This document shows positions 1 to 64,000 of a DNA stretch of 64,000 nt, piece by piece. This DNA is from Thalassospira lucentensis MCCC 1A00383 = DSM 14000 (GTDB lineage Bacteria > Pseudomonadota > Alphaproteobacteria > Rhodospirillales > Thalassospiraceae). The notes under the pieces are model-generated. The model was given only the letters and a program-made list of their open reading frames with translations. It searched no databases and was not told where the DNA came from. The stretch lies in the NCBI RefSeq assembly GCF_000421265.1, contig NZ_ATWN01000010.1, forward strand, positions 124,001-188,000, given 5' to 3'. The translations under genes and the position numbers were made by a program. Numbering within the stretch: the stretch's first letter is position 1; each line of letters opens with the position of its first letter.

Positions 1-81
1 ACGTTTTATTCACAAACCCTTCACTCGCCCTTCACGCAAATCTTGCGCAAAATCCGCGCAGATGAACGAAAGGGTGTTGCA

Positions 82-876
82 ATGCGCGACGAAAGACAGC
101 CTCAGCGGCTTGAGGTACGCCTCGCCGAGAATGCAGACGAAATTCTTGCCAGCCAGAAACTTCGTTACAAGGTTTTCTATGAAGAGCGCGGTGCGCAGCC
201 AAGCGATGAAATGGCAGCACAACAGCGTGATTTTGATCATTACGATCCGTTGTGCGATCACCTGCTGGTTCTTGATCATGGTCGTGGTGCGGGTACTGAC
301 GCGGTTGTCGGAACGTATCGTTTGTTGCGCCAGTCGGTTGCCAACGAACATGGCGGTTTTTACAGTGCGGATGAATACCACATCGAAAGTATGCTCAATG
401 CGGTTAAGGAAACCGGCGAAATCATGGAGCTGGGCCGATCTTGCGTTGAGGCCGATTACCGCACCATGCCGACGTTGCAGCTTCTTTGGCAGGGCATTGC
501 CGCCTATGTGTTTAAGTACGATATCAAATTGATGTTTGGCTGTGCATCCTTCCACGGGACCGACCCGGACGCCTTTAGCGATGTTCTGACCTATCTGCAT
601 CACAATCACCTCGCCCCTGAAGACATGCGCCCCCGGGCGATTGAAGAACGGTACGAGACGATGATGCGTGCCGAAATCGGCGGTATCGATCAGCGTCAGG
701 CGCTGCGTGACTTGCCGCCGCTGATTAAGGGGTATCTTCGCCTTGGCGGTTTTGTCGGCGACGGGGCGGTGATTGATCATCAGTTCAACACCACTGACAT
801 CTGCATCGTGTTGCCAACCGAAAAGGTAACCGATCGCTATTACAAGCATTACGAACGCACCGCGAGGGTATCGTGA
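82..876 (+). CDS. olsB: L-ornithine N-alpha-acyltransferase (OlsB-like, GNAT fold)
   Basis: This 264-residue protein resembles OlsB, which transfers a 3-hydroxyacyl chain from acyl-ACP to ornithine to make lyso-ornithine lipid at the inner membrane. The first half has the acyl-homoserine-lactone-synthase/GNAT look: LRYKVFYEE near residue 30, then the EIMELGRSCV stretch and the FGCASFHGTDP segment. I chose the ATG at 82, with GAAAGGG seven bases upstream, over a TTG at 43 that has no ribosome binding site. The stop overlaps the next gene as GTGA, so olsB and olsA are translationally coupled, which supports the ornithine-lipid assignment. A generic GNAT/hemolysin-like acyltransferase is the alternative. 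Confidence 0.82.
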   Translation: MRDERQPQRLEVRLAENADEILASQKLRYKVFYEERGAQPSDEMAAQQRDFDHYDPLCDHLLVLDHGRGAGTDAVVGTYRLLRQSVANEHGGFYSADEYHIESMLNAVKETGEIMELGRSCVEADYRTMPTLQLLWQGIAAYVFKYDIKLMFGCASFHGTDPDAFSDVLTYLHHNHLAPEDMRPRAIEERYETMMRAEIGGIDQRQALRDLPPLIKGYLRLGGFVGDGAVIDHQFNTTDICIVLPTEKVTDRYYKHYERTARVS

Positions 877-1778
877 ACTGCTATGTGTGTGCCGCTATCC
901 GGCTGACGGCCTATGTGCTTTTGACACTGGTGTTACTGCCAGTCCAGATGGTGGCCATCGTATGTAATATGCGATTGGCAGAAGAATTGCCGCGCTTTTA
1001 TCACGCGCTGTGCCTGCGGATCCTTCATATCGAGGTTCGGGTATCGGGCGGTGATTTGATGGATGGGCCGGGCGTGATTGTTGCCAACCATGCATCATAC
1101 CTTGATATTCCGGTTTTGGGGGCGCTGACCCGGGCAAGCTTTATTGCCAAAACCGAAGTGGCCAGCTGGCCGGTGTTTGGCCTGTTGGCCAAACTGTCGC
1201 GCTCAACCTTTGTTGAACGGCGGGCCGTACGATCACGTGATCAGAACGACCAGCTGAGCGAACGGTTAAATAATGGCGATAAGCTGATCCTGTTTCCCGA
1301 AGGAACCAGCAATGATGGCAACCGGGTTCTGCCGTTTAAATCCACTTTGTTTGCGGCAGCTGAACGCACTCTTCCGGATGGATCACAGGTAAAGTTCCAA
1401 CCGGTTTCAATCGCGGCCACCCGTTTGGATGGTGCGCCGATTGGCCGTGATTTACGGGCTTTCTATTCCTGGTATGGGGATATGGATCTGGCACCACACC
1501 TGTGGCAGTTTATGGCTCTTGGTAAGGTGACGGTTGAAATTGTGGTGCATCCGCCGGTGACGCTTGCAGATGCAGCCGGGTCGCGCAAGGAACTGGCCCG
1601 GATGTGCGAAGCCAAGGTTACCCAAGGACATCAGGCCGCATTGCGCGGTATCCATCAAGGAGTACCGGTCCAGTTAATTGACAGTGATCTGTCTGGTGAG
1701 CTGGTTGGGTTTTCACCGCTGGCGATTATTTGCGAAGATTTTCGTCTGTTTGGTCCAGACCGACAGTTTGGTGCCTGA
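873..1778 (+). CDS. olsA: 1-acyl-sn-glycerol-3-phosphate-type acyltransferase (OlsA/PlsC)
   Basis: A 301-residue membrane-associated acyltransferase of the PlsC family. A hydrophobic N-terminal segment (about residues 8-28) is followed by the catalytic HX4D box in NHASYLD and the substrate-binding FPEGTS box. In the family these bind the acyl donor and acceptor. Paired with olsB by a four-base GTGA overlap, it most likely adds the second acyl chain to lyso-ornithine lipid, as OlsA does. It could also serve as a general lysophosphatidate acyltransferase. The start is GTG. Confidence 0.82.
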   Translation: MNCYVCAAIRLTAYVLLTLVLLPVQMVAIVCNMRLAEELPRFYHALCLRILHIEVRVSGGDLMDGPGVIVANHASYLDIPVLGALTRASFIAKTEVASWPVFGLLAKLSRSTFVERRAVRSRDQNDQLSERLNNGDKLILFPEGTSNDGNRVLPFKSTLFAAAERTLPDGSQVKFQPVSIAATRLDGAPIGRDLRAFYSWYGDMDLAPHLWQFMALGKVTVEIVVHPPVTLADAAGSRKELARMCEAKVTQGHQAALRGIHQGVPVQLIDSDLSGELVGFSPLAIICEDFRLFGPDRQFGA

Positions 1779-2033
1779 GTGTTTCGCCAAGGCGGCTATA
1801 GCCGTCGATATTGCCGGAATATTTAAGAAAACTTCTAAAAAACACGGTGAGTTTGTTTGATGTGTTTGACTCAGCATGTCGCCGTGGTATCGAATGTTCG
1901 TTAATGGATCAGACTGGCATGGCCTGCTGTGTCGCAGAAAGTTGACTGATTTTATGCACCTTGCGATTTTGCGTCGGGTCTCTAAATACATCTGATCTAT
2001 CATTGCGGTCTTGGTAACAAGTCCGAACCCTTT
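1779..2033. other. intergenic region between olsA and miaB
   Basis: No gene is supported here; the short open frames have no ribosome binding site or recognisable product. A weak promoter-like pair, TTGCGA and TAAATA separated by 16 bases, lies around 1965-1995. It would start a short transcript ending at the terminator at 2034-2061. Confidence 0.4.
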
Positions 2034-2061
2034 GCGGTGTGACTTCGTCACGCCGCTTTTT
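2034..2061 (+). terminator. rho-independent terminator just upstream of miaB
   Basis: GCGGTGTGAC and GTCACGCCGC form a ten-pair stem (one G-U) around a three-base loop, followed by five T. It ends 29 bases before the miaB start, so it either ends an upstream short transcript or attenuates the miaB operon. Confidence 0.75.
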
Positions 2062-2090
2062 GGCGTTTGAGAGAGCGAAACGGATCTGGC

Positions 2091-3488
2091 GTGACTGAAC
2101 CGAAGAAACTTTTTGTAAAAACCTATGGCTGTCAGATGAATGTCTATGACAGTCAGCGCATGCAGGATGTCTTGGCGCCACTGGGATACCAGTCGGTCGA
2201 CAGTGCAAAGGACGCCGATATGGTGATCCTCAACACCTGCCATATCCGTGAAAAGGCGGCTGAAAAGGTCTTTTCCGATCTGGGACGTGTGCGCAAACAC
2301 AAAGAAGCCAAGGAAGCCAATGGCGGCGACAAGATGATTGTCGCGGTGGCGGGCTGTGTCGCGCAGGCCGAGGGGGCGGAGCTTATGCGCCGCGAACCCA
2401 TTGTCGATATGGTGTTTGGTCCGCAGACCTATCATCGCTTGCCCGAAATGGTCGCACGGGCGAACCGTGCGAAGGGGCGCGATCGCATCATTGATACCGA
2501 TTTCCCGGCCGAAGAAAAGTTTGACCACTTGCCCGAACAGGTTTCCAAGCATGGCTATTCTGCATTTCTGGCCATTCAGGAAGGCTGCGATAAATTCTGC
2601 ACGTTTTGTGTCGTGCCCTATACCCGTGGGGCGGAATATTCGCGCCCGGGCATGGATGTGATCAATGAAGCCCGCCAGATTGCGGCGCAAGGCACGCGCG
2701 AAATCACGCTGTTGGGTCAGAATGTAAACGCTTATCATGGTGCCGCACCCGATGGCGGGGAATGGACGCTTGGGCGATTGTTGCGGGAACTGTCTGACAT
2801 CGACGGTCTTGATCGTATTCGTTACACCACATCGCATCCGCGTGATGTTGATGACGACCTGATATCGGCCCACCGTGATCTGCCAAAAGTGATGCCGTTC
2901 TTGCATTTGCCAGTACAGGCGGGATCGGATCGCGTGTTGCAGGCCATGAACCGCAAGCATGATGTTGCCGACTATCGCGACGTTGTGGCGCGGCTCAAAG
3001 ACGCCTGCCCGGATTTGGCGCTATCATCGGACTTTATTGTTGGATTTCCCGGCGAATCGGACAAGGATTTCGAAGACACGATGGATATTGTGCGCGAAAT
3101 TACCTTTATTCAGGCCTTCAGTTTCAAATACAGCCCACGTCCGGGAACTCCGGCATCGGCGATGGAATTGCAAGTCCCTGAAAAGGTCAAAACCGAACGC
3201 ATCATGCGGTTACAGGCGTTGCTGGCCGAACAGCAACTTGCCTTTAACCACAACTGTGTTGGCAAGGAAATGGACGTTCTGCTGGAACGGTTTGGTAAGC
3301 TCGAAGGTCAGCTGGTGGGCAAAAGCCCCTATATGCAGCCGGTCCATGTCAGTGGTTTGCCAGAGACAGCACTGGGCCAGATCGTTCGATTGAAAATTAC
3401 TGAAGCACGGCCCAATTCACTGGGCGGTGAGCTGGTCGATACCCCAGTTACGGGCAAAGATCAGGATTCTGAAAGGAACGTTGCGTGA
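2091..3488 (+). CDS. miaB: tRNA-2-methylthio-N6-dimethylallyladenosine synthase MiaB
   Basis: MiaB is a radical-SAM methylthiotransferase that converts i6A37 to ms2i6A37 in tRNAs reading UNN codons. From the GTG at 2091 the N-terminal UPF0004 cysteines are C14 (TYGCQMN), C50 (LNTCHIRE) and C89 (VAGCV). The radical-SAM CX3CX2C is C166-C170-C173 (CDKFCTFC). A TRAM domain follows near the C-terminus. The GTG at 2091 fits family N-termini better than the TTG at 2067, although its ribosome binding site is weak. It overlaps phoH by four bases and heads the operon running to the HTH gene. Confidence 0.93.
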
Positions 3489-4624
3489 GCGGCACCTCGG
3501 CTAAAACCACCAAACCTAAAGTCGCAGCTAAAAAGACGGTGACCAAAAAAGCGGCACCCAAAAAGACCCCGACCAAAGACCAGGATCAGATTGAGTTTTC
3601 AGACAACGCGCTTGCGCAATTGCTCTATGGATCACAGGCAGAAAACCTGACCCGCCTTTCCGAAGGTACCGGGGTGCAGGTGTCGAGCCGTGGCTTGGTC
3701 GTGACGCTTGTCGGGGACGCGCAAAAAGTTGCTCAGGCCAAAAAGGTACTGGCTCAGCTGTATGCCCGTCTGCGCGACAAGGAAGTTGATTTGATTGATG
3801 TTGAAACCGTTGATGGTGCCATTCGTTTGTCCGAGCCTGATGATACAGATCCGTGGAGCGGCCAGACCAAGGATATGTTTGGCGGATCGCGTCTGACCAT
3901 TCAGACCAAGAAACGCCGCATTTCACCACGGTCGAAACGTCAGAAAGACTATGTCGAGGCGATCCTTGATAACGAACTGATCTTTGGCATCGGTCCGGCC
4001 GGTACGGGTAAGACCTATCTGGCGGTGGCGATGGCGGTTCAGGCCTTTATCCTTGGACAGGTTGATCGCATCATCTTGTCGCGTCCCGCAGTTGAGGCGG
4101 GTGAACGTCTTGGCTTTTTACCGGGTGATTTGAAAGACAAGGTCGATCCGTATCTGCGTCCGCTGTATGATGCCTTGCACGACACGCTTCCAGGCGATGT
4201 TGTGGTCAAGCGTATGGAAAGTGGCGAGATTGAAGTCGCCCCGCTGGCCTTCATGCGCGGTCGTACACTTGGCAATGCCTTTGTCATTCTTGACGAAGCA
4301 CAAAACACCACCCCGATGCAGATGAAAATGTTTCTGACCCGTTTGGGTGAAGGATCGCGCATGGTGGTGACCGGTGATATGACGCAGGTCGATTTGCCTG
4401 ATGGCACAAAATCGGGTTTGCGTGATGCGCTTGAAACCATTGGCGACGTCAAAGGGGTCGCGACGATCAAGTTCGATCAGCGCGACGTTGTGCGCCACCA
4501 TCTGGTGACCAAGATCGTACAGGCCTATGACGAGATGGATGCTCTGCGCGACCGGCTGAAAAAAGGCTATCGCGGTAACAAGGATGGTGCAGACAAGGGC
4601 GCGGAAAATGACAGCACCGCTTGA
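3485..4624 (+). CDS. phoH: PhoH-family P-loop ATPase
   Basis: A 379-residue PhoH-like ATPase. A Lys/Ala-rich N-terminal tail (residues 1-35) precedes a KH-like segment and the ATPase core, with Walker A GPAGTGKT at 170-177 and Walker B VILDEAQN. In alphaproteobacteria this gene sits with ybeY, and the two are thought to act together in RNA/ribosome quality control; the exact substrate is not established. AAAGGA sits about seven bases before the GTG start. The basic tail is longer than in many family members and may bind RNA (inference). Confidence 0.9.
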
Positions 4625-5198
4625 CCTTGATCTCGACGTTGAGGCCGGTGCTTGGGAAAAGGCCGAAATTGACGCGATTGAAGCGGCGATTGTTGCAGCC
4701 CTTGATGGGGCGTTGACCGATGGCGCGCTTTGGGACGATGACGCTGTTGCAACGGATGGTACCCCCGATGAAGGCGACGGGGCGTCCTTATTGTCGGTTG
4801 CTCCGATGGTTGAGATTGGCGTGCGTCTGTCCGATGATGCCGCGGTGCGTGTTTTGAACCGCGATTATCGTGACAAGGACAAGCCAACCAACGTTTTGTC
4901 CTTTGCCGCCCTTGAAAGTGCGGATGATGCGGCGGCATTTTTGATGGCGCCCGATATGCCGCTTTTGCTTGGGGATATTGTCATTGCGCGCGAAACATGT
5001 GCGCGCGAAGCGATCGAGCAAAAAAAGTCCCTGAAAAATCATCTGGTTCATCTTGCCGTTCACGGTACGCTGCATCTTGTCGGTTACGATCATATGGTTG
5101 ATGATGAAGCCGAAGAGATGGAAGACCTTGAACGTCAAATTCTTGCCCGACTTGGCATTGATGATCCCTATGAGCCGATTGAAGATGAACCTGTTTGA
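4608..5198 (+). CDS. ybeY: endoribonuclease YbeY (rRNA maturation factor)
   Basis: YbeY is a zinc metallo-endoribonuclease needed for 16S rRNA 3'-end processing and 70S quality control. The metal site HGTLHLVGYDH is near the C-terminus, preceded by NRDYRDKDKPTNVLSF and the LGDIVIA strand. The ATG at 4608 overlaps the end of phoH by 17 bases; an earlier in-frame ATG at 4584 lies deeper inside phoH. An acidic insertion (about residues 35-60) and an acidic C-terminal tail make it longer than the usual 150-170 residues. Confidence 0.92.
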   Translation: MTAPLDLDLDVEAGAWEKAEIDAIEAAIVAALDGALTDGALWDDDAVATDGTPDEGDGASLLSVAPMVEIGVRLSDDAAVRVLNRDYRDKDKPTNVLSFAALESADDAAAFLMAPDMPLLLGDIVIARETCAREAIEQKKSLKNHLVHLAVHGTLHLVGYDHMVDDEAEEMEDLERQILARLGIDDPYEPIEDEPV

Positions 5199-5235
5199 AC
5201 AGCTTGTTTGATTTAAAGGATTTCGAACCCGACCA

Positions 5236-6213
5236 ATGAACGACAGTAGTCAACGCGACGACGACCACGAGAGTATGCGCCCTCGCATCGGCGAGGAGAT
5301 CAGTCAGGAAGCCGACGGCGGCTCCTTGTGGGGGAATGTGGCCTCGGCCCTTGGGTTGAAGCGTAAGCCACGCAACGGCGAGGCATCTTTGAGCGATACG
5401 CTCGAAGAGCTGGCCGAGCGGACCGAAGAAGATGACGAGCCCGTCTCGCTTCATGAACGGTCCCTGTTTGAAAATATCATCGCATTGCGCGATATGACGG
5501 CCGAGGATGTTATGATCCCGCGTGCCGATATCGTTGCCGTATCGAAGACCATTACGCTTGATGCGCTGGTTGAAGTGATGGTCAAAAAGGCGCATTCGCG
5601 TCTGCCGGTTTATGGCGATACACTCGATGAAATTGCCGGCATGGTGCATATCAAGGATGTGCTGGGCTGTGTTGCAGCTGGGCGTGAATACAGCCTGAAT
5701 GCCCTTGTCCGCCGGGTTTTGTTTGTATCCCCCGCCATTCGTGTGCTTGATCTGTTGTCGGAAATGCGCCTGTCACGCACGCATATGGCGCTGGTGGTTG
5801 ACGAGTTTGGCGGCATTGATGGCTTGATCACGATTGAAGACCTTGTCGAAGAAATCGTCGGCGAGATTGACGATGAACATGACGTTGATCAGGCGCCAAA
5901 GCTGATCCGCCTGTCTGACGGGTGCTATATCGCTGATGCCCGGTTTGAGGTCGAAGACCTTGAAGAAAAGCTGGGCTTTGGGTTGCTTGATGATGAAGAA
6001 GACGAAGATATCGACACCCTTGGCGGGCTTGTGTTCTCTCTGGCGGGTCGTGTTCCGGCGCGCGGCGAGTTAATCGAACATCCCACTGGAATTCAGTTCG
6101 AAGTGCTTGAAGCTGATCCACGCCGCATTCGCAGATTGCGCATTCATATGGTGCGTCGTGACACGCTTGTGCCCGGTGATGGCACTTCTAATCAGGAAAA
6201 AACGGATGATTAA
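5236..6213 (+). CDS. corC: CBS-domain CorC/HlyC-type protein
   Basis: A 325-residue soluble CorC-type protein: a polar N-terminus, two CBS domains (about 85-210, containing MIPRADIVAV and HMALVVDEFGG) and a C-terminal transporter-associated domain (about 235-310). In enterobacteria CorC is linked to magnesium/cobalt efflux, and in this operon position it usually precedes lnt. There is no membrane domain, so it is not a full CNNM transporter. AAAGGA is about 15 bases upstream of the ATG, rather far, so the start is less certain than the identity. Confidence 0.86.
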   Translation: MNDSSQRDDDHESMRPRIGEEISQEADGGSLWGNVASALGLKRKPRNGEASLSDTLEELAERTEEDDEPVSLHERSLFENIIALRDMTAEDVMIPRADIVAVSKTITLDALVEVMVKKAHSRLPVYGDTLDEIAGMVHIKDVLGCVAAGREYSLNALVRRVLFVSPAIRVLDLLSEMRLSRTHMALVVDEFGGIDGLITIEDLVEEIVGEIDDEHDVDQAPKLIRLSDGCYIADARFEVEDLEEKLGFGLLDDEEDEDIDTLGGLVFSLAGRVPARGELIEHPTGIQFEVLEADPRRIRRLRIHMVRRDTLVPGDGTSNQEKTDD

Positions 6214-7780
6214 CACTGTGGCGGCACGTCTTGCTGGCTTGTCTGGCTGGCGCAGGCGTTTTGTCTGGTTGATATCCGGGGCGGTTGCGGTATTGGCGCT
6301 GCCGCCCTTTTTTGTGATCCCGGTATTGCCGGTTTGTTTTGCCGTGCTGCTCTGGAGCCTTGAAGGGGTTCGGTGCAACAAGGGGGCACTTTCAGCGGGT
6401 TGGTGGTTTGGAACAGGGCATTTTGCTGCTGGTTTTTACTGGGTCAGCCATGCCTTTCTGGTACAGCCGGAAATTTATGGCTGGATGATCCCGTTTGCTC
6501 TGCTGGGGCTTGGCGGCGGGCTTGCGGTTTTCCCAATGCTGGCTGTTTGGGCCAGTTGGCGTTTGACCGACGGATTGGTGCGCCGTGTTGTGCTTTTAGC
6601 CGTTTTCTGGGCGGTGGCGGAATATCTGCGCGGCCATATCCTGACCGGTTTCCCTTGGAACCTGCTGGCGCATATTTGGGCAGTTGATGCGGCACCAATG
6701 CAATTTGCGTCAATTGTCGGTGTGTATGGCCTATCGGTGGTAACCGCGCTTTTTGCGACGTTACCTGCGGCTGTCATTGCGGGAAAACGCGGTCGGTTAG
6801 CGGCCCTTGCCGGGGTTTTGATCGCAGTTGCCCTTTGGGGTGGTGGAGCCATACGTCTTTCGCTGGTGGGGCCTGTCCAAACGGATAAAATAGCGCAGAT
6901 TGATCCCAATGTGCCTGTGGTTCAGATTGTTCAGCCCAATATCGCGCAGCGTGATAAATGGCGGCCTGATTTGCAGCGCCAGCATTTTACCAAACTAATT
7001 GATATGTCACGCAGGCCTGCAGGCATGGATCCGGCGCAAAAGCGTATTGTGATCTGGCCAGAAACGGCGGCAACATTTTTTGTTGAAGATCAACCCGTGG
7101 CACGGTCGCAAATGGCTGATGTCTTGGGGCCGGATGATATCCTGATTACCGGTGCACCGCGGACCTATCCGCGCGATACAGATGAATACAAGGTCTGGAA
7201 CGCAGTTCAGGTTGTTGATTCCAGTGGTGAGATCGTAGCCAGTTTCGATAAGTTCCACCTTGTGCCTTTTGGCGAATATGTGCCGTTTCGGTCCATCCTG
7301 CCATTTCCCAAACTAACGGCTGGACGGACAGATTTCTCCGCTGGCCCGGGGCCTAAAACACTCGAAGTGCCGGGGATTCCGAGTTTTTCACCCTTGATTT
7401 GTTATGAGGTGATTTTCCCCGGTGCGGTTGTGGATGATGCAAATCGCCCAGAATGGCTTTTAAATGTCACCAATGATGGTTGGTTTGGTAAGAGTGTCGG
7501 CCCCTACCAACATCTGGCGGCAGCGCGCTTTAGATCCGTCGAAGAAGGTCTGCCATTGATCCGGGCAGCCTATACTGGCGTATCGATTATGTATGATCCT
7601 TATGGCCGAAAACTTGCGGAACTGCCCTTAAGTACAAGTAATATCTTGGTGCACCCCCTTTTGAGCAATCAAAACCATACAACAGTATATTCTTTGTGGC
7701 GTGATATTCTATTTTACGGTATTGTTGCCTTCCTCGCCGTTCTCGTTATGGGATATAATCGGTTTTTAAAATCCCTTTAA
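6206..7780 (+). CDS. lnt: apolipoprotein N-acyltransferase Lnt
   Basis: Lnt adds the third acyl chain to the N-terminal diacylglyceryl-cysteine of lipoproteins in the inner membrane. The first ~220 residues are strongly hydrophobic with several membrane segments. The periplasmic nitrilase domain carries the catalytic triad Glu286 (WPETAA), Lys349 (FDKFHLVPFGEY) and Cys399 (LICYEV). The ATG at 6206 has AGGA eight bases upstream and overlaps corC by eight bases; the longer open frame from 6107 lies inside corC. A last hydrophobic stretch ends the protein. Confidence 0.95.
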   Translation: MINTVAARLAGLSGWRRRFVWLISGAVAVLALPPFFVIPVLPVCFAVLLWSLEGVRCNKGALSAGWWFGTGHFAAGFYWVSHAFLVQPEIYGWMIPFALLGLGGGLAVFPMLAVWASWRLTDGLVRRVVLLAVFWAVAEYLRGHILTGFPWNLLAHIWAVDAAPMQFASIVGVYGLSVVTALFATLPAAVIAGKRGRLAALAGVLIAVALWGGGAIRLSLVGPVQTDKIAQIDPNVPVVQIVQPNIAQRDKWRPDLQRQHFTKLIDMSRRPAGMDPAQKRIVIWPETAATFFVEDQPVARSQMADVLGPDDILITGAPRTYPRDTDEYKVWNAVQVVDSSGEIVASFDKFHLVPFGEYVPFRSILPFPKLTAGRTDFSAGPGPKTLEVPGIPSFSPLICYEVIFPGAVVDDANRPEWLLNVTNDGWFGKSVGPYQHLAAARFRSVEEGLPLIRAAYTGVSIMYDPYGRKLAELPLSTSNILVHPLLSNQNHTTVYSLWRDILFYGIVAFLAVLVMGYNRFLKSL

Positions 7781-7866
7781 GCGGCTGTCTAAAGCACCGA
7801 ACCGTCTAGAGATTGTCCCATCTAAATAAAGACGGGTAGGTCGGAGTGAGAGAAGGAAAAAGTCAT

Positions 7867-8361
7867 ATGTCGCCTAAGGATGAAAACACGATAGTAAAAA
7901 ACACGCGTGGGCGCGGTCGTGGCCGGACTGCCAATGGCAAACCCAATCCTGTTGATATTCATGTTGGTGCGCGCGTTCGGTTGCGCAGAACGCTGCTGGG
8001 GATGAGCCAGGAAAAACTGGGCGAAGCCATTGGGTTGACCTTCCAGCAAGTCCAGAAATACGAACGTGGTGCGAACCGTGTCGGGGCGTCACGCCTTTAT
8101 GATCTGTCGCGTGTTCTTGAAGTGCCGGTATCGTTCTTCTTTGATGATATGCCCGATGAAATCTCATCGAAATCGGTTCACGAGCGCCGCGAGATGTCCG
8201 AAAGCCCGGACCCGTTCGACAATGATCCAATGAACCGGCGTGAAACGCTTGAACTTGTGCGTGCCTACTACCGGATTACTGATCCGAACCAGCGCAAGAA
8301 AGTCTTTGAACTGGTCAAATCGATGGGTGCAATTGCCGCGGCTGAGCCTGACCAGAAGTAA
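7867..8361 (+). CDS. XRE-family helix-turn-helix regulator
   Basis: A 164-residue DNA-binding protein. After a basic N-terminal tail (RGRGRGR) comes a Cro/C1-type HTH at about residues 30-90, including MSQEKLGEAIGLTFQQVQKYERG. The C-terminal half has no recognised domain. AAGGAAA precedes the ATG by about eight bases. Homologues of this length with the same LTFQQVQKYE motif are widespread in alphaproteobacteria; their targets here are unknown. It ends the miaB-lnt gene run and is followed by a strong terminator before metK. Confidence 0.85.
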   Translation: MSPKDENTIVKNTRGRGRGRTANGKPNPVDIHVGARVRLRRTLLGMSQEKLGEAIGLTFQQVQKYERGANRVGASRLYDLSRVLEVPVSFFFDDMPDEISSKSVHERREMSESPDPFDNDPMNRRETLELVRAYYRITDPNQRKKVFELVKSMGAIAAAEPDQK

Positions 8362-8389
8362 GTCGACCTGACGACTGAACCAAATTAAG

Positions 8390-8429
8390 GACGCATTCCA
8401 AAGTCATCGGGAGTGCGTCTTTTTCTTTT
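8390..8429 (+). terminator. rho-independent terminator after the HTH gene
   Basis: GACGCATTCC (8390-8399) pairs with GGAGTGCGTC (8410-8419) over ten bases with one G-U, followed by TTTTTCTTTT. Confidence 0.85.
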
Positions 8430-8547
8430 GGCCCCGGATCGCATGCACGCTATGCAATTTTCTGGTTACGTTTTTGCGTCAATGATGCTTGACGTTAAAA
8501 AGATCATCAGGCAAAAGCGTCATGCAGCTTCAACAAAGCTTGCAGAT

Positions 8548-8598
8548 TGTGGACGGATTTGGACCGCTTGCCACCACACAAAAAAAGGCTAAGTGGGC
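8548..8598 (+). promoter_or_regulatory. SAM-II-clan riboswitch aptamer upstream of metK
   Basis: The stretch carries the ordered SAM-II hallmarks: P1 TGTGG (8548-8552) with CCACA (8574-8578), then in the loop GATTTG, CCG and CTTGC, then an A-rich linker and GGCTAAGTGGG. The pseudoknot can form between GCC (8570-8572) and GGC (8587-8589), and between CC (8564-8565) and GG near 8595. It differs from my memory of the consensus by about two extra bases after P1 and by GCTAAG in place of GCTAAA. Its place before the SAM synthetase gene fits feedback by SAM. A covariance-model search was not possible. Confidence 0.7.
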
Positions 8599-8627
8599 GC
8601 TATCGATACAGACATGTATTGAGAGCC

Positions 8628-8660
8628 CTCCGGTCCAGTTTTGGAAACCCATTACCGGAG
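8628..8660 (+). promoter_or_regulatory. hairpin overlapping the metK ribosome binding site
   Basis: CTCCGGT (8628-8634) and ACCGGAG (8654-8660) are perfectly complementary. The 3' arm contains the GGAG of the metK Shine-Dalgarno sequence GGAGAAGG. It is a natural expression platform for the aptamer upstream; the coupling is inferred. Confidence 0.55.
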
Positions 8661-8669
8661 AAGGTCTTA

Positions 8670-9842
8670 ATGTCACTTTCCGAATATCTTTTTACCAGTG
8701 AATCCGTTTCTGAAGGTCATCCGGACAAAGTTTGTGACCGCATTTCCGATTCCATTGTTGATGCATTTTTGGCCGCGGACGAAGATTCGCGTGTTGCCGT
8801 TGAAACGCTTGCGACCACCAACCGTGTGGTGCTGGCTGGCGAAACCCGCGGTCCCGAAAGTGTGACCAAGGAAGTCATGATCGAAAAGGCCCGCGATGCC
8901 ATTCGCGCCATCGGTTATGAACAGGAAGGTTTCCATTGGAAAACCGCCGAGATCGAGTGCCATGTGCACGAACAGTCCGCCGATATCGCACAAGGTGTCG
9001 ATTCAGCCGGCGAAAAAGATCTTGGTGCAGGTGACCAAGGCATCATGTTTGGTTACGCATGTGACGAAACCGATGAATTGATGCCGGCCCCGATCCAGTT
9101 CTCACATCGCATGTTACGTGCCATGGCAAAAGATCGTCATTCAGGTGTCGCAGCCCAGTTTGGCCCGGACGCCAAAAGCCAGGTGACGCTTCGCTACGTC
9201 GACGGCAAACCAGTTGGTGCGACCTCGGTTGTGGTATCGACCCAGCATGCCGATGGTCTGAGCCAAGACGACGTTCGTGCACTGGTTCTGCCTTATGTCG
9301 AAGCAGCCCTGCCAAGTGGCTGGTTGCCAGCAGAAGACGAGATTTACATCAACCCGACGGGCCGTTTTGTTATTGGTGGTCCTGATGGTGACGCGGGTTT
9401 GACCGGTCGTAAAATCATTGTTGATACCTACGGCGGTGCGGCTCCGCATGGTGGCGGCGCATTCTCGGGCAAAGATCCGACGAAGGTGGACCGTTCGGCT
9501 GCTTACGCGGCGCGCTATCTTGCCAAAAACGTGGTTGCTGCCGGTCTGGCAGAGCGTTGCACCATTCAGGTTGCTTATGCGATTGGCGTATCCAAGCCGT
9601 TGGCGCTGTATGTCAACAACCACGGCACGGGTAATGTTGATGAAATCAAACTGGGCAGTGTTCTGCGTCAATTGATGGATCTGAGCCCGCGCGGCATTCG
9701 CGAACATCTTGCGCTGTGCAAGCCGATCTATACCCCGTCTTCTGCCTATGGTCACTTTGGTCGTAAGCCAACCGAAGACGGCGGGTTCTCTTGGGAACGT
9801 ACCGATCTGGTCGGTGATCTCAAGTCGGCATTTGGTGCTTAG
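8670..9842 (+). CDS. metK: S-adenosylmethionine synthetase MetK
   Basis: MetK makes SAM from methionine and ATP. The 390-residue protein shows the full family pattern: [14 protein letters not shown] at the N-terminus, the [12 protein letters not shown] hexapeptide region in the middle, the [14 protein letters not shown]-loop-like motif, then [16 protein letters not shown] and [10 protein letters not shown]. The ATG at 8670 has GGAGAAGG about six bases upstream; an upstream extension would read through the riboswitch and is rejected. The gene is flanked by terminators on both sides, so it is its own transcription unit with a long regulated leader. Confidence 0.97.
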
Positions 9843-9895
9843 GCAACAGCATTGCAAAAGGGCGATTTGCTAAAATTGCCTGACATGATATGACG

Positions 9896-9936
9896 CGGGC
9901 GGCTCCCAACGGTTTTGGAGCCGCCCGTTTGATTTT
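9896..9936 (+). terminator. rho-independent terminator after metK
   Basis: CGGGCGGCTCC (9896-9906) and GGAGCCGCCCG (9917-9927) form an 11-bp perfect stem with a ten-base loop, followed by TTTGATTTT. Confidence 0.88.
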
Positions 9937-9978
9937 AATGCTTCGAACTTTTTCGTTTCCGTTCTGACAGACAAGATA

Positions 9979-10698
9979 ATGCGCAATAGTAACCGACCCA
10001 TCCCGACACCGGACCGCCCGAACTTTTATGGCCGCCGTGGCAGCCGGCCGCTTAAGGATACCCGGCGTGTGCTTCTTGATAGACTGATGCCCAAGTTTGG
10101 CATTGGCTACCCTGATCAGAACGGTGTTGATCCTAGCAGCTACTTCGATGACACGCCCGATCAGGTGTGGTTGGAAATCGGCTTTGGTGGTGGCGAGCAT
10201 CTGGCGGGTCAGGCGCAAGCCAACCCCAATGTCGGTATTATTGGCGCTGAACCGTTTTTGGATGGTGTGGGCAGCCTTGCCCGTCATATTGATGAGCGCG
10301 GCCTGACCAATGTGCGGATCATTGCCGATGACTCGCGCCCATTGCTTTATAAGCTTGTTGATGCGTGCTTTGATCGGGCGTTTTTGCTGTTCCCCGATCC
10401 GTGGCCGAAAAAACGCCATGCTGAACGCCGCTTTATCGGCCCGAAAAACTTGGCACTTCTGGCGCGTCTGCTTAAAAACGGGGCAGAGTTCCGAGTTGCC
10501 AGTGACGATATGCAATATATCTCCTGGACGTTGCAGCACATGCACAACCATCCCGATTTCGAATGGTTGGCCGAAGGTGCCGATGACTGGCGCGCACCAC
10601 CCGAAGACTGGGTGAAAACCCGCTATGAGCAAAAGGCGCTGCGTCAGGGCAAGAAATGCAACTATCTGCGATTCCGGCGTAAGCCACGTAACGGCTGA
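9979..10698 (+). CDS. trmB: tRNA (guanine-N7)-methyltransferase TrmB
   Basis: TrmB methylates G46 in the variable loop of tRNAs using SAM. The SAM-binding motif EIGFGGGEHLAGQA follows a family-typical N-terminus (FYGRRGSRPLK), and the diagnostic FPDPWPKKRHAERRFI sits in the second half. At 239 residues it is full length. It follows metK, the gene for its methyl donor, beyond a terminator. The start is ATG at 9979; no strong Shine-Dalgarno is seen. Confidence 0.94.
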   Translation: MRNSNRPIPTPDRPNFYGRRGSRPLKDTRRVLLDRLMPKFGIGYPDQNGVDPSSYFDDTPDQVWLEIGFGGGEHLAGQAQANPNVGIIGAEPFLDGVGSLARHIDERGLTNVRIIADDSRPLLYKLVDACFDRAFLLFPDPWPKKRHAERRFIGPKNLALLARLLKNGAEFRVASDDMQYISWTLQHMHNHPDFEWLAEGADDWRAPPEDWVKTRYEQKALRQGKKCNYLRFRRKPRNG

Positions 10699-11093
10699 TT
10701 AGGCCGGTTCTTGCGCGGTCATTCTGCGTACGCCGGGAGTCGCTGCTTTTGATGTCGGGCTTGCCCGTGATGCGCGCACGTACCATCGCATTGCCGATAT
10801 GCGCGGGGGAACTATTTTACTCTGTTTTGTCACACTAGCTTGATTTGAGAAAATGTAGTGCTGAGAAAATTGGCGCATGTTGTGCTGTTGCGCAGCAGTC
10901 AAATGGTCCTAATAGGGGGCGCAAAATCAAGTGCTTGGCGCCATGGGGTGGTGTGATCTTGCAATATGGACACCTTAATATCGCGGTTGGTCTGATTGCA
11001 TCAAAACGGTGAGTGATTGCGGAGTTCTGTCCTGTTCTTGGGAATCCCACGGTTGAAAGGCTCTCGCAGCGGGTATCCCGACTTGATTTCTGC
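10699..11093. other. intergenic region between trmB and the rimP leader
   Basis: About 395 bases with no supported gene, tRNA or repeat. Short reverse-strand frames have no ribosome binding site or family resemblance. It probably carries the promoter of the rimP operon, but I cannot place one with confidence. Confidence 0.5.
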
Positions 11094-11166
11094 GCAAACC
11101 GGCTGTATAAAGCCGCCAAGCTTTTTGTAAAACCGGACAAAGAGTGGGCCTTGCGCCCGCTCTTTT
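11094..11166 (+). promoter_or_regulatory. rimP leader with attenuator-like terminator
   Basis: A small hairpin (CGGCT...AGCCG, about 11099-11115) precedes a strong one at 11140-11164: AAGAGTGGGC with GCCCGCTCTT, one T-G pair and a five-base loop, then TTTT. The second ends 27 bases before rimP. A rimP leader with a 3' rho-independent terminator has been described as an attenuator in alphaproteobacteria, and this fits in position and shape. What it senses is unknown. Confidence 0.65.
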
Positions 11167-11193
11167 GTGCATTTTGGGGTATGGCATCGCTAT

Positions 11194-11733
11194 ATGGCCG
11201 AACTGATTGGACAGCAGTTAAAAGACCCGTTGATGGCGAAGGTCACGGAAATTATTGAACCGTCGATCAACGCGCTGGGTTTTGAACTTGTCCGCGTCTC
11301 CATGACCGGACAGGACCACAATATCCTGCAGATCATGGCAGATCGTGCGGACGCCAAAGGCAGCATCAATGTTACTGAATGCGCCGAAATCAGCCGTACT
11401 GTTTCTGCCCTCATGGATGTCGAGGACCCGATTTCAGGTGCGTATCACCTTGAAGTCAGTTCCCCGGGTATCGACCGTCCTTTAACCCGTGCACCGCATT
11501 TTGAAGTGTGGAAGGGGTTTGAGGCAAAGGTCGAACTGACGATGGCCCAAAATGGTCGTCGCCGTTTCAGCGGTTTGCTGGATGGGATTGAAGATAATGC
11601 GGTCGCCCTGATTGTTGATGGCGAACGTGTCTTGTTACCGCTGGCCGATATCGCGAAGTCGAAATTGGTGTTGACGGATGAATTGATCGCGCATGTCACC
11701 GGCCAACGCCGGACTGACGACACCGCAGAATAG
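11194..11733 (+). CDS. rimP: ribosome maturation factor RimP
   Basis: RimP assists 30S maturation. The 179-residue protein matches the family: IEPSINALGFELVRVSM at the N-terminus, then the ISRTVSALMDVEDPISGAYHLEVSSPGIDRPL block, and an Sm-like C-terminal domain. It heads the rimP-nusA-ylxR-infB-rbfA-truB operon. I chose the ATG at 11194; the ATG at 11233 also starts a plausible protein, and a GTG at 11167 would begin right after the leader terminator and is unlikely. The ribosome binding site is weak. Confidence 0.92.
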   Translation: MAELIGQQLKDPLMAKVTEIIEPSINALGFELVRVSMTGQDHNILQIMADRADAKGSINVTECAEISRTVSALMDVEDPISGAYHLEVSSPGIDRPLTRAPHFEVWKGFEAKVELTMAQNGRRRFSGLLDGIEDNAVALIVDGERVLLPLADIAKSKLVLTDELIAHVTGQRRTDDTAE

Positions 11734-11742
11734 AGGTTGGAT

Positions 11743-13311
11743 ATGGAAGCCACTTCGGGAATGCCACGGCCGGAACTTTTGCAAGTTGCTGATGCCGTTG
11801 CCCGTGAAAAGGGCATTGATCGTGATGAAGTTCTTGGCGCAATGGAGCAGGCCATTCAGAAGGCTGGCCGCTCCAGATATGGCCATGAACATGACATCCG
11901 TGCCCATATCGACCGTAAAACCGGCGAGATCAAACTCGCGCGTTTCGTTGAAGTCACCGATGACATCGAAAACGATTTTACGCAGATGTCGCTCGAACAG
12001 GCGCGTATCCGTGATGAAAACATCAATCTGGGTGAATTCCTGATTGATCCGCTGCCGCCGATTGATTTTGGTCGTATCGCTGCACAGACCGCCAAACAGG
12101 TTATCGTTCAGAAAGTGCGCGACGCAGAGCGTGAACGTCAGTTCGAAGAATACAAAGACCGTGCCGACGAAGTCATCAATGGCTTGGTCAAGCGTGTTGA
12201 ATTTGGTAACGTTCTGGTTGATATCGGACGTGCCGAGGCCATCCTGCGCCGCGAAGAGCTGATCCCGCGTGAAACAGTACGTCAGGGGGATCGCGTTCGT
12301 GCGGTGATCCTGGATGTGCGCCGCGAACAGCGCGGCCCGCAAATCTTCCTGTCGCGGACTCATCCTGCTTTCATGGCCAAACTTTTTGCCCAGGAAGTAC
12401 CGGAAATCTACGACGGTATTATCGAAATCAAATCGGTGGCCCGTGATCCGGGTTCGCGCGCTAAAATCTCGGTTCAGTCGTCAGACACCTCGATCGATCC
12501 GGTCGGTGCCTGTGTCGGTATGCGCGGTTCGCGTGTGCAGGCGGTTGTTGCCGAATTGCAGGGCGAAAAAATCGATATCATTCAGTGGTCGGAAGACCCG
12601 GCAACCTTTGTTGTGAACGCATTGGCTCCGGCCGAGGTCACCAAGGTTGTTCTGGATGAAGAAACCAATCGTATCGAAGTCGTTGTGCCGGATGATCAGC
12701 TGAGCCTGGCCATTGGTCGTCGCGGTCAGAACGTGCGTCTGGCTTCCCAGCTGACCGGTTGGGATATCGATATTCTGACCGAAGAAGACGAAAGCGAACG
12801 TCGTCAGGAAGAAGCGCGCAAGCGTGCGGAAATGTTCATCAAGGCACTTGATGTTGATGAAGTTATCGCCCACCTCCTGGTCGCCGAAGGCTTTACCTCG
12901 ATCGAGGAAGTTGGCTATGTGCCACTGGCCGAGCTGGCAGAAATCGAAGGTTTCGAAGAAGAAATCGCCGAGGAACTGCGTACCCGTGCACGGACCTTCC
13001 TGTCGGACGAAGCTGAACGTCTTCAGAAACGCCGCGAAGAACTTAAGGTTGCTGACGATCTGGTCGAATTTAACGGCCTGTCGTTGGCAGTTGTTGTGCG
13101 TCTTGGCGAGAATGAGGTTAAAAACCTTGAAGATTTCGCCGATCTGGCAAGTGACGAGCTGATCGAATTTGCCGGCGATGCCGACAATATCACCATGGAT
13201 CAGGCGAACGACATGATCATGGAAGCCCGTCGCAAGCTTGGCTGGTTCGAAGGTCTTGAAGAAGAGACCGTTGAGACTGCTGACGAAGCAGTTGAAAGCG
13301 AACAGGCCTAA
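11743..13311 (+). CDS. nusA: transcription termination/antitermination factor NusA
   Basis: NusA binds RNA polymerase and nascent RNA to modulate pausing, termination and antitermination. Over 522 residues the order is: N-terminal polymerase-binding domain, S1 domain (about 135-200), two KH domains (IKSVARDPGSRAKISV, then VVPDDQLSLAIGRRGQNVRLA) and two C-terminal helical repeats ending in an acidic tail. AGAGG lies six bases before the ATG at 11743; the TTG at 11737 abuts this site and is rejected. Confidence 0.96.
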   Translation: MEATSGMPRPELLQVADAVAREKGIDRDEVLGAMEQAIQKAGRSRYGHEHDIRAHIDRKTGEIKLARFVEVTDDIENDFTQMSLEQARIRDENINLGEFLIDPLPPIDFGRIAAQTAKQVIVQKVRDAERERQFEEYKDRADEVINGLVKRVEFGNVLVDIGRAEAILRREELIPRETVRQGDRVRAVILDVRREQRGPQIFLSRTHPAFMAKLFAQEVPEIYDGIIEIKSVARDPGSRAKISVQSSDTSIDPVGACVGMRGSRVQAVVAELQGEKIDIIQWSEDPATFVVNALAPAEVTKVVLDEETNRIEVVVPDDQLSLAIGRRGQNVRLASQLTGWDIDILTEEDESERRQEEARKRAEMFIKALDVDEVIAHLLVAEGFTSIEEVGYVPLAELAEIEGFEEEIAEELRTRARTFLSDEAERLQKRREELKVADDLVEFNGLSLAVVVRLGENEVKNLEDFADLASDELIEFAGDADNITMDQANDMIMEARRKLGWFEGLEEETVETADEAVESEQA

Positions 13312-13329
13312 GGCCGATCGGAGGACGCC

Positions 13330-13920
13330 ATGTCGCATCGCAAAGGCGGCAAGGTAGCCGAGGTTCCGGAACGCCGGTGCATTGTCACCGGCGAGGTCCG
13401 GGCCAAGGAAGATCTTCTCAGGGTTGTAATCGGACCAGATGGTTCGGTTGTTCCCGATCTTGAGGAACGGTTGCCGGGACGGGGATTATGGTTGTGCCCG
13501 TCGCGGGATGTGATAAATACCGCCTGTGCAAAGAATGCCTTTGCCCGGGCAGCGCGGCAAAAAGTCGTGATCGACCCCGAGCTTGCTGACCGGATCGAGC
13601 AGCTGCTAACGCAGAAATGTCTTGATCTGTTGTCGCTTGCACGACGTGCCGGTCAAGCCGTTGCCGGGTTTGAAAAAGCACGTGCCCAAATTGCTGAGGG
13701 TGCGGCTCTGATATTGGCAGCACGCGATGGTGCTGCAGACGGAAAATCCAAGATCGAGGCCAAGGCCCGGGATCTGCCGATTTATTCCGTTCTGAACGCT
13801 GCTGAAATCGGCGCGGCTTTTGGTCGTGAAAAAGCAGTACATGTGGCCGTTGCGCCAGGAGGCCTGGCCAAACGGCTGGGTCGCTCCTTGAAGCGGCTTG
13901 AAGGATTTCGCGCAGTCTGA
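13330..13920 (+). CDS. ylxR: YlxR (DUF448) - L7Ae-like RNA-binding protein
   Basis: This 196-residue protein joins a YlxR/DUF448 domain ([19 protein letters not shown], about residues 10-90) to a ribosomal L7Ae-like RNA-binding domain (about 95-190: [18 protein letters not shown]). Alphaproteobacteria often carry this fused form between nusA and infB. The cellular role is not well defined; an RNA-binding role in translation or with RNase P has been proposed for YlxR. GGAGG stands a few bases before the ATG. Confidence 0.9.
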
Positions 13921-14000
13921 CAACAGGCGTGCGCCGGACGGACAGGACAGGGTCGACATGTGAAGTCGATCCCGCAGGAAATGAGGAAGTTGGACGGATT

Positions 14001-16682
14001 ATGAGTGATCGCGATCAGGAGAAGAAACCGCTGAGCCTCAACAGATCGAAACTTGAATTGAGCAAGACGGTCGAGGCAGGGCAGGTTCGCCAAAACTTCT
14101 CACATGGACGGTCAAAATCTGTGACCGTCGAAGTGCGCAAGAAGCGGACATTCGAAAAGAACGAATCCGGTCGCTTCCGTGAAGTGAAAAAGGATCTCGT
14201 TGCCGAGGAGCCACAGGCGGCGCCAGAAGCACCGGAAGCCAAATCGGCACCGGAAGCTAAAAAGGAACCGGTTAAAGAAGTAAAAAAGCGTCCGGTTGTC
14301 GAAGATCAGGGCAATCTGACCAACAGTGAGCGTGCAACCCGCATGGCTGCTTTGAAGGCTGCTGAAGAGCGCCGCAAGCAGGATGAGGCGGATGCCGAGG
14401 TGCGTGCACGCGAAGAAGCTGCGCGCAAGGTCGAAGAAGACGCCCGCAAGGCAGAAGAAGCCAAAGCGGCAGAAGCTGCCGACAAAGCAGAAGATGCTCC
14501 GGTTAAAGATGGCTCGATGTCTGTCGAAGACGTTGAAAAGTCGATTGCGGCATCAACGGCCAAAGGCAAACCGTCCAAACCAAAACCGGTTGGTAAGCCA
14601 AAAGCAGCCGAGGAAATCATGCCTGGTGAGCCGGCAGAACCGCTTGTTCCCGAAGAGCGTCGTCGTACGGCCCCTGCTGCTGCCAAGACCAAAAGTCGTA
14701 AGGAAATCGACGAGGAAAATGCTCGTTTGGCAGCACGCAAGCGTGCCGAAGAAGAAGCAAAGGGCGGGGCTGCGCGCGCCAAAACTGATGATGGCCGTCG
14801 CCGTGGCAAACTGTCGATCAACAATGCCATGAGCGGTGACGAAAGTGGTCGTCGTCGTTCAATGGCATCGATCAAGCGCCAGCAGGCCAAAGCCAAGGCC
14901 CGTGCTCAGGGCCCGCAGAAACCTAAGGAGAAAGTCGTGCGTGATGTGGTCGTTCCTGACGTCATTACTGTTCAGGAACTTGCCAACCGTATGGCCGAAC
15001 GTGCAGCTGATGTGATCAAGTCCCTGATGGGCATGGGCGTTATGGCGACCATCAACCAGAGCCTTGATCCAGATACCGCCCAGCTTGTGGTCGAAGAATT
15101 TGGCCATAACATGAAACGTGTTTCGGATGCTGATATTGAAGAATCGCTGGTATCGGTTGATGAGAATGACGACAATCTGATTGGTCGTCCGCCGGTCGTG
15201 ACCGTTATGGGCCACGTTGACCATGGTAAAACCTCTTTGCTTGATGCGCTGCGTGCAACCGATGTCGCCGGTGGCGAAGCCGGTGGTATTACCCAGCACA
15301 TTGGTGCCTATCAGGTCACCATGGCAACCGGTGCGAAAATCACCTTTATTGATACCCCGGGCCACGCGGCATTTACCGAAATGCGTTCGCGCGGTGCGAA
15401 GGTTACCGATATCGTTGTTCTTGTTGTTGCAGCCGACGACTCGGTCATGCCGCAAACGATCGAGGCCATCAGCCATGCCAAGGCAGCCGGTGTTCCGATG
15501 ATTATTGCGATCAACAAGATCGACAAACCGGGTGCCGATGCATCAAGGGTTAAAACCCAGCTGCTTCAGCATGAAGTTGTGGTTGAGGAAATGGGCGGCG
15601 ACGTTCAGGCTGTCGAGGTTTCGGCCAAACAGCGTCTTGGTCTTACCGAACTTGAAGAAGCCATTCTGCTTCAGTCCGAGGTTCTTGACCTTAAAGCCAA
15701 CCCCAAACGTGTTGCCGATGGCGTTGTCGTCGAAGCCCGTATGGAAAAAGGCCGTGGTCCGGTCGCAACCGTTCTGGTTCAGCGCGGGACGCTGAAAACC
15801 GGTGATATCTTTGTCACGGGTGCAGAATGGGGCCGTGTTCGTGCGCTGGTCGATGATCACGGTAACCGTGTTGTCGATGCCATTCCGGGCATGCCGGTTG
15901 AGGTCACTGGCCTGAACGGTGTTCCAGCAGCGGGTGATGACTTCGTGGTTGTTGAAAACGAAGCAAAAGCACGTGAAGTTTCTGATTTCCGTCAGCGTCG
16001 TATCCGCGAAACGCAGGCTGCGGCGATGAAGAAATCCGCGCTTGAGAACATGTTCGCGCAGAGCGGTGAAGTTAAAGAACTTCCGATTGTCATCAAGGGT
16101 GACGTTCAGGGGTCGGTCGAGGCGCTTATCGGGACCTTGCAGAAGCTTGGTAACGAAGAAGTCTCGGTTCGCGTCCTGCACAGCGGCGTTGGTGGAATTA
16201 ACGAGTCGGATGTCACACTTGCCCGTGCATCGAACGCGTTGATCATCGGCTTTAACGTGCGTGCAAACCAGCAGGCCCGCGAACAGTCGCGTCGTGATAA
16301 CGTTGATATTCGGTATTATTCGATCATCTATGATGTTGCTGATGACATTAAAAAGATGCTGTCGGGTATGCTGTCGCCGGAAGTTCGCGAGAAGTTCCTG
16401 GGCTACGCCGAAATCCGCGACCTGTTCACCATCTCTGGCAACAAGATTGCTGGTTGTATGGTTACCGAAGGTACCGTCAAACGTGGTGCAGGTGTCCGCC
16501 TTCTGCGCGACAACGTGGTCATTCACTCCGGCGAGCTGTCGACCCTGCGTCGCTTCAAGGACGAAGTCAAAGAAGTCCGTGAGGGCTATGAATGTGGTAT
16601 GTCGTTCGCCAAGTATAATGATCTGCAGGCCGGCGATATGATTGAGTGCTTCGAAAATGAGGAAATCGCCGTCGAACTGTAA
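14001..16682 (+). CDS. infB: translation initiation factor IF-2
   Basis: IF-2 delivers fMet-tRNA to the 30S subunit. The 893-residue protein starts with the alphaproteobacterial N-terminal motif ([16 protein letters not shown]), followed by a long charged Ala/Glu/Lys-rich linker (about 50-320). The GTPase domain has GHVDHGKT near residue 404, DTPGHAAF and NKID. The C-terminal beta-barrel and fMet-tRNA-binding domains follow. The ATG at 14001 fits family N-termini better than the GTG at 13929. A small hairpin at 13950-13973 lies in the ylxR-infB spacer. Confidence 0.96.
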
Positions 16683-16699
16683 GGCGGTGAGGATCTGAA

Positions 16700-17119
16700 A
16701 TGGCGAAGCAACCAGCCAAAGCACCAAGTCAGCGACAGCTCCGAGTGGCGGAAGAAATCCGTCAGGCGCTGTCGCAGGCGTTGGAACGCGGCGATATTTA
16801 CGAACCGGAACTGACCCGTCGCCCGGTTACCATTACGGGTGTCAGTCTTTCACCGGATATGCGCAATGCTATGGTATCCTTTACGCCGCTTGGCGGGGGT
16901 GAGGCGGAAGCCTCGCTCAAGGCGCTGACGCGCCAGAAGGGTCACCTGCGCAATCATGTGGCCCAGAAGGTTCACATGAAATATGTGCCGGCATTGCGAT
17001 TTATCGAAGACAAAAGTTTTGATGTCGCCGACCATATCGGAGCTTTGTTGCGCGATCCGCACGTTGCTCAGGATCTTGCGGATGGTGGTTCAAACGAACC
17101 GGAAAATGAGGACGACTGA
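16700..17119 (+). CDS. rbfA: ribosome-binding factor A RbfA
   Basis: RbfA is a 30S maturation factor acting on the 5' helix of 16S rRNA. The 139-residue KH-like protein shows QLRVAEEIRQALSQAL and ITGVSLSPDMRNAMVSFTPLG, then the VPALRFIEDKSFDVADHI motif. A purine-rich GAGGAT precedes the ATG. The stop overlaps the truB start by one base (TGATG), so the two are coupled. Confidence 0.94.
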   Translation: MAKQPAKAPSQRQLRVAEEIRQALSQALERGDIYEPELTRRPVTITGVSLSPDMRNAMVSFTPLGGGEAEASLKALTRQKGHLRNHVAQKVHMKYVPALRFIEDKSFDVADHIGALLRDPHVAQDLADGGSNEPENEDD

Positions 17120-18045
17120 TGGCGCGTCGTCGTCGCGGTAAAAGCATTAATGGCTGGTTGGCGGTCGATAAACCACTGGAGATCACGTCATCAACCGTGG
17201 TCAATCAGGTGCGTCGTCTGTTAGATGCAGCCAAAGCCGGACATGGCGGGACACTTGACCCATTGGCGTCTGGTGTGTTGCCAATTGCTTTTGGCGAAGC
17301 AACCAAAACGGTTGCTTATGTCATGGATGGCAGCAAAAGTTATCGTGTTACGCTGAAGTTCGGCGAAGCACGCAGCACGGATGATGCAGAAGGCGACGTT
17401 ATCGAAACGTCTGATCATCGTCCGAGTGCAGACGAAATTAAGGCCGTGCTGAATGAATTTACGGGTGAAATTCAGCAGGTGCCGCCAAAGTTTTCGGCGA
17501 TCAAGGTCAACGGCAAGCGTGCCTATGACCTTGCGCGTCGCGATGAAGAGGTGGTGTTAAAACCACGTCCGATTCTGATCAAGGATCTTCGACTGGTCGA
17601 TATGCCAGATCGCGATCATGCTGTGTTCGATGTCATATCGGGCAAAGGGGCATATATGCGATCTTTGGCGCGCGATATTGCGCTGCGCCTTGGTACTGTT
17701 GGCTATATCGCCGCGCTTCGCCGGACTTCGGCGGGGCCGTTTTCGGAGGGTGATTCCATTCGCTTGCAGGATCTGCTCGAAATGGACCCCGAAGAGGTGT
17801 TGAAGAAAATGCTTCCGGTTGAGACCGCGCTGGACGACATCCCGGCGCTGGCCCTGACCGAAGTCGAGGCGCAACGCCTTTCATCTGGCCAGTCCGTAGG
17901 ACTGTTGCCGGTTGCAAAGCGAAGTGCCCTCGAAAACCCCGTCGTGCAGGACGAAATCGTCTGTGCCATGCTCCATAACCGCGCTGTTGCGTTGGCGGAG
18001 ATAAGTGGTGGCGAAATTCGGCCCGTACGTGTTTTTAATCTCTAA
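17119..18045 (+). CDS. truB: tRNA pseudouridine(55) synthase TruB
   Basis: TruB makes pseudouridine 55 in the T-loop of tRNAs. The 308-residue enzyme has the catalytic aspartate in [20 protein letters not shown], the [10 protein letters not shown] strand and the [13 protein letters not shown] region, plus a C-terminal PUA-like domain. The basic start ([13 protein letters not shown]) and the VDKP motif are family-typical. The start overlaps rbfA by one base. Confidence 0.95.
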
Positions 18046-18062
18046 AGGCGAAAGGATGCCTG

Positions 18063-18332
18063 ATGTCGATTACTGCTGAACGCAAAGCCGAGCTGATCAA
18101 AGAATACGCTCAGAAAGACGGTGACACCGGTTCCCCCGAAGTCCAGGTTTCAATCCTGACCGAACGGATCAAGAACCTTACCGAACACATGAAAGAACAC
18201 AAACACGACTTCCATAGCCGTCGTGGTCTTCTCATGATGGTCGGCCAGCGTCGTCGCCTGCTGAAGTATCTGCAGCGCAAAGACCAGTCGCGTTACGAGA
18301 CCGTCATTGCACGTCTCGGTATTCGCCGCTGA
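18063..18332 (+). CDS. rpsO: 30S ribosomal protein S15
   Basis: An 89-residue S15 with the typical [24 protein letters not shown] and [20 protein letters not shown] segments, which bind 16S rRNA at the three-way junction. AAAGGA lies about six bases before the ATG. A strong terminator follows, separating it from pnp, although rpsO-pnp order is conserved in many bacteria. Confidence 0.97.
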
Positions 18333-18341
18333 TTTCGAACT

Positions 18342-18373
18342 ACGGCGGAGGGTGACCTCCGCCGTCGTTTTTT
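18342..18373 (+). terminator. rho-independent terminator after rpsO
   Basis: ACGGCGGAGG (18342-18351) and CCTCCGCCGT (18356-18365) form a ten-base-pair perfect stem with a four-base loop, followed by CGTTTTTT. Confidence 0.92.
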
Positions 18374-18376
18374 ATT

Positions 18377-18394
18377 GTTCTGATGGATCAGAAC
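18377..18394. repeat. perfect palindrome upstream of pnp
   Basis: GTTCTGATGGATCAGAAC is two perfect eight-base arms with a two-base centre, directly after the rpsO terminator. It could be a protein-binding operator at the pnp promoter; no regulator is known to me. Confidence 0.4.
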
Positions 18395-18432
18395 ACGGGA
18401 AGTAGGGTCGGATGGGCCGACCAGATGCTTAA

Positions 18433-18488
18433 TCCGGACCCATTAATTATGAAGCTGTTACCAAAGCCTCATAATTAATGTGTTCGGA
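18433..18488 (+). promoter_or_regulatory. long double-stranded hairpin in the pnp leader
   Basis: Positions 18441-18455 pair with 18466-18480 over 15 bases with one mismatch (core CATTAATTATGA). After one mismatch the helix continues seven more pairs out to 18433 and 18488, with one G-U. The total is about 22 pairs around a ten-base loop. In enterobacteria a comparable pnp leader helix is cut by RNase III and mediates PNPase autoregulation; the same role here is inferred. Confidence 0.65.
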
Positions 18489-18540
18489 ACTCGTGTATGA
18501 TTACGGGTCCGTCAGATGTTTGTAAGAGGAAGAGAAAATA

Positions 18541-20664
18541 ATGTTTAATGTCGTCCGTAAGGAAATGCAGTGGGGCAACGCCACTCTGACCCTTGAAACT
18601 GGTAAAATCGCCCGTCAGGCCGATGGTGCTGTCAAGGTCACCTATGGTGAGACCGTTGTTCTTTGTACTGCTGTTGGCGCCAAACAGCCGCGCCCGGATG
18701 TCGACTTTTTCCCGCTGACGGTTAACTACCAGGAAAAAGCATTTGCCGCGGGTAAAATCCCAGGTGGTTTCTTCAAACGTGAAGGCCGTCCTTCGGAAAA
18801 AGAAACCCTTGTTTCGCGTCTGATCGACCGTCCGATCCGCCCGCTGTTCCACCCGCTGTATCGCAACGACACCCAGATCGTTTGTACCGTTCTGTCGCAC
18901 GACATGGAACACGATCCGGATGTGGTTGCCATGATCGGCACCTCGGCTGCGCTGACGATTTCTGGCCTGCCGTTCCTCGGCCCGATTGGTGCTGCGCGCG
19001 TTGGTTATGCAGATGGTGAGTACATCCTCAACCCGGCGACCGACTCGGTTAAAGAAGGCGATCTTGATCTTGTTGTTGCGGGTACCCGCGATGGCGTGAT
19101 GATGGTTGAGTCCGAAGCATCCGAGCTGTCCGAAGAAATCATGCTTGGTGCAGTTAAATTTGGTCACGATCAGTTCCAGGGCGTTCTCGACCTGATCATC
19201 GATCTGGCTGAAGATGCTGCCAAAGAGCCGCGCGCTATTGCTGAACTGCCAGAAGGTTATGACGCATTGGTCGAAAAAGTTGCTGGTCTTGGCACCGATG
19301 CCCTGACCAAAGCTTATGGCCATGTTGTCAAACAGGAACGTTCGGCTGCAATTTCGGTTGCCAAAGCTGAAATCGTCGAGAAACTTGGCGATGAAGTTCC
19401 TGATGGACTTAAAGGCAAAGTTTCGTCGATCATCAAGGATCTGGAAAAAGACATCGTTCGCGGTGCGATCCTGAAAACCGGCAAACGTATTGATGGTCGT
19501 ACTGGCGCAGACGTTCGTTCGATCATGGGCGAAGTTTCGGTTCTGCCGCGTTCGCACGGTTCTGCGATCTTTACCCGTGGTGAAACGCAGGCACTGGCTG
19601 TTGTTACCCTTGGTACCGGTCAGGACGAGCAGATCGTCGATGCGCTTGACGGTGAATACCGGGAAAGCTTCATGCTGCATTACAACTTCCCGCCGTACTC
19701 GGTTGGTGAAGCTGGCCGCATGGGGTCGCCTGGCCGTCGTGAAATCGGTCATGGTAAACTTGCATGGCGTGCGCTGCACCCGTTGATGCCAACCAAAGAC
19801 GCCTTCCCGTACACTACCCGTATTGTTTCGGAAGTTACTGAATCGAACGGTTCGTCTTCGATGGCGACGGTGTGTGCAAGCTCGCTTGCAATGATGGATG
19901 CCGGTGTTCCGCTGGTACGTCCAGTTGCGGGTATTGCGATGGGCCTGATCAAGGAATCAGACGACTTTGCCGTTCTTTCTGACATCATGGGTGATGAAGA
20001 TCACCTTGGTGACATGGACTTTAAAGTTGCTGGTACCGAAAACGGCATTACCTCGCTGCAGATGGACATCAAGATCACCTCGGTGACCGCAGACATCATG
20101 CAGATCGCCCTGAAACAGGCACGTGACGGCCGTTTGCATATCCTTGGTGAAATGTCCAAAGCGCTTCCGGAAGCACGTGGTGAAGTATCGGGCAATGCAC
20201 CGACCATTACCCAGTTCTCGATCCCGAAAGACAAAATTCGTGATGTCATCGGTTCGGGCGGTAAGGTTATTCGCGAAATCTGCGAAGAGACCGGCGCAAA
20301 AGTCGATATCGAAGATGATGGTTCGATCACTGTCGCACATACCGATGGTGCAAAAGGCAAGCAAGCTGTTGATTGGATCAAATCAATCGTTGCAGAACCT
20401 GAATTGGATCATATCTATGATGGTAAGGTCGTTAAGGCTGTCGACTTTGGTGCGTTCGTAAACTTCTTTGGCGCCCGCGACGGTCTTGTTCACATTTCCG
20501 AACTGGCACCTGAGCGTGTCAAACAGGTTTCGGATATCGTGAAAGAAGGCGATGCAGTTAAAGTCAAAGTCATCGGTTTCGATGATCGCGGCAAGATCAA
20601 ACTGTCGATGAAACGTGTCGACCAGGAAACCGGTGCAGACCTCGAAGCAGGCGACGCCGAATAA
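18541..20664 (+). CDS. pnp: polyribonucleotide nucleotidyltransferase (PNPase)
   Basis: PNPase degrades RNA from the 3' end by phosphorolysis and is a degradosome component. The 707-residue protein has two RNase PH-like domains ([12 protein letters not shown] start; [14 protein letters not shown] in the second), a KH domain ([15 protein letters not shown]) and a C-terminal S1 domain ([16 protein letters not shown]). It ends soon after the S1 domain with a short acidic tail. AGAGGAAG precedes the ATG at 18541. A long leader helix suggests post-transcriptional autoregulation. Confidence 0.97.
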
Positions 20665-20674
20665 GCAAATTGGA

Positions 20675-20710
20675 TGCCGGACGACGATAAAAATGTAACG
20701 TCGTCCGGCA
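20675..20710 (+). terminator. perfect 12-bp hairpin after pnp
   Basis: TGCCGGACGACG (20675-20686) and CGTCGTCCGGCA (20699-20710) form a perfect stem with a 12-base A-rich loop. No T-run follows, so it may be a 3'-end protecting structure or a weak terminator. It overlaps a false ATG at 20674. Confidence 0.5.
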
Positions 20711-20763
20711 GTCAAAGCGATGCAGGGGTGTCGCTGGCAAATTGCCGAATGGGAGAGACGAAC

Positions 20764-22158
20764 TTGAAAGCCCTTAATCCGCTCGTCATGTCGGGTAAAG
20801 AAGTCTTGCCAGTTATCGAAGGTGGCAAAGGCGTCGCTGTATCGACGGGCAAAAGTTCCGGCGCATGGGCCGCTGCCGGCGGTATCGGAACTTTTTCCGC
20901 TGTGAATGCTGACTCGTATGACGAGAACGGCAACATGGTTCCGATCGAATACGCAGGAAAAACCCGTGGTGACCGCCATCAGGAACTGATTGCGTACGGT
21001 ATTCGCGGCGGCATTGCACAGGCTCAGATTGCCCACGAAATGCGGAACGGCGAAGGCCGTTTGCATATGAACGTCTTGTGGGAAATGGGTGGCGCCGAAC
21101 CCATCCTTGAGGGTGTGCTTGAAGGTGCCAAAGGCCTTATTCACGGGGTGACCTGTGGTGCGGGCATGCCCTACAAGATTGCCCAGATTTCAGCCCACTA
21201 CGGCGTTCACTATTATCCGATTGTGTCTTCGGCCCGTGCTTTCCGCGCATTGTGGCTGCGGTCGTATAAAAAGACCCCGGAATGGCTGGGCGGTGTGGTT
21301 TATGAAGATCCATGGCGTGCCGGTGGCCATAACGGCCTGTCGAATTCCGAAGATCCGCTTGTGCCCGAAGATCCGTTCCCGCGTGTCCGTGACCTGCGTA
21401 CATTCATGAATTCGGTTGGCCTGAACCATGTTCCAATCATTATGGCTGGCGGTGTCTGGTTCCTGCGTGATTTTGAAGACTGGATCGACAATCCGGAAGT
21501 TGCCCCGGTGGCCTTCCAGTTTGGTACCCGTCCGCTTCTGACCCAGGAAAGCGAGATTTCCGACGAATGGAAACAGCGCCTGACCAGTCTTCAGGATGGC
21601 GACGTATCACTGCATAAATTCAGCCCGACGGGTTTCTATAGCTCGGCGGTGCGTAATACCTTCCTCGAAGACCTGCATCAGCGGTCTGATCGTCAGGTGC
21701 GCTATTCGCGTACCGCCGAAGCAGACCTGCATGTTGGTATTCCGCTGGGCCGTCGTGGGCGTCCGATTTACGTCCGCGAAGATGATGCCGACAAGGTGCG
21801 TGGCTGGCTTGATGCCGGATACACCGAAGGTATGCCGACCCCGGATGAAACCATGGTGTTTTTGACACCTGAAAGCGCATTGACGGTTAAGAAAGACCAG
21901 ATCGATTGCATGGGCTGTTTGTCACAGTGCCAGTTCTCCAACTGGGAACAGCACAGTGGCACGACCGGCAAACGGGCTGATCCGCGTTCTTTCTGTATTC
22001 AGAAAACGCTTCAGAACATTGCGCACGGTGCGAAGGTCGAAAACGAACTGATGTTTGCCGGCCATAATGCCTACAAGTTTGGTGAAGACCCGTTCTATGC
22101 CAACGGCAATATTCCGACCGTCAAACAGCTTGTTGATCGCATCATGACCGGTGACTGA
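20764..22158 (+). CDS. nitronate monooxygenase-like flavin oxidoreductase with cysteine cluster
   Basis: A 464-residue TIM-barrel FMN protein of the nitronate monooxygenase (2-nitropropane dioxygenase) family: NPLVMSGKEVLPVIEGGKGV at the start, GVTCGAGMPYKIAQ in the middle, then VPIIMAGGVW and FQFGTRPLL. The C-terminal part carries C382-x2-C385-x3-C389 (CMGCLSQC) and C411, reminiscent of an iron-sulfur site. I chose the TTG at 20764 because GGGAGAG lies six bases upstream; the ATGs at 20674 and 20749 lack such a site, and the first sits in a hairpin. The physiological substrate is unknown. Confidence 0.78.
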   Translation: MKALNPLVMSGKEVLPVIEGGKGVAVSTGKSSGAWAAAGGIGTFSAVNADSYDENGNMVPIEYAGKTRGDRHQELIAYGIRGGIAQAQIAHEMRNGEGRLHMNVLWEMGGAEPILEGVLEGAKGLIHGVTCGAGMPYKIAQISAHYGVHYYPIVSSARAFRALWLRSYKKTPEWLGGVVYEDPWRAGGHNGLSNSEDPLVPEDPFPRVRDLRTFMNSVGLNHVPIIMAGGVWFLRDFEDWIDNPEVAPVAFQFGTRPLLTQESEISDEWKQRLTSLQDGDVSLHKFSPTGFYSSAVRNTFLEDLHQRSDRQVRYSRTAEADLHVGIPLGRRGRPIYVREDDADKVRGWLDAGYTEGMPTPDETMVFLTPESALTVKKDQIDCMGCLSQCQFSNWEQHSGTTGKRADPRSFCIQKTLQNIAHGAKVENELMFAGHNAYKFGEDPFYANGNIPTVKQLVDRIMTGD

Positions 22159-22181
22159 TCACCGATCTGTCAGATCATTTC

Positions 22182-22211
22182 AAAGGGCCGGTTTTTCACC
22201 GGCCCTTTTTT
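22182..22211 (+). terminator. rho-independent terminator after the flavin oxidoreductase
   Basis: AAAGGGCCGGT and ACCGGCCCTTT pair perfectly around a TTTTC loop, followed by a T-run. Confidence 0.9.
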
Positions 22212-22244
22212 ATGGGCGCATGCCGCGGATTGATGTGATTGGAG

Positions 22245-22258
22245 TTGATCAAAATCAA
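22245..22258. promoter_or_regulatory. FNR/FixK-type operator upstream of irr
   Basis: TTGATCAAAATCAA matches the Fnr/FixK consensus TTGAT-N4-ATCAA at all ten defined positions. It lies about 100 bases before the irr start, suggesting oxygen-responsive control of irr (inferred). Confidence 0.65.
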
Positions 22259-22351
22259 AGAACCGCGCGCAGAGGTTCCCTAAGGTAGCCTTGGAATTGA
22301 TCGGGGCCGTAAATGAATATTGGCCCGTCAGGAAAGTGAAGGGGCAAGATC

Positions 22352-22798
22352 ATGCGTACGGCCACCACCGGGCGTCCATACACCAATGCACTTAATCGCC
22401 TTAAAGAGGCCAATCTGCGCCCCACCCGGCAGCGCCTGGCCCTGGCCCGTCTGATGTTTGAAGATGGCCATCGCCATATCACGGCAGAGCAAATTCATTC
22501 CGAAGCAATGACCAACACCATCAAGGTGTCATTGGCAACGGTCTATAACACTTTGCACCAGTTCACCGATGCCGGTTTGCTTAATGAGATCGTGGTTGAT
22601 TCGGGCCGTTCATATTTTGATACCAACACCGCCCCGCATTATCATTTTTACTGCGAAGAAGACGGCATGCTGTCTGATATTCCCGCTGAATCCATTCAGA
22701 TTGCCGGTATTCCCAACATGCCGCGAGGCACGGAACTGCAGTCGGTTGATCTTGTTTTCCGCCTGAAACGCAATTCAGCGACACGGAATGCGGCCTGA
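22352..22798 (+). CDS. irr: Fur-family iron response regulator Irr
   Basis: A 148-residue Fur-family protein closest to alphaproteobacterial Irr, the regulator that responds to haem status and controls iron storage, haem and uptake genes. The winged helix (RPTRQRLALARLMF, VSLATVYNTLHQFTDAGL) is followed by the Irr-like FDTNTAPHYHFYCEEDG segment and a C-terminal dimerisation strand. The N-terminal haem-regulatory GCPW motif of Bradyrhizobium Irr is absent, as in many Irr proteins. AAGGGG precedes the ATG. A neighbouring rubrerythrin and iron transporter fit an iron/redox role; plain Fur is less likely. Confidence 0.82.
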   Translation: MRTATTGRPYTNALNRLKEANLRPTRQRLALARLMFEDGHRHITAEQIHSEAMTNTIKVSLATVYNTLHQFTDAGLLNEIVVDSGRSYFDTNTAPHYHFYCEEDGMLSDIPAESIQIAGIPNMPRGTELQSVDLVFRLKRNSATRNAA

Positions 22799-22950
22799 TT
22801 GCCCCGGTATGTTTGGCTGTGACCAGCATCTTGGTCGCGGGGTAATTTCGGCATTTGGGCACAAGGTGACAGGCTGATGAAATCTGCCGTCAGGTGGTGC
22901 AAATTGGTTTGATGCTGCTTGACGCAGAACGATTTCAGGACAAATACAGG

Positions 22951-22989
22951 GGTGGCAGAACCGCAAGGGTTTGCCGCCTGTTTTGTTTG
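22951..22989 (+). terminator. probable rho-independent terminator between irr and rubrerythrin
   Basis: GGTGGCA (22951-22957) pairs with TGCCGCC (22972-22978), and inner AACC pairs with GGTT, with one bulged G; TGTTTTGTTTG follows. Stem quality is moderate. Confidence 0.55.
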
Positions 22990-22995
22990 ATACCT

Positions 22996-23028
22996 TTCGC
23001 AAGCATCCACACAAATGATTCTTGCGAA
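22996..23028 (+). repeat. inverted repeat in the rubrerythrin 5' region
   Basis: TTCGCAAG (22996-23003) and CTTGCGAA (23021-23028) are perfect inverted repeats 17 bases apart, ending just before the AAGGA ribosome binding site. They could be an operator or a leader hairpin. Confidence 0.4.
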
Positions 23029-23050
23029 CAATAATATAAGGACAGCGCAC

Positions 23051-23479
23051 ATGGCGCTTAAGGGAACACGTACCGAGGAAAATCTGCGCGCAGCCTTTGC
23101 CGCAGAAGCACAAACCAACCGTCGATACCTTTATTTCGCCCAGCAGGCTGATATCGAAGGCGATACCGACGCCGCCGAGCTGTTCCGAGCCGCCGCCGAG
23201 GCGGAAACTGGTCATGCGTTCGGACATCTGGAGTTTCTTGAAAAAACCGGTGATGCGACGACCGGCAAGGCATTGGGTACGACAAAGCTTAATCTGGAAG
23301 CGGCATTGGCCTTAGAACGGGCTGAAGCCGATCAGACCTATCCGGAAATGGCGCGTATCGCGCGGGAAGAAGGGCTTGATGACGTTGCCGCATGGTTTGA
23401 AAGTCTGGCGCGGGTTGAAAATGCCCATGCCCAGCGGATTGAACGGTTGATCGAGCGCGTTGGTGAAGCGTCATCCTGA
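23051..23479 (+). CDS. rubrerythrin-type ferritin-like diiron protein
   Basis: A 142-residue four-helix protein with the rubrerythrin diiron ligands: EENLRAAFAAEAQTNRRYLYF (first Glu helix), AAEAETGHAFGHLEFL (ExxH) and FESLARVENAHAQRIERL (ExxxH) at the end. No rubredoxin domain is attached, so it is the short form (erythrin), which reduces peroxide using an external electron donor. The ATG at 23051 has AAGGA eight bases upstream; the longer frame from 23015 lacks one. Its position after irr fits peroxide/iron protection. Confidence 0.88.
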   Translation: MALKGTRTEENLRAAFAAEAQTNRRYLYFAQQADIEGDTDAAELFRAAAEAETGHAFGHLEFLEKTGDATTGKALGTTKLNLEAALALERAEADQTYPEMARIAREEGLDDVAAWFESLARVENAHAQRIERLIERVGEASS

Positions 23480-23548
23480 TCCACATATCTGACGGTTTTC
23501 GGGTATGTTGATCGTCCTTGTTTTCCAAGATAATGGGCTGGACCAAAG

Positions 23549-23833
23549 ATGTTTGTTGTTTCGCTGAGCTACAAAGTCCCGCTTGAAGAAGTGGATGCCC
23601 ATATTGACGGGCATATCGCATGGCTGAAATCAGCCTATGCCAAGGGGATGTTTCTGGCGTCTGGACGCAAAATTCCGCGTGATGGCGGGGTGATCCTTGC
23701 CAAGGGTGACCGGGCTCTACTTGAAGAAGAACTGACCCGTGATCCATTTCATCAACATGATCTGGCCGATTACACGATCACGGAATTTGATCCGGTCATG
23801 GTGGCGGATGGCTTGAACGCCTTGCAGGGCTGA
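23549..23833 (+). CDS. YciI-family protein
   Basis: A 94-residue alpha/beta-barrel protein of the YciI family: the start MFVVSLSYKVPLEEVDAHID, the H-x2-W pair in GHIAWLKSAYAKGMFLASG, and the C-terminal YTITEFDPVMV strand. The family has a conserved His-Asp pair suggesting an enzyme, but substrates are mostly unknown. It lies 69 bases after rubrerythrin and may be cotranscribed. No clear Shine-Dalgarno is visible. Confidence 0.85.
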   Translation: MFVVSLSYKVPLEEVDAHIDGHIAWLKSAYAKGMFLASGRKIPRDGGVILAKGDRALLEEELTRDPFHQHDLADYTITEFDPVMVADGLNALQG

Positions 23834-23871
23834 TAAATACCAAGGCTCATCAATGTGACAGGGCGTAGAAT

Positions 23872-23904
23872 GGACGTCAGAGCGATGTGTTTGTCCTGAC
23901 GTCC
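23872..23904. terminator. hairpin between convergent genes
   Basis: GGACGTCAG and CTGACGTCC form a nine-base-pair perfect stem with a 15-base loop between the convergent YciI and ABC transporter genes. There is no T-run on either strand, so termination is only suggested. Confidence 0.35.
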
Positions 23905-23941
23905 TCCATGTATCCGTGTCAGCAGAGATTCTCGCGAATGC

Positions 23942-24766
23942 TTATTGAGCAGCCAGTGACATGTCCGAGACGGGGTTATGCATCACGGCTGTGCTATGGC
24001 GGCTGTTGGTTTCATCATGCGGGCCGCGCAAGACAACGTGAGCATGACCAAGCGAATTATATTCGACATGGCCATCCACCTGATAGACATCGCGCAACAG
24101 GTCGCTGTCGATGACATCGGCACAGGGGCCGAAAGCCACCATGCGACCGTCGCGGATCGCCATGGCCTGATCGCAATATTGAAGCGCGTGGTTCAGATCG
24201 TGAATGGCGATCAATACAATGATGTTTTGCCCTTTGGCGATATCACGCATGAAAGACAGAACCTCCATCTGGCGATGCAGATCAAGGGCCGAGGTTGGTT
24301 CATCCATCAGAAGGATTTTCGGGTCCCGCACCAGTGTCTGGGCGATGGCAACCAATTGGCGTTGTCCGCCGCTGAGCTCACCCAGATTGCGCGCCGACAG
24401 GTCTGAAATACGCAAGGCAGCAAGAATGCCATCAATGCGGGTCAGTTCATCATCACGCACGCGTAAACTTGATCCTTGCTTGGCGGCAAGAATGACTGAC
24501 TCATAGACCGACAAAACGGCGGTTGATCCGGTATCCTGCGGCATATAGCAAATGGTGTTGCGCTGTTTGGCGGCAGACCCGGTATCGACCGTGCCCTCCC
24601 CCTTGGCCAGTCCCGCAATGCGTTTGAACAGGCTGGATTTACCTGCCGCATTGGGGCCGATGACGGCGGTGACAGTGCCCGGTTTGATCAACGGTGTCGT
24701 AACACCCGAAACCACCTGAACCTTGCCATACCGCGCTCCGATATTTTCAAGTTGCAGCGTTACCAT
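23942..24766 (-). CDS. iron-siderophore-type ABC transporter ATPase
   Basis: A 274-residue FepC/FecE-type ATPase: Walker A GPNAAGKSS, ABC signature ELSGGQRQLVAIAQTL, Walker B ILLMDEPTSALD and the AIHDLNHAL H-loop. GGAGG six bases upstream fixes the start at 24766; a longer frame reaching 25126 is out of place inside the permease gene. It overlaps the permease by seven bases. With the permease and binding protein it forms a complete FecBCD-type importer; the substrate (ferric siderophore, haem or similar) cannot be read from sequence. Confidence 0.92.
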   Translation of the reverse strand: MVTLQLENIGARYGKVQVVSGVTTPLIKPGTVTAVIGPNAAGKSSLFKRIAGLAKGEGTVDTGSAAKQRNTICYMPQDTGSTAVLSVYESVILAAKQGSSLRVRDDELTRIDGILAALRISDLSARNLGELSGGQRQLVAIAQTLVRDPKILLMDEPTSALDLHRQMEVLSFMRDIAKGQNIIVLIAIHDLNHALQYCDQAMAIRDGRMVAFGPCADVIDSDLLRDVYQVDGHVEYNSLGHAHVVLRGPHDETNSRHSTAVMHNPVSDMSLAAQ

Positions 24767-25821
24767 GATTTCCTCCGACTTGCGAAAATCAACGAGAAGA
24801 AGAACGGCACACCGACAAGGGCGGTAATCACCCCGATCGGCAAGATCGCACCCGGGATCAGCAATTTGGAAAGTACTGAGGTGGCCGACAGGATCAAGGC
24901 CCCGCACAGAACCGATGCGGGCAGGAAGAAACGCTGGTCTTCGCCCACCAGCATGCGGGCGATATGTGGGCCAACCAGCCCGATAAAGCCGATGGTGCCA
25001 ACAAACGATACCGGGATTGCCGCCAGAAGGCTTACGATCAGCATGGTGCGCAGGCGTAGACCCTGAACATTGACGCCGAAACTTTCTGCCTTGGCATCGC
25101 CCAGACGAAGGGCGGTTAAGGCCCATGCTTGTTTGGTAAACAGCGGCAGGGCAATCGCAACGGCGGCGGCAGTCACCGCAACCTTGGTCCAGGTGGCTTT
25201 CACCAAGCTACCCATGGTCCAGAAGACAACAGCAGCCAACGCCTGCTCACTGGCGAGATATTGCAACAGGGCCAGAAGCGCGTTGAAGGTAAAGACCAGT
25301 GCGATGCCCAGCAAAACAATGGTTTCGACCGTGACACCACGCATACGGCTAAAGAAATGAATGATCAGTGCTGCACCCATGGCCATGATGAAGGCATTGA
25401 TCGGAATAATAAATTCAACAAGGGACGGCACAAGCGCGACGCCCAGAACCAGAGCCAAGGCCGCGCCAAATCCGGCGGCCGCCGAAATGCCAAGCGTAAA
25501 CGGGCTGGCAAGCGGATTGGCAAGGATGGTCTGCATTTGCGCCCCGGCGGTTGACAGGGCGGCCCCAACGGTCAGCGCCATCAACGCAACCGGCATGCGG
25601 ATTTCCCAAATCACCACGCGCATTTGATCGGTTGCGGCACTCGGATGCAGCAGGGTCGCAATCACATCAGATAACGCATAGTTGGCCGGACCTGTCGCCA
25701 GATCGATGGCAAAGGACAAACACAATGCTGCGCCCATTGCGAGCAACAGCAAAAAACGGCGCAGGGAGCGTGCCTTATACTGCACGCTCCCTGCTTCGAC
25801 ACTTACTTGATTGGTCGTCAT
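24760..25821 (-). CDS. FecCD-family ABC transporter permease
   Basis: A 353-residue permease with about nine to ten membrane segments and the family signatures RMPVALMALTVGAALSTAGA, QMQTILANPLASPFTLG and FIGLVGPHIARML near the C-terminus. The start codon overlaps the stop of the binding-protein gene by one base (TAATG) and its end overlaps the ATPase gene. There is only one permease gene, so it presumably works as a homodimer. Confidence 0.93.
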   Translation of the reverse strand: MTTNQVSVEAGSVQYKARSLRRFLLLLAMGAALCLSFAIDLATGPANYALSDVIATLLHPSAATDQMRVVIWEIRMPVALMALTVGAALSTAGAQMQTILANPLASPFTLGISAAAGFGAALALVLGVALVPSLVEFIIPINAFIMAMGAALIIHFFSRMRGVTVETIVLLGIALVFTFNALLALLQYLASEQALAAVVFWTMGSLVKATWTKVAVTAAAVAIALPLFTKQAWALTALRLGDAKAESFGVNVQGLRLRTMLIVSLLAAIPVSFVGTIGFIGLVGPHIARMLVGEDQRFFLPASVLCGALILSATSVLSKLLIPGAILPIGVITALVGVPFFFSLIFASRRKSW

Positions 25822-26951
25822 TAGTTTGTGGCACTATCTTTGATCGAGATGAAGTAACCCGGCTGATAATCCAGCGGCAGGAAGCGATCATGAAGCTCTT
25901 TGAAGGTGGCTTCGGGATCGATATCGGCAAACAGGTCCGGGTGGAACCATTTCGCCATCTGTTCGATCACGACGAACTGGTACGGGCTGTTATAGAATTG
26001 GTGCCAAACCGCATGGACCTGACCGTTCTCGACCGCTTTCACACCGGTGAATGCCGGACGTTCTGTCAGACCAACCAGCTTGCGGCGAGCTTCGACCATA
26101 TCAGCATCTGGGCCAAGACCAACCCATGCACCACCCGGGGAATAGGCTTCCCAGCTGGCACCGGTACCCACGAACTGATCGGGGTTGGAGGCGACAACCT
26201 GTTCCGGGTTGATGGTGCCGAAGGTGCCCGGGATTATCGATGCCGCGATATTCACGCCACCGGCCATTTCAACCATGGTGCCGAAGTTTTCATTGCCAAA
26301 TGACATGCAGCATTCTTCTGAATAGCCTGCAGCACGTTCAATAAATACCTGCGGCTTTTCCGGGTTTGCCTTGGCAATACGATCGGTTACGTTCTTTATG
26401 CTGTCCGCGCGGAACTTGATGAACTCTTCAGCACGGTCTTCCTTGCCAAAAAGTTGGCCTAGGATTTTCATGCTGTTTTCGGTGTTTTTCATCGGGGCTT
26501 CGCGGAAGTCGATATAAACTAGCGGAATGCCAACAGCGGCGAGTTTTTCGTCAAAACCGCCATCTTCGGTGGCAGCTTTGGCTTCAAGATTCATGATGAC
26601 AACATCAGGGTTCAGCGAGATCGCCTGTTCGACATCGAACGTGCCGTCTTTGATTCCACCAAAGGTCGGAATCTCATCAACGCGCGGATATTTCGCAGCA
26701 TAGATGTCATAGGTTTGCGGGTCGGCCTTTTTCAGGTCATCGCGCCAGCCAACAACACGGGCGAAAGGATCTTCGCTATCAAGCGTTGCCAACCCATAAA
26801 TCAGGCGGCCTTCGCCAAGGATTACGCGTTCAACCGGCAGGTTTACCGAAACCTCCAGCCCGGTGACGTCGGTAATTTTAACCGATTCGGCGGCTTGTAC
26901 AGATCCCGCAACTAACATCGTCAGCGCCGCAATTGCACCAAAAATTTTCAT
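25821..26951 (-). CDS. periplasmic substrate-binding protein of iron ABC transporter
   Basis: A 376-residue protein with an Sec signal peptide (MKIFGAIAALTMLVAGSVQA) and the two-lobed FepB/BtuF-type fold: VTGLEVSVNLPVERVIL at the start, PDVVIMNLEA and IPLVYIDFREAP. There is no lipobox Cys. It has the long C-terminal lobe of siderophore-binding members. A purine-rich GGGAACGGGA precedes the ATG. It is first in a three-gene operon and faces the methyltransferase gene across a region with Fur-like palindromes. Confidence 0.9.
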   Translation of the reverse strand: MKIFGAIAALTMLVAGSVQAAESVKITDVTGLEVSVNLPVERVILGEGRLIYGLATLDSEDPFARVVGWRDDLKKADPQTYDIYAAKYPRVDEIPTFGGIKDGTFDVEQAISLNPDVVIMNLEAKAATEDGGFDEKLAAVGIPLVYIDFREAPMKNTENSMKILGQLFGKEDRAEEFIKFRADSIKNVTDRIAKANPEKPQVFIERAAGYSEECCMSFGNENFGTMVEMAGGVNIAASIIPGTFGTINPEQVVASNPDQFVGTGASWEAYSPGGAWVGLGPDADMVEARRKLVGLTERPAFTGVKAVENGQVHAVWHQFYNSPYQFVVIEQMAKWFHPDLFADIDPEATFKELHDRFLPLDYQPGYFISIKDSATN

Positions 26952-27020
26952 TCCCGTTCCCTCATTTAGGATTGCCCTGATGCGGGATTATCAGTTATTG
27001 AGAATGCAAATCAATGTTTT

Positions 27021-27037
27021 TCGCAATGATAATGCGA
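27021..27037. promoter_or_regulatory. putative iron-responsive (Fur/Irr-type) operator
   Basis: TCGCAATGATAATGCGA is a near-perfect palindrome with an ATGATAAT core like a Fur box and TGCGA arms. A second inverted repeat, TTGCGGATTCGCAA, lies at 27043-27056. Both sit between the divergent iron-transporter and methyltransferase genes. Which regulator binds is inferred. Confidence 0.5.
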
Positions 27038-27130
27038 TTTATTTGCGGATTCGCAATTTGAACATCTGTGAGAGATTGAGACAAATCGCGGAAATCTCCC
27101 GTTTTCCGCTGTTGAGGGCATAAAGACACC

Positions 27131-27922
27131 ATGAATGAGGCCAGCAATTACTCCCTGCGTGACGAGATCAAGGAATATTGGTCGATGCGTGCGGCGACTT
27201 TTGACGAACAACCCGGTCACGAAATCTTTTCTGAAACGGAACGGGCGGCGTGGCATGCGCTTTTTGAACGTCACATTGGAAAAGGGAATGGTCGCCGCGC
27301 CCTTGATCTTGCCAGTGGGACCGCTGTGATCAGCCATCTGATGCATGATCTTGAGTTTGCGGTGACCGGGCTTGATTGGTCTGAAACCATGCTTGAAAAG
27401 GCGCGCGCCAAATCAAAACAGCGCGGCTCAAATATCCAGTTTCTGCTGGGCGACGCGGAAAATACGCTTGAGCCAGACAACAGTTATGATGTGATTGTGA
27501 CGCGCCATCTGGTTTGGACGTTGGTTGATCCAGCTGCGGCATTTGTTGAATGGTTCCGGGTGCTTAAACCCGGCGGAAAACTGTTGGTGGTCGATGGTGA
27601 TTTTGTTTCATCAACCTGGGCCAGTAAGCTCAATAAGGTGATGGCTGATTTCATGCAGACACTTGGCCTGCGCAAAGCGGTTGAGGTGGCACCACAGATG
27701 AAAACCCATCGTGATATTCTGGCCCGCGTGCATTTTTCGGGTGGCGCACGCTCCGATGAGGTTTCAGAAATGCTCCGCCAAACCGGATTTGACCCGATCA
27801 CGGTTGATTTCGACCTCAAGCAAATCCACAGCGCGCAAAAGAAACACATCAGCTTTGCCAAGGGGCTGGAGCGCGGCGCACAGCACCGTTATGCCATATG
27901 CGCACAAAAGCCGATCAGCTGA
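27131..27922 (+). CDS. class I SAM-dependent methyltransferase
   Basis: A 263-residue Rossmann-fold methyltransferase: motif I ALDLASGTAVIS (near 60), GLDWSETML (motif II), VIVTRHLVWTL and the FRVLKPGGKLLVVDGD block typical of small-molecule (UbiE/type 11) enzymes. The substrate is unknown. Methyltransferases of this kind are often next to iron-siderophore ABC transporters, and here it shares an operator region with one, so a role in siderophore handling is plausible. Confidence 0.85.
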   Translation: MNEASNYSLRDEIKEYWSMRAATFDEQPGHEIFSETERAAWHALFERHIGKGNGRRALDLASGTAVISHLMHDLEFAVTGLDWSETMLEKARAKSKQRGSNIQFLLGDAENTLEPDNSYDVIVTRHLVWTLVDPAAAFVEWFRVLKPGGKLLVVDGDFVSSTWASKLNKVMADFMQTLGLRKAVEVAPQMKTHRDILARVHFSGGARSDEVSEMLRQTGFDPITVDFDLKQIHSAQKKHISFAKGLERGAQHRYAICAQKPIS

Positions 27923-27934
27923 TTGCTGGAATGT

Positions 27935-28203
27935 CTAGGCTCAGGACCTCTTAATTTGGTTTGAATGGTTGACCGGATTTGTGCGGATACGCGGAGCGAA
28001 GCCGCAGGAAGATATATATCTTTCAAGGTTTTGCGACAAAGTAGCCCGTGCAAATCCGGTCAATCCAAAGGACAGACGTTATATTTGCAAACTCCTGCGT
28101 CAAACCCCTTGTCCGGGATACCAGCCCGCCCGGCGGGCTTTTCCTCGGATTTCACAAATATAACGTCTGCCATTCCAATCAAATTAAGAGGTCCTGAGCC
28201 TAG
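27935..28203. repeat. structured 269-bp intergenic element, copy A
   Basis: A self-complementary element bounded by 24-bp perfect inverted arms (CTAGGCTCAGG... and ...CCTGAGCCTAG), continued by ten more partly paired bases to AATGG/CCATT. Inside are two arms: TTGACCGGATTTG (27969-27981) with CAAATCCGGTCAA (28051-28063), and CAGACGTTATATTTG (28073-28087) with CAAATATAACGTCTG (28155-28169). Inner hairpins are GGAAGAT/ATCTTTC and AGCCCGC/GCGGGCT. It has the same plan, length and loop sequences as copy B at 56248-56515, with different but paired stems. It has no coding capacity. Confidence 0.85.
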
Positions 28204-28228
28204 GGTCATGAATACACGGTGGTGCCGG

Positions 28229-28690
28229 TTATGATACCGGGGTCACCGTGATTTCTGTTTTGACCGAATTGGCAAGGAAGCAGGCTTCATGTGCGCGATG
28301 ATGAAGGTCGGCTTCAAGGACCGCATCCGGCGCGTTGCCGAGATAGGTCACACTTGGCTTAAGCGCAACTTTGGTGATCATGGTTTTGCCATCGATCTTT
28401 GCCATTTCCCCGGTGGCAGCGTCGACATAACGGTCAACGACAAGGCCGCTATCAGACGCAAAATGCAGGAAGAACAACATGTGGCAGCTTGAAAGTGCGG
28501 CGACATAGGCTTCTTCGGGGTCGACATTTTCCTCAACCGAATAGGGCAACGGCACGACATGCGGCGATGATGACGCCGGAATTTCGACCCCGCCATCAAA
28601 TCGCCAGACATGGCCGCGGGAATACCGGCGGTCGGTAAACTTTTCCGTTGCCGAACGGGTCCAGATAACTTCTGCGCCAAAGCTGCTCAT
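28229..28690 (-). CDS. OsmC-family peroxiredoxin-like protein
   Basis: A 153-residue OsmC/Ohr-superfamily protein with the two redox cysteines in LSSCHMLFFLH (about residue 88) and HEACFLANSV (about 139), which in the family reduce organic hydroperoxides. It resembles the OsmC-like subgroup (SRGHVWRFDGGVEIPASSSP, DPEEAYVAALSSCHM) rather than Ohr. GGAG lies six bases before the ATG. It is convergent with the methyltransferase gene across the structured element. Confidence 0.9.
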   Translation of the reverse strand: MSSFGAEVIWTRSATEKFTDRRYSRGHVWRFDGGVEIPASSSPHVVPLPYSVEENVDPEEAYVAALSSCHMLFFLHFASDSGLVVDRYVDAATGEMAKIDGKTMITKVALKPSVTYLGNAPDAVLEADLHHRAHEACFLANSVKTEITVTPVS

Positions 28691-28933
28691 GGAGGGCTCC
28701 GTTTATGGGGCTTGCCCCGATGTTAGTGGGGATAACGGAGTATAGAATGCCTTGGTGGTGGAAGTTGCGCAATGATGATGATCGAGGTTTCCAATGGTGC
28801 AAATGACGCAAATGGCGCCCAAAAGATATCAAGCTCTGATGCCGAAGTGTCTTGCATCATTCAACTGACATTCATCCATGTCCAAACAGACCTGCGAGGG
28901 TTTATTCCCGCCGTGGTGGGCTAGGCCATGACG

Positions 28934-31285
28934 CTATTCTGCCGAAATCACCTTGGGTATACGATGTGGTGAGTCGACATGACGTTCGACGAACTGCAGG
29001 ATGCGTTCCTGCGCATTGTCGATATCCTCATTGAGGATGCCATGACGGTCGGATTTCAGCATCTGCACATCCAGATCGGTTATCCCGGTGGCAAGGCGTT
29101 TAATCATCCGTGCACTGGCCGGATCAACCACTTGATCGCCATCACCCTGCAAGATCAGGGTCGGGCATTCAATATCGGGCAGGCAACGCTGCATTTCCGC
29201 TACCGCCTGGCGCAACTGATACAATCCGCCGATGGGAATGTTGCGGTAATTGATCTCGGGATGTTCTGACTCGTTTGTTCGGAAGCTCAGCATTTCCTGT
29301 GCCGATGGCATCCAGCCCATCAGCTTGTTCGCACCATACAGCAACGGCACAAACATTAGATTGCGATTGCGGAACTTAAGCGGTGTTCCAGCCAGAACCA
29401 ATGCGGTCAGTTTTTCAGGATGGGAACTTGCATGGATCGCCGCCAGTGCACCGCCAGTGGAAAAACCGACGATAATGATCTGGTCGCAAAACGGTGCGAG
29501 AATGTCATAGCCACGTCGGACAGATGCCAGCCAATCGGTCCATTTGCGTCTTTGTAATTCATGGGGCGATGTCCCATGACCGGCAAGCCGTACACCCATG
29601 ACAGCATGTCCCTGTGCGGCAAATTTTTCGCCCAGTTCATACAGTTCCGCCGGGGATGCCAGAAACCCGTGCACCAGCAAAACGCCAAGCGTGAAATGCT
29701 CATTGCCGTTGGGCAGGTTCAAATAAGGGCGGCTGTCGGCAGTGGCGGTTTCCTGTGAATTGATCGTATCGTACTTGGGTTTTTCGTATCTTTTGCGGTT
29801 CCATTGCCACGCCCGGATTTCATCATCGAACTGGCGATGGGCAATGTCGCGATCTGTCAGGTTATCAACTTCGGCACGCGCCCGTTCAAGTGCCTGCCAA
29901 ACCGCATGGATCGGGGACATTTCGTTGGCATAAACCATGATCGGGTTGTCCATGCGGATTTGATCAAACCCGGCTTCGGCCTGTAACTTTTCAAGGAAGC
30001 AGTATTTTCCGTCACGGCGCTCAATCAGGCCCAGTTGAACCGCACTGTCGATAAAGAACCGGATTTGCGGACACTTCAAATCAAAGATGCCGATGTAATC
30101 GGCCGGGTTCAGCATGCCGCGATGCAGATGAACCGTATCGACCTGCTGGATGTTTTTGATCGCCAGATAAAGCGTGCGGTCAAAATGTTCGATATCAACT
30201 TCCGTGACCCCGTCATCAAGCCACATCATAATCAGGCGCGACGCCAGATGACTGACATTGATTGTCAGGTTGGAATACATCACCGCCATGCAGTGATCGC
30301 GAAGCGGCGAGATATGACGCGTCAGGGCGTATTGCGTAACCCGATCTGGCAGGGTTTCAAGGGTTTTGGCCGGTTTGAATAAATCATCAATGCTGCCCGC
30401 GCGTTGTACGCGCCGGGCCAATAGCCGCCGATCAAGCCAGTTAAACTGACCGCGTGGATCAACCGGGTCGCCCAGACGGATATCCATATCGGTCTGTTTG
30501 AACATCAGGTTGCCTTCAATGATCATTTCTTCGGCCATCTTCGGGCTCAGCCCGCCAGTAAACATATCCGCCGCCCGGGCAAGAATATTCTGATCAACGC
30601 GGAGCGGATGAAAGGTAATGTTGGCTGGAAACATCAAGGTTTGTTTGGCCAAAACGGTCCGCAGCGTATCTTCATCGACCTCAAGAATACCGGCCCAGCG
30701 GGTGAGTTCACGGGTATCGCCTTTGGCAATGAGCGCGGATAAACCGATTTTAAAGCCATCAATACACAGTCCCAGAAGGGCGGCACCAGTATGATGGGCA
30801 CGTCTGGCGTCGGCGGATCGGGAATAGACACTGTAATCGGGGCGTTTGGGATGTGGGCGATCGTTAAGCGTGACGCGCCGGTCCTTGACCATCCCGCCTT
30901 CGGGGAAGACGACGACCTTGCCGCCGCGCAGGATTTCCTCGGCCAGAAAGGGCAACAGCCGTTCATAATTGTTGGGCACCCCGCCAAGTGCACGCAGATA
31001 GCGTGAAAAGGTATTGTCCTGCGCAAAAAATTCCCCCGATGCGATGGAGCGGCAATAAACACCGGTTTCCAATGCGATCAGATATTGCGGGATAAAGGTT
31101 TCAAACCGGGCGAAATGGTTGAACATGAAAATATCGCCCTGTGCCAGATGGTCTTGCGCACCATGCATCTTGATATTGATGTCGATATTGGCGCGAAGGG
31201 CCGTCATCGCGCGCAACGTCCACTCGCACGTTTTCGGATTAATGGCGAATTGTTCGCGTTCGATCTCGCGGAAAGACTGGTTCAT
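28934..31285 (-). CDS. acyltransferase - alpha/beta hydrolase fusion protein
   Basis: A 783-residue two-domain protein. The N-terminal part (about 30-430) is PlsC-like, with NHFARFE carrying an HX4E box (H57, E62) in place of the usual HX4D, and the FPEGG box at 127-131. The C-terminal part (about 530-783) is a monoacylglycerol-lipase-like hydrolase with LLVHGF, nucleophile S609 in GFSTGG, D717 and H748. A middle helical region links them. No signal peptide is visible. I took the ATG at 31285; the frame is open further upstream to 31615 and the ribosome binding site is weak, so the start is uncertain. Lipid remodelling is inferred. Confidence 0.78.
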   Translation of the reverse strand: MNQSFREIEREQFAINPKTCEWTLRAMTALRANIDINIKMHGAQDHLAQGDIFMFNHFARFETFIPQYLIALETGVYCRSIASGEFFAQDNTFSRYLRALGGVPNNYERLLPFLAEEILRGGKVVVFPEGGMVKDRRVTLNDRPHPKRPDYSVYSRSADARRAHHTGAALLGLCIDGFKIGLSALIAKGDTRELTRWAGILEVDEDTLRTVLAKQTLMFPANITFHPLRVDQNILARAADMFTGGLSPKMAEEMIIEGNLMFKQTDMDIRLGDPVDPRGQFNWLDRRLLARRVQRAGSIDDLFKPAKTLETLPDRVTQYALTRHISPLRDHCMAVMYSNLTINVSHLASRLIMMWLDDGVTEVDIEHFDRTLYLAIKNIQQVDTVHLHRGMLNPADYIGIFDLKCPQIRFFIDSAVQLGLIERRDGKYCFLEKLQAEAGFDQIRMDNPIMVYANEMSPIHAVWQALERARAEVDNLTDRDIAHRQFDDEIRAWQWNRKRYEKPKYDTINSQETATADSRPYLNLPNGNEHFTLGVLLVHGFLASPAELYELGEKFAAQGHAVMGVRLAGHGTSPHELQRRKWTDWLASVRRGYDILAPFCDQIIIVGFSTGGALAAIHASSHPEKLTALVLAGTPLKFRNRNLMFVPLLYGANKLMGWMPSAQEMLSFRTNESEHPEINYRNIPIGGLYQLRQAVAEMQRCLPDIECPTLILQGDGDQVVDPASARMIKRLATGITDLDVQMLKSDRHGILNEDIDNAQERILQFVERHVDSPHRIPKVISAE

Positions 31286-31591
31286 TCGGTGCGATACCCC
31301 GGCGCTGTCACAATGGCTGTTCGAGGACGTTCTCCGGCTTTCTTGGTGTTTTGACCGGCAGGTTTCCCGATTTTGATATGTGTTCTTTGATCTGCTTTGG
31401 GAAGGTATTCTACAAATGAATTGCGAAGAATTAATGCCAATCTGGCATGTCTTTCGTATAATCGGACAATCGCCCTTATCGTCTTTGTGATAGATCATTG
31501 GCGGTGTCCGACTTCTTGGGCGCTTTTGTGCCATCCCTCCTTGCGTCCTTGCCAAACCTGATCTGCCTGTCTTTTGACGATTGGAGTCTCC

Positions 31592-32878
31592 TTGCCGTCC
31601 CCTGCCCCCGATCAACCCGAGCCATCATCAACGCGCGTGGTTTCCGCGTCGGGCGATACACGTCCGCAGTCGATCTTTTCTGATCGTAATTTTATCCTGT
31701 TTCTGGTTGGGCAATGCATCACGACCCAAGGCCTATGGGTGCAGAAAATCGCCATGTCATGGCTGGCGTGGTCTTTGACCGGATCGGCATTCTGGACCGG
31801 CACAATTGCCGCATTGAATTTCGCACCGGCGTTTTTTCTGGGGCCGATTTTCGGGGTGATGGCCGACCGAGTTGATTTGCGCCGTACCGCCATGGTGATC
31901 AATCTGGGGCAGGCAGCCGTGTCGTTCCTTCTGATGGGCTTGTCCTATGCCGATATGATGAGCCTGCCGTGGATGGTGGTTCTGGCGGGATGCATGGGTA
32001 TTTTGGGCAGTGCGATGACACCGGTGCGGCTGTCACTGGTGCCGGTGATTGTAAAGCGCGAATTCATGAGCCGGGCGGTGGCCTATGCGGCGATGAATTT
32101 CAATATTTCGCGTCTGGTGGGACCGGCTGTTGGTGGGGTTGTGATTGCGACATGGGGCACGGGTGCGGCCTTTATGATCAATGCGCTCAGTTACCTTCCA
32201 ATGATCTTTGTGATTTCAGTGGTCACGATCCATATGGACCGCGCGCCCGATGCCAAAAGTCGGCGCATCTGGGCATCGCTTGTCGATGGCGCGCGTTATG
32301 CCATTCACCATCCGATGATCCGGTCTGTACTGGTGTTGTCATGCTTTGTGTCGCTGGTCGGAACCGGCATGGTCGAACTGATGCCGGTCTTTGCCGAGGC
32401 GGTTTATGAACGTGGTGTCACCGGGCTTGGCATGCTGGCATCTGCGGGCGGGGTCGGGGCGGTGGCATCGACCTTTTTCCTGTCACGGGTCGGATCGAAC
32501 GCGGCCGATTATCAGCGCATTACGATTTATGGTGCCTTTGGCGCATCGGTCGGGATGCTGGGGCTTGGATTTGCCCCATGGTACGAAATGGCAGTTGTTC
32601 TGGTCGCACTGACCGGTGGGGGTTTGACATTGGTCGGGGTGGGGTCTCAAACCGCCCTGCAACTGACCGTCGATAACCGGCTGCGCGGTCGGGTAATGAG
32701 TTTCTGGAGTGCAACCAGCTTTGGGGGCATGGCGCTGGGTGGGACGTTGCTTGGCGCGATATCTGAGGCCGGTAACATTCAATATACCGCGCGCGGGTCA
32801 GGCGTCTTGATCTTGTGTGCCGCACTGATTGGCCTGTGGCGGCTGTATCGGATTGGCAAGCTCGGGGCGCGCTGTTAA
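31592..32878 (+). CDS. MFS exporter (EntS/MFS_3-like)
   Basis: A 428-residue major facilitator with about 12 membrane segments: the first begins at FILFLVGQCITTQGLWVQKIAMSWL, followed by the GPIFGVMADRVDLRR loop between helices 2 and 3. It is closest to the EntS-like drug/siderophore export branch by its motifs. The TTG at 31592 has GGAG five bases upstream; no nearby ATG precedes the first helix. It is divergent from the acyltransferase-hydrolase gene. The substrate is unknown. Confidence 0.82.
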   Translation: MPSPAPDQPEPSSTRVVSASGDTRPQSIFSDRNFILFLVGQCITTQGLWVQKIAMSWLAWSLTGSAFWTGTIAALNFAPAFFLGPIFGVMADRVDLRRTAMVINLGQAAVSFLLMGLSYADMMSLPWMVVLAGCMGILGSAMTPVRLSLVPVIVKREFMSRAVAYAAMNFNISRLVGPAVGGVVIATWGTGAAFMINALSYLPMIFVISVVTIHMDRAPDAKSRRIWASLVDGARYAIHHPMIRSVLVLSCFVSLVGTGMVELMPVFAEAVYERGVTGLGMLASAGGVGAVASTFFLSRVGSNAADYQRITIYGAFGASVGMLGLGFAPWYEMAVVLVALTGGGLTLVGVGSQTALQLTVDNRLRGRVMSFWSATSFGGMALGGTLLGAISEAGNIQYTARGSGVLILCAALIGLWRLYRIGKLGARC

Positions 32879-32972
32879 ATGCCGATGTCATGCCAATGAC
32901 GGGCAACAATAAACAATTACTTAAACCCTGTCGGTCTAAGGTCATTCATTGTGATGTTTTTGGGGAACTGAG

Positions 32973-33542
32973 ATGCGCCTGATCGGGATCGTCGGATTGT
33001 GTTTGATGCTGTCTGCATGCTTTACCACCGCAAAATCGGTTTCCCGGTCTGATGGGCCGATGCCCAGTGATACGGTTCAGCTCCTGACCAATGTTAGCGT
33101 GCCGAACTCCCACCTCAACAGCTTTGCCCCGACCAGCAAGTTTTTGCAATGTGTGCCCTATGCCCGTGAAGTCTCGGGGATTGAGATTTATGGCGATGCC
33201 TGGACATGGTGGGCGCAGGCTGGCAACCAGAATTATGCACGTGGACATCAGCCCCAAGTTGGCGCGGTCCTGACCTTGCGTAAAACGTCACGTTTGAAAC
33301 TCGGCCATGTTGCAGTTGTTTCGGCCATTCTTGATGATCGCAAGATATTGGTTAATCAGGCCAACTGGGGCGGCGATTCGCGCACACGCGGCAAAGTCCA
33401 TTACCGTCAGCCCGTGGTTGACGTCTCGCCCAATAATGACTGGTCGCAAGTGCGCATGATGAACACGCTTGGCACCTTTGGCCGTATCTATCCGGCCCAT
33501 GGCTTTATCTATCAGCCCCGCGAAACGGCCGAAGCCAACTGA
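32973..33542 (+). CDS. CHAP-domain lipoprotein (putative peptidoglycan amidase)
   Basis: A 189-residue lipoprotein: signal peptide with lipobox LSAC (C16), then a CHAP domain with catalytic C60 (FLQCVPYAR) and H112 (KLGHVAVV), and the GDAWTWWAQA motif between them. CHAP enzymes cleave peptidoglycan amide bonds, so an envelope-anchored wall hydrolase is the likely role. The ATG lies just after TGGGGAACTGAG, 95 bases after the MFS gene. It ends close to a terminator that serves bioB from the other strand. Confidence 0.86.
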   Translation: MRLIGIVGLCLMLSACFTTAKSVSRSDGPMPSDTVQLLTNVSVPNSHLNSFAPTSKFLQCVPYAREVSGIEIYGDAWTWWAQAGNQNYARGHQPQVGAVLTLRKTSRLKLGHVAVVSAILDDRKILVNQANWGGDSRTRGKVHYRQPVVDVSPNNDWSQVRMMNTLGTFGRIYPAHGFIYQPRETAEAN

Positions 33543-33575
33543 TCTCTTTTTCCTGCCCATAGATACCCGCCGATT

Positions 33576-33617
33576 AAAAAAAAATGGCGAAGCCCCCGGA
33601 TTAAAGGAGCTTCGCCA
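33576..33617 (-). terminator. rho-independent terminator of bioB (minus strand)
   Basis: On the minus strand TGGCGAAGC and GCTTCGCCA form a nine-pair stem followed by nine T. A second hairpin (AACCCGTAC/GTACGGGTT at 33623-33645) precedes it. Confidence 0.88.
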
Positions 33618-33661
33618 ATTGAAACCCGTACGGGCGGTACGGGTTCGGGGGTTGAACTGTT

Positions 33662-34660
33662 TCAGGCCGCGATCGGACCCAGTGCCTTGAAAAGGGCGGT
33701 GTCGCTGTCTTCTTCCGGGTTGGGCGTGGTCAAAAGCTTTTCACCGTAAAACACCGAATTGGCTCCGGCCATCAGGCACATGATCTGTGCTTCGCGGTTA
33801 AGGTCTGTACGCCCGGCAGACAGGCGCACGGTTGATGTCGGCATGACGATGCGTGCGGTCGCAACCATGCGCACCAGTTCCAGCGGATCAATCGGATCAC
33901 GATGGGCAAGTGGCGTTCCCGCCACCGGAACAAGGGCGTTGATCGGCACACTTTCAGGATGGGGCGCAAATCCGGCAAGAACCTGAAGCATTGATGCCCG
34001 GTCACGGATGGTTTCACCCATGCCAATAATCCCGCCACAGCACAAATCAATACCGTGGCTGCGCACGGCGGCCAGTGTATCAAGCCGATCCTGATAGGTG
34101 CGCGTGGTGATGATCTGGTCGTAGAATTCCGGGCTGGTATCAAGGTTATGGTTATAGGCGGTCAGTCCGGCCTGTTTAAGCTGTTGCGCATGATGGGGTT
34201 CGAGCATCCCCAACGTGACACAGGCCTCCATGCCAAGATCATGCACACCGCGCACCATCTCAAGCACCGCATCAAATGCGGCTCCGTCGCGCACTTGGCG
34301 CCATGCCGCCCCCATACAGAAACGATCCGCACCGGCATCCTTTGCGCGGGTGGCCATTTCAATGACCGATGCCGGGTCCATCAGATGTTCCTTGCCCAGT
34401 TTGACCTCGCGGTGGTGGGCCGATTGCGGGCAATAAGCACAATCTTCCGGGCAGCCGCCGGTCTTGATCGACAGCAGGCTGGCCTTTTGCACATGATCGG
34501 GATCGTGATGGGCGCGATGCACGGCATTGGCCCGCCCCAGCAATTCCAAAAGCGGGCTGCGATAAATCGCCTCAACCGCATCAACCGTCCAGTCATGGCG
34601 CGATGCATCGGGCGAGGCTTTTGGCGCATCGCCGCAAAGGGTGCGGTGGGCGGTTGCCAT
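33662..34660 (-). CDS. bioB: biotin synthase BioB
   Basis: BioB is the radical-SAM enzyme that inserts sulfur into dethiobiotin. It has the cluster motif [11 protein letters not shown], the [11 protein letters not shown] and [13 protein letters not shown] segments, [10 protein letters not shown], and the [2Fe-2S] arginine region in VRLSAGR. I use the ATG at 34660, which has AGGA nine bases upstream; an ATG at 34681, four bases after the bioY stop, is equally in frame and could be used by coupling. No other biotin ring-assembly gene (bioF, bioA, bioD) is in the window. Confidence 0.93.
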
Positions 34661-34685
34661 ATCGGTTGATCCTGCTGTCATGGGA

Positions 34686-35282
34686 TCAGGCCGCATCAGC
34701 GCGGTTTGATGCTTTGTGCTTGGTCAGGCGCGTGATCGCAGCACCGCCAAGGGCTACCAGCGCAATCTTGATGGTGTCGCCAAGAATGAATGGGGTGAAG
34801 CCAAGCGCAACAACCTTTTCCGATGCGACAAAACCCGAAAGCCCCGCCAGCCCCAAAAGATAGACTGGCACCATGCCCGCCATCATCACGACAAAGCGCC
34901 CAAAAGCACCACGATCGCGTGCCAGTGCGCCGACAAAGCCCGCCGCAATCAGATACCCGGCCAGATAGCCACCCGTTGGGCCCATCATATAGGCAAGACC
35001 AATCCCGCGTTCCGGCGTTCCGGCAAAGACCGGTAAACCGGCCGCCCCCGTCGCGAGATAAGCCAGCATGGTTGCAACAGCGATGCGCGGGCTGGTGGCG
35101 ACTGCAATTGCCATGATCGCCATGGTTTGCAAGGTCATCGGGACGGGCCAGAACGGCACGGTGGTTTTGGCACTTGCAGTGATCAAGGCGACGCCAAGCA
35201 CGACCATCAGGCAGTATTTTGCCCCGGTCAAAACCGGATTGTTCAATGGTGCAGATGTCGCATGTGAAACGGGATTGACCAT
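34686..35282 (-). CDS. bioY: biotin transporter BioY
   Basis: A 198-residue membrane protein, the substrate-binding S-component for biotin: six hydrophobic segments with [45 protein letters not shown] (family hallmark) and [15 protein letters not shown]. No energy-coupling genes (bioM, bioN) are nearby; solitary BioY is known to work in some bacteria. AAGGAG lies 12 bases before the ATG. Two BioR boxes stand upstream. Confidence 0.93.
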
Positions 35283-35317
35283 GGTGATGACGTGCTCCTT
35301 AAGACCGCAATTCAAAA

Positions 35318-35327
35318 TTATCTATAA
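35318..35327. promoter_or_regulatory. BioR operator 1 (bioY promoter)
   Basis: TTATCTATAA fits the palindromic BioR consensus TTATMKATAA and lies 36 bases before the bioY ATG, overlapping a possible -10 on the minus strand. Confidence 0.8.
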
Positions 35328-35455
35328 AAATTAATCTGATCTATTAATTACGGCGTCATTGGTGCTTAAAATCAATCCCAAAATTCATTAAACGGCGAAA
35401 TTTGTGAAATCATTCGTCGAACTCAACTTATCTAATTGAATTTAAAAGATAAAAA

Positions 35456-35465
35456 TTATCTATAA
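35456..35465. promoter_or_regulatory. BioR operator 2 (distal, bioYB)
   Basis: A second exact TTATCTATAA, 138 bases further upstream from the first. Paired boxes would allow cooperative binding or looping. Confidence 0.7.
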
Positions 35466-35555
35466 AATCGGAAAGTTTAGGCATAATACGGCTCAGGCAG
35501 ATGCCTGTCGTGGCATCCATCCAATCATCAGACCAGAAAAAGGGTTGATTTCGGC

Positions 35556-36206
35556 TTACGAAGGCGCGCGCATATGTCGTTTGGCACCGGTTTTGGTGCC
35601 GATCCATTTGACGTGACGGGCAAGGGTCGCGGCAGCTACATCAAACTGATGTTCATGCAGGGCGCGTAAAATGGCGCGGTGGTCCTGATCGGTCGGGGAT
35701 TCCCATTCCATGCGAAATCCCGAAAACAGGAACCGGGCACTTGCGGCATGTAAATCATCAATCGTCGCCATCAAACGCGGCATGTTGCAAGGTTCAAGAA
35801 TGATGCGGTGAAACGCCTTGTTGGCTTCCTCCCATGCCCGGACATCGGGGGCATTTTCCCCAGCCCGGTTGATGGCTTCTGCCTTGTCAAGGATCGCACT
35901 GGTCAGGTGCGGGGCTGCGTGGCGCAGGGCCAGAACTTCAAGGGAAGCGCGCATTTCGGCAACTTCGCGGACTTCGGCGATATCAAAACTGGCAACGCGG
36001 ACACCCCGGCGTGGTTCGCTAACGACAAGCCCTTGCGCTTCGAGCCGCCGGAATGCTTCGCGTACCGGTACGTGACTGGCGCCAAATTCCTCGGCAAAGT
36101 GATCCTGACGCAATTTGGTGCCCGGCCCGATGTCGCCAGAAATGATGCGGTCGGCCAGTGCCCGGGTGATGCGCCCGGTGATCGTGGTATCAGAGTCATT
36201 TTTCAT
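35556..36206 (-). CDS. bioR: GntR-family biotin regulator BioR
   Basis: A 216-residue GntR/FCD-type repressor: winged helix at the N-terminus (ITGRITRALADRIISGDIGPGTKLRQD, then VPVREAFRRLEAQGLV) and an all-helical ligand-binding FCD domain (about 85-205). Identification as BioR rests on its position next to bioYB and on three TTATMKATAA boxes, two before bioY and one at its own start. The start is uncertain: ATG 36206 or ATG 36227; neither has a clear Shine-Dalgarno. Confidence 0.85.
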   Translation of the reverse strand: MKNDSDTTITGRITRALADRIISGDIGPGTKLRQDHFAEEFGASHVPVREAFRRLEAQGLVVSEPRRGVRVASFDIAEVREVAEMRASLEVLALRHAAPHLTSAILDKAEAINRAGENAPDVRAWEEANKAFHRIILEPCNMPRLMATIDDLHAASARFLFSGFRMEWESPTDQDHRAILRALHEHQFDVAAATLARHVKWIGTKTGAKRHMRAPS

Positions 36207-36210
36207 GATT

Positions 36211-36220
36211 TTATAGATAA
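36211..36220. promoter_or_regulatory. BioR operator 3 at the bioR start
   Basis: TTATAGATAA (reverse complement TTATCTATAA) lies five bases before the ATG at 36206, or inside the gene if translation starts at 36227. It suggests autoregulation by blocking initiation. Confidence 0.75.
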
Positions 36221-36256
36221 TTTGCATGCGCGCACTTGTCGAGCATGCAATACGCT

Positions 36257-37006
36257 CTAGTCGTCTGACGGGGTGCTATGTTCGTCTGGCATCATGGCAA
36301 AGGCATCGCGCAGGGCCGTTGACCAGGCAGATGACAGCGCATGAAAACCGGGGTCTTCCGCTTCGATCCGGCGTAATTCGGAAAATTCACATGCATCATC
36401 GGGCAGTACGGCAAGGTCAAGCGGCATGCCGACCGACAGGTTCGAACGCAGGGTCGAGTCCATCGACAGCAAGGCGGCCTTAACCCCCTCGTGGATCGGG
36501 GTGTGCGGCGTGATCACGCGATCAAGGATCGGTTTGCCGTATTTATGCTCGCCAATTTGCAGGTATGGCGTGTCTTCGGTGGCTTCGATAAAGTTTCCGG
36601 CGGCATAGACCAGAAACAGGCGTTGATCGCCGCCCTTGCGCTGCCCGCCGATCATGATCGAGGCTGCACTGCTTTCATGATGCTGTTCAAGCGTATCATG
36701 GTATTTCAGTTGGACCTTTTGCATGGCCTGACCAACAAGCTCGGCAACACGAAACATGCTGGGCGCGCTAAGGATGCAATCGCCCGGTGCGGTCTCTGGA
36801 TCGTCGATGGCCTCATGCAGAGTGCTCATGACGGCCTGTGTGATCGCAAGGTTGCCAGCCGAAAGTGCCACAATCGCGCGGTCACCCGGAACTTCCCAAG
36901 TGAACATCTTGCGATAGCGCGAAATGTTATCAAGGCCAGCATTCGTGCGGGTATCAGAAAGGAAAACCAATCCTTCTTTCAGCATCAAACCGACGCAGTA
37001 GGTCAT
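36257..37006 (-). CDS. Anbu proteasome-type peptidase
   Basis: A 249-residue member of the Anbu (ancestral beta-subunit) family, relatives of HslV and the 20S proteasome. The N-terminus MTYCVGLML would expose Thr after Met removal, the expected nucleophile. LVFLSDTRTNAGLDNISRYRKMF and FLVYAAGNFIEATEDTPYLQIGEHKYGKPILDR are diagnostic. It ends a four-gene run with transglutaminase, alpha-E and ATP-grasp genes, the known Anbu neighbourhood. The biological substrate is not established. Confidence 0.9.
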   Translation of the reverse strand: MTYCVGLMLKEGLVFLSDTRTNAGLDNISRYRKMFTWEVPGDRAIVALSAGNLAITQAVMSTLHEAIDDPETAPGDCILSAPSMFRVAELVGQAMQKVQLKYHDTLEQHHESSAASIMIGGQRKGGDQRLFLVYAAGNFIEATEDTPYLQIGEHKYGKPILDRVITPHTPIHEGVKAALLSMDSTLRSNLSVGMPLDLAVLPDDACEFSELRRIEAEDPGFHALSSAWSTALRDAFAMMPDEHSTPSDD

Positions 37007-37022
37007 GTCTTAATGGGTCCGG

Positions 37023-37841
37023 CTATTGTTGTGATTGCGCAACGACCACTGATACATCCAAATTCTCGTTAGCACCACCAGTATGTACGCCCCTAATAGG
37101 TGTGGCGACCTGTCCATCAAGTCCAGACCCCAAGCGAATATAAAAATCGGTCGGGCAACAGCGGTTTGCGGCATCAAATCCGACCCACCCCAACTCAGGT
37201 AAGTAAAGTTCCGCCCATGCATGGGATGCCTCGTGTGGTTTGCCATGCAGGTCGGCAAACAGATATCCCGAAACATAGCGTGCCGGAATGCCAAGATGAC
37301 GTGCTGCAGAAAGCAGAACATGTGTGTGGTCCTGACAAACCCCCTTACCATCGGCCAATGCATCGGCGGCGGTGGTGTGAACGTCGGTCGTGCCCGGTGC
37401 AAAGACAATCGCGTCTGACACCGCATCGGCCAATGCATGGGCACGTTCAAGAAGGTTTCCGTCTTTGGTCTTTTTGGCAGCCTTTTCGGCCAGTTTGCGA
37501 ATGGCCGCACTTGATTTGGTCATGGGGGTTGACCGCAGGAACACTTCGGGAAACGCGCGTTCCTTGTGCCCGCGTAAAACACCAGCCATGTCGGTGGTCT
37601 CAACTTCGCCTGTGACGACAATTTCAACGTCATCAACCGGTCCGACTGCAGTCAAGGTGCTGATAATATCGCCGTTCCCGTCGGTGAATTCCGAACTGAT
37701 TACGCATCCCTTGGCCTTGATCGACCAGCTCAGGATTTTTTGACCGTCAAATTGCGCCGGGGTCATTTTAAGGCTTTGCACTACGTAACGCACAGGAGTG
37801 TCATACCGGTAGTGGGTGTGATGTTCGACTGTCAGGCGCAT
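37023..37841 (-). CDS. transglutaminase-like cysteine protease (Anbu cluster)
   Basis: A 272-residue protein with an N-terminal bacterial transglutaminase-associated domain (LTVEHHTHYRYDTPVRYVVQSLKMTP) and a transglutaminase core whose triad is C169 (GKGVCQDHTH), H207 (ASHAWAE) and D223 (GFDAAN). GGGGAC precedes the ATG at 37841, one base after the alpha-E stop (TGAAATG). An in-frame extension to 37913 lies within alpha-E and is rejected. Probably processes or cross-links a small peptide made with the ATP-grasp enzyme (inference). Confidence 0.9.
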   Translation of the reverse strand: MRLTVEHHTHYRYDTPVRYVVQSLKMTPAQFDGQKILSWSIKAKGCVISSEFTDGNGDIISTLTAVGPVDDVEIVVTGEVETTDMAGVLRGHKERAFPEVFLRSTPMTKSSAAIRKLAEKAAKKTKDGNLLERAHALADAVSDAIVFAPGTTDVHTTAADALADGKGVCQDHTHVLLSAARHLGIPARYVSGYLFADLHGKPHEASHAWAELYLPELGWVGFDAANRCCPTDFYIRLGSGLDGQVATPIRGVHTGGANENLDVSVVVAQSQQ

Positions 37842-37842
37842 T

Positions 37843-38790
37843 TCATTGTCCCCCAAAATAATAGGTCTCGGCAATTGCAGCCGAAAGTGCGCGGTTGCGC
37901 GCCTGAAAGTCATTCAAAAAACCATGGAGCCCGGTTGCAAAGATTTCTTCCATGTCACTCTGGGTCAGCATTGAATACATCTCAACCGCTTCGCCGTGAA
38001 CCGGGCGACGTTGCCCGTAATGGCGCGCCAGCCGTTCAAGATGCTGGGTGATCTGTTCGGAGCAATGGGCAAGGGAGCGCGGACTAAACGGGTTCAGGAT
38101 CAGGAAATGCGCAATCCGGTAGGGCGAATAATCATCGCGGTACACCCAGTGAAAGGCGCGCAATGACGATGCAGCACGGAGCACTGTGGTCCATTGATAG
38201 TTATCAACCCCGTCACCCACCATGCTGGTTTCAGGCAGCAGGACATAATATTTCACATCCAGAAGGCGGGCTGTGTTGTCGGCCCGCTCGATAAAGGTGC
38301 CTAGACGGATAAAGTCATAGCCGTCATTGCGCAGAAGTGTTGAATCGGTTGTGCCGCGAAACAGTGACCCCTGACGTTTTACCCAATCAATGAATTCGGG
38401 AAGATCATTCTTGGCCAGATTGTGCATTGACGGGCGGCGAAGCTCCATCAAGGCATTATTAAGCGCCTCCCACATTTCTGCGGTGATGGCTGTGCGCATG
38501 GCGCGCGCGCTGGCGCGTGCCGCTTCAAAGCAATTTAAAATCGAAGACGGGTTTTCCCGGCTAAAGATCAGGAAATTGGCGACCTCTTCCTGGCGAAGCG
38601 GCGCATTGGGATCATATCCTGCATGGCAACCCGACGCGGACAAAACCGATTCCCATTCGGATCGATTGCCGTCACCGACCGCTGGCATCATCGCCATGCG
38701 ATAGCCCATTTCCATCAGACGGGCCATATTTTCAGCCCGCTCAACATATCTCGACAACCAGAAAAGGTTGTCAGCAGTACGACTAAGCAT
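37843..38790 (-). CDS. alpha-E domain protein (DUF403, Anbu cluster)
   Basis: A 315-residue all-helical protein starting MLSRTADNLFWLSRYVERAENMARL, the conserved alpha-E N-terminus, and containing FIRLGTFIERADNTARLLDVKYY. Function is unknown; it always travels with the circularly permuted ATP-grasp protein and often with transglutaminase and Anbu, as here. It starts 18 bases after the ATP-grasp gene. Confidence 0.92.
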   Translation of the reverse strand: MLSRTADNLFWLSRYVERAENMARLMEMGYRMAMMPAVGDGNRSEWESVLSASGCHAGYDPNAPLRQEEVANFLIFSRENPSSILNCFEAARASARAMRTAITAEMWEALNNALMELRRPSMHNLAKNDLPEFIDWVKRQGSLFRGTTDSTLLRNDGYDFIRLGTFIERADNTARLLDVKYYVLLPETSMVGDGVDNYQWTTVLRAASSLRAFHWVYRDDYSPYRIAHFLILNPFSPRSLAHCSEQITQHLERLARHYGQRRPVHGEAVEMYSMLTQSDMEEIFATGLHGFLNDFQARNRALSAAIAETYYFGGQ

Positions 38791-38808
38791 CTCTAAACCC
38801 CCTTTTCG

Positions 38809-40212
38809 TTAATCGGTCATGATCCATGTATCCTTGACCCCGCCGCCCTGTGACGAGTTCACCACAAGTGACCCTTCACGCATGGCAACACGGGTTAATC
38901 CACCCGGTGCGAGACGAATAGTATCTCCGACAAGGCAAAATGGCCGGAAATCGACATGGCGCGGGGCAATGCCACTTTCAACGAACGTCGGGCAGGCTGA
39001 CAACGCAAGGGTTGGCTGGGCAATAAAATCGCCCGGATCGGCCTTGATACGTTGGGCATAGGCGACCTGTTCTTCCTTGGTCGATGCCGGGCCGACCAGC
39101 ATGCCATAGCCGCCTGACCCGTGGACTTCCTTAACCACCAATTCGCCGAGGTTTTCGAGTACGTATTTCAGATCATCAGGCTTGCCGCATTTCCACGTTG
39201 GAACGTTGTTTAAGATCGGTTCCTGACCAAGGTAAAAACGGATCATGTCCGGGACATAGGTATAAACTGCCTTGTCGTCGGCAACCCCGGCCCCCGGCGC
39301 CGAGCAAATGGCAACCCCGCCGGATCGGTAGACATTCATAAGGCCGGGAATACCCAGAACTGAATCAGATCGGAAACAAAGCGGGTCGATATAGTCGTCA
39401 TCAATGCGGCGATAAATCACATCAACCCGTTCCGGACCACGTGTGGTGCGCATATAAACCCGGCCATCGGACACAAACAAATCCTGTCCTTCGACCAGTT
39501 CGACGCCCATTTGGTCAGCAAGGAATGAATGTTCATAATACGCACTGTTCATCGCGCCGGGGGTCAGGACCACAATATTTGGGTCGCGATCACATTTATC
39601 GGGCGCGATGCTTTTGAGCGTCTTGAGCAACATGTCGGGATAACTTTCGACCGGCTCAATCCGAAGGCTTTTGAACAGATCGGGGAACATGCGCATCATG
39701 ATTTCGCGGTTCTCAAGCATATACGACACACCAGATGGCGTGCGGCAGTTGTCTTCAAGAACGTAAAAATCTTCGGGCCCGGTGCGCACGATATCGACAC
39801 CGACAATATGGCTATAAACCTTGCGCGGTGGATCAATGCCAATCACGGCGGGCTCAAATGCTGCATTTTTGAAAACCAGATCGGCCGGAACGATCCCGGC
39901 CTTGATGATTTCCGCATTATGATAGACGTCATATAAAAATGTGTTGAGTGCGCGCGCGCGCTGTTTGACACCGCGTTCAAGCTTGCGCCACTCGCCAGCG
40001 GTAAAAATACGCGGGATCAAATCGAAGGGTATGAGTCGTTCGGGATCGCCGCCTTCACCGTAAACGGCAAATGTAATCCCGATCTTACGGAACAGAGTTT
40101 CGGCCTCGAGACGTTTTTGTTCGAGAACCTCGGGGCCGCTTGCTTCCATCCATTCAACCAAGGCGCGATAAGGTTCACGAACCTGGTCGTCCATCTTCAT
40201 CTCATTGAACAT
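38809..40212 (-). CDS. circularly permuted ATP-grasp protein (Anbu cluster)
   Basis: A 467-residue circularly permuted ATP-grasp protein (DUF404/DUF407 type): IPFDLIPRIFTAGEW, EDNCRTPSGVSYMLENREIMMR, LTPGAMNSAYYEHSFLADQMG and VVKEVHGSGGYGMLVGP. Such enzymes probably form peptide or amide bonds with ATP; the product in Anbu clusters is not known. GGGAAGAG precedes the ATG. It is the first gene of the four-gene unit. Confidence 0.92.
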   Translation of the reverse strand: MFNEMKMDDQVREPYRALVEWMEASGPEVLEQKRLEAETLFRKIGITFAVYGEGGDPERLIPFDLIPRIFTAGEWRKLERGVKQRARALNTFLYDVYHNAEIIKAGIVPADLVFKNAAFEPAVIGIDPPRKVYSHIVGVDIVRTGPEDFYVLEDNCRTPSGVSYMLENREIMMRMFPDLFKSLRIEPVESYPDMLLKTLKSIAPDKCDRDPNIVVLTPGAMNSAYYEHSFLADQMGVELVEGQDLFVSDGRVYMRTTRGPERVDVIYRRIDDDYIDPLCFRSDSVLGIPGLMNVYRSGGVAICSAPGAGVADDKAVYTYVPDMIRFYLGQEPILNNVPTWKCGKPDDLKYVLENLGELVVKEVHGSGGYGMLVGPASTKEEQVAYAQRIKADPGDFIAQPTLALSACPTFVESGIAPRHVDFRPFCLVGDTIRLAPGGLTRVAMREGSLVVNSSQGGGVKDTWIMTD

Positions 40213-40352
40213 GCGCTCTTCCCTTTGTGACCTTTTGATTAAAGGCGTCCGGGGAAGGGGTGGTCAAGGATGTTCAGGGTTGAAATGTCATATTTTTCAG
40301 CAAACTGTTGGTTCTGCGTAAAAAATAAACTTCGTGCTTAGGCGCTTTGTGC

Positions 40353-40380
40353 AAAAAACGGGCGGACATGCGCCCGCCCG
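40353..40380 (-). terminator. rho-independent terminator after cobM (minus strand)
   Basis: On the minus strand CGGGCGG (40380-40374) pairs with CCGCCCG (40365-40359), followed by six T. It closes the cbiX-cobM operon. Confidence 0.85.
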
Positions 40381-40386
40381 GATTTC

Positions 40387-41148
40387 TTATGCCTTGGCCG
40401 GGCGTAGAACATGAGTGTGGTCTGCGGCGTAAAGTCGGGAGTCGGTAAAATCTTTACGCCCGAAAACTTCACCCACCATGATCAGGGCGGTACGGGTGAT
40501 GCCGCTGCCTTTGACCTTCGCACGGATATCGCCAAGCGTGCCAAAGATATATTGCTGATCAGGCCATGTTGCACGATAGGCAATCACCACCGGGCAATCC
40601 GCGCCGTAATGCGGGGTTAGATCCCGCACGACATTGACCAGATTATTGATCGATAGATGCACCGCCAGTGTTGCACGCGATTTACCAAGTTCCGAGAGAC
40701 TTTCGCCGTCTGGCATGCTTGATGACCGCATGGCGGTGCGCGTCAGGATCACGGTTTGCGAAATATCGGGCAGGGTCAGCTCTGCCCCGATTTCGGCCGC
40801 GACGGCCGCATAGGCCGAAACGCCCGGCGTAATGTCATAGGCAATGCCAAGATCATCCAGCCGGCGGATTTGTTCGGCAATGGCGCCATAAATCGACGGA
40901 TCGCCCGAATGAACGCGGGCAACATCCTGGCCCTTGGCGTGGGCCGCTTCGATTTCGGCAATGATTTCATCAAGATGCATCGATGCGGTATCAATCACAC
41001 GCGCACCTTCCGGGGCCGATGTGACGATTTCCTCTGGCACCAGCGACCCGGCATACAGACACACCGGGCATTTTTCGATCAGGCGCAAACCACGTACTGT
41101 GATCAGGTCCGGGGCGCCGGGACCAGCGCCAATAAAATGAACGGTCAT
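40387..41148 (-). CDS. cobM: precorrin-4 C11-methyltransferase CobM/CbiF
   Basis: A 253-residue tetrapyrrole methylase adding the C11 methyl during corrin-ring synthesis. It shows MTVHFIGAGPGAPDLITVRG at the N-terminus, YAGSLVPEE, VHSGDPSIYGAI and the YDITPGVSAYAAVAA motif. The ATG at 41148 overlaps the stop of the upstream gene (TAATG); the frame upstream of it lies inside that gene. Sequence alone does not separate cobalt-free (CobM) from cobalt-bound (CbiF) substrates. Confidence 0.93.
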   Translation of the reverse strand: MTVHFIGAGPGAPDLITVRGLRLIEKCPVCLYAGSLVPEEIVTSAPEGARVIDTASMHLDEIIAEIEAAHAKGQDVARVHSGDPSIYGAIAEQIRRLDDLGIAYDITPGVSAYAAVAAEIGAELTLPDISQTVILTRTAMRSSSMPDGESLSELGKSRATLAVHLSINNLVNVVRDLTPHYGADCPVVIAYRATWPDQQYIFGTLGDIRAKVKGSGITRTALIMVGEVFGRKDFTDSRLYAADHTHVLRPAKA

Positions 41149-43094
41149 TATTCTGCCTTGTCGTTTTTGGATGTGGACGTGCTGCTGGAAACCGGGGCGT
41201 TGGCTGCATCCGGACCTTTTTTCGAATAGCCGCGCGGGGTATAGACCCATTGGTTTTCACCGCGTGTGATGTGGCGGCTGTTGCTTGATCCGACCAGAAC
41301 TGTGGTCAGCATATCGACCATATCGACTTCTAGTTTCGAAAGTGGAACGACCGTAATTTCTTCATCCGGGCGGCCCAGCTGACGGCCCAGAACCACGGGC
41401 GTATCAGCATTGCGGTGTTCCAGCAGCATATCACGTGCCTTGGCCAGCAAATCACGGCGACGCTTGGATACCGGGTTATAGAACGCGATCACAAAGTCGC
41501 CCTCGGCAGCGGCCTTAAGACGCCGCAGGATATCGTCGCGCGGGGTCAGAAGGTCCGACAGCGAAATCGCACAGAAATCATGACCCAACGGTGCGCCGAT
41601 CCGCGATGCCGCTGCCTGAAGGGCGGAAATCCCCGGTGACACCTGAACCGCAACCCGGTTCCAGTCACTGCGGTCTTCGCGATCGAGCAATTCAAACACC
41701 AATGTCGCCAGCGCATAAATCCCGGCATCGCCCGACCCGATCAAGGCAACATCCTTGCCGGTCGCCGCCAGTTCAAGCGCATGGCGCGCGCGCGCTTCTT
41801 CAGCACCCAAATCGGAATGATGGCAATCCTTGCCGTCAATCAGCGGTCCCAAAAGATCAAGATACATCTGATAGCCGACAATGTCGGACGCACGGCCAAT
41901 CAGGTCGGAGGCTTCCGGACTGCGCCAGCCGGTTTGACCCGGCCCAATGCCGACAATCGAAAGCTTGCCCTGGGCTTTGCCGACGGTTTCAGGTGTGATG
42001 TCATCTTGTGACAATGCAACCGCACAGGTCGCGCGCTTGGTTTTGTGTTTGGGAACGATCAGTTTGCCATTTCGACCAACGGTCGCAAGCGCGGCACCCT
42101 CGGCAACGCCGTGACAGCCGGTTTCGGCAAAGACCACATCAGACGGTGTAACCAGCCGGTCTGCTTCGGCCTCAAGCGTTTGCGCATCAAAGAACCGGGC
42201 CGGGACACCAAGGCGACGGGCCAGTTCATGGACGCACGCCTCGTCGGCCTTAAGATCAATCGAGGTGACACAGGCAATTGCCTTGGGGCTCAGGCACTGC
42301 CCAGCCAGCGTTTCCGTGACAAGGTCATACAAGTCATCAATCGGACAGCCGCGCTCACACCCAACACCCAGCGCAAGGACGGGCGGGTGATATGTAATGG
42401 CGGTATCTGATACATCACTGATCGCGTCATCATCGGCACCTTCGCGGGCGGTTGCCGTGATCAGGATGGTGCCGTCCTCAGACTGAGGAAGGGTACTGTT
42501 GGTCAGCCATGCGGCTGATCCTGCCTCAACCTCAAGACGTGCAGATGCACCGGCCAAAAGGGCGGCGGTCGCGGGCTTGATCGTTTCAGGCGTGCCGAGT
42601 TTCCACCCCCTTGGCGGCTCATCAAGGGCCAGACCCAGCATGGCATCGCCCGGTGTTGTGATGGCTGCAATGCCACCAAGGCGGTCGGCCAAATCGCGCG
42701 CCAGCCGATTACCACCATGATGCCCGCCCAAAAGCGGGATGAAGGTTTTACCGGCTTCATCAACTGCAAGCACTGCGGCATCCTGCCACTTTCCGGCCAG
42801 AAGCGGTGCAAGTGCGCGGATCAGAATGCCCGACGCACAGACACCAATGATCACATGATCGGATGAAAATGTTCGTTGCAGATGCGCAATGGTATCATCA
42901 AAGGCGAAATCGACATCCTTGGTCGACACCCGGGTGCGCAAACCATGAACGGACGCGCCCTGCAGGCTGGCGGCGATGCGTTTTGCCATCGGAAGGGCGC
43001 GTTGCGTCAGGCAAATCACCGCAATCGGGGCAATCGGATGGGTCGGCAATGCCGGTGCCGGGGTGTTTGAGCTGTTATGGGCGGTCATCGCCAT
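41148..43094 (-). CDS. cobJ: CbiG - precorrin-3B C17-methyltransferase (CobJ/CbiH) fusion
   Basis: A 648-residue fusion. Residues about 20-230 are the CbiG N-terminal and central domains (VIIGVCASGILIRALAPLL, LLGGHHGGNRLARDLA); about 235-355 is the CbiG C-terminal/CobE domain (LALGVGCERGCPIDDLYDLV, TPSDVVFAETGCHGVAEGAAL). About 370-610 is the CobJ methylase (SIVGIGPGQTGWRSPEASDLI, IGSGDAGIYALA, VSPGISALQAAASRIGAPLGHDFC), which drives ring contraction. CbiG opens the lactone in the cobalt-early route. A second ATG at 43088 gives an ATGA overlap with cobI. Confidence 0.9.
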   Translation of the reverse strand: MAMTAHNSSNTPAPALPTHPIAPIAVICLTQRALPMAKRIAASLQGASVHGLRTRVSTKDVDFAFDDTIAHLQRTFSSDHVIIGVCASGILIRALAPLLAGKWQDAAVLAVDEAGKTFIPLLGGHHGGNRLARDLADRLGGIAAITTPGDAMLGLALDEPPRGWKLGTPETIKPATAALLAGASARLEVEAGSAAWLTNSTLPQSEDGTILITATAREGADDDAISDVSDTAITYHPPVLALGVGCERGCPIDDLYDLVTETLAGQCLSPKAIACVTSIDLKADEACVHELARRLGVPARFFDAQTLEAEADRLVTPSDVVFAETGCHGVAEGAALATVGRNGKLIVPKHKTKRATCAVALSQDDITPETVGKAQGKLSIVGIGPGQTGWRSPEASDLIGRASDIVGYQMYLDLLGPLIDGKDCHHSDLGAEEARARHALELAATGKDVALIGSGDAGIYALATLVFELLDREDRSDWNRVAVQVSPGISALQAAASRIGAPLGHDFCAISLSDLLTPRDDILRRLKAAAEGDFVIAFYNPVSKRRRDLLAKARDMLLEHRNADTPVVLGRQLGRPDEEITVVPLSKLEVDMVDMLTTVLVGSSNSRHITRGENQWVYTPRGYSKKGPDAANAPVSSSTSTSKNDKAE

Positions 43095-43831
43095 GCGTCT
43101 CCGCGACGGTGGATCAGGATCATCGAAAAATACGGGGCCGTGGCATCGGCCGGAAGATCGGCCAATGGCACCATTTTCTGGCTATCAAGGGTGGCGCGTT
43201 CGATATAGCGCGCCCGATCCGTCAGGCCGAGCTCATTAATCACATCGCGGACTTTGGTAAAATGGCGGCCAAGCTTGATGATTGCGGCGGCATCTGTATT
43301 GCCAAGCTGCGTGCGCAGGCGGTCTTTATCCAGTGGTCCGGGGATGACTTGCAAAACGTCATTCTTGGCGGCAAGCGGGGCGCCAAGCTGTGCAGCACAG
43401 GCCATCATCGAACTGACACCGGGGACAGTTTCAACCGAATGCCCGGCATCGGCCAGACGGCCATACAGATACATGAAACTGCCGTAGAAGAACGGATCGC
43501 CTTCACATAAAACCGCGACAGTTTTACCCGCCGCCAGATGCTGGCCAATTTCAAGCGCAGCCGCGTCATAGATCGGATCAGCCGGTTTGCCCATTTCGAT
43601 GCGAATGGCAATTTCGGTGCGGCCTTTTGGGATGTGCGTATCGACGATTTGCCGGGCAAGGCTGACGCCATCTTCAAGGGCGGGATAGGCAATCACATCG
43701 GCCTTTTGCAGGATGTTATAGGCTTTTAACGTGATCAGATCGGGCTCCCCCGGACCGATGCCAAGACCATAAGCCGTTCCGGTGACCGGATGGCTTTGGG
43801 GGCTTGCGGATAATGGTTCCGCACGGTTCAT
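43085..43831 (-). CDS. cobI: precorrin-2 C20-methyltransferase CobI/CbiL
   Basis: A 248-residue tetrapyrrole methylase that methylates C20 of precorrin-2 or its cobalt form: GLGIGPGEPDLITLKAYNIL, LCEGDPFFYGSFMYLYGRL and VPGVSSMMACAAQLGAPLA. The start overlaps the cobL stop by four bases (ATGA), so the cob genes are tightly coupled. Confidence 0.94.
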   Translation of the reverse strand: MNRAEPLSASPQSHPVTGTAYGLGIGPGEPDLITLKAYNILQKADVIAYPALEDGVSLARQIVDTHIPKGRTEIAIRIEMGKPADPIYDAAALEIGQHLAAGKTVAVLCEGDPFFYGSFMYLYGRLADAGHSVETVPGVSSMMACAAQLGAPLAAKNDVLQVIPGPLDKDRLRTQLGNTDAAAIIKLGRHFTKVRDVINELGLTDRARYIERATLDSQKMVPLADLPADATAPYFSMILIHRRGDAWR

Positions 43832-45081
43832 GCTTTTACTCCGACATAGTGGGTGACCGGGGCAAGGTTGCTCCAGCCCTTAAAATTGCCACGCGGGACC
43901 AGTCGGGATACCGACAGTCGCGACAGCGTGCCACCCATTTTATTATAGAAACGTAATAATTTTTCTTCGCCTTCCAGCGTCACCGTATTGGCGACCAGCC
44001 GTCCGTGTACTGGCAAGATATCCCAGCATTTCTCAAGCAGGCCGTCATGGGTAATGCCCCCACCAATGAAAATGGCATCCGGAACGGGAAGGCGATCTGC
44101 GAACAGAAGGGCTTCTTCGATGGCTTTTTCTTCAACCGCAATGCCCGGGACGCCAAGGCGAATGGCATTTTTACCGATCATCGCACAGCGTTCTGCGTCG
44201 CGCTCAATCGCGACTGCAACACCACCCATACGCACCCATTCAATTGAAACCGATCCACATCCCGCCCCGATGTCCCACAATACCCCACCGTCAAACGGGG
44301 CCAATGATGACAAAGTCTGCGCACGGATTTCCGATTTGGTGATCATGCCGTCATGGATAAAGGCATCATCAGGCAAGCCCGGTCCTTTGGGCAGTGGCCG
44401 GGCCTTTGGGCCAGCCTGAAGGTCAATCATGATCAGGTTTAACGGATCAACCGGTTTGACATCGGGCATCGAGGTTGCGGTGGACTGCCATGTCTGGGCG
44501 GTCTGGGTGGTGATGCGCTCTTCTGATCCGCCAAGCCGTTCACAAACCGTCATGCGGCTTTGATCAAATCCTGCCTCGCACAGCATCACCGTGACCAGGG
44601 CCGGGGTCGATCCATCTGCACTGAGCGCGATCAGCTTGCCGTGCGGGCGCAAATGCGACCGGATACCTTCCGGGGCGCGGCCATGCAATGTAATCACGTC
44701 ACAATCGGCCAGCGCCCAGCCCAACCGCGATGCCGCCAGTGAAATGCTTGATGGTGCCGGGATGGCATATATCGGTTCGGGTCCGAAATATTTAATCAGC
44801 GTATTGCCCACCCCGAAATACATCGGGTCACCACTGGCCAGAACCACCGGGTTTTGATCGAGGCAATCCTCAATCATCGGAAGATTGGCTTCAAACGGGG
44901 TGATCCATTTGTTTTGGGTTGCGGTGTTGGTTCCGGGCAACATGGCAATATGGCGCGTACCGCCAAAAATGATCCGGGCATTTTCAAGGATGCTGCGCGC
45001 CATGGGCGACAGGCCGTCATAGCCATCTTCGCCAATGCCGATCACCGTGATCCGGCCTTTTAACGGAGATTGTTCGTTCAT
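43828..45081 (-). CDS. cobL: bifunctional precorrin-6 C5,C15-methyltransferase/decarboxylase CobL
   Basis: A 417-residue fusion of CbiE (ITVIGIGEDGYDGLSPMARSI, LASGDPMYFGVG, about 1-215) and CbiT (about 230-415), whose SAM site is LWDIGAGCGSVSIEW. It methylates C5 and C15 and decarboxylates the acetate at C12. The fused form is usual in organisms with the aerobic route. Its ATG overlaps the cobH stop by four bases. Confidence 0.95.
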   Translation of the reverse strand: MNEQSPLKGRITVIGIGEDGYDGLSPMARSILENARIIFGGTRHIAMLPGTNTATQNKWITPFEANLPMIEDCLDQNPVVLASGDPMYFGVGNTLIKYFGPEPIYAIPAPSSISLAASRLGWALADCDVITLHGRAPEGIRSHLRPHGKLIALSADGSTPALVTVMLCEAGFDQSRMTVCERLGGSEERITTQTAQTWQSTATSMPDVKPVDPLNLIMIDLQAGPKARPLPKGPGLPDDAFIHDGMITKSEIRAQTLSSLAPFDGGVLWDIGAGCGSVSIEWVRMGGVAVAIERDAERCAMIGKNAIRLGVPGIAVEEKAIEEALLFADRLPVPDAIFIGGGITHDGLLEKCWDILPVHGRLVANTVTLEGEEKLLRFYNKMGGTLSRLSVSRLVPRGNFKGWSNLAPVTHYVGVKA

Positions 45082-45761
45082 GATGATACCCCTGCCGTAC
45101 GACCCGGGGTGCCATCCGGTGTTGCTCCGTCATCGCGGGCCAGCCGCGCCAGGGCATTTACGGTGGCGGCGGCCACCGCACTGCCGCCAAATCGCCCGCG
45201 CAGCGTGATGAACGGAACGTCCCCGGCATATTCAATCAGCGCATCCTTGCTTTCACGCGCCCCGACAAACCCGACGGGCATACCAATAATCGCGGCTGGT
45301 TTGGCCATGCGGCCATGATGAATGGCATCAAGCAGATGGAAAAGTGCTGTCGGCGCATTGCCGATGGCAATTATTGCGCCTTCGATATGATCTACCCATG
45401 CCTCAACTGCTGCGGCGGAGCGGGTTGTGCCCATCTGGCGTGCCAGCCCATGGGTATCGCCATCATTTAAGGTACACAGAACCGGGTTTTCCGCCGGAAG
45501 CAGGCGGGAAATAATGCCATGCCGGACCATTTCCGCATCACAGAGGATCGGTTTGCTGTTCCGCAATGCATCGGTGGCATTGGCAATGACATCGCCGCCA
45601 AAGGCAATCTGATCGCCTATTTCGACCATGCCACAGGCATGAATAATGCGTATGGCAACGGGCCGCTGATCATCTGAAAAGCGGGCAAGGTCGGCCTCGG
45701 CTTCGATGGTGGCAAAGCTTTTGGCATAGATTTCCTGCGGATCACGCAGATAGTCAAACAT
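45078..45761 (-). CDS. cobH: precorrin-8X methylmutase CobH/CbiC
   Basis: CobH moves a methyl group from C11 to C12 to give hydrogenobyrinate (or the cobalt form). The 227-residue protein has the catalytic His in IRIIHACGMVEIGD, then ILCDAEMVRHGI and PAAIIGMPVGFVGARESKDAL. It lies 32 bases after cbiX and overlaps cobL. Confidence 0.95.
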   Translation of the reverse strand: MFDYLRDPQEIYAKSFATIEAEADLARFSDDQRPVAIRIIHACGMVEIGDQIAFGGDVIANATDALRNSKPILCDAEMVRHGIISRLLPAENPVLCTLNDGDTHGLARQMGTTRSAAAVEAWVDHIEGAIIAIGNAPTALFHLLDAIHHGRMAKPAAIIGMPVGFVGARESKDALIEYAGDVPFITLRGRFGGSAVAAATVNALARLARDDGATPDGTPGRTAGVSS

Positions 45762-45793
45762 TGCCCAGCCTTTCAGGTGGTCGTGTCGACCGG

Positions 45794-46822
45794 TTATGAA
45801 CCGGTCGATTTCACGTCATCATGATCATGATCGTGGCTGTGCCCGTGATCATGATCATGGCTATGTCCATGACCGTGGTGGTGATGTCCGTGCCCATGAC
45901 CATGACCATGACCATGACCATGCCCATGACTATGGCCACCGTCCGTGCCGATCCCCATCACATGGTGATGATGGCCAACCTGCGGGGTGCCAACATCACC
46001 TTCATAGCCAATAATCTGTTCGCGGTATTTGCACAGCTGGCAGTTCATGTTGTTATCGCCGGTATCGATCTCGGCCAACCGTTCGGCAAAGCTCGCCAGC
46101 ACCATAGGATGGTCTTTGAGGTACCCGGCCTTGATAAATTCGACATCGCCAAACTCGGCGGCAACTTCGTCGGTGTGGGTGTAAATCCGGTCGATCAGAA
46201 TGCCCGCAAACAGGAAATACGGAAACACGACAACGCGTTTATAGCCCAGTTTCATCGCTTCGCGCAGACCGGCATTTACCCGCGGATGGGTGACACCGGA
46301 ATAGCTGATTTCGGTGCGGCCAAAACCAAGACCTTCTTGCAGCATCCGGGCGACTTTATAGACGTTCGAATTGGCATCCGGGTCGTTCGTGCCGCGACCA
46401 ACAACCATCAAAAGCGTATCTTCGCGTGCGATACTGTCATCGACAGAGGCAAGTGCTTCTTCGATGCGGTCTTTCGCAGCACTCAGTAATTTGGGATCAA
46501 TCGCCAGATCGCGGCCAAATTTTACGTCGATATCTGGGTTTTCATTGGCGAAATTATTGACTTCGCTCGGCAGGTCATTTTTGACGTGACCAGCGGCAAA
46601 CAGCATGCCCGGAAGCGCATAAATCTTTTTGTGGCCCATGGCTTTGAGCTTTTCAAAGCCGTCACGCAGGATTGGGTGCGCAAATTCGAGAAATCCGCTT
46701 TCGACATCGTAGTCGGCCAGATGGGTTTGTTTCATCGTTTCAACCATGGCGTTGAACTGTGAAACCGCGCGTTCGTCGCGCGAACCATGACCGCAAATCA
46801 TTACTGCGCCTTTGGGGGACAT
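45794..46822 (-). CDS. cbiX: sirohydrochlorin cobaltochelatase CbiX (long form)
   Basis: A 342-residue long CbiX with two chelatase-fold domains: ICGHGSRDE with H12 and FAAGHVKND with H80 in the first, and YFLFAGILIDRI in the second. A C-terminal MNCQLC motif (259-264) matches the 4Fe-4S MXCXXC of long CbiX proteins, and a His-rich tail (284-336, about 30 His) follows, probably for metal storage or delivery. It inserts cobalt into sirohydrochlorin, i.e. early insertion. The ATG at 46822 has GGAG about nine bases upstream and begins the cob operon. Confidence 0.92.
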   Translation of the reverse strand: MSPKGAVMICGHGSRDERAVSQFNAMVETMKQTHLADYDVESGFLEFAHPILRDGFEKLKAMGHKKIYALPGMLFAAGHVKNDLPSEVNNFANENPDIDVKFGRDLAIDPKLLSAAKDRIEEALASVDDSIAREDTLLMVVGRGTNDPDANSNVYKVARMLQEGLGFGRTEISYSGVTHPRVNAGLREAMKLGYKRVVVFPYFLFAGILIDRIYTHTDEVAAEFGDVEFIKAGYLKDHPMVLASFAERLAEIDTGDNNMNCQLCKYREQIIGYEGDVGTPQVGHHHHVMGIGTDGGHSHGHGHGHGHGHGHGHHHHGHGHSHDHDHGHSHDHDHDDVKSTGS

Positions 46823-47254
46823 AAAAGGCTGCTCCTTTGTCTCTCTCTGATGGTGGTGCTGCGCGATGCGGTTTCGCAATCGCGGTACCCGAAGCCACCC
46901 CCGTTTTCACCGATTGGCCTGCGGAATGCAAGCGGCAGGTAACATAACATGTGCCGAAGATGGGGCAGGTGCGAAAAATACCAGTTATTGTGTGGCGAAT
47001 GCATCGGCATGCCAAAGATGTTGTGTGTGCGAAATGCCTCTTGGGATTTATTTTACTAAAATTTGATACGAACAAAGCGCATCACGGGATCATCAAAATG
47101 ACAGTGAGTTATAGTATGAAGAAAATTCATTTTGTATGAATTTCTTTTAGCAAGCTAAGCCAAATTTTGCAAATCGCGGTGTAGCCACAGGCCGTTATGG
47201 CGCGAAAATCTCATTGTGATTGACGGTTTGCCTGTCACCGCGCACATTGCCGCC
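46823..47254. other. intergenic region between divergent cbiX and cobD
   Basis: About 430 bases holding both promoters. I see no B12 box on either strand. An AT-rich inverted repeat, AAATTCAT (47123-47130) and ATGAATTT (47136-47143), lies about 110 bases before cobD and could be an operator. Nothing else is recognisable. Confidence 0.45.
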
Positions 47255-48271
47255 ATGGATGCGTTTCTTACTGATTTTCTGATCCCAACGTCCGGATTTT
47301 CCGGCCCGCTTTTTACAATACTGGTGCTGGCACTGGTGTTGGATGCGGTCTGTGGTGATTTTCCTTGGCTGTTTCGTCGGGTGCCCCATCCTGTTGTCTG
47401 GGTTGGGAACCTGATTGGCTGGTTTGAAAAACGCCTGAACCGGTCTGAACGCAGCAATATGGACCTGATCGTGCGCGGCACGATCACCAGCCTTGCGGTG
47501 ATCGGTGCGGCGGGCCTGTTTGGGGCTGTCATTGCGCAGATTTCCACCATCGGAGATGTTTTTTTTGCGGCCGAGGTTTTCCTTCTGGCGGTTTTGATCG
47601 CACAAAAAGGACTGTATCAGCATGTTAAGGCGGTATCGGTCGCGCTGAAAAAGGATGGGCTTTCGGGCGGGCGTGCAGCGGTATCGATGATTGTCGGGCG
47701 CGATCCCGACACATTGGATGAGGCCGGGGTGAGCCGGGCAGCGATTGAAAGCTGTGCAGAAAACTTTTCCGATGGGGTGGTCGCCCCGCTGTTTTGGTAT
47801 GTGCTCGGCGGGCCGATTGGGCTGTGTGCCTATAAGGCGATCAATACCCTTGATTCGATGATCGGGCATCGCAATTCCCGCTATCTGTATTTCGGGCGTT
47901 TTGCTGCCCGGCTGGATGATGTGGTTAATTTCATCCCGGCCCGTGTCGCCGGGGTGGTGATTTGTCTGGCCGCCGCACTGGGCTCAAAAACCAGTGGCCG
48001 GGCGGCGTGGCACACATTGATGCGCGATGCCAAAAAACATAAATCCCCCAATGCCGGATGGCAGGAAGCTGCCTTTGCCGGGGCGCTCGGTCTATCGCTT
48101 GCCGGGCCGCGCCTGTATGGTGATGAGGTCGTTGATGACCCCTATATCGGGTCGGGCAGGCGCGATGCGTCGGCAGCTGATATCGACCGTGCTCTTTCGC
48201 TTTATACAATATCTTGCCTGATCAATGCGGCATGGCCGGTTGCGCTAAAGGCGCTTTGGGTTGTGCTATGA
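47255..48271 (+). CDS. cobD: adenosylcobinamide-phosphate synthase CobD/CbiB
   Basis: A 338-residue membrane protein that attaches aminopropanol phosphate to adenosylcobyric acid. Diagnostic parts are LVLDAVCGDFPWLFRRVPHPVVWVGNLI, VSMIVGRDPDTLDEAGVSRAAIESCAENFSDGVVAPLFW and AYKAINTLDSMIGHRN. The ATG at 47255 fits family N-termini; a GTG at 47216 is also in frame, and neither has a clear ribosome binding site. It overlaps the next gene by four bases. Confidence 0.92.
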   Translation: MDAFLTDFLIPTSGFSGPLFTILVLALVLDAVCGDFPWLFRRVPHPVVWVGNLIGWFEKRLNRSERSNMDLIVRGTITSLAVIGAAGLFGAVIAQISTIGDVFFAAEVFLLAVLIAQKGLYQHVKAVSVALKKDGLSGGRAAVSMIVGRDPDTLDEAGVSRAAIESCAENFSDGVVAPLFWYVLGGPIGLCAYKAINTLDSMIGHRNSRYLYFGRFAARLDDVVNFIPARVAGVVICLAAALGSKTSGRAAWHTLMRDAKKHKSPNAGWQEAAFAGALGLSLAGPRLYGDEVVDDPYIGSGRRDASAADIDRALSLYTISCLINAAWPVALKALWVVL

Positions 48272-48870
48272 GCACCGGCGTTCCGATCAATCAGGTTGCG
48301 AACGGGCAGACCTTCCTTGATCTGGTTTTGCGCAACCGATTCAATCACATCATACTGGATCGGTTTTGTGATTTTGGGTTTGATGATTGGTGGCTGACCG
48401 CCGGGTGCCTGGCGCAATCAGTCTGGAATGTATCAACCAATCGTCCGGCGGAAAACGGAATAGCTGATTACGACCTGTTTTATTACGATCCCGATACCAG
48501 TTGGGATGCCGAGGATAACGTCATTACCGCGATTGCTGAGCTGTTGTCAGACCTGCCAATCCGGATTGAAGTGCGCAATCAGGCCCGCGTGCCGATTTGG
48601 TATCGGCAAAAGTACGGCATTGAATATGGTGCGGTGAATGCCGCCAGTGATGGGATTGACCGGTTTGCCTATCGCACAACCGCCATCGGACTGCGCAAAG
48701 ATGCCGACGGATATCGTCTATATGCGCCGTTTGGGCTGGATGCGGTTTTAAGTGGTACGATTATCCCCAACCCGGTCTTGCCGATCCGTCAGGTCTATGA
48801 AGCCAAAACCGGCAGATGGCAAAACATCTGGGCCGACCTTCGTGTGATGCCATGGCCGGATGACGATTAA
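48268..48870 (+). CDS. nucleotidyltransferase family protein (DUF925-like)
   Basis: A 200-residue protein resembling the DUF925/NTP_transf_6 group: DDWWLTAGCLAQSVWN near the N-terminus, ADYDLFYYDPDTSWDAED with the acidic metal-binding pattern, RVPIWYRQKYGIEYGAVNAASDGIDRFAYRTTAIGLR, and a C-terminal IRQVYEAKTGRW. The substrate is unknown. The start overlaps cobD (ATGA), implying cotranslation, but a role in cobalamin synthesis has not been shown to my knowledge. Confidence 0.8.
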   Translation: MSTGVPINQVANGQTFLDLVLRNRFNHIILDRFCDFGFDDWWLTAGCLAQSVWNVSTNRPAENGIADYDLFYYDPDTSWDAEDNVITAIAELLSDLPIRIEVRNQARVPIWYRQKYGIEYGAVNAASDGIDRFAYRTTAIGLRKDADGYRLYAPFGLDAVLSGTIIPNPVLPIRQVYEAKTGRWQNIWADLRVMPWPDDD

Positions 48871-48872
48871 GC

Positions 48873-50345
48873 TCAGTCCTTGCCCTTGTTCATGCGTGCA
48901 ATGGTCGATGTGGTTGAAAAACCGTCTTCAAGATTGGCCAGAACCACCTTGCCGCCATACCCTTGAACGATCTCGGCTCCGACCACCTTATCAATCGTGT
49001 AATCGGCCCCTTTGACCAGAATATCGGGTTTGATCGCCGATATCAGATTGACCGGGGTGTCTTCGCCAAAAATCACCACCCCACTGATGGTTTCAAGCGA
49101 TCCCAGAACAGCCGCACGGGCCGCTTCGGACTGAACCGGGCGGGCTTCCCCCTTAAGCCGTTTGACCGATGCATCGGAATTAAGCCCGACAATCAGCCGG
49201 TCACAGGCCGCGCGCGCCTGTTTGAGCAAGCTGAGATGACCGGGATGCAAAAGATCAAAGCAGCCATTGGTAAAGCCGACCTTATATCCCTTACGACGCC
49301 AGCGTTCCGCACGGTCCACCATACGGTCAAGCGGCATCAGTTTGGCTTCGCCAATCATCAGGTCATGATGATGCAGGGCGGAAATCAGTTCATCCGGGTA
49401 GACAATCGCCGTGCCGATTTTACCAACCACGATGCCTGCCGCCACATTGGCAATGCGCGCCGCATCCGAAAGGCTCGATCCCGCCGCAATCGCCGCTGCA
49501 AGGCAGGCAACAACGGTGTCACCTGCCCCTGAGACATCAAAAACTTCGCGCGCCTCAGTCGGCAGGTGAATGGCCTCACCGTCCTTGGTCACCAGCGTCA
49601 TACCGTCCTGGCTTCTGGTCAGAAGGACGTTATCAATGCCGCAATCAGTGATGATTTTGGTGGCAGCTGCAATGGCATCTTCGTCGCTGTTAACAGCAAT
49701 GCCGGTGGCGGCCTGTGCTTCGGCGCGGTTTGGCGTCACAACCGTGGCCCCGCGATAGATGCTGTAATCGGTCCCTTTTGGGTCAACAATTACCGGTTTG
49801 CCCGCTGCACGGGCCGCATTGATTGCACTTGCGACAACATCCGTATGCAAGACACCCTTGCCATAGTCCGACAGAATGATCGCTTCGACGTCAGGGGACA
49901 GCTGACCGGCAAGGGCGGAAAGGTTGCTGATGGTATCTGCTGCAATGGGCGATGTGGTTTCGTTGTCAGATCGCAACAACTGCTGTCCGCTGGCGATATA
50001 GCGGGTCTTGATCGTGGTCGGACGGTTGCGCTCTGTCTGGATATAGGGTTCAACACCGGCGTCATTGGCGACATATTCCATGACTTCGCGTCCGGGAAGG
50101 TCATCACCGACCAGGGATAAGAACTGCACAACCGCCCCAAGGGCGGTGGCATTGCGCGCGACATTGCCCGCCCCGCCCAGCATCGCACTTTCGCGCTCCA
50201 CCCGAATGATCGGGATCGGGGCTTCGGGGGAAATGCGATTGACCGAGCCATAGACAAACCGATCGAGCATGACATCACCGATACACAACACCTTGGCGTT
50301 GGTGAGTTGTTCAACCTGAAGGGCCAGATGGCTGAGATCGGTCAT
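48873..50345 (-). CDS. hldE: bifunctional heptose-7-phosphate kinase/heptose-1-phosphate adenylyltransferase HldE
   Basis: HldE makes ADP-heptose for the lipopolysaccharide core. Over 490 residues the kinase domain (PfkB type: DVMLDRFVYGSVNRISPEAPIPI, MLGGAGNVARNATALGA, DVSGAGDTVVACLAAAI) is followed by the nucleotidyltransferase (VGFTNGCFDLLHPGHLSLLKQA, KPDILVKGADYTIDKVVG). It lies 41 bases after gmhA in the same direction. Its end is convergent with the nucleotidyltransferase gene. Confidence 0.96.
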   Translation of the reverse strand: MTDLSHLALQVEQLTNAKVLCIGDVMLDRFVYGSVNRISPEAPIPIIRVERESAMLGGAGNVARNATALGAVVQFLSLVGDDLPGREVMEYVANDAGVEPYIQTERNRPTTIKTRYIASGQQLLRSDNETTSPIAADTISNLSALAGQLSPDVEAIILSDYGKGVLHTDVVASAINAARAAGKPVIVDPKGTDYSIYRGATVVTPNRAEAQAATGIAVNSDEDAIAAATKIITDCGIDNVLLTRSQDGMTLVTKDGEAIHLPTEAREVFDVSGAGDTVVACLAAAIAAGSSLSDAARIANVAAGIVVGKIGTAIVYPDELISALHHHDLMIGEAKLMPLDRMVDRAERWRRKGYKVGFTNGCFDLLHPGHLSLLKQARAACDRLIVGLNSDASVKRLKGEARPVQSEAARAAVLGSLETISGVVIFGEDTPVNLISAIKPDILVKGADYTIDKVVGAEIVQGYGGKVVLANLEDGFSTTSTIARMNKGKD

Positions 50346-50386
50346 TTTTGATGTCTTTGCTGTGTCGTTATCGCGAAAGGGTCGAA

Positions 50387-50971
50387 TTATTTCTTGGCCA
50401 GACCAAGCGTATGTTCAAGCGCACCCACCAGCATCTGACCGATCTGAATGTGCATTTCCTGAATACGGGCAGTGGTATTGCTGGGCACAATCATGATTGG
50501 GTCGCAAAGATCAACCATCTCGCCACCGGTCTTGCCGGTCCAGCCGGTCGCAATCAATCCCATCTCGCGCGCCTTGGCCAAACCAAGATTGACGTTCTTG
50601 CTGTTACCCGATGTCGAAATGCCAATCGCGACGTCATCGGGATTGCCAAGGGCTTCGATCTGACGCGAAAACAAATGATCAAACCCGAAATCATTGCCGA
50701 TTGCCGTCAATGTGGAGCTATCGGTGGTCAGCGCAATCGCCGGAAGGGCGCGACGGTCATGAACATAACGCACCGTAAATTCAGTCGCGATATGCTGGGC
50801 GTCTGCGGCTGATCCACCATTGCCAAAAAACAGCAATTTGTTGCCGTCATTGAGCGCATCGGTGCAAATCTCGACCAGCTCGATAAATGCATCGCGGGTT
50901 GCTTCGCGGGTCTTGTTGACCAGATCAAGATGCTCGTCAAATTCAGCATCGAAAAAGGTTTTAATATCCAT
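50387..50971 (-). CDS. gmhA: phosphoheptose isomerase GmhA
   Basis: A 194-residue SIS-domain isomerase converting sedoheptulose-7-phosphate to heptose-7-phosphate, the first step toward ADP-heptose. It has KLLFFGNGGSAADAQHIATEF, AIALTTDSSTLTAIGNDFGFDHLFSRQ and GISTSGNSKNVN. It heads the gmhA-hldE pair. Confidence 0.95.
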   Translation of the reverse strand: MDIKTFFDAEFDEHLDLVNKTREATRDAFIELVEICTDALNDGNKLLFFGNGGSAADAQHIATEFTVRYVHDRRALPAIALTTDSSTLTAIGNDFGFDHLFSRQIEALGNPDDVAIGISTSGNSKNVNLGLAKAREMGLIATGWTGKTGGEMVDLCDPIMIVPSNTTARIQEMHIQIGQMLVGALEHTLGLAKK

Positions 50972-51253
50972 ATTTTTCCAAATCCTGAGATATGGGATTA
51001 GTGATGCTGGGCAATCAGCTTGTAGAAATGATGTGGCAATGAATGCTAAATCGAGCTGAAACTATCAGTTTGAATAGCGGAAAGCTACGACTTATCTTTT
51101 TCCGATCATCGCCTGAATTTGTCCGATTTTCACCTTTGGTTTCAATAGGTGGGGATGATAAATACATAAGCTGTTAATTAGCAGGCACTATGATAGTACG
51201 GGCGGAGTATTGGCTCTGTTTCCGGCGCAACACACAATCTGGTCATCATATTT

Positions 51254-52483
51254 ATGTCTGATAGCTCACTTCCATCACCTGAAGCCTTCCTCGTCGACTA
51301 TGTGCGACGCCTTGAACGGCGTAAGGAAGGGGTGGGGGCTATTCATGTGCATTTTTCAAAATTGTTAGCGTTTAACCGCCGTGACCATCATATCCGCACG
51401 GCCATTGGCGCGTTTGAAGAAATCGTTCCCGAAGTCACCGGGCGCATCTTTACCCTGTCCAATCAGGATCTGATTTTCATTTTCGATGCCGCCGAGATGG
51501 ATGAGGTCAATGCGGTCATTTTCCGGCTGAAATTCCTGTTTAACGATGATCCGCTGATCAGCGATGGCAAGGATGAAAGTGGCGCACCGGCAACCTTTAC
51601 CGATTATTTTGATGTCGGGCAGGAATATAAGGATTTCCTGCATCTGACCCAGACATTGGTACGCTCAAACGCCAATCGTCCGCGTGTGGTCAGCAAGGCC
51701 GCCGAACGTCACAATGATCATCCCGATTATGGTGATGATAGGATGCCGTTAACGCCCAAAATTCTGGGGCGTATTGATGAATCCCTGCGGCGGGCCGATT
51801 TATCAAATCTGATGCGCCGTCAGGCGATTTGTGCGGTGGTTGGGGACGCTAACCCGACGCCGGTCTTCCACGAACTCTTCATTTCGATCAAGGATTTGCA
51901 GGAAACCCTGCTGCCCGATGTCAATGTGTTGTCGAACCGTTGGCTGTTTCAGCATCTCACAGAAATTCTGGACCGTCGCATGCTGTCCCTGCTTACGCGC
52001 AGCAATGATGCATCGGTTACCGGGTCGGTCAGTATTAATCTGAATGTATCGACCCTGTTATCCCCTGATTTCCTGACATTCGATAGTAACGTCAAGGCCG
52101 GCCAACGCGGCACGATTGTTCTGGAACTGCAAAAGATTGATATCTTTGCTGATCTTGGGGCATTTTTCTTTGCGCGTGATTTCTGCCGGGATCGCGGCTA
52201 TCGCATCTGTATTGACGGCATCAGTCACCTGTCGCTGCCCTATATCAATCGCAACAAACTTGGCGTTGATATGATCAAGATGATCTGGGATACGGACATG
52301 GAAAGCATGGATGACGAACATAAAACCGCCATGCGTGATGCGGTTGCAGAGTCCGGGGATACCCGTGTGATCCTGTGTCGCTGTGATGATGAACGGGCGA
52401 TCAAATTTGGTCACGGGATCAATATCACCATGTTCCAGGGGCGCCATGTTGAACACCTGATGAGCGAGCGGACAAAAAAATAG
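51254..52483 (+). CDS. degenerate EAL-domain protein
   Basis: A 409-residue cytoplasmic protein. The C-terminal half (about 165-400) follows the EAL fold pattern: FHELFISIKDL where the EAL motif would be, SINLNVSTLL for the N-containing strand, IVLELQKIDIF for the E-containing strand, and CIDGISHLSLPYINRNKLGVDMIKMIW in place of DDFGTG. The EAL and DD metal ligands are lost, so it should not hydrolyse c-di-GMP. The N-terminal half (about 1-150) may be a degenerate GGDEF-like domain. A receptor or regulator role is inferred. Confidence 0.65.
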   Translation: MSDSSLPSPEAFLVDYVRRLERRKEGVGAIHVHFSKLLAFNRRDHHIRTAIGAFEEIVPEVTGRIFTLSNQDLIFIFDAAEMDEVNAVIFRLKFLFNDDPLISDGKDESGAPATFTDYFDVGQEYKDFLHLTQTLVRSNANRPRVVSKAAERHNDHPDYGDDRMPLTPKILGRIDESLRRADLSNLMRRQAICAVVGDANPTPVFHELFISIKDLQETLLPDVNVLSNRWLFQHLTEILDRRMLSLLTRSNDASVTGSVSINLNVSTLLSPDFLTFDSNVKAGQRGTIVLELQKIDIFADLGAFFFARDFCRDRGYRICIDGISHLSLPYINRNKLGVDMIKMIWDTDMESMDDEHKTAMRDAVAESGDTRVILCRCDDERAIKFGHGINITMFQGRHVEHLMSERTKK

Positions 52484-52503
52484 CCCCGATTTAGCCGGGG
52501 CTA
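52474..52503 (-). terminator. rho-independent terminator of cobT (minus strand)
   Basis: TAGCCCCG (52481-52488) and CGGGGCTA (52496-52503) pair perfectly. Read on the minus strand the stem is followed by seven T. The T-run lies inside the last codons of the EAL-protein gene on the other strand. Confidence 0.8.
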
Positions 52504-52549
52504 CTGTCTTGCATGTTTGGCTTTGCTCAGTGGGTTCAGACTTTAAGTC

Positions 52550-53578
52550 CTAATCCTTGCCGTCAACGCCTGCCTTGTCAAAGGTCGCCATGTTATTGTG
52601 GCATTCCGCAGCCGCGCGCAGAAGCGGGATCGCCAATGCGGCACCCGATCCTTCGCCAAGGCGCATCCCGAAATCAATCAGCGCCTTCTTGCCCAGCTTT
52701 TCAATAAGGCGACTGTGGCCGGGCTCTGCCGACACATGGCCCACCAGACAGTGATCAAGCGCATCGGGGCGGATGGCGGCCAAGACGGCGGCCGCCGCAC
52801 AGGACACATATCCATCAAGTAGAACCGGTACACGTGCAAAACGGGCGGCAATAATCGCCCCGGCCATGGCGGCAATTTCACGTCCCCCGACACAGCGCAG
52901 AACATCAAGCCCGTCATGCATCTGGTTTTTGTGCAGGATGATGGCATCACCCACAACACGGGTTTTACGGATCAGGGTTTCGTCATCAATTCCGGTTCCC
53001 CGACCGGTCCAGTCAGCAGCCTCACCACCATATAGCGCGTGCGCAATGGCCGCAGCCGAGCTGGTGTTGCCAATGCCCATTTCGCCAGGGACAAACAAAT
53101 CGAGCCCCTTTTCAATCGCACTCATGCCAAACGCCATGGCTTCTGCACAACCTTCGTCATCCATGGCGGGTTCTTGGCTGAAATCATTGGTGGGAATTTC
53201 AAGGGCGACTTCCATCACACGCAGTTCGGCATCAACCGATTTGCAAATCTGGTTGATGGCGGCCCCGCCATTGATAAAGTTTTCAACCATCTGCTGATTG
53301 ACCGTTGCCGGAAAGGCCGAAACACCCTGTGCCACGACACCATGGCTGCCGGCAAAGACAGTGACGCGTGGGCGCGACATATTGGGGCGCGACGTTCCTT
53401 GCCATCCGGCCAGCCACAGGCTGAAATCTTCAAGCCGTCCCAGCGATCCTGCCGGTTTTGTCAGAGTTGGCTCACGCTGCAAAACGGCTGCCTGTGCCTC
53501 ACTGTCTGCTGATGGCAGGTCGGCAAGGAGGGCGCGGATTTCGTCAAGGTTTTGCGGCGGGTGCTTCGGGTTGAACAT
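52550..53578 (-). CDS. cobT: nicotinate-nucleotide-dimethylbenzimidazole phosphoribosyltransferase CobT
   Basis: CobT activates the lower ligand base to alpha-ribazole phosphate. The 342-residue protein shows TKPAGSLGRLEDFSLWLAGWQG, VFAGSHGVVAQGVSAFP, GEMGIGNTSSAAAI and the catalytic glutamate region FGMRLGEGSGAALAIPL. GGAGA precedes the ATG. It is divergent from cobS, which uses its product. This is the CobT of nucleotide-loop assembly, not the cobaltochelatase subunit of the same name. Confidence 0.95.
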   Translation of the reverse strand: MFNPKHPPQNLDEIRALLADLPSADSEAQAAVLQREPTLTKPAGSLGRLEDFSLWLAGWQGTSRPNMSRPRVTVFAGSHGVVAQGVSAFPATVNQQMVENFINGGAAINQICKSVDAELRVMEVALEIPTNDFSQEPAMDDEGCAEAMAFGMSAIEKGLDLFVPGEMGIGNTSSAAAIAHALYGGEAADWTGRGTGIDDETLIRKTRVVGDAIILHKNQMHDGLDVLRCVGGREIAAMAGAIIAARFARVPVLLDGYVSCAAAAVLAAIRPDALDHCLVGHVSAEPGHSRLIEKLGKKALIDFGMRLGEGSGAALAIPLLRAAAECHNNMATFDKAGVDGKD

Positions 53579-53826
53579 GTTGGTCTCCGGCTGGCAGGCG
53601 GTGGCGTCAAGCGTGTTCCGCTTGGCTTCTGTTACGGTAAAGTTTAGGTTGAGAGCCCAATTGCTTAGGACGTTTCGCTATAGGCTGTCGTTTGGGGACA
53701 AACAGCTTAAGCTGGCAGTGAAAAGTGTTTTGATCCGCGGTCCTTGGACAACAACGAAACCTTCTAAATAATTGAGGCCTCAACCTAGGCCTATGGTTAC
53801 CATAACACCAGATCGAAAATCGAAAA

Positions 53827-54687
53827 ATGACGGCATCTAAAGATCATAATCAAAACGAAACAAATATGCAAAGTTCTGATGGTGGCACCGAAAACCCACC
53901 AGAAGACAGCACCTTTGTTGTAGGTAAGATTCCGGTGGTGTCTGATTTCTTTCGTGCGCTCGTGCTGCTCAGCCGGGTGCCGGTTTTCCGGATCAATGAT
54001 TTTCGCCCAGCCCTGATTGCCCGGTCGGTCTGGTGCTGGCCCTTGGTTGGGCTGTTTTTGGCAGGCATTGCCCTCATACCGGCCCAGTTGGCAGCTTATT
54101 TGACGGAAAGTGCGGTGGTTTTTGCCATTGTTGCCGTCCTTGCGTTGGTTCTTTTGACCGGTGCGATGCATGAAGATGGTCTGGCCGATTGCGCCGATGG
54201 TTTTGGTGGGGGGCTTGATCGTGCTCGAAAACTTGAAATCATGCGTGATAGCCGTATTGGCACGTATGGCGTGGTGGCCCTTGTCTTGTGTCTTGGGCTG
54301 CGCATTGCGTTGCTGGTGCGGGCTGCTGACGCTGGGCAGGCGGTTGTGCTTTTGCTTGTGATGGCGGTGGTATCGCGCGGTGTGATGCCGGTTTTAATGA
54401 CGGTTCTTTCACCGGCGCGCGATAACGGACTTGGCAAGAATGCCGGTCAACCCAAATGGCGTCATGTGATGCTGGGTGTTGCGATTGCCATCGCGATTGT
54501 TTGGCTTTTGTCCGGGCCTGTCGTGATGGCTTCGGTTGTTGTGGCTGCGATGCTGGCGACGGCTTTGATGGCGGGGATCGCCAGATGGCAAATTGGTGGA
54601 CAAACCGGGGATGTCTTGGGGGCGACACAAATGGTGGCTGAACTGTTTGTCGCTATTGGATTTGTCGCGACGATGGGCAATATCTAA
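53827..54687 (+). CDS. cobS: adenosylcobinamide-GDP ribazoletransferase CobS/CobV
   Basis: This inner-membrane enzyme joins adenosylcobinamide-GDP and alpha-ribazole phosphate, the last step of cobalamin assembly. The 286-residue protein has a polar 35-residue N-terminus, then membrane helices with MHEDGLADCADGFGGG and KLEIMRDSRIGTYGVVAL, and the late GGQTGDVLGATQ motif. No clear ribosome binding site precedes the ATG at 53827. Confidence 0.94.
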   Translation: MTASKDHNQNETNMQSSDGGTENPPEDSTFVVGKIPVVSDFFRALVLLSRVPVFRINDFRPALIARSVWCWPLVGLFLAGIALIPAQLAAYLTESAVVFAIVAVLALVLLTGAMHEDGLADCADGFGGGLDRARKLEIMRDSRIGTYGVVALVLCLGLRIALLVRAADAGQAVVLLLVMAVVSRGVMPVLMTVLSPARDNGLGKNAGQPKWRHVMLGVAIAIAIVWLLSGPVVMASVVVAAMLATALMAGIARWQIGGQTGDVLGATQMVAELFVAIGFVATMGNI

Positions 54688-54749
54688 GAGGTATCTGATG
54701 TCGTTATCTTCGGGCCGATAGAAAGACGCAGTCCGTGGTGGGGAGCTCT

Positions 54750-55358
54750 ATGAAAAGTCAAACAACACGCTGGTGGCTGGTCCGTCATGCGCCGGTTCTT
54801 AACCCGGAACGGCTGGTCTATGGCCGAAGCGACATGCCCGTTGATTTGTCAGACGAAAAAGCACTGCGTGCTCTGGCCCGGCATTTGCCAAAAGATGCCG
54901 GGTGGGTGACGAGCCATTTATCGCGCACACTTGATACCGCCCTTAAATTGCAGGAACTGATTGACGAAGACGTCCTTCCAACGCGCGAAACAGCCCTTGC
55001 CGAGCAACATTTCGGGGCTTGGGAATTGCAGCATTGGAATGATTTACCCAAAGGCGAAACAACAAAATTCTGGACGGATTTCGCCCGTCAGCATCCCCCG
55101 AACGGGGAAAGTTTCTCTGATGTTGTTGCCCGTGTCGGGCCGATTTTCAGTCGGCTAAACCGCTATTGGGCGGGACGCGATATTGTCGCCGTGATCCACG
55201 GCGGGACCGTGCGTGCGGTGCTTGCCAATGCACTCGGCCTATCGCTTGAAACCGCCTTGTCGTTTCACATCGACACACTTGGGCTAACACGACTGGAATA
55301 TATTGACGGTGTTGATCAACCCGGCTGGCGCGTAACGGCGGTCAATCAGCGCTACTAA
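54750..55358 (+). CDS. cobC: alpha-ribazole phosphatase-type histidine phosphatase
   Basis: A 202-residue phosphoglycerate-mutase-fold phosphatase: catalytic RHA in WWLVRHAPV, the LSRTLDTALKLQEL segment, FGAWELQHWNDLPKGE and the second histidine in AVIHGGTVRAVLANALGL. Its place 62 bases after cobS supports the alpha-ribazole-5'-phosphate phosphatase (CobC) role, though the fold alone is not specific. GGGGAG lies just before the ATG at 54750. Confidence 0.82.
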   Translation: MKSQTTRWWLVRHAPVLNPERLVYGRSDMPVDLSDEKALRALARHLPKDAGWVTSHLSRTLDTALKLQELIDEDVLPTRETALAEQHFGAWELQHWNDLPKGETTKFWTDFARQHPPNGESFSDVVARVGPIFSRLNRYWAGRDIVAVIHGGTVRAVLANALGLSLETALSFHIDTLGLTRLEYIDGVDQPGWRVTAVNQRY

Positions 55359-55372
55359 GACCTGTGGGATGT

Positions 55373-56140
55373 CTATGCCGATTGTAATTCCGCGTTTTGC
55401 GACGTGTTGCCCAAGGCATATTCGGCGAGATAACGGTCAATCATATCACTGGTAATGTCGTATTTTTCGCAAAGCGCGGTCACATCGCGAAGGTACGCCT
55501 CGTAATAGGGGACCGGGCGGCTGCGTGATTTGTTACGCAGTTCCGCAATGTTGGGAAAATCACGGGCAAAGGTGCTGTTTTCGATGACCTGAATGATGGT
55601 GTCATCAATGATCGCAGCGGGCATACCACAATAGGTTTTGCCACAGGCAGACAGCATTTTGCTTGCTGTCGGGACCGAAATGCCGGGCTGGGCCAGCAGT
55701 TCATTTAACTCATCATTGCGAAAATCGGCTACCGACATCAATGTGATCAATGTTGGAAGGTCGCGGACCAGAAGTGACAAGGCATTCACACGCATCCCGC
55801 GCGCATGGGACCAGAAAATGGTCGCAATGACGCCGGTTGCGGCATCTTGCGCAAAAATATTACGTACATCACGCCGTGCAAGCGTGATGTCGTCATTTGT
55901 TGCGTAGTCATCAAGAAATCTATGAAACGCCCTGTCTTGCGTGTTTAAACGTTCAAGAAGCCCCAGCCACATGTCTTTGCGTGATGAGGTGATCCAGGTT
56001 GGCGTTCTTAGTTCACGGATTTTGTGTAGGTGCGCATGAATTGCCATCTGATCTTGCAAATATCCAGTTAACCCCAAGAGTTCCAAGTTGCATGTCACTG
56101 CAACCAACCGGGTTATGATTGTTTTTTCCCCGGTCATCAC
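55373..56140 (-). CDS. uncharacterised protein, possibly with a helix-hairpin-helix segment
   Basis: A 255-residue, mostly helical soluble protein that I do not recognise. It is rich in Leu, Arg and Asp. The middle (LLAQPGISVPTASKMLSACGKTYCGMPAAIIDDTI) has the LPGIG-like turn and following helix of helix-hairpin-helix glycosylase-type proteins, but a catalytic Lys-Asp pair cannot be assigned. No signal peptide or membrane segment is seen. It is convergent with cobC and its 5' end faces repeat copy B. Codon use looks similar to its neighbours. Confidence 0.6.
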   Translation of the reverse strand: MMTGEKTIITRLVAVTCNLELLGLTGYLQDQMAIHAHLHKIRELRTPTWITSSRKDMWLGLLERLNTQDRAFHRFLDDYATNDDITLARRDVRNIFAQDAATGVIATIFWSHARGMRVNALSLLVRDLPTLITLMSVADFRNDELNELLAQPGISVPTASKMLSACGKTYCGMPAAIIDDTIIQVIENSTFARDFPNIAELRNKSRSRPVPYYEAYLRDVTALCEKYDITSDMIDRYLAEYALGNTSQNAELQSA

Positions 56141-56247
56141 ACTGGCTGGCGCTTGTTATGGCTCTCATTCCAGCGTGATAATATTATGTTCTCTTAAATG
56201 ACCGGGGGTCTCAAGCAGGCAATTCTGTCAAATACTGACCTTATGGT

Positions 56248-56515
56248 TAGGGTCTGAACCCAATTGAATGCTTGAAATGGTCGCGAGGAATTTGTGCGGA
56301 TATCAGGAGCATTACCGCAGCGAGGCTCGCTGCCTTGCAAGGTGATGCGACGTAATAGCCCGTGCAAATTCCTCCGATCCGAAGGACATCAGGACACTCT
56401 GCGACCTGCTGCGTCAATCCCCTTGCCCGGGGCAATACCCCGCGCGGCGGAGATTTCCTTGCATGTCTTGTTTGTTCTGATGCCATTTTAAACATTCAAT
56501 TGGGTTCAGACCCTA
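56248..56515. repeat. structured 268-bp intergenic element, copy B
   Basis: Bounded by 23-bp perfect inverted arms (TAGGGTCTGAACCC... and ...GGGTTCAGACCCTA), continued by about ten more paired bases to AATGG/CCATT. The inner arms are GAGGAATTTG/CAAATTCCTC and CATCAGGACA/TGTTCTGATG (one G-U), with an inner hairpin GCAGCG/CGCTGC. Loops shared with copy A (27935-28203) include TTTGTGCGGATA, TAGCCCGTGCAAAT, AAGGACA and CTGCGTCAA-CCCCTTG. The stems differ from copy A but keep pairing. It ends about 33 bases before the cobalamin riboswitch. Confidence 0.85.
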
Positions 56516-56547
56516 GGTCGGAGATAGCGCTTTGGCAGAACAGGCAA

Positions 56548-56715
56548 AGCTGTTAGGTTCGGCGCACCGTTCGGTGATGGGAAATCGGTGAAATGCCGAT
56601 GCTGCCCCCGCAACTGTATCGGGTTGGGCGATCCGGGCGCATTTGCGCCAGCCACCGGGAAACCGGGAAGGCGGATGGCTTTCATGCCCGCAGCCAGGAA
56701 ACCAGCCGAAGGTGT
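56548..56715 (+). promoter_or_regulatory. cobalamin riboswitch
   Basis: The conserved core GCCCCCGCAACTGTA is at 56604-56618, GCCACCGGGAAACCGG near 56650, and the B12 box AGCCAGGAAACCAGCC at 56692-56707, all in the order expected for the adenosylcobalamin aptamer. It precedes cobU-cobW-cobN. A hairpin GGCCTC/GAGGCC at 56756-56772, just before the cobU ribosome binding site, could be the expression platform. Confidence 0.95.
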
Positions 56716-56789
56716 CACTATGTCTTGCCTATCTTGCGTAGTGGCGACGCAACCCGGCCTCGGTGGGAGGCCATGGCGAGGAAAACGCG

Positions 56790-57326
56790 ATGACCCATAC
56801 AGAAGCGCTTGCCGGGATACATTTGATCCTTGGCGGTGCCCGATCAGGCAAAAGCCGGTTTGCCGAAAATCTCATTACGCGGGCCGGACAAGCCGGAGGC
56901 GGAACCTATATCGCCACTGGACGGGCCTGGGATGCGGAAATGACCAACCGCATCGACCTTCACAAACAAACACGCGGCGACCTTTGGCATACGATCGAAG
57001 AACCACTGGATCTTTGTGCTGCCCTTCACGCATGTAATCAGCCCGACGCACAGCCGGTTCTGGTTGATTGCCTGACCTTATGGGTGACCAACCTGATGCT
57101 TGAAGACCGCGATATCGAGGCCGAATTTGATCGCCTGTGCGATCTTGTTCCGACCCTCGACATCCCGGTTCTTTTTGTGTCAAACGAGGTCGGTTTCGGG
57201 ATCGTGCCGGAAAATGCCATGGCACGGGCCTTTCGCGATCATGCTGGACGGCTGCATCAACGTATGGCCGAACTTGCAGGCAGGGTAACGCTGGTGGTTG
57301 CCGGCATTCCGATGCAGGTCAAATAA
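56790..57326 (+). CDS. cobU: adenosylcobinamide kinase/guanylyltransferase CobU/CobP
   Basis: A 178-residue bifunctional enzyme that phosphorylates adenosylcobinamide and transfers GMP to it. The P-loop GGARSGKS is at the N-terminus, followed by the [20 protein letters not shown] segment with the guanylylated histidine region, [14 protein letters not shown] and [29 protein letters not shown] precedes the ATG at 56790; the GTG at 56763 lies in the leader hairpin. Confidence 0.95.
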
Positions 57327-57360
57327 CCCCACAAAAAATTGAAATTTAAGGAATTTGAGA

Positions 57361-58401
57361 ATGGCTCAATTGGGTAAAATCCCGGCAACTGTGATTACCG
57401 GTTTTCTCGGTGCAGGCAAAACCACCATGATCCGCAACATGCTGGAAAACGCCAATGGCAAACGGATTGCACTGATTATTAATGAATTTGGCGATCTTGG
57501 TGTTGATCGCGGCATCATCAATGGCTGCGGCATTGAAGGCTGTGCCGAAGATGACGTGGTGGAACTGGCCAATGGCTGCATTTGCTGCACGGTGGCCGAT
57601 GATTTCCTGCCGACCATTCAAGGCTTGATTGACCGCGAAACGCCGCCGGATCATATCGTGATTGAAACATCTGGTCTGGCCTTGCCAAAACCACTGGTCA
57701 AGGCGTTTAGCTGGCCAGAAATCAGATCGCGTGTGACGGTCGATGGTGTGGTCGCGGTTTTGGATGGTGCGGCGCTGCGTGACGGGTTGTTTGCCCATGA
57801 TCATCATGCGGTGCAGGCCCAGCGCGAAGCCGATGACAGCCTTGATCACGAAAGCCCGCTTGAAGAACTGTTTGAAGAACAACTGCATTGCGCCGATATG
57901 GTTGTGCTTAACAAAACCGATCTTCTGAGTGACGCCGAACGGACCAAGGTTGAAGCCGACATTCGTGCCCAACTGAAACGCCCGTCAGTCAAAATTATCG
58001 CAACCGATCATTCACGCATTGAAAATGCCATTCTGCTGGGGCTGGGTGCCGCGGCCGAGGATGATCTTGATAGCCGTCCGTCGCATCATGATGATGGCCA
58101 TGAACACGACCATGATGATTTCGACAGTTTTGTTGTGTCGCTTGGTGCGGTCACCGATCCGGCGGTTCTGGAAAAGCGTTTGATTGAAGTTGTGCGTCAG
58201 TTTGATGTGCTGCGTATCAAGGGGTTCCTTGATGTGCCGGGCAAACCGATGCGTCATGTGGTTCAGGGCGTTGGCGAACGGTTCCAGCGGTACTTTGACC
58301 GCCCGTGGACGGACGGCGAAAACCGCCGGTCTGAACTTGTGGTGATTGGCCTGCATGGCTTGGATCGTGCGGCAATTGAAACCGCGATCAAGGCGGCGTA
58401 A
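57361..58401 (+). CDS. cobW: cobalamin biosynthesis protein CobW (G3E GTPase)
   Basis: A 346-residue G3E-family GTPase, proposed cobalt chaperone for the CobN chelatase. It has Walker A GFLGAGKTTM, the metal-binding CxCC motif in NGCICCTVADDF, the ETSGLALPKPL and VVLNKTDLLSD GTPase motifs, and a His/Asp-rich stretch (HHDDGHEHDHDDFD, about 240-255) in the linker before the C-terminal domain. AAGGAA lies eight bases before the ATG at 57361. It sits between cobU and cobN under the B12 riboswitch. Confidence 0.93.
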   Translation: MAQLGKIPATVITGFLGAGKTTMIRNMLENANGKRIALIINEFGDLGVDRGIINGCGIEGCAEDDVVELANGCICCTVADDFLPTIQGLIDRETPPDHIVIETSGLALPKPLVKAFSWPEIRSRVTVDGVVAVLDGAALRDGLFAHDHHAVQAQREADDSLDHESPLEELFEEQLHCADMVVLNKTDLLSDAERTKVEADIRAQLKRPSVKIIATDHSRIENAILLGLGAAAEDDLDSRPSHHDDGHEHDHDDFDSFVVSLGAVTDPAVLEKRLIEVVRQFDVLRIKGFLDVPGKPMRHVVQGVGERFQRYFDRPWTDGENRRSELVVIGLHGLDRAAIETAIKAA

Positions 58402-58419
58402 GATCATTTGTTCTTGTTT

Positions 58420-58435
58420 TGTTTCACGTGAAACA
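58420..58435. other. parS-type ParB binding site
   Basis: TGTTTCACGTGAAACA is a perfect 16-base palindrome matching the bacterial chromosomal parS consensus TGTTNCACGTGAAACA. It lies in the cobW-cobN spacer. No parA or parB gene is in the window. Confidence 0.85.
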
Positions 58436-58463
58436 CTGTTTTGTCCTATCGGTGCAAGGCCGT

Positions 58464-58491
58464 GTTTCACGTCTGCATGACGCCGTGAAAC
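58464..58491. other. split parS-like inverted repeat
   Basis: The two parS halves GTTTCACG (58464-58471) and CGTGAAAC (58484-58491) are separated by 12 bases, 28 bases from the intact site. It looks like a parS interrupted at its centre, or a hairpin; ParB binding is uncertain. Confidence 0.5.
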
Positions 58492-58494
58492 CCG

Positions 58495-58633
58495 CATCCC
58501 CCGGCCTTGGTTCGGCTCGTCGGGGGATGGGTGCGGATCGCGGATACCGATGGTCGTGATCCTCGGTTTGGTCTTCGGCCCGATCCCAAGCTGGGTCTTA
58601 GGAAGCAGCCCTCGGTCCGGGACTTTGTCCCGG
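58495..58633 (+). promoter_or_regulatory. hairpin-rich cobN leader
   Basis: Successive stems are CATCCCCCG/CGGGGGATG (58495-58529), GGATCGCG with CGTGATCC (about 58535-58562) and CCGGGAC/GTCCCGG (58617-58633). No B12 box and no T-run are present. It may be a structured 5' leader or processing region between cobW and cobN. Confidence 0.4.
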
Positions 58634-58675
58634 TCTCAGTAGATCCTGACACGAAAGAAAGAGACGGAAACCCCA

Positions 58676-61600
58676 ATGCATTTGCTGGCAGCACAGCCCG
58701 GAATGGTGACAGACGGCAGTGAAGCCGTCGATCTTGGACAGGACCCCGGCGATGTCGTGATCCTGTCGGCGGCAGAATCTGAACTGGCGTGTTTTGCTGG
58801 CGCGCAAGGGCGACTGACGGCAGAATTTGGCGGTGATGTTCCGTCCTTGCGTCTGGCCAGTCTTTTGCAGCTTGGTCACAATATGTCGGTCGATTTGTAT
58901 GTCGAAGATGTTCTGTGTGATGCCAAGTTTATCATCGTGCGCATTCTGGGCGGGCGGGGATATTGGGAGTATGGCATCGAGCAGCTTGTCGCCTTTGCCC
59001 GGTCAAATGACGTCCCGCTTTTGCTGTTGCCCGGCGATGATCAACCCGATGCGGAACTACTGTCGCTTTCAACCGTTAAGGGGGCCGACTATCAGCATAT
59101 CTGGCGCTATCTGATTGAAGGCGGGCCACAAAATTCCGAGAATTTACTTCGCCTTATATATGAAAAGTTGAATTCATCTGTTAACTGGCAGTGGAAACCC
59201 GCCGCCCCACTGGTCAAGGCCGGGGGATATTGGCCGGGAAATGCGCATGTCGATTTGGCCGAAATCCGCAAACAATGGGTTGAAAATCAACCAGTTACGC
59301 CGATTATTTTCTATCGGTCATTGGTGCAGGCGGCCAATCTTGATGTCATTGATGCTCTGGTTGAAGAACTTCAGGCCAATCATCTGAATCCATTGCCAAT
59401 TTTTGTTTCCAGCCTCAAGGATCCGGCGGCGGGTGCGCTTGTCAGTGACTGGCTGGAGCAAACAGCGGCAGATTTGGTCCTGAACACCACCGGGTTCTCG
59501 ATTTCTGTTCCGGGATCAGAACGAAAAATCGGGCCGTTTGATGCGGTCGATGTACCGGTGTTTCAACTCGTCCTTTCCGGTGGCAGCGAAGAAAGCTGGC
59601 GCGACGGCGTCAATGGCCTTGCCGCACGCGACATCGCGATGAATGTCGCCCTGCCCGAAGTGGATGGCCGTATTTTATCGCGCGCGGTGTCGTTCAAGGG
59701 GTCGGCTGGCAAGGACCCGCTGACCCAGATTGATTTGGTGAAATACATCCCGGTGCGCGACCGCGTGGCCTTTGTCGCCCAACTTGCCGCCAATTGGGTC
59801 AGGTTGCGTCAACTTGATGCCCCATCACGCAAGGTCGCGATGGTGATGGCGAACTATCCCAACAAGGATGCCCGTCTGGGCAACGGGGTTGGGCTTGATA
59901 CGCCTGCAGGGATGATTGAAACCCTGCGTGCCATGCAGGCAGATGGCTACGCGCTTGAAAATATTCCGACGGATGGCGATGCCTTGATCAACGCAGTCAA
60001 GGCCGGGCCGACCAATGATTTCAAAACGCTGGCGGACCGTGAAATCCGGGTGACGCTTTCGCGGGCGGCCTATCAAACGGCATTTGACGGGTTACCGGCC
60101 TCCATTCAGGCGCAAGTGCTGGATGCGTGGGGCGATCCGACAAAAGACCCGTTTTATATCAATGATCAGGACAGCTTTGCGCTGTCGATCCTGCCGATGG
60201 GCAATGTCGTGGTCGGGTTACAGCCTGCGCGCGGGTACAATATCAATCCGCTTGAAAGCTATCACTCGCCCGATTTGGTGCCGCCGCACAACTATTTCGC
60301 GTTTTATATCTGGTTGCGCCACGAATTTGGCGTCGATGCGATCATTCATTTTGGCAAGCACGGCAATATGGAATGGCTGCCGGGAAAATCATTGGCGCTT
60401 TCGGCGGAATGCTTCCCCGAGGCGGTGTTTGGCCCGACCCCGCATTTTTACCCGTTCATCGTCAATGATCCGGGCGAAGGCACGCAGGCCAAACGCCGTG
60501 CACAGGCCGTGATCCTTGATCACCTCACACCGCCGTTAACCCGGGCCGAAAGTTATGGTCCGCTCAAAGACCTTGAGGCGCTGGTTGATGAGTATTTTGA
60601 GGCCGCAGCCGTTGACCCGCGCCGGTTGGTGATCTTAAAACGCGATATTCTTGAGTTGGCCATTCAGATCGGGTTGGACCGAGATTGCGGGATTGAGGCG
60701 GGCGAAGACGAACAAAGTGCGCTGGCCAAACTTGATAACTATCTGTGTGAGCTTAAAGAACTTCAAATTCGGGATGGCTTGCATATTTTTGGCAAGGCCC
60801 CGGAAGGCGATCTTCTGACCGATCTTTTGGTGGCATTGGCGCGTTTGCCGCGTGGATCGGACAGCGGACCAAAGGCATCGCTTCACCGTGCGATTGCCAA
60901 GGATATTTTGGGCGATGCCGGGTTTGATCCACTTGATTGTGCCTTCGCCGAATTCTGGCCGGGCATAAAACCCGACATTCTGGCCCATTATGATGAGGTG
61001 GGGCCGTGGCGAACCACCGGCGATACGGTGGAGCGGATTGAGCTTTTGGCGCGTGATCTGGTCAATGGCACTGTTGCGCCCGATCCGCTGTGGTCGGCGG
61101 TGTGTGACGTTGTAACCGATATCGAAACAAATATTCGACCCGCTGTTGTCAGCTGTGGCGATGCTGAGGTGTCGGGGCTTTTGCGTGGGCTTGCGGGCAA
61201 GTTTGTTGAACCCGGTCCGTCGGGGGCACCGACCCGTGGGCGGCCAGATGTTTTACCGACCGGGCGAAATTTCTATTCGGTTGATACCCGCACCGTGCCA
61301 ACACCGGCTGCGTGGCAGTTGGGGTGGAAATCGGCCGAACTTTTGCTCGAACGTCATGTGCAGGATAACGGCGAATGGCCCGCCGCCCTTGGGCTTTCGG
61401 TCTGGGGGACGAGCAATATGCGTACGGGCGGTGACGACATTGCACAGGCCCTGGCCCTGATGGGGGTGCGCCCGACATGGGATAGTGCATCGCGCCGTGT
61501 GACCGGGTTTGAAATCATGCCGGCATCGGTTTTGGGGCGTCCACGTGTCGATGTGACCTTACGCATTTCGGGGTTTTTCCGTGATGCGTTTCCCGGTTTG

Positions 61601-62440
61601 ATTGACCTGTTTGACAGTGCGGTGCGTGCGGTGGCCGCCCAGACCGATGAACCCGCCGAAAGCAATCCGATTGCCGCACGGGTTGCGCAGGAAACGCAAA
61701 AACTGCGCGATCAGGGGCTTGATGATGCACAGGCCGAACGACAGGCGGCATTTCGGGTGTTTGGGTCCAAACCGGGGGCCTATGGCGCTGGTTTGCAGGC
61801 AATGATTGACGAAAAACTGTGGGAAGACGAAGACGATCTTGCTGATGCCTATCTGGCGTGGGGCAGTTATGCCTATGGCAATGGGGCTGAGGGCGAGGCA
61901 GCGCGTGGGCTGTTTGAAACCCGGTTGTCGAAAGTCGATGCGATTGTCCATAATCAGGATAACCGCGAGCATGATCTTCTGGATTCGGATGATTATTATC
62001 AATTCGAAGGCGGAATGACATCGGCGGTGCGCAGCCTGTCGGGCAAGCAGCCGGTGGTGTATCACAGCGATCATTCGCGCCCCGAAAGCCCGAAAATCCG
62101 CACATTGGAAGAAGAAATCGCCCGTGTAGTGCGGGCCCGCGTGGTCAATCCGAAATGGATCAACGGGGTGATGCGCCACGGCTATAAGGGCGCGTTCGAG
62201 ATTGCCGCAACGGTTGATTATCTGTTTGCCTTTGCGGCGACGACCCGCTGTGTGGCCGATCATCATTTTGATCTGGTCTATGACGCATATCTTGGTGATG
62301 AGACGGTGCGGGACTTTATCGATCAGCACAATCCAGATGCCTTGCGCGATATCCGCGATCGCCTGCGCGAGGCGATTGAGCGCGGTCTGTGGCAGCCACG
62401 GCGCAACAGTGTTTCAGTCGATCTGGGTGACCGTGCCTAA
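58676..62440 (+). CDS. cobN: cobaltochelatase subunit CobN
   Basis: CobN is the large, H-subunit-like component of the ATP-dependent chelatase that puts cobalt into hydrogenobyrinate a,c-diamide in the late-insertion route. At 1254 residues it is full length, with HFGKHGNMEWLPGKSLALS, NPLESYHSPDLVPPHNYFAFYIWLR and the C-terminal YYQFEGGMTSAVRSLSGKQPVVYHSDHS region. Partner AAA subunits (chelatase CobS/CobT) are not in the window. The ATG at 58676 follows GACGGAAA. It lies in the riboswitch-led unit after cobW. Confidence 0.95.
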   Translation: MHLLAAQPGMVTDGSEAVDLGQDPGDVVILSAAESELACFAGAQGRLTAEFGGDVPSLRLASLLQLGHNMSVDLYVEDVLCDAKFIIVRILGGRGYWEYGIEQLVAFARSNDVPLLLLPGDDQPDAELLSLSTVKGADYQHIWRYLIEGGPQNSENLLRLIYEKLNSSVNWQWKPAAPLVKAGGYWPGNAHVDLAEIRKQWVENQPVTPIIFYRSLVQAANLDVIDALVEELQANHLNPLPIFVSSLKDPAAGALVSDWLEQTAADLVLNTTGFSISVPGSERKIGPFDAVDVPVFQLVLSGGSEESWRDGVNGLAARDIAMNVALPEVDGRILSRAVSFKGSAGKDPLTQIDLVKYIPVRDRVAFVAQLAANWVRLRQLDAPSRKVAMVMANYPNKDARLGNGVGLDTPAGMIETLRAMQADGYALENIPTDGDALINAVKAGPTNDFKTLADREIRVTLSRAAYQTAFDGLPASIQAQVLDAWGDPTKDPFYINDQDSFALSILPMGNVVVGLQPARGYNINPLESYHSPDLVPPHNYFAFYIWLRHEFGVDAIIHFGKHGNMEWLPGKSLALSAECFPEAVFGPTPHFYPFIVNDPGEGTQAKRRAQAVILDHLTPPLTRAESYGPLKDLEALVDEYFEAAAVDPRRLVILKRDILELAIQIGLDRDCGIEAGEDEQSALAKLDNYLCELKELQIRDGLHIFGKAPEGDLLTDLLVALARLPRGSDSGPKASLHRAIAKDILGDAGFDPLDCAFAEFWPGIKPDILAHYDEVGPWRTTGDTVERIELLARDLVNGTVAPDPLWSAVCDVVTDIETNIRPAVVSCGDAEVSGLLRGLAGKFVEPGPSGAPTRGRPDVLPTGRNFYSVDTRTVPTPAAWQLGWKSAELLLERHVQDNGEWPAALGLSVWGTSNMRTGGDDIAQALALMGVRPTWDSASRRVTGFEIMPASVLGRPRVDVTLRISGFFRDAFPGLIDLFDSAVRAVAAQTDEPAESNPIAARVAQETQKLRDQGLDDAQAERQAAFRVFGSKPGAYGAGLQAMIDEKLWEDEDDLADAYLAWGSYAYGNGAEGEAARGLFETRLSKVDAIVHNQDNREHDLLDSDDYYQFEGGMTSAVRSLSGKQPVVYHSDHSRPESPKIRTLEEEIARVVRARVVNPKWINGVMRHGYKGAFEIAATVDYLFAFAATTRCVADHHFDLVYDAYLGDETVRDFIDQHNPDALRDIRDRLREAIERGLWQPRRNSVSVDLGDRA

Positions 62441-62622
62441 GGGATACCACCACACATCAGACTCACAACAATTTTACCACGGGAACATTATCGGCAGTTG
62501 AAACGTTTCGTTTACGCACCATATCTCTATTAACCAACTATTAATAAGTTGTGAGGGACGGGGCACCCCATTCGGATCGCCTGCGCGGGAACGCAGACCG
62601 ATCAAAGAGTTCGGAGGCCGCG

Positions 62623-63321
62623 ATGGAAAAGACGACCAGCGTTCGACCTGATGTCAGGCTGCCTGACTATGCGCAGACCCCCTTGCCCGGACATACCGGG
62701 CATACGGACATCATCGATTTCCTGATTGCCGATTGCGATATTCCACATTGGTTGCGTGCCGATCTGCACGGGCAAGGACGTTATCGTCCTGCACGGGGTG
62801 CGATCCCGGCTGTTTTGAGTGTGCGCGAACGGTTTAATGGCCAGCATCTTCCGGTGAGCTTTGATGAGCTTCACCGGGGGCTGAGCGAACTTTCCCGGCA
62901 TTTGCCCGGCCCGGACCAAACCAAAGTGGAAATTGACGCCAAGGTGAAAATTTACTGGCGCTACCTGCAAGGGGTTGAGCGCCAGGTCTGGCGGGCCGCG
63001 GTTTCCACAGCCCACCTTAATATGGATCATTTCCCGGTTGTGCGCGAATTCAAAGCCCTGATCGAGCAGGTTGTGGCAAGCCGCAACTGGCTTGAACGCC
63101 GACTTGAAGTGGTCGAACAAAGCTTCCAGCGGCCGACCGGACCGGCCAACGATGCAGTGCGCAAGGCCTTGATGCGCCTGCGGCGGATGTCGCCGGGGGA
63201 TCGGTTGCAAATGTTTAACAAGGCCCGGATGCGCCGCCCGGAATTGCGCAACATCGATATGCGTGAACCCGATAAATGGGCTGATCTGGTGACCAGTGAT
63301 CTTGGTCTGTCACAGTCTTAA
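62623..63321 (+). CDS. uncharacterised alphaproteobacterial protein
   Basis: A 232-residue soluble protein without a family I recognise. No signal peptide, membrane segment or obvious catalytic motif is seen. The N-terminal third is Pro/Gly-rich (PLPGHTGHTDIIDFL); the rest is helical and basic (WRYLQGVERQVWRAAVSTAHL, LMRLRRMSPGDRLQMFNKARMRRPELRNIDMREPDKW). CGGAGG lies five bases before the ATG at 62623; a longer frame to 62551 has no ribosome binding site. It stands alone, followed by a terminator. Confidence 0.7.
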   Translation: MEKTTSVRPDVRLPDYAQTPLPGHTGHTDIIDFLIADCDIPHWLRADLHGQGRYRPARGAIPAVLSVRERFNGQHLPVSFDELHRGLSELSRHLPGPDQTKVEIDAKVKIYWRYLQGVERQVWRAAVSTAHLNMDHFPVVREFKALIEQVVASRNWLERRLEVVEQSFQRPTGPANDAVRKALMRLRRMSPGDRLQMFNKARMRRPELRNIDMREPDKWADLVTSDLGLSQS

Positions 63322-63396
63322 TAAGGCAATCGGTTCGCCTTAAAAGCACCTGAAGGATTTCTTCTGGGTGGGGGAAGTGCCCCGATATGGGGTCGG

Positions 63397-63430
63397 AAAA
63401 GCGCGGTCTTATGGATCGCGCTTTTCTTTT
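63397..63430 (+). terminator. rho-independent terminator after the 62623 gene
   Basis: AAAAGCGCG (63397-63405) and CGCGCTTTT (63417-63425) pair perfectly over nine bases, followed by CTTTT. Confidence 0.85.
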
Positions 63431-63507
63431 GCGTGGCATTGTATTTACGCGGTTGTGCAATTGCCAGAGGGAGGGCAAAATTGCGCTAACACAGCCAAGG
63501 CACCCTT

Positions 63508-64000
63508 ATGCATACTGCTAAATTCCTGTTTTTATGTACGATTATGACGTTTTGCGTCGGTGCCAGCAGCGGCTTAAGTGTGCGCGCCATGGCGCAAACA
63601 TCTGCGACACCAGACTGGCCAAAAGTCCCGACGGGACCGTTTCACTGGCAGTTACAGGGCGATATTGAGCTGGCGGATGATATCAGGGTTGTTGGCAGTG
63701 ACTTATTTGAAACGTCTGCTGATCAGGTGCGCCAATGGCGCGATGCCGGGGTTTTCCCCATTTGTTATATCAATGTCGGGGCGGTCGAAGACTGGCGCGA
63801 TGATCGGGATCGTTTTCCATCCGATGTGATCGGCAATGCCTATTGGGGCTGGCCGGGGGAGAACTGGCTTGATTTCAGCCGGTTCGAACGGTTTGCCGAT
63901 GTCATGCGCGACCGGTTGGATCTTTGCCGCGATAAGGGGTTTCTGGCGGTTGAGCCTGATAACATCGATGCTTATGAGGCCGATGACAGCAGCAAGGAAA
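63508..64000 (+). CDS. GH114-like secreted protein (partial, runs off the window)
   Basis: The frame opens at ATG 63508, with AAGG eight bases upstream, and continues past the window end, so only 164 residues are visible. A signal peptide (about 1-33, ending near AMAQ) is followed by FHWQLQG, VVGSDLFETSADQVRQW, VFPICYINVGAVEDWRDDRD and GWPGENWLDF, then GFLAVEPDNIDAYE. These match the N-terminal half of the endo-alpha-1,4-polygalactosaminidase-like (GH114) barrel, where the acidic residues on these strands are catalytic. The role, perhaps in exopolysaccharide turnover, is inferred. Confidence 0.8.
   Translation, partial: MHTAKFLFLCTIMTFCVGASSGLSVRAMAQTSATPDWPKVPTGPFHWQLQGDIELADDIRVVGSDLFETSADQVRQWRDAGVFPICYINVGAVEDWRDDRDRFPSDVIGNAYWGWPGENWLDFSRFERFADVMRDRLDLCRDKGFLAVEPDNIDAYEADDSSKE

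Follow-up and report, generated by a model that had tools for sequence, protein, structure and literature searches.

The question raised by this locus is what kind of element can keep its loops while its helices change. Two such features lie within the window, i.e. the whole 64,000-nucleotide stretch of Thalassospira lucentensis DNA that was analysed, and an earlier, sequence-only reading saw in them a possible 'structured RNA or hairpin-based mobile element' of an unrecognised family. The loop sequences that it listed as shared are indeed present in both copies, and from the evidence set out below it is almost certain that both features are copies of a mobile element, which is non-autonomous, carries no gene and measures ~265 bp. 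The copies are found at 27936-28202 (copy A) and 56248-56515 (copy B), the flanking T and A being counted in, and in both a long outer stem encloses two arms, ~95 nt (left) and ~96 nt (right), with the 9-nt hairpin TCCRAAGGA between them. Their parts are as follows, with the basis of each placement in brackets (R1 and R2 are covariance models of the left arm and of its apex, respectively):

27937..28201, + strand: copy A, whole element with A...T ends; the flanking T 27936 and A 28202 are taken as the target (empty site in the relative G005, boundary analysis)
27937..27968, + strand: copy A, left strand of the outer stem (sequence, fold)
27969..28063, + strand: copy A, left arm, sense on the + strand (fold, R1/R2 model matches)
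27993..27997, + strand: copy A, GGAGC, 5' side of the GGAGC/GCGAC internal loop (sequence)
28033..28037, + strand: copy A, GCGAC, 3' side of the same internal loop (sequence)
28064..28072, + strand: copy A, central hairpin TCCAAAGGA (sequence, fold)
28073..28169, − strand: copy A, right arm, equal to the left-arm motif (arm model 20.0 bits, E 7.5e-4, on the − strand)
28170..28201, + strand: copy A, right strand of the outer stem (sequence, fold)
56249..56514, + strand: copy B, whole element; the flanking T 56248 and A 56515 are taken as the target (fold, empty site in G005)
56249..56280, + strand: copy B, left strand of the outer stem (sequence, fold)
56281..56377, + strand: copy B, left arm, sense on the + strand (fold, arm-model matches)
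56378..56386, + strand: copy B, central hairpin TCCGAAGGA (sequence, fold)
56387..56482, − strand: copy B, right arm (placed by alignment to copy A alone)
56483..56514, + strand: copy B, right strand of the outer stem (sequence, fold)

Tandem G-A pairs may form in the GGAGC/GCGAC loop of copy A. The predicted minimum free energies are −148.2 kcal/mol for copy A and −144.1 kcal/mol for copy B (z-scores of −15.6 and −12.9), and for neither copy did any of 200 shuffles fold as well, which bears out the description of a structured element whose helices are complementary within the copy. The family was also rightly called unrecognised, as in Rfam neither copy rises above a gathering score and the matches are at chance level. 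A cobalamin riboswitch (Rfam RF00174, 82.8 bits) is located at window positions 56543-56724, 28 bp downstream of copy B, so that this copy directly precedes a vitamin B12-controlled leader.

Compensatory covariation, and with it selection on a folded single strand, had been proposed from the two copies only, and both are upheld by a larger alignment. Among 33 diverse copies, 95.5% of the cells are paired, compared to 78.3% in shuffled versions and 30.7-45.6% with slid partners (the structure was taken from the same 33-copy alignment and is thereby favoured over the slid-partner versions), while in 69 of 96 pairs both sides have changed with pairing kept; none of the five covariation measures was reached by any of 500 shuffles. 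The larger counts below refer to 118 copies, from which copies of ≤ 255 nt, copies scoring < 14 for the outer stem and copies with an identical central 180 nt were excluded, the score filter biasing this set toward paired outer stems. One part of the earlier description fails: the ends are not unrelated between the copies, since both open with TAGGnTC(A/T)GnACC, and G3-C265 and G4-C264 are invariant in all 118 copies. The stems of the two copies thus vary on a related frame.

The architecture is that of an inverted dimer, i.e. terminal inverted repeat, arm, 9-nt hairpin, inverted arm and terminal inverted repeat. The L156 copy scores 107.6 bits with R1, and adjoining it, on the other strand, the same model scores 42.1 bits (E 2.6e-8); opposite-strand arm matches were likewise obtained in three out of three named records (E 6.5e-5, 0.062 and 0.63). 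R2 (70 positions, 31 sequences) was used to scan both strands of 12 loci for a second arm with the filters off, and in nine of them a second match lies on the opposite strand, ~105 nt from the main one (29.5-7.8 bits), the weakest three (L353, L346 and L340, E 2.8-5.2) being counted by position only; at L339, L341 and L350, R2 gave no second-arm match at the expected place. When the right arm is folded on the − strand, its helices and internal loops are arranged as in the left arm on the + strand. Together, the opposite-strand matches and the equal fold plan mean that each strand has one sense arm at its 5' side.

The sequence-only reading had suggested comparing empty sites in close relatives, and the close relative G005 lacks the element at both window sites, with a single TA where the window has TA-element-TA (CTTATGGT-TA-GGTCGG at site B, GAATACC-TA-AGGTCAGG at site A). 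Site B is a single TA in G001 and G007 too, which makes insertion in the window's lineage likelier than loss. Among the loci surveyed, 11 sites have a candidate element-free relative, and five of these are clean, with just one TA (copies A and B, L029/L031, L037/L078/L081 and L300). The empty site of L274 has a single TA plus three extra bases, and five others are not clean (L057, L068, L073, L108/L110 and L276), L068 and L037 possibly being one and the same site; at the L037 site, the element-free relative has TA where the copies have TG...CA. The empty sites fit duplication of TA and insertion at T|A without duplication equally. As regards the boundary, the terminal pair beside GGG/CCC is Watson-Crick in 115 of the 118 copies (A-T 108, G-C 6, C-G 1; 102 expected from composition), and the next base outward pairs in 81 (66 expected from composition). 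The position outside the terminal pair looks like a decaying target, and what is favoured, short of proof, is an element that ends in the pair A...T (or G...C) and is set between T and A.

The search for further copies in related genomes, also suggested by the sequence-only reading, yielded many, with stems that pair. The T. lucentensis genome itself (4.74 Mb in 21 contigs) has seven long ones, of which three belong to the copy-A type and four, including one with an internal deletion, to the copy-B type; short hairpins of ~46 bp occur there as well (L016 C1:373539, L017 C4:241662, L018 C9:103495 and L021 C7:42353). The latter consist of the outer stem and the right-hand inner strand without the arms, have the junction CC|ATT in both subfamilies and are probably internal deletions. 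At no fewer than 12 places in the same genome that are intergenic by eye (e.g. L118-L127), a bare 14-16 bp TAGGGTCTGAACCCA(A) occurs, i.e. the copy-B-type left end with unrelated sequence beyond; the reversed control pattern had no matches. Copy B matches 24 of the 29 Thalassospira genomes at E ≤ 0.001 (T. lucentensis itself counted), with at least 15 to 35 matches each, partial ones counted, in G000, G005, G012, G015, G016 and G020-G023. G009 and G017 have no copy-B match at that threshold, yet diverged copies are present in both, which brings the carriers to at least 26 of the 29 genomes of the genus. G010 and G013 gave no match in these searches. Orthologous copies (L035/L055, L112/L113, L037/L081 and others) often diverge less than their 250-bp flanks, as in one example with 2 differences in a 265-bp element between flanks that are 92-94% identical.

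Beyond the genus, the left-arm pattern occurs in at least 116 stretches of named genomes, many of them Thalassospira, the other hosts being Nitratireductor, Mesorhizobium, Hoeflea, Pseudohoeflea, Maritalea and a Cohaesibacteraceae bin. Viral contig L307 has a copy of the GGGTCCAAACTC subfamily (11258-11334), and copy B is without a match in the GenBank phage set. Among 385 Alphaproteobacteria, R1 found six genomes at E ≤ 1e-4, of which two are Thalassospira; in the other four, which are distant, the apex motif GGAGC...CCGCAGGAA...TTTCAAGG...GCGAC recurs with different ends. R2, the training set of which contains these four distant genomes, found 24 genomes among 398 Pseudomonadota at E ≤ 0.001 (three of them Thalassospira), its E-values being rough, calculated per genome, and the weakest doubtful when taken alone. 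Outside Thalassospira 25 loci were examined, 17 with an inverted repeat (score ≥ 15) that encloses 255-276 bp and eight without; named hosts of relatives are Nitratireductor plasmids, Vibrio campbellii and Halomonas, with a candidate match in Variovorax. The element is thus common in Thalassospira and has relatives elsewhere in the Proteobacteria.

Several variants were observed. Mesorhizobium sp. 61-13 has a one-arm version (L191, − strand, ~7790-7866) of outer stem plus left arm, which makes a 165-bp almost perfect hairpin; a second one-arm version, L248, is at a locus cut by a contig end, and further ones are suggested by the end spacings of 143-148 found in G029, G033 and G015. The 1.5-Mb genome G252 has six relatives (L316, L322, L325, L328, L330 and L332), several of which have TTTAGAGC-type inverted repeats at their ends and small GAAG hairpins beside the arm. 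On the Nitratireductor thuwali plasmid NZ_CP030942.1, a 45-base piece of the element (H5, 239211-239255) lies within an annotated helix-turn-helix regulator gene.

Which molecule folds can be approached via the mismatches that each strand would tolerate. Over the 118 copies, and in counts that are interdependent because the sequences are related, mismatches in the left-arm apex are G-U 165 times versus A-C 12 times when read on the + strand (one pair gives 91 of the G-U), and those in the right-arm apex 44 versus 9 when read on the − strand (one pair gives 25). Outside the apex, the wobble bias is absent or mixed: G-U versus A-C is 28 versus 27 (no strand bias) in outer pairs 1-22, 109 versus 58 in outer pairs 23-33, 25 versus 40 in the left lower stem minus two fixed wobble pairs (229 G-U cells), and, for the whole right arm on the − strand, 112 versus 91 with its own fold and 118 versus 120 with the plus-strand fold. 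As DNA, too, copy A folds well on both strands (predicted z-scores of −13.4 and −12.0), with an altered arm apex in which the consensus apex is not reproduced, and the predicted RNA folds of both strands are stable. A lone transcript cannot hold both arms in the favoured sense, whereas two DNA strands can; single-stranded DNA is favoured, with RNA from both strands as the less likely alternative. Of the two options in the original description, the mobile one is strengthened by the empty sites and the dispersed copies. A plain structured RNA is not favoured: the left and right arms repeat a single motif on opposite strands, and the strand bias at their apices is likewise reversed.

There is about an even chance, in our estimation, that this is a REPIN-like element that moves as folded single-stranded DNA and inserts at T|A by means of a putative enzyme acting in trans. 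A strand exposed as single-stranded DNA (e.g. at replication) would fold into a Y, after which an enzyme encoded elsewhere would recognise the folded 5' arm and the foot of the stem, cut T|A on both sides and insert the element between the T and A of a target. The inverted layout of the dimer would let either strand present the same 5' arm; the stems would stay paired since only well-folded copies move, and single copies would decay after moving. This reading is weakened by the empty sites, which an ordinary transposase that duplicates TA would explain just as well, by the large part that single pairs have in the G-U counts of the apices, by the absent or mixed bias elsewhere, by the relatedness of the sequences, by the altered apex in the DNA folds and by the loci with no second-arm match or a weak one.

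Searches for the mobilising enzyme gave the following. Y1_Tnp (PF01797) has no matches in the T. lucentensis genome (the control was positive in five of 14 genomes), on which ground a RAYT-driven REP was rejected, and an IS630 origin was rejected since DDE_3 has no matches in the T. lucentensis genome either, with three positives among the 17 genomes tried. No autonomous parent with the same ends, i.e. an end pair around a transposase, was seen in eight genomes scanned with patterns of 0 or 1 mismatch, by which diverged ends would be missed. G000 does contain an inverted end pair 2.35 kb apart, and the ORFs that it encloses resemble, by inspection, a LysR-type regulator and a second protein not of transposase type; the inverted end pairs within 5 kb in G029-G033, G015 and G652 are single or neighbouring copies. 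The ORFs around four distant loci include none that is transposase-like by eye.

It could be argued that the element is an ordinary MITE, where a DDE transposase supplied in trans reads the double-stranded terminal repeats and duplicates TA, the arms being a passenger or a binding aid. The single TA at empty sites is also expected from TA duplication, outer pairs 1-22 are indeed without strand bias, and armless short hairpins are present in the T. lucentensis genome. On the other hand, this genome has no match to DDE_3 (IS630-type, and the sole DDE family searched), which was found in just three of the 17 genomes tried, no end pair surrounds a transposase in the eight genomes scanned, and the conservation of structured arms between families with different ends is left unexplained, which makes an ordinary MITE somewhat unlikely. 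Very improbable is an origin of the two-sided changes without selection, through copying of one arm into the other (hairpin template switching or gene conversion). This would agree with an outer stem that is almost perfectly paired in many copies and has no strand bias in pairs 1-22, but in 12 comparisons of orthologous copies (9 sites) one-arm changes outnumber two-arm changes 38 to 9 (12 are of other kinds), and the internal loops and their letters have been retained instead of being converted to perfect pairing. The share of two-arm changes is alike in orthologous and non-orthologous pairs with ≤ 20 differences (0.19 versus 0.12 and 0.22).

The strong covariation, together with the G-U preference that each apex shows on its sense strand, could alternatively point to a structured RNA made from each strand, whose folded transcript would bind a protein with its 5' arm and affect transcript stability or RNA-mediated mobility. 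Stable RNA folds are predicted for both strands, and effects of ERIC and Correia elements on RNA are reported in PMC10969869 and PMC2267715. However, each transcript would have one sense and one antisense arm and there is no Rfam match, while the 38 one-arm changes between orthologous copies comprise 13 G-U versus 14 A-C (and 11 others), a comparison that is not decisive as a whole; such an RNA is considered unlikely.

With movement as folded single-stranded DNA as the preferred reading, the element can be placed among known systems. A REPIN consists of two inverted REP units, and its mobilisation is attributed to RAYT, a Y1 tyrosine transposase; going by PMC3116915, the likeness lies in being gene-less and intergenic, in two inverted units forming a hairpin as single-stranded DNA or RNA (found here as well), in common compensatory changes and in an enzyme located elsewhere. 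The present element differs in its ~265 bp, its two internally looped arms inside an outer stem, its T|A site and the lack of a Y1_Tnp match in its genome. REPIN/RAYT systems are described in PMC3733652 as having a GTAG or CGTC tag at the foot of the palindrome; the foot of the present element, read by eye, is mostly CTAGGG or TTAGGG. ERIC/IRU elements of Enterobacteria and Vibrionaceae, as portrayed in PMC2229807 and PMC10969869, share TA termini, an intergenic location, a long folded transcript (predicted here) and the lack of a known mobiliser, but are ~127 bp long and form a single long hairpin. Homology to ERIC by covariance model is unsupported, as the best scores of R1 and R2 on a single E. 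coli ERIC copy, 2.9 and 2.6 bits, amount to no match. In a post hoc comparison of ends with one E. coli ERIC copy, the Vibrio-type relatives L343 and L350 agree at 15-18 of 26 bases with its 5' end (shuffle p 6e-4 to < 2e-5) and at 12-14 of 26 with its 3' end, seven other subfamilies at 3-14 with the ERIC end (best p 0.0007) and the window copies at 10-13. The ERIC arm also has GGAGC opposite GTGAC. A link to ERIC is thus suggested as a lead by the end sequences, not by the covariance models.

IS630-derived MITEs such as RUP are similar in their terminal inverted repeats and TA target (in the account given in PMC2229807); a TA target is found here too, with duplication not separable from T|A insertion, but T. 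lucentensis has no DDE_3 match, and the arms covary and are conserved across families. Caulobacter intergenic repeats (CIR) are alphaproteobacterial, intergenic and two-armed, but their arms are joined by a linker and expose GANTC, whereas here an outer stem encloses the arms, which sets them apart by description (same account, PMC2229807). The element therefore works like a REPIN or an ERIC-type element and is, by the tests done, a member of neither; it belongs with the transposase-less mobile hairpin elements, its looped-arm inverted dimer inside an outer stem being apparently new. Integron attC sites are read on one strand as folded single strands, whose arms vary but stay complementary and whose unpaired bases are conserved; the element would resemble them in this, but has no cassette gene. 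Within the open-access literature, which omits most subscription papers, no description of such an anatomy and no joint mention of Thalassospira and miniature inverted-repeat were found, and GGGTCAGGACC had an unrelated occurrence only.

It is possible, if doubtful, that these elements form a superfamily of Y-shaped, strand-symmetric transposons in Proteobacteria that move as single-stranded DNA, with ERIC perhaps as a reduced member, and that a putative enzyme reads the folded arm (with its GGAGC/GYGAC internal loop) and cuts T|A, leaving the target unduplicated. In any case, the family makes a direct search for the mobiliser feasible, as it provides a defined structured motif, insertions by which two close genomes differ and predictions that are strand-specific. 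It also holds a caution: covariation need not imply a functional RNA, as it may be the trace of selection on a folded form through which a mobile element passes.
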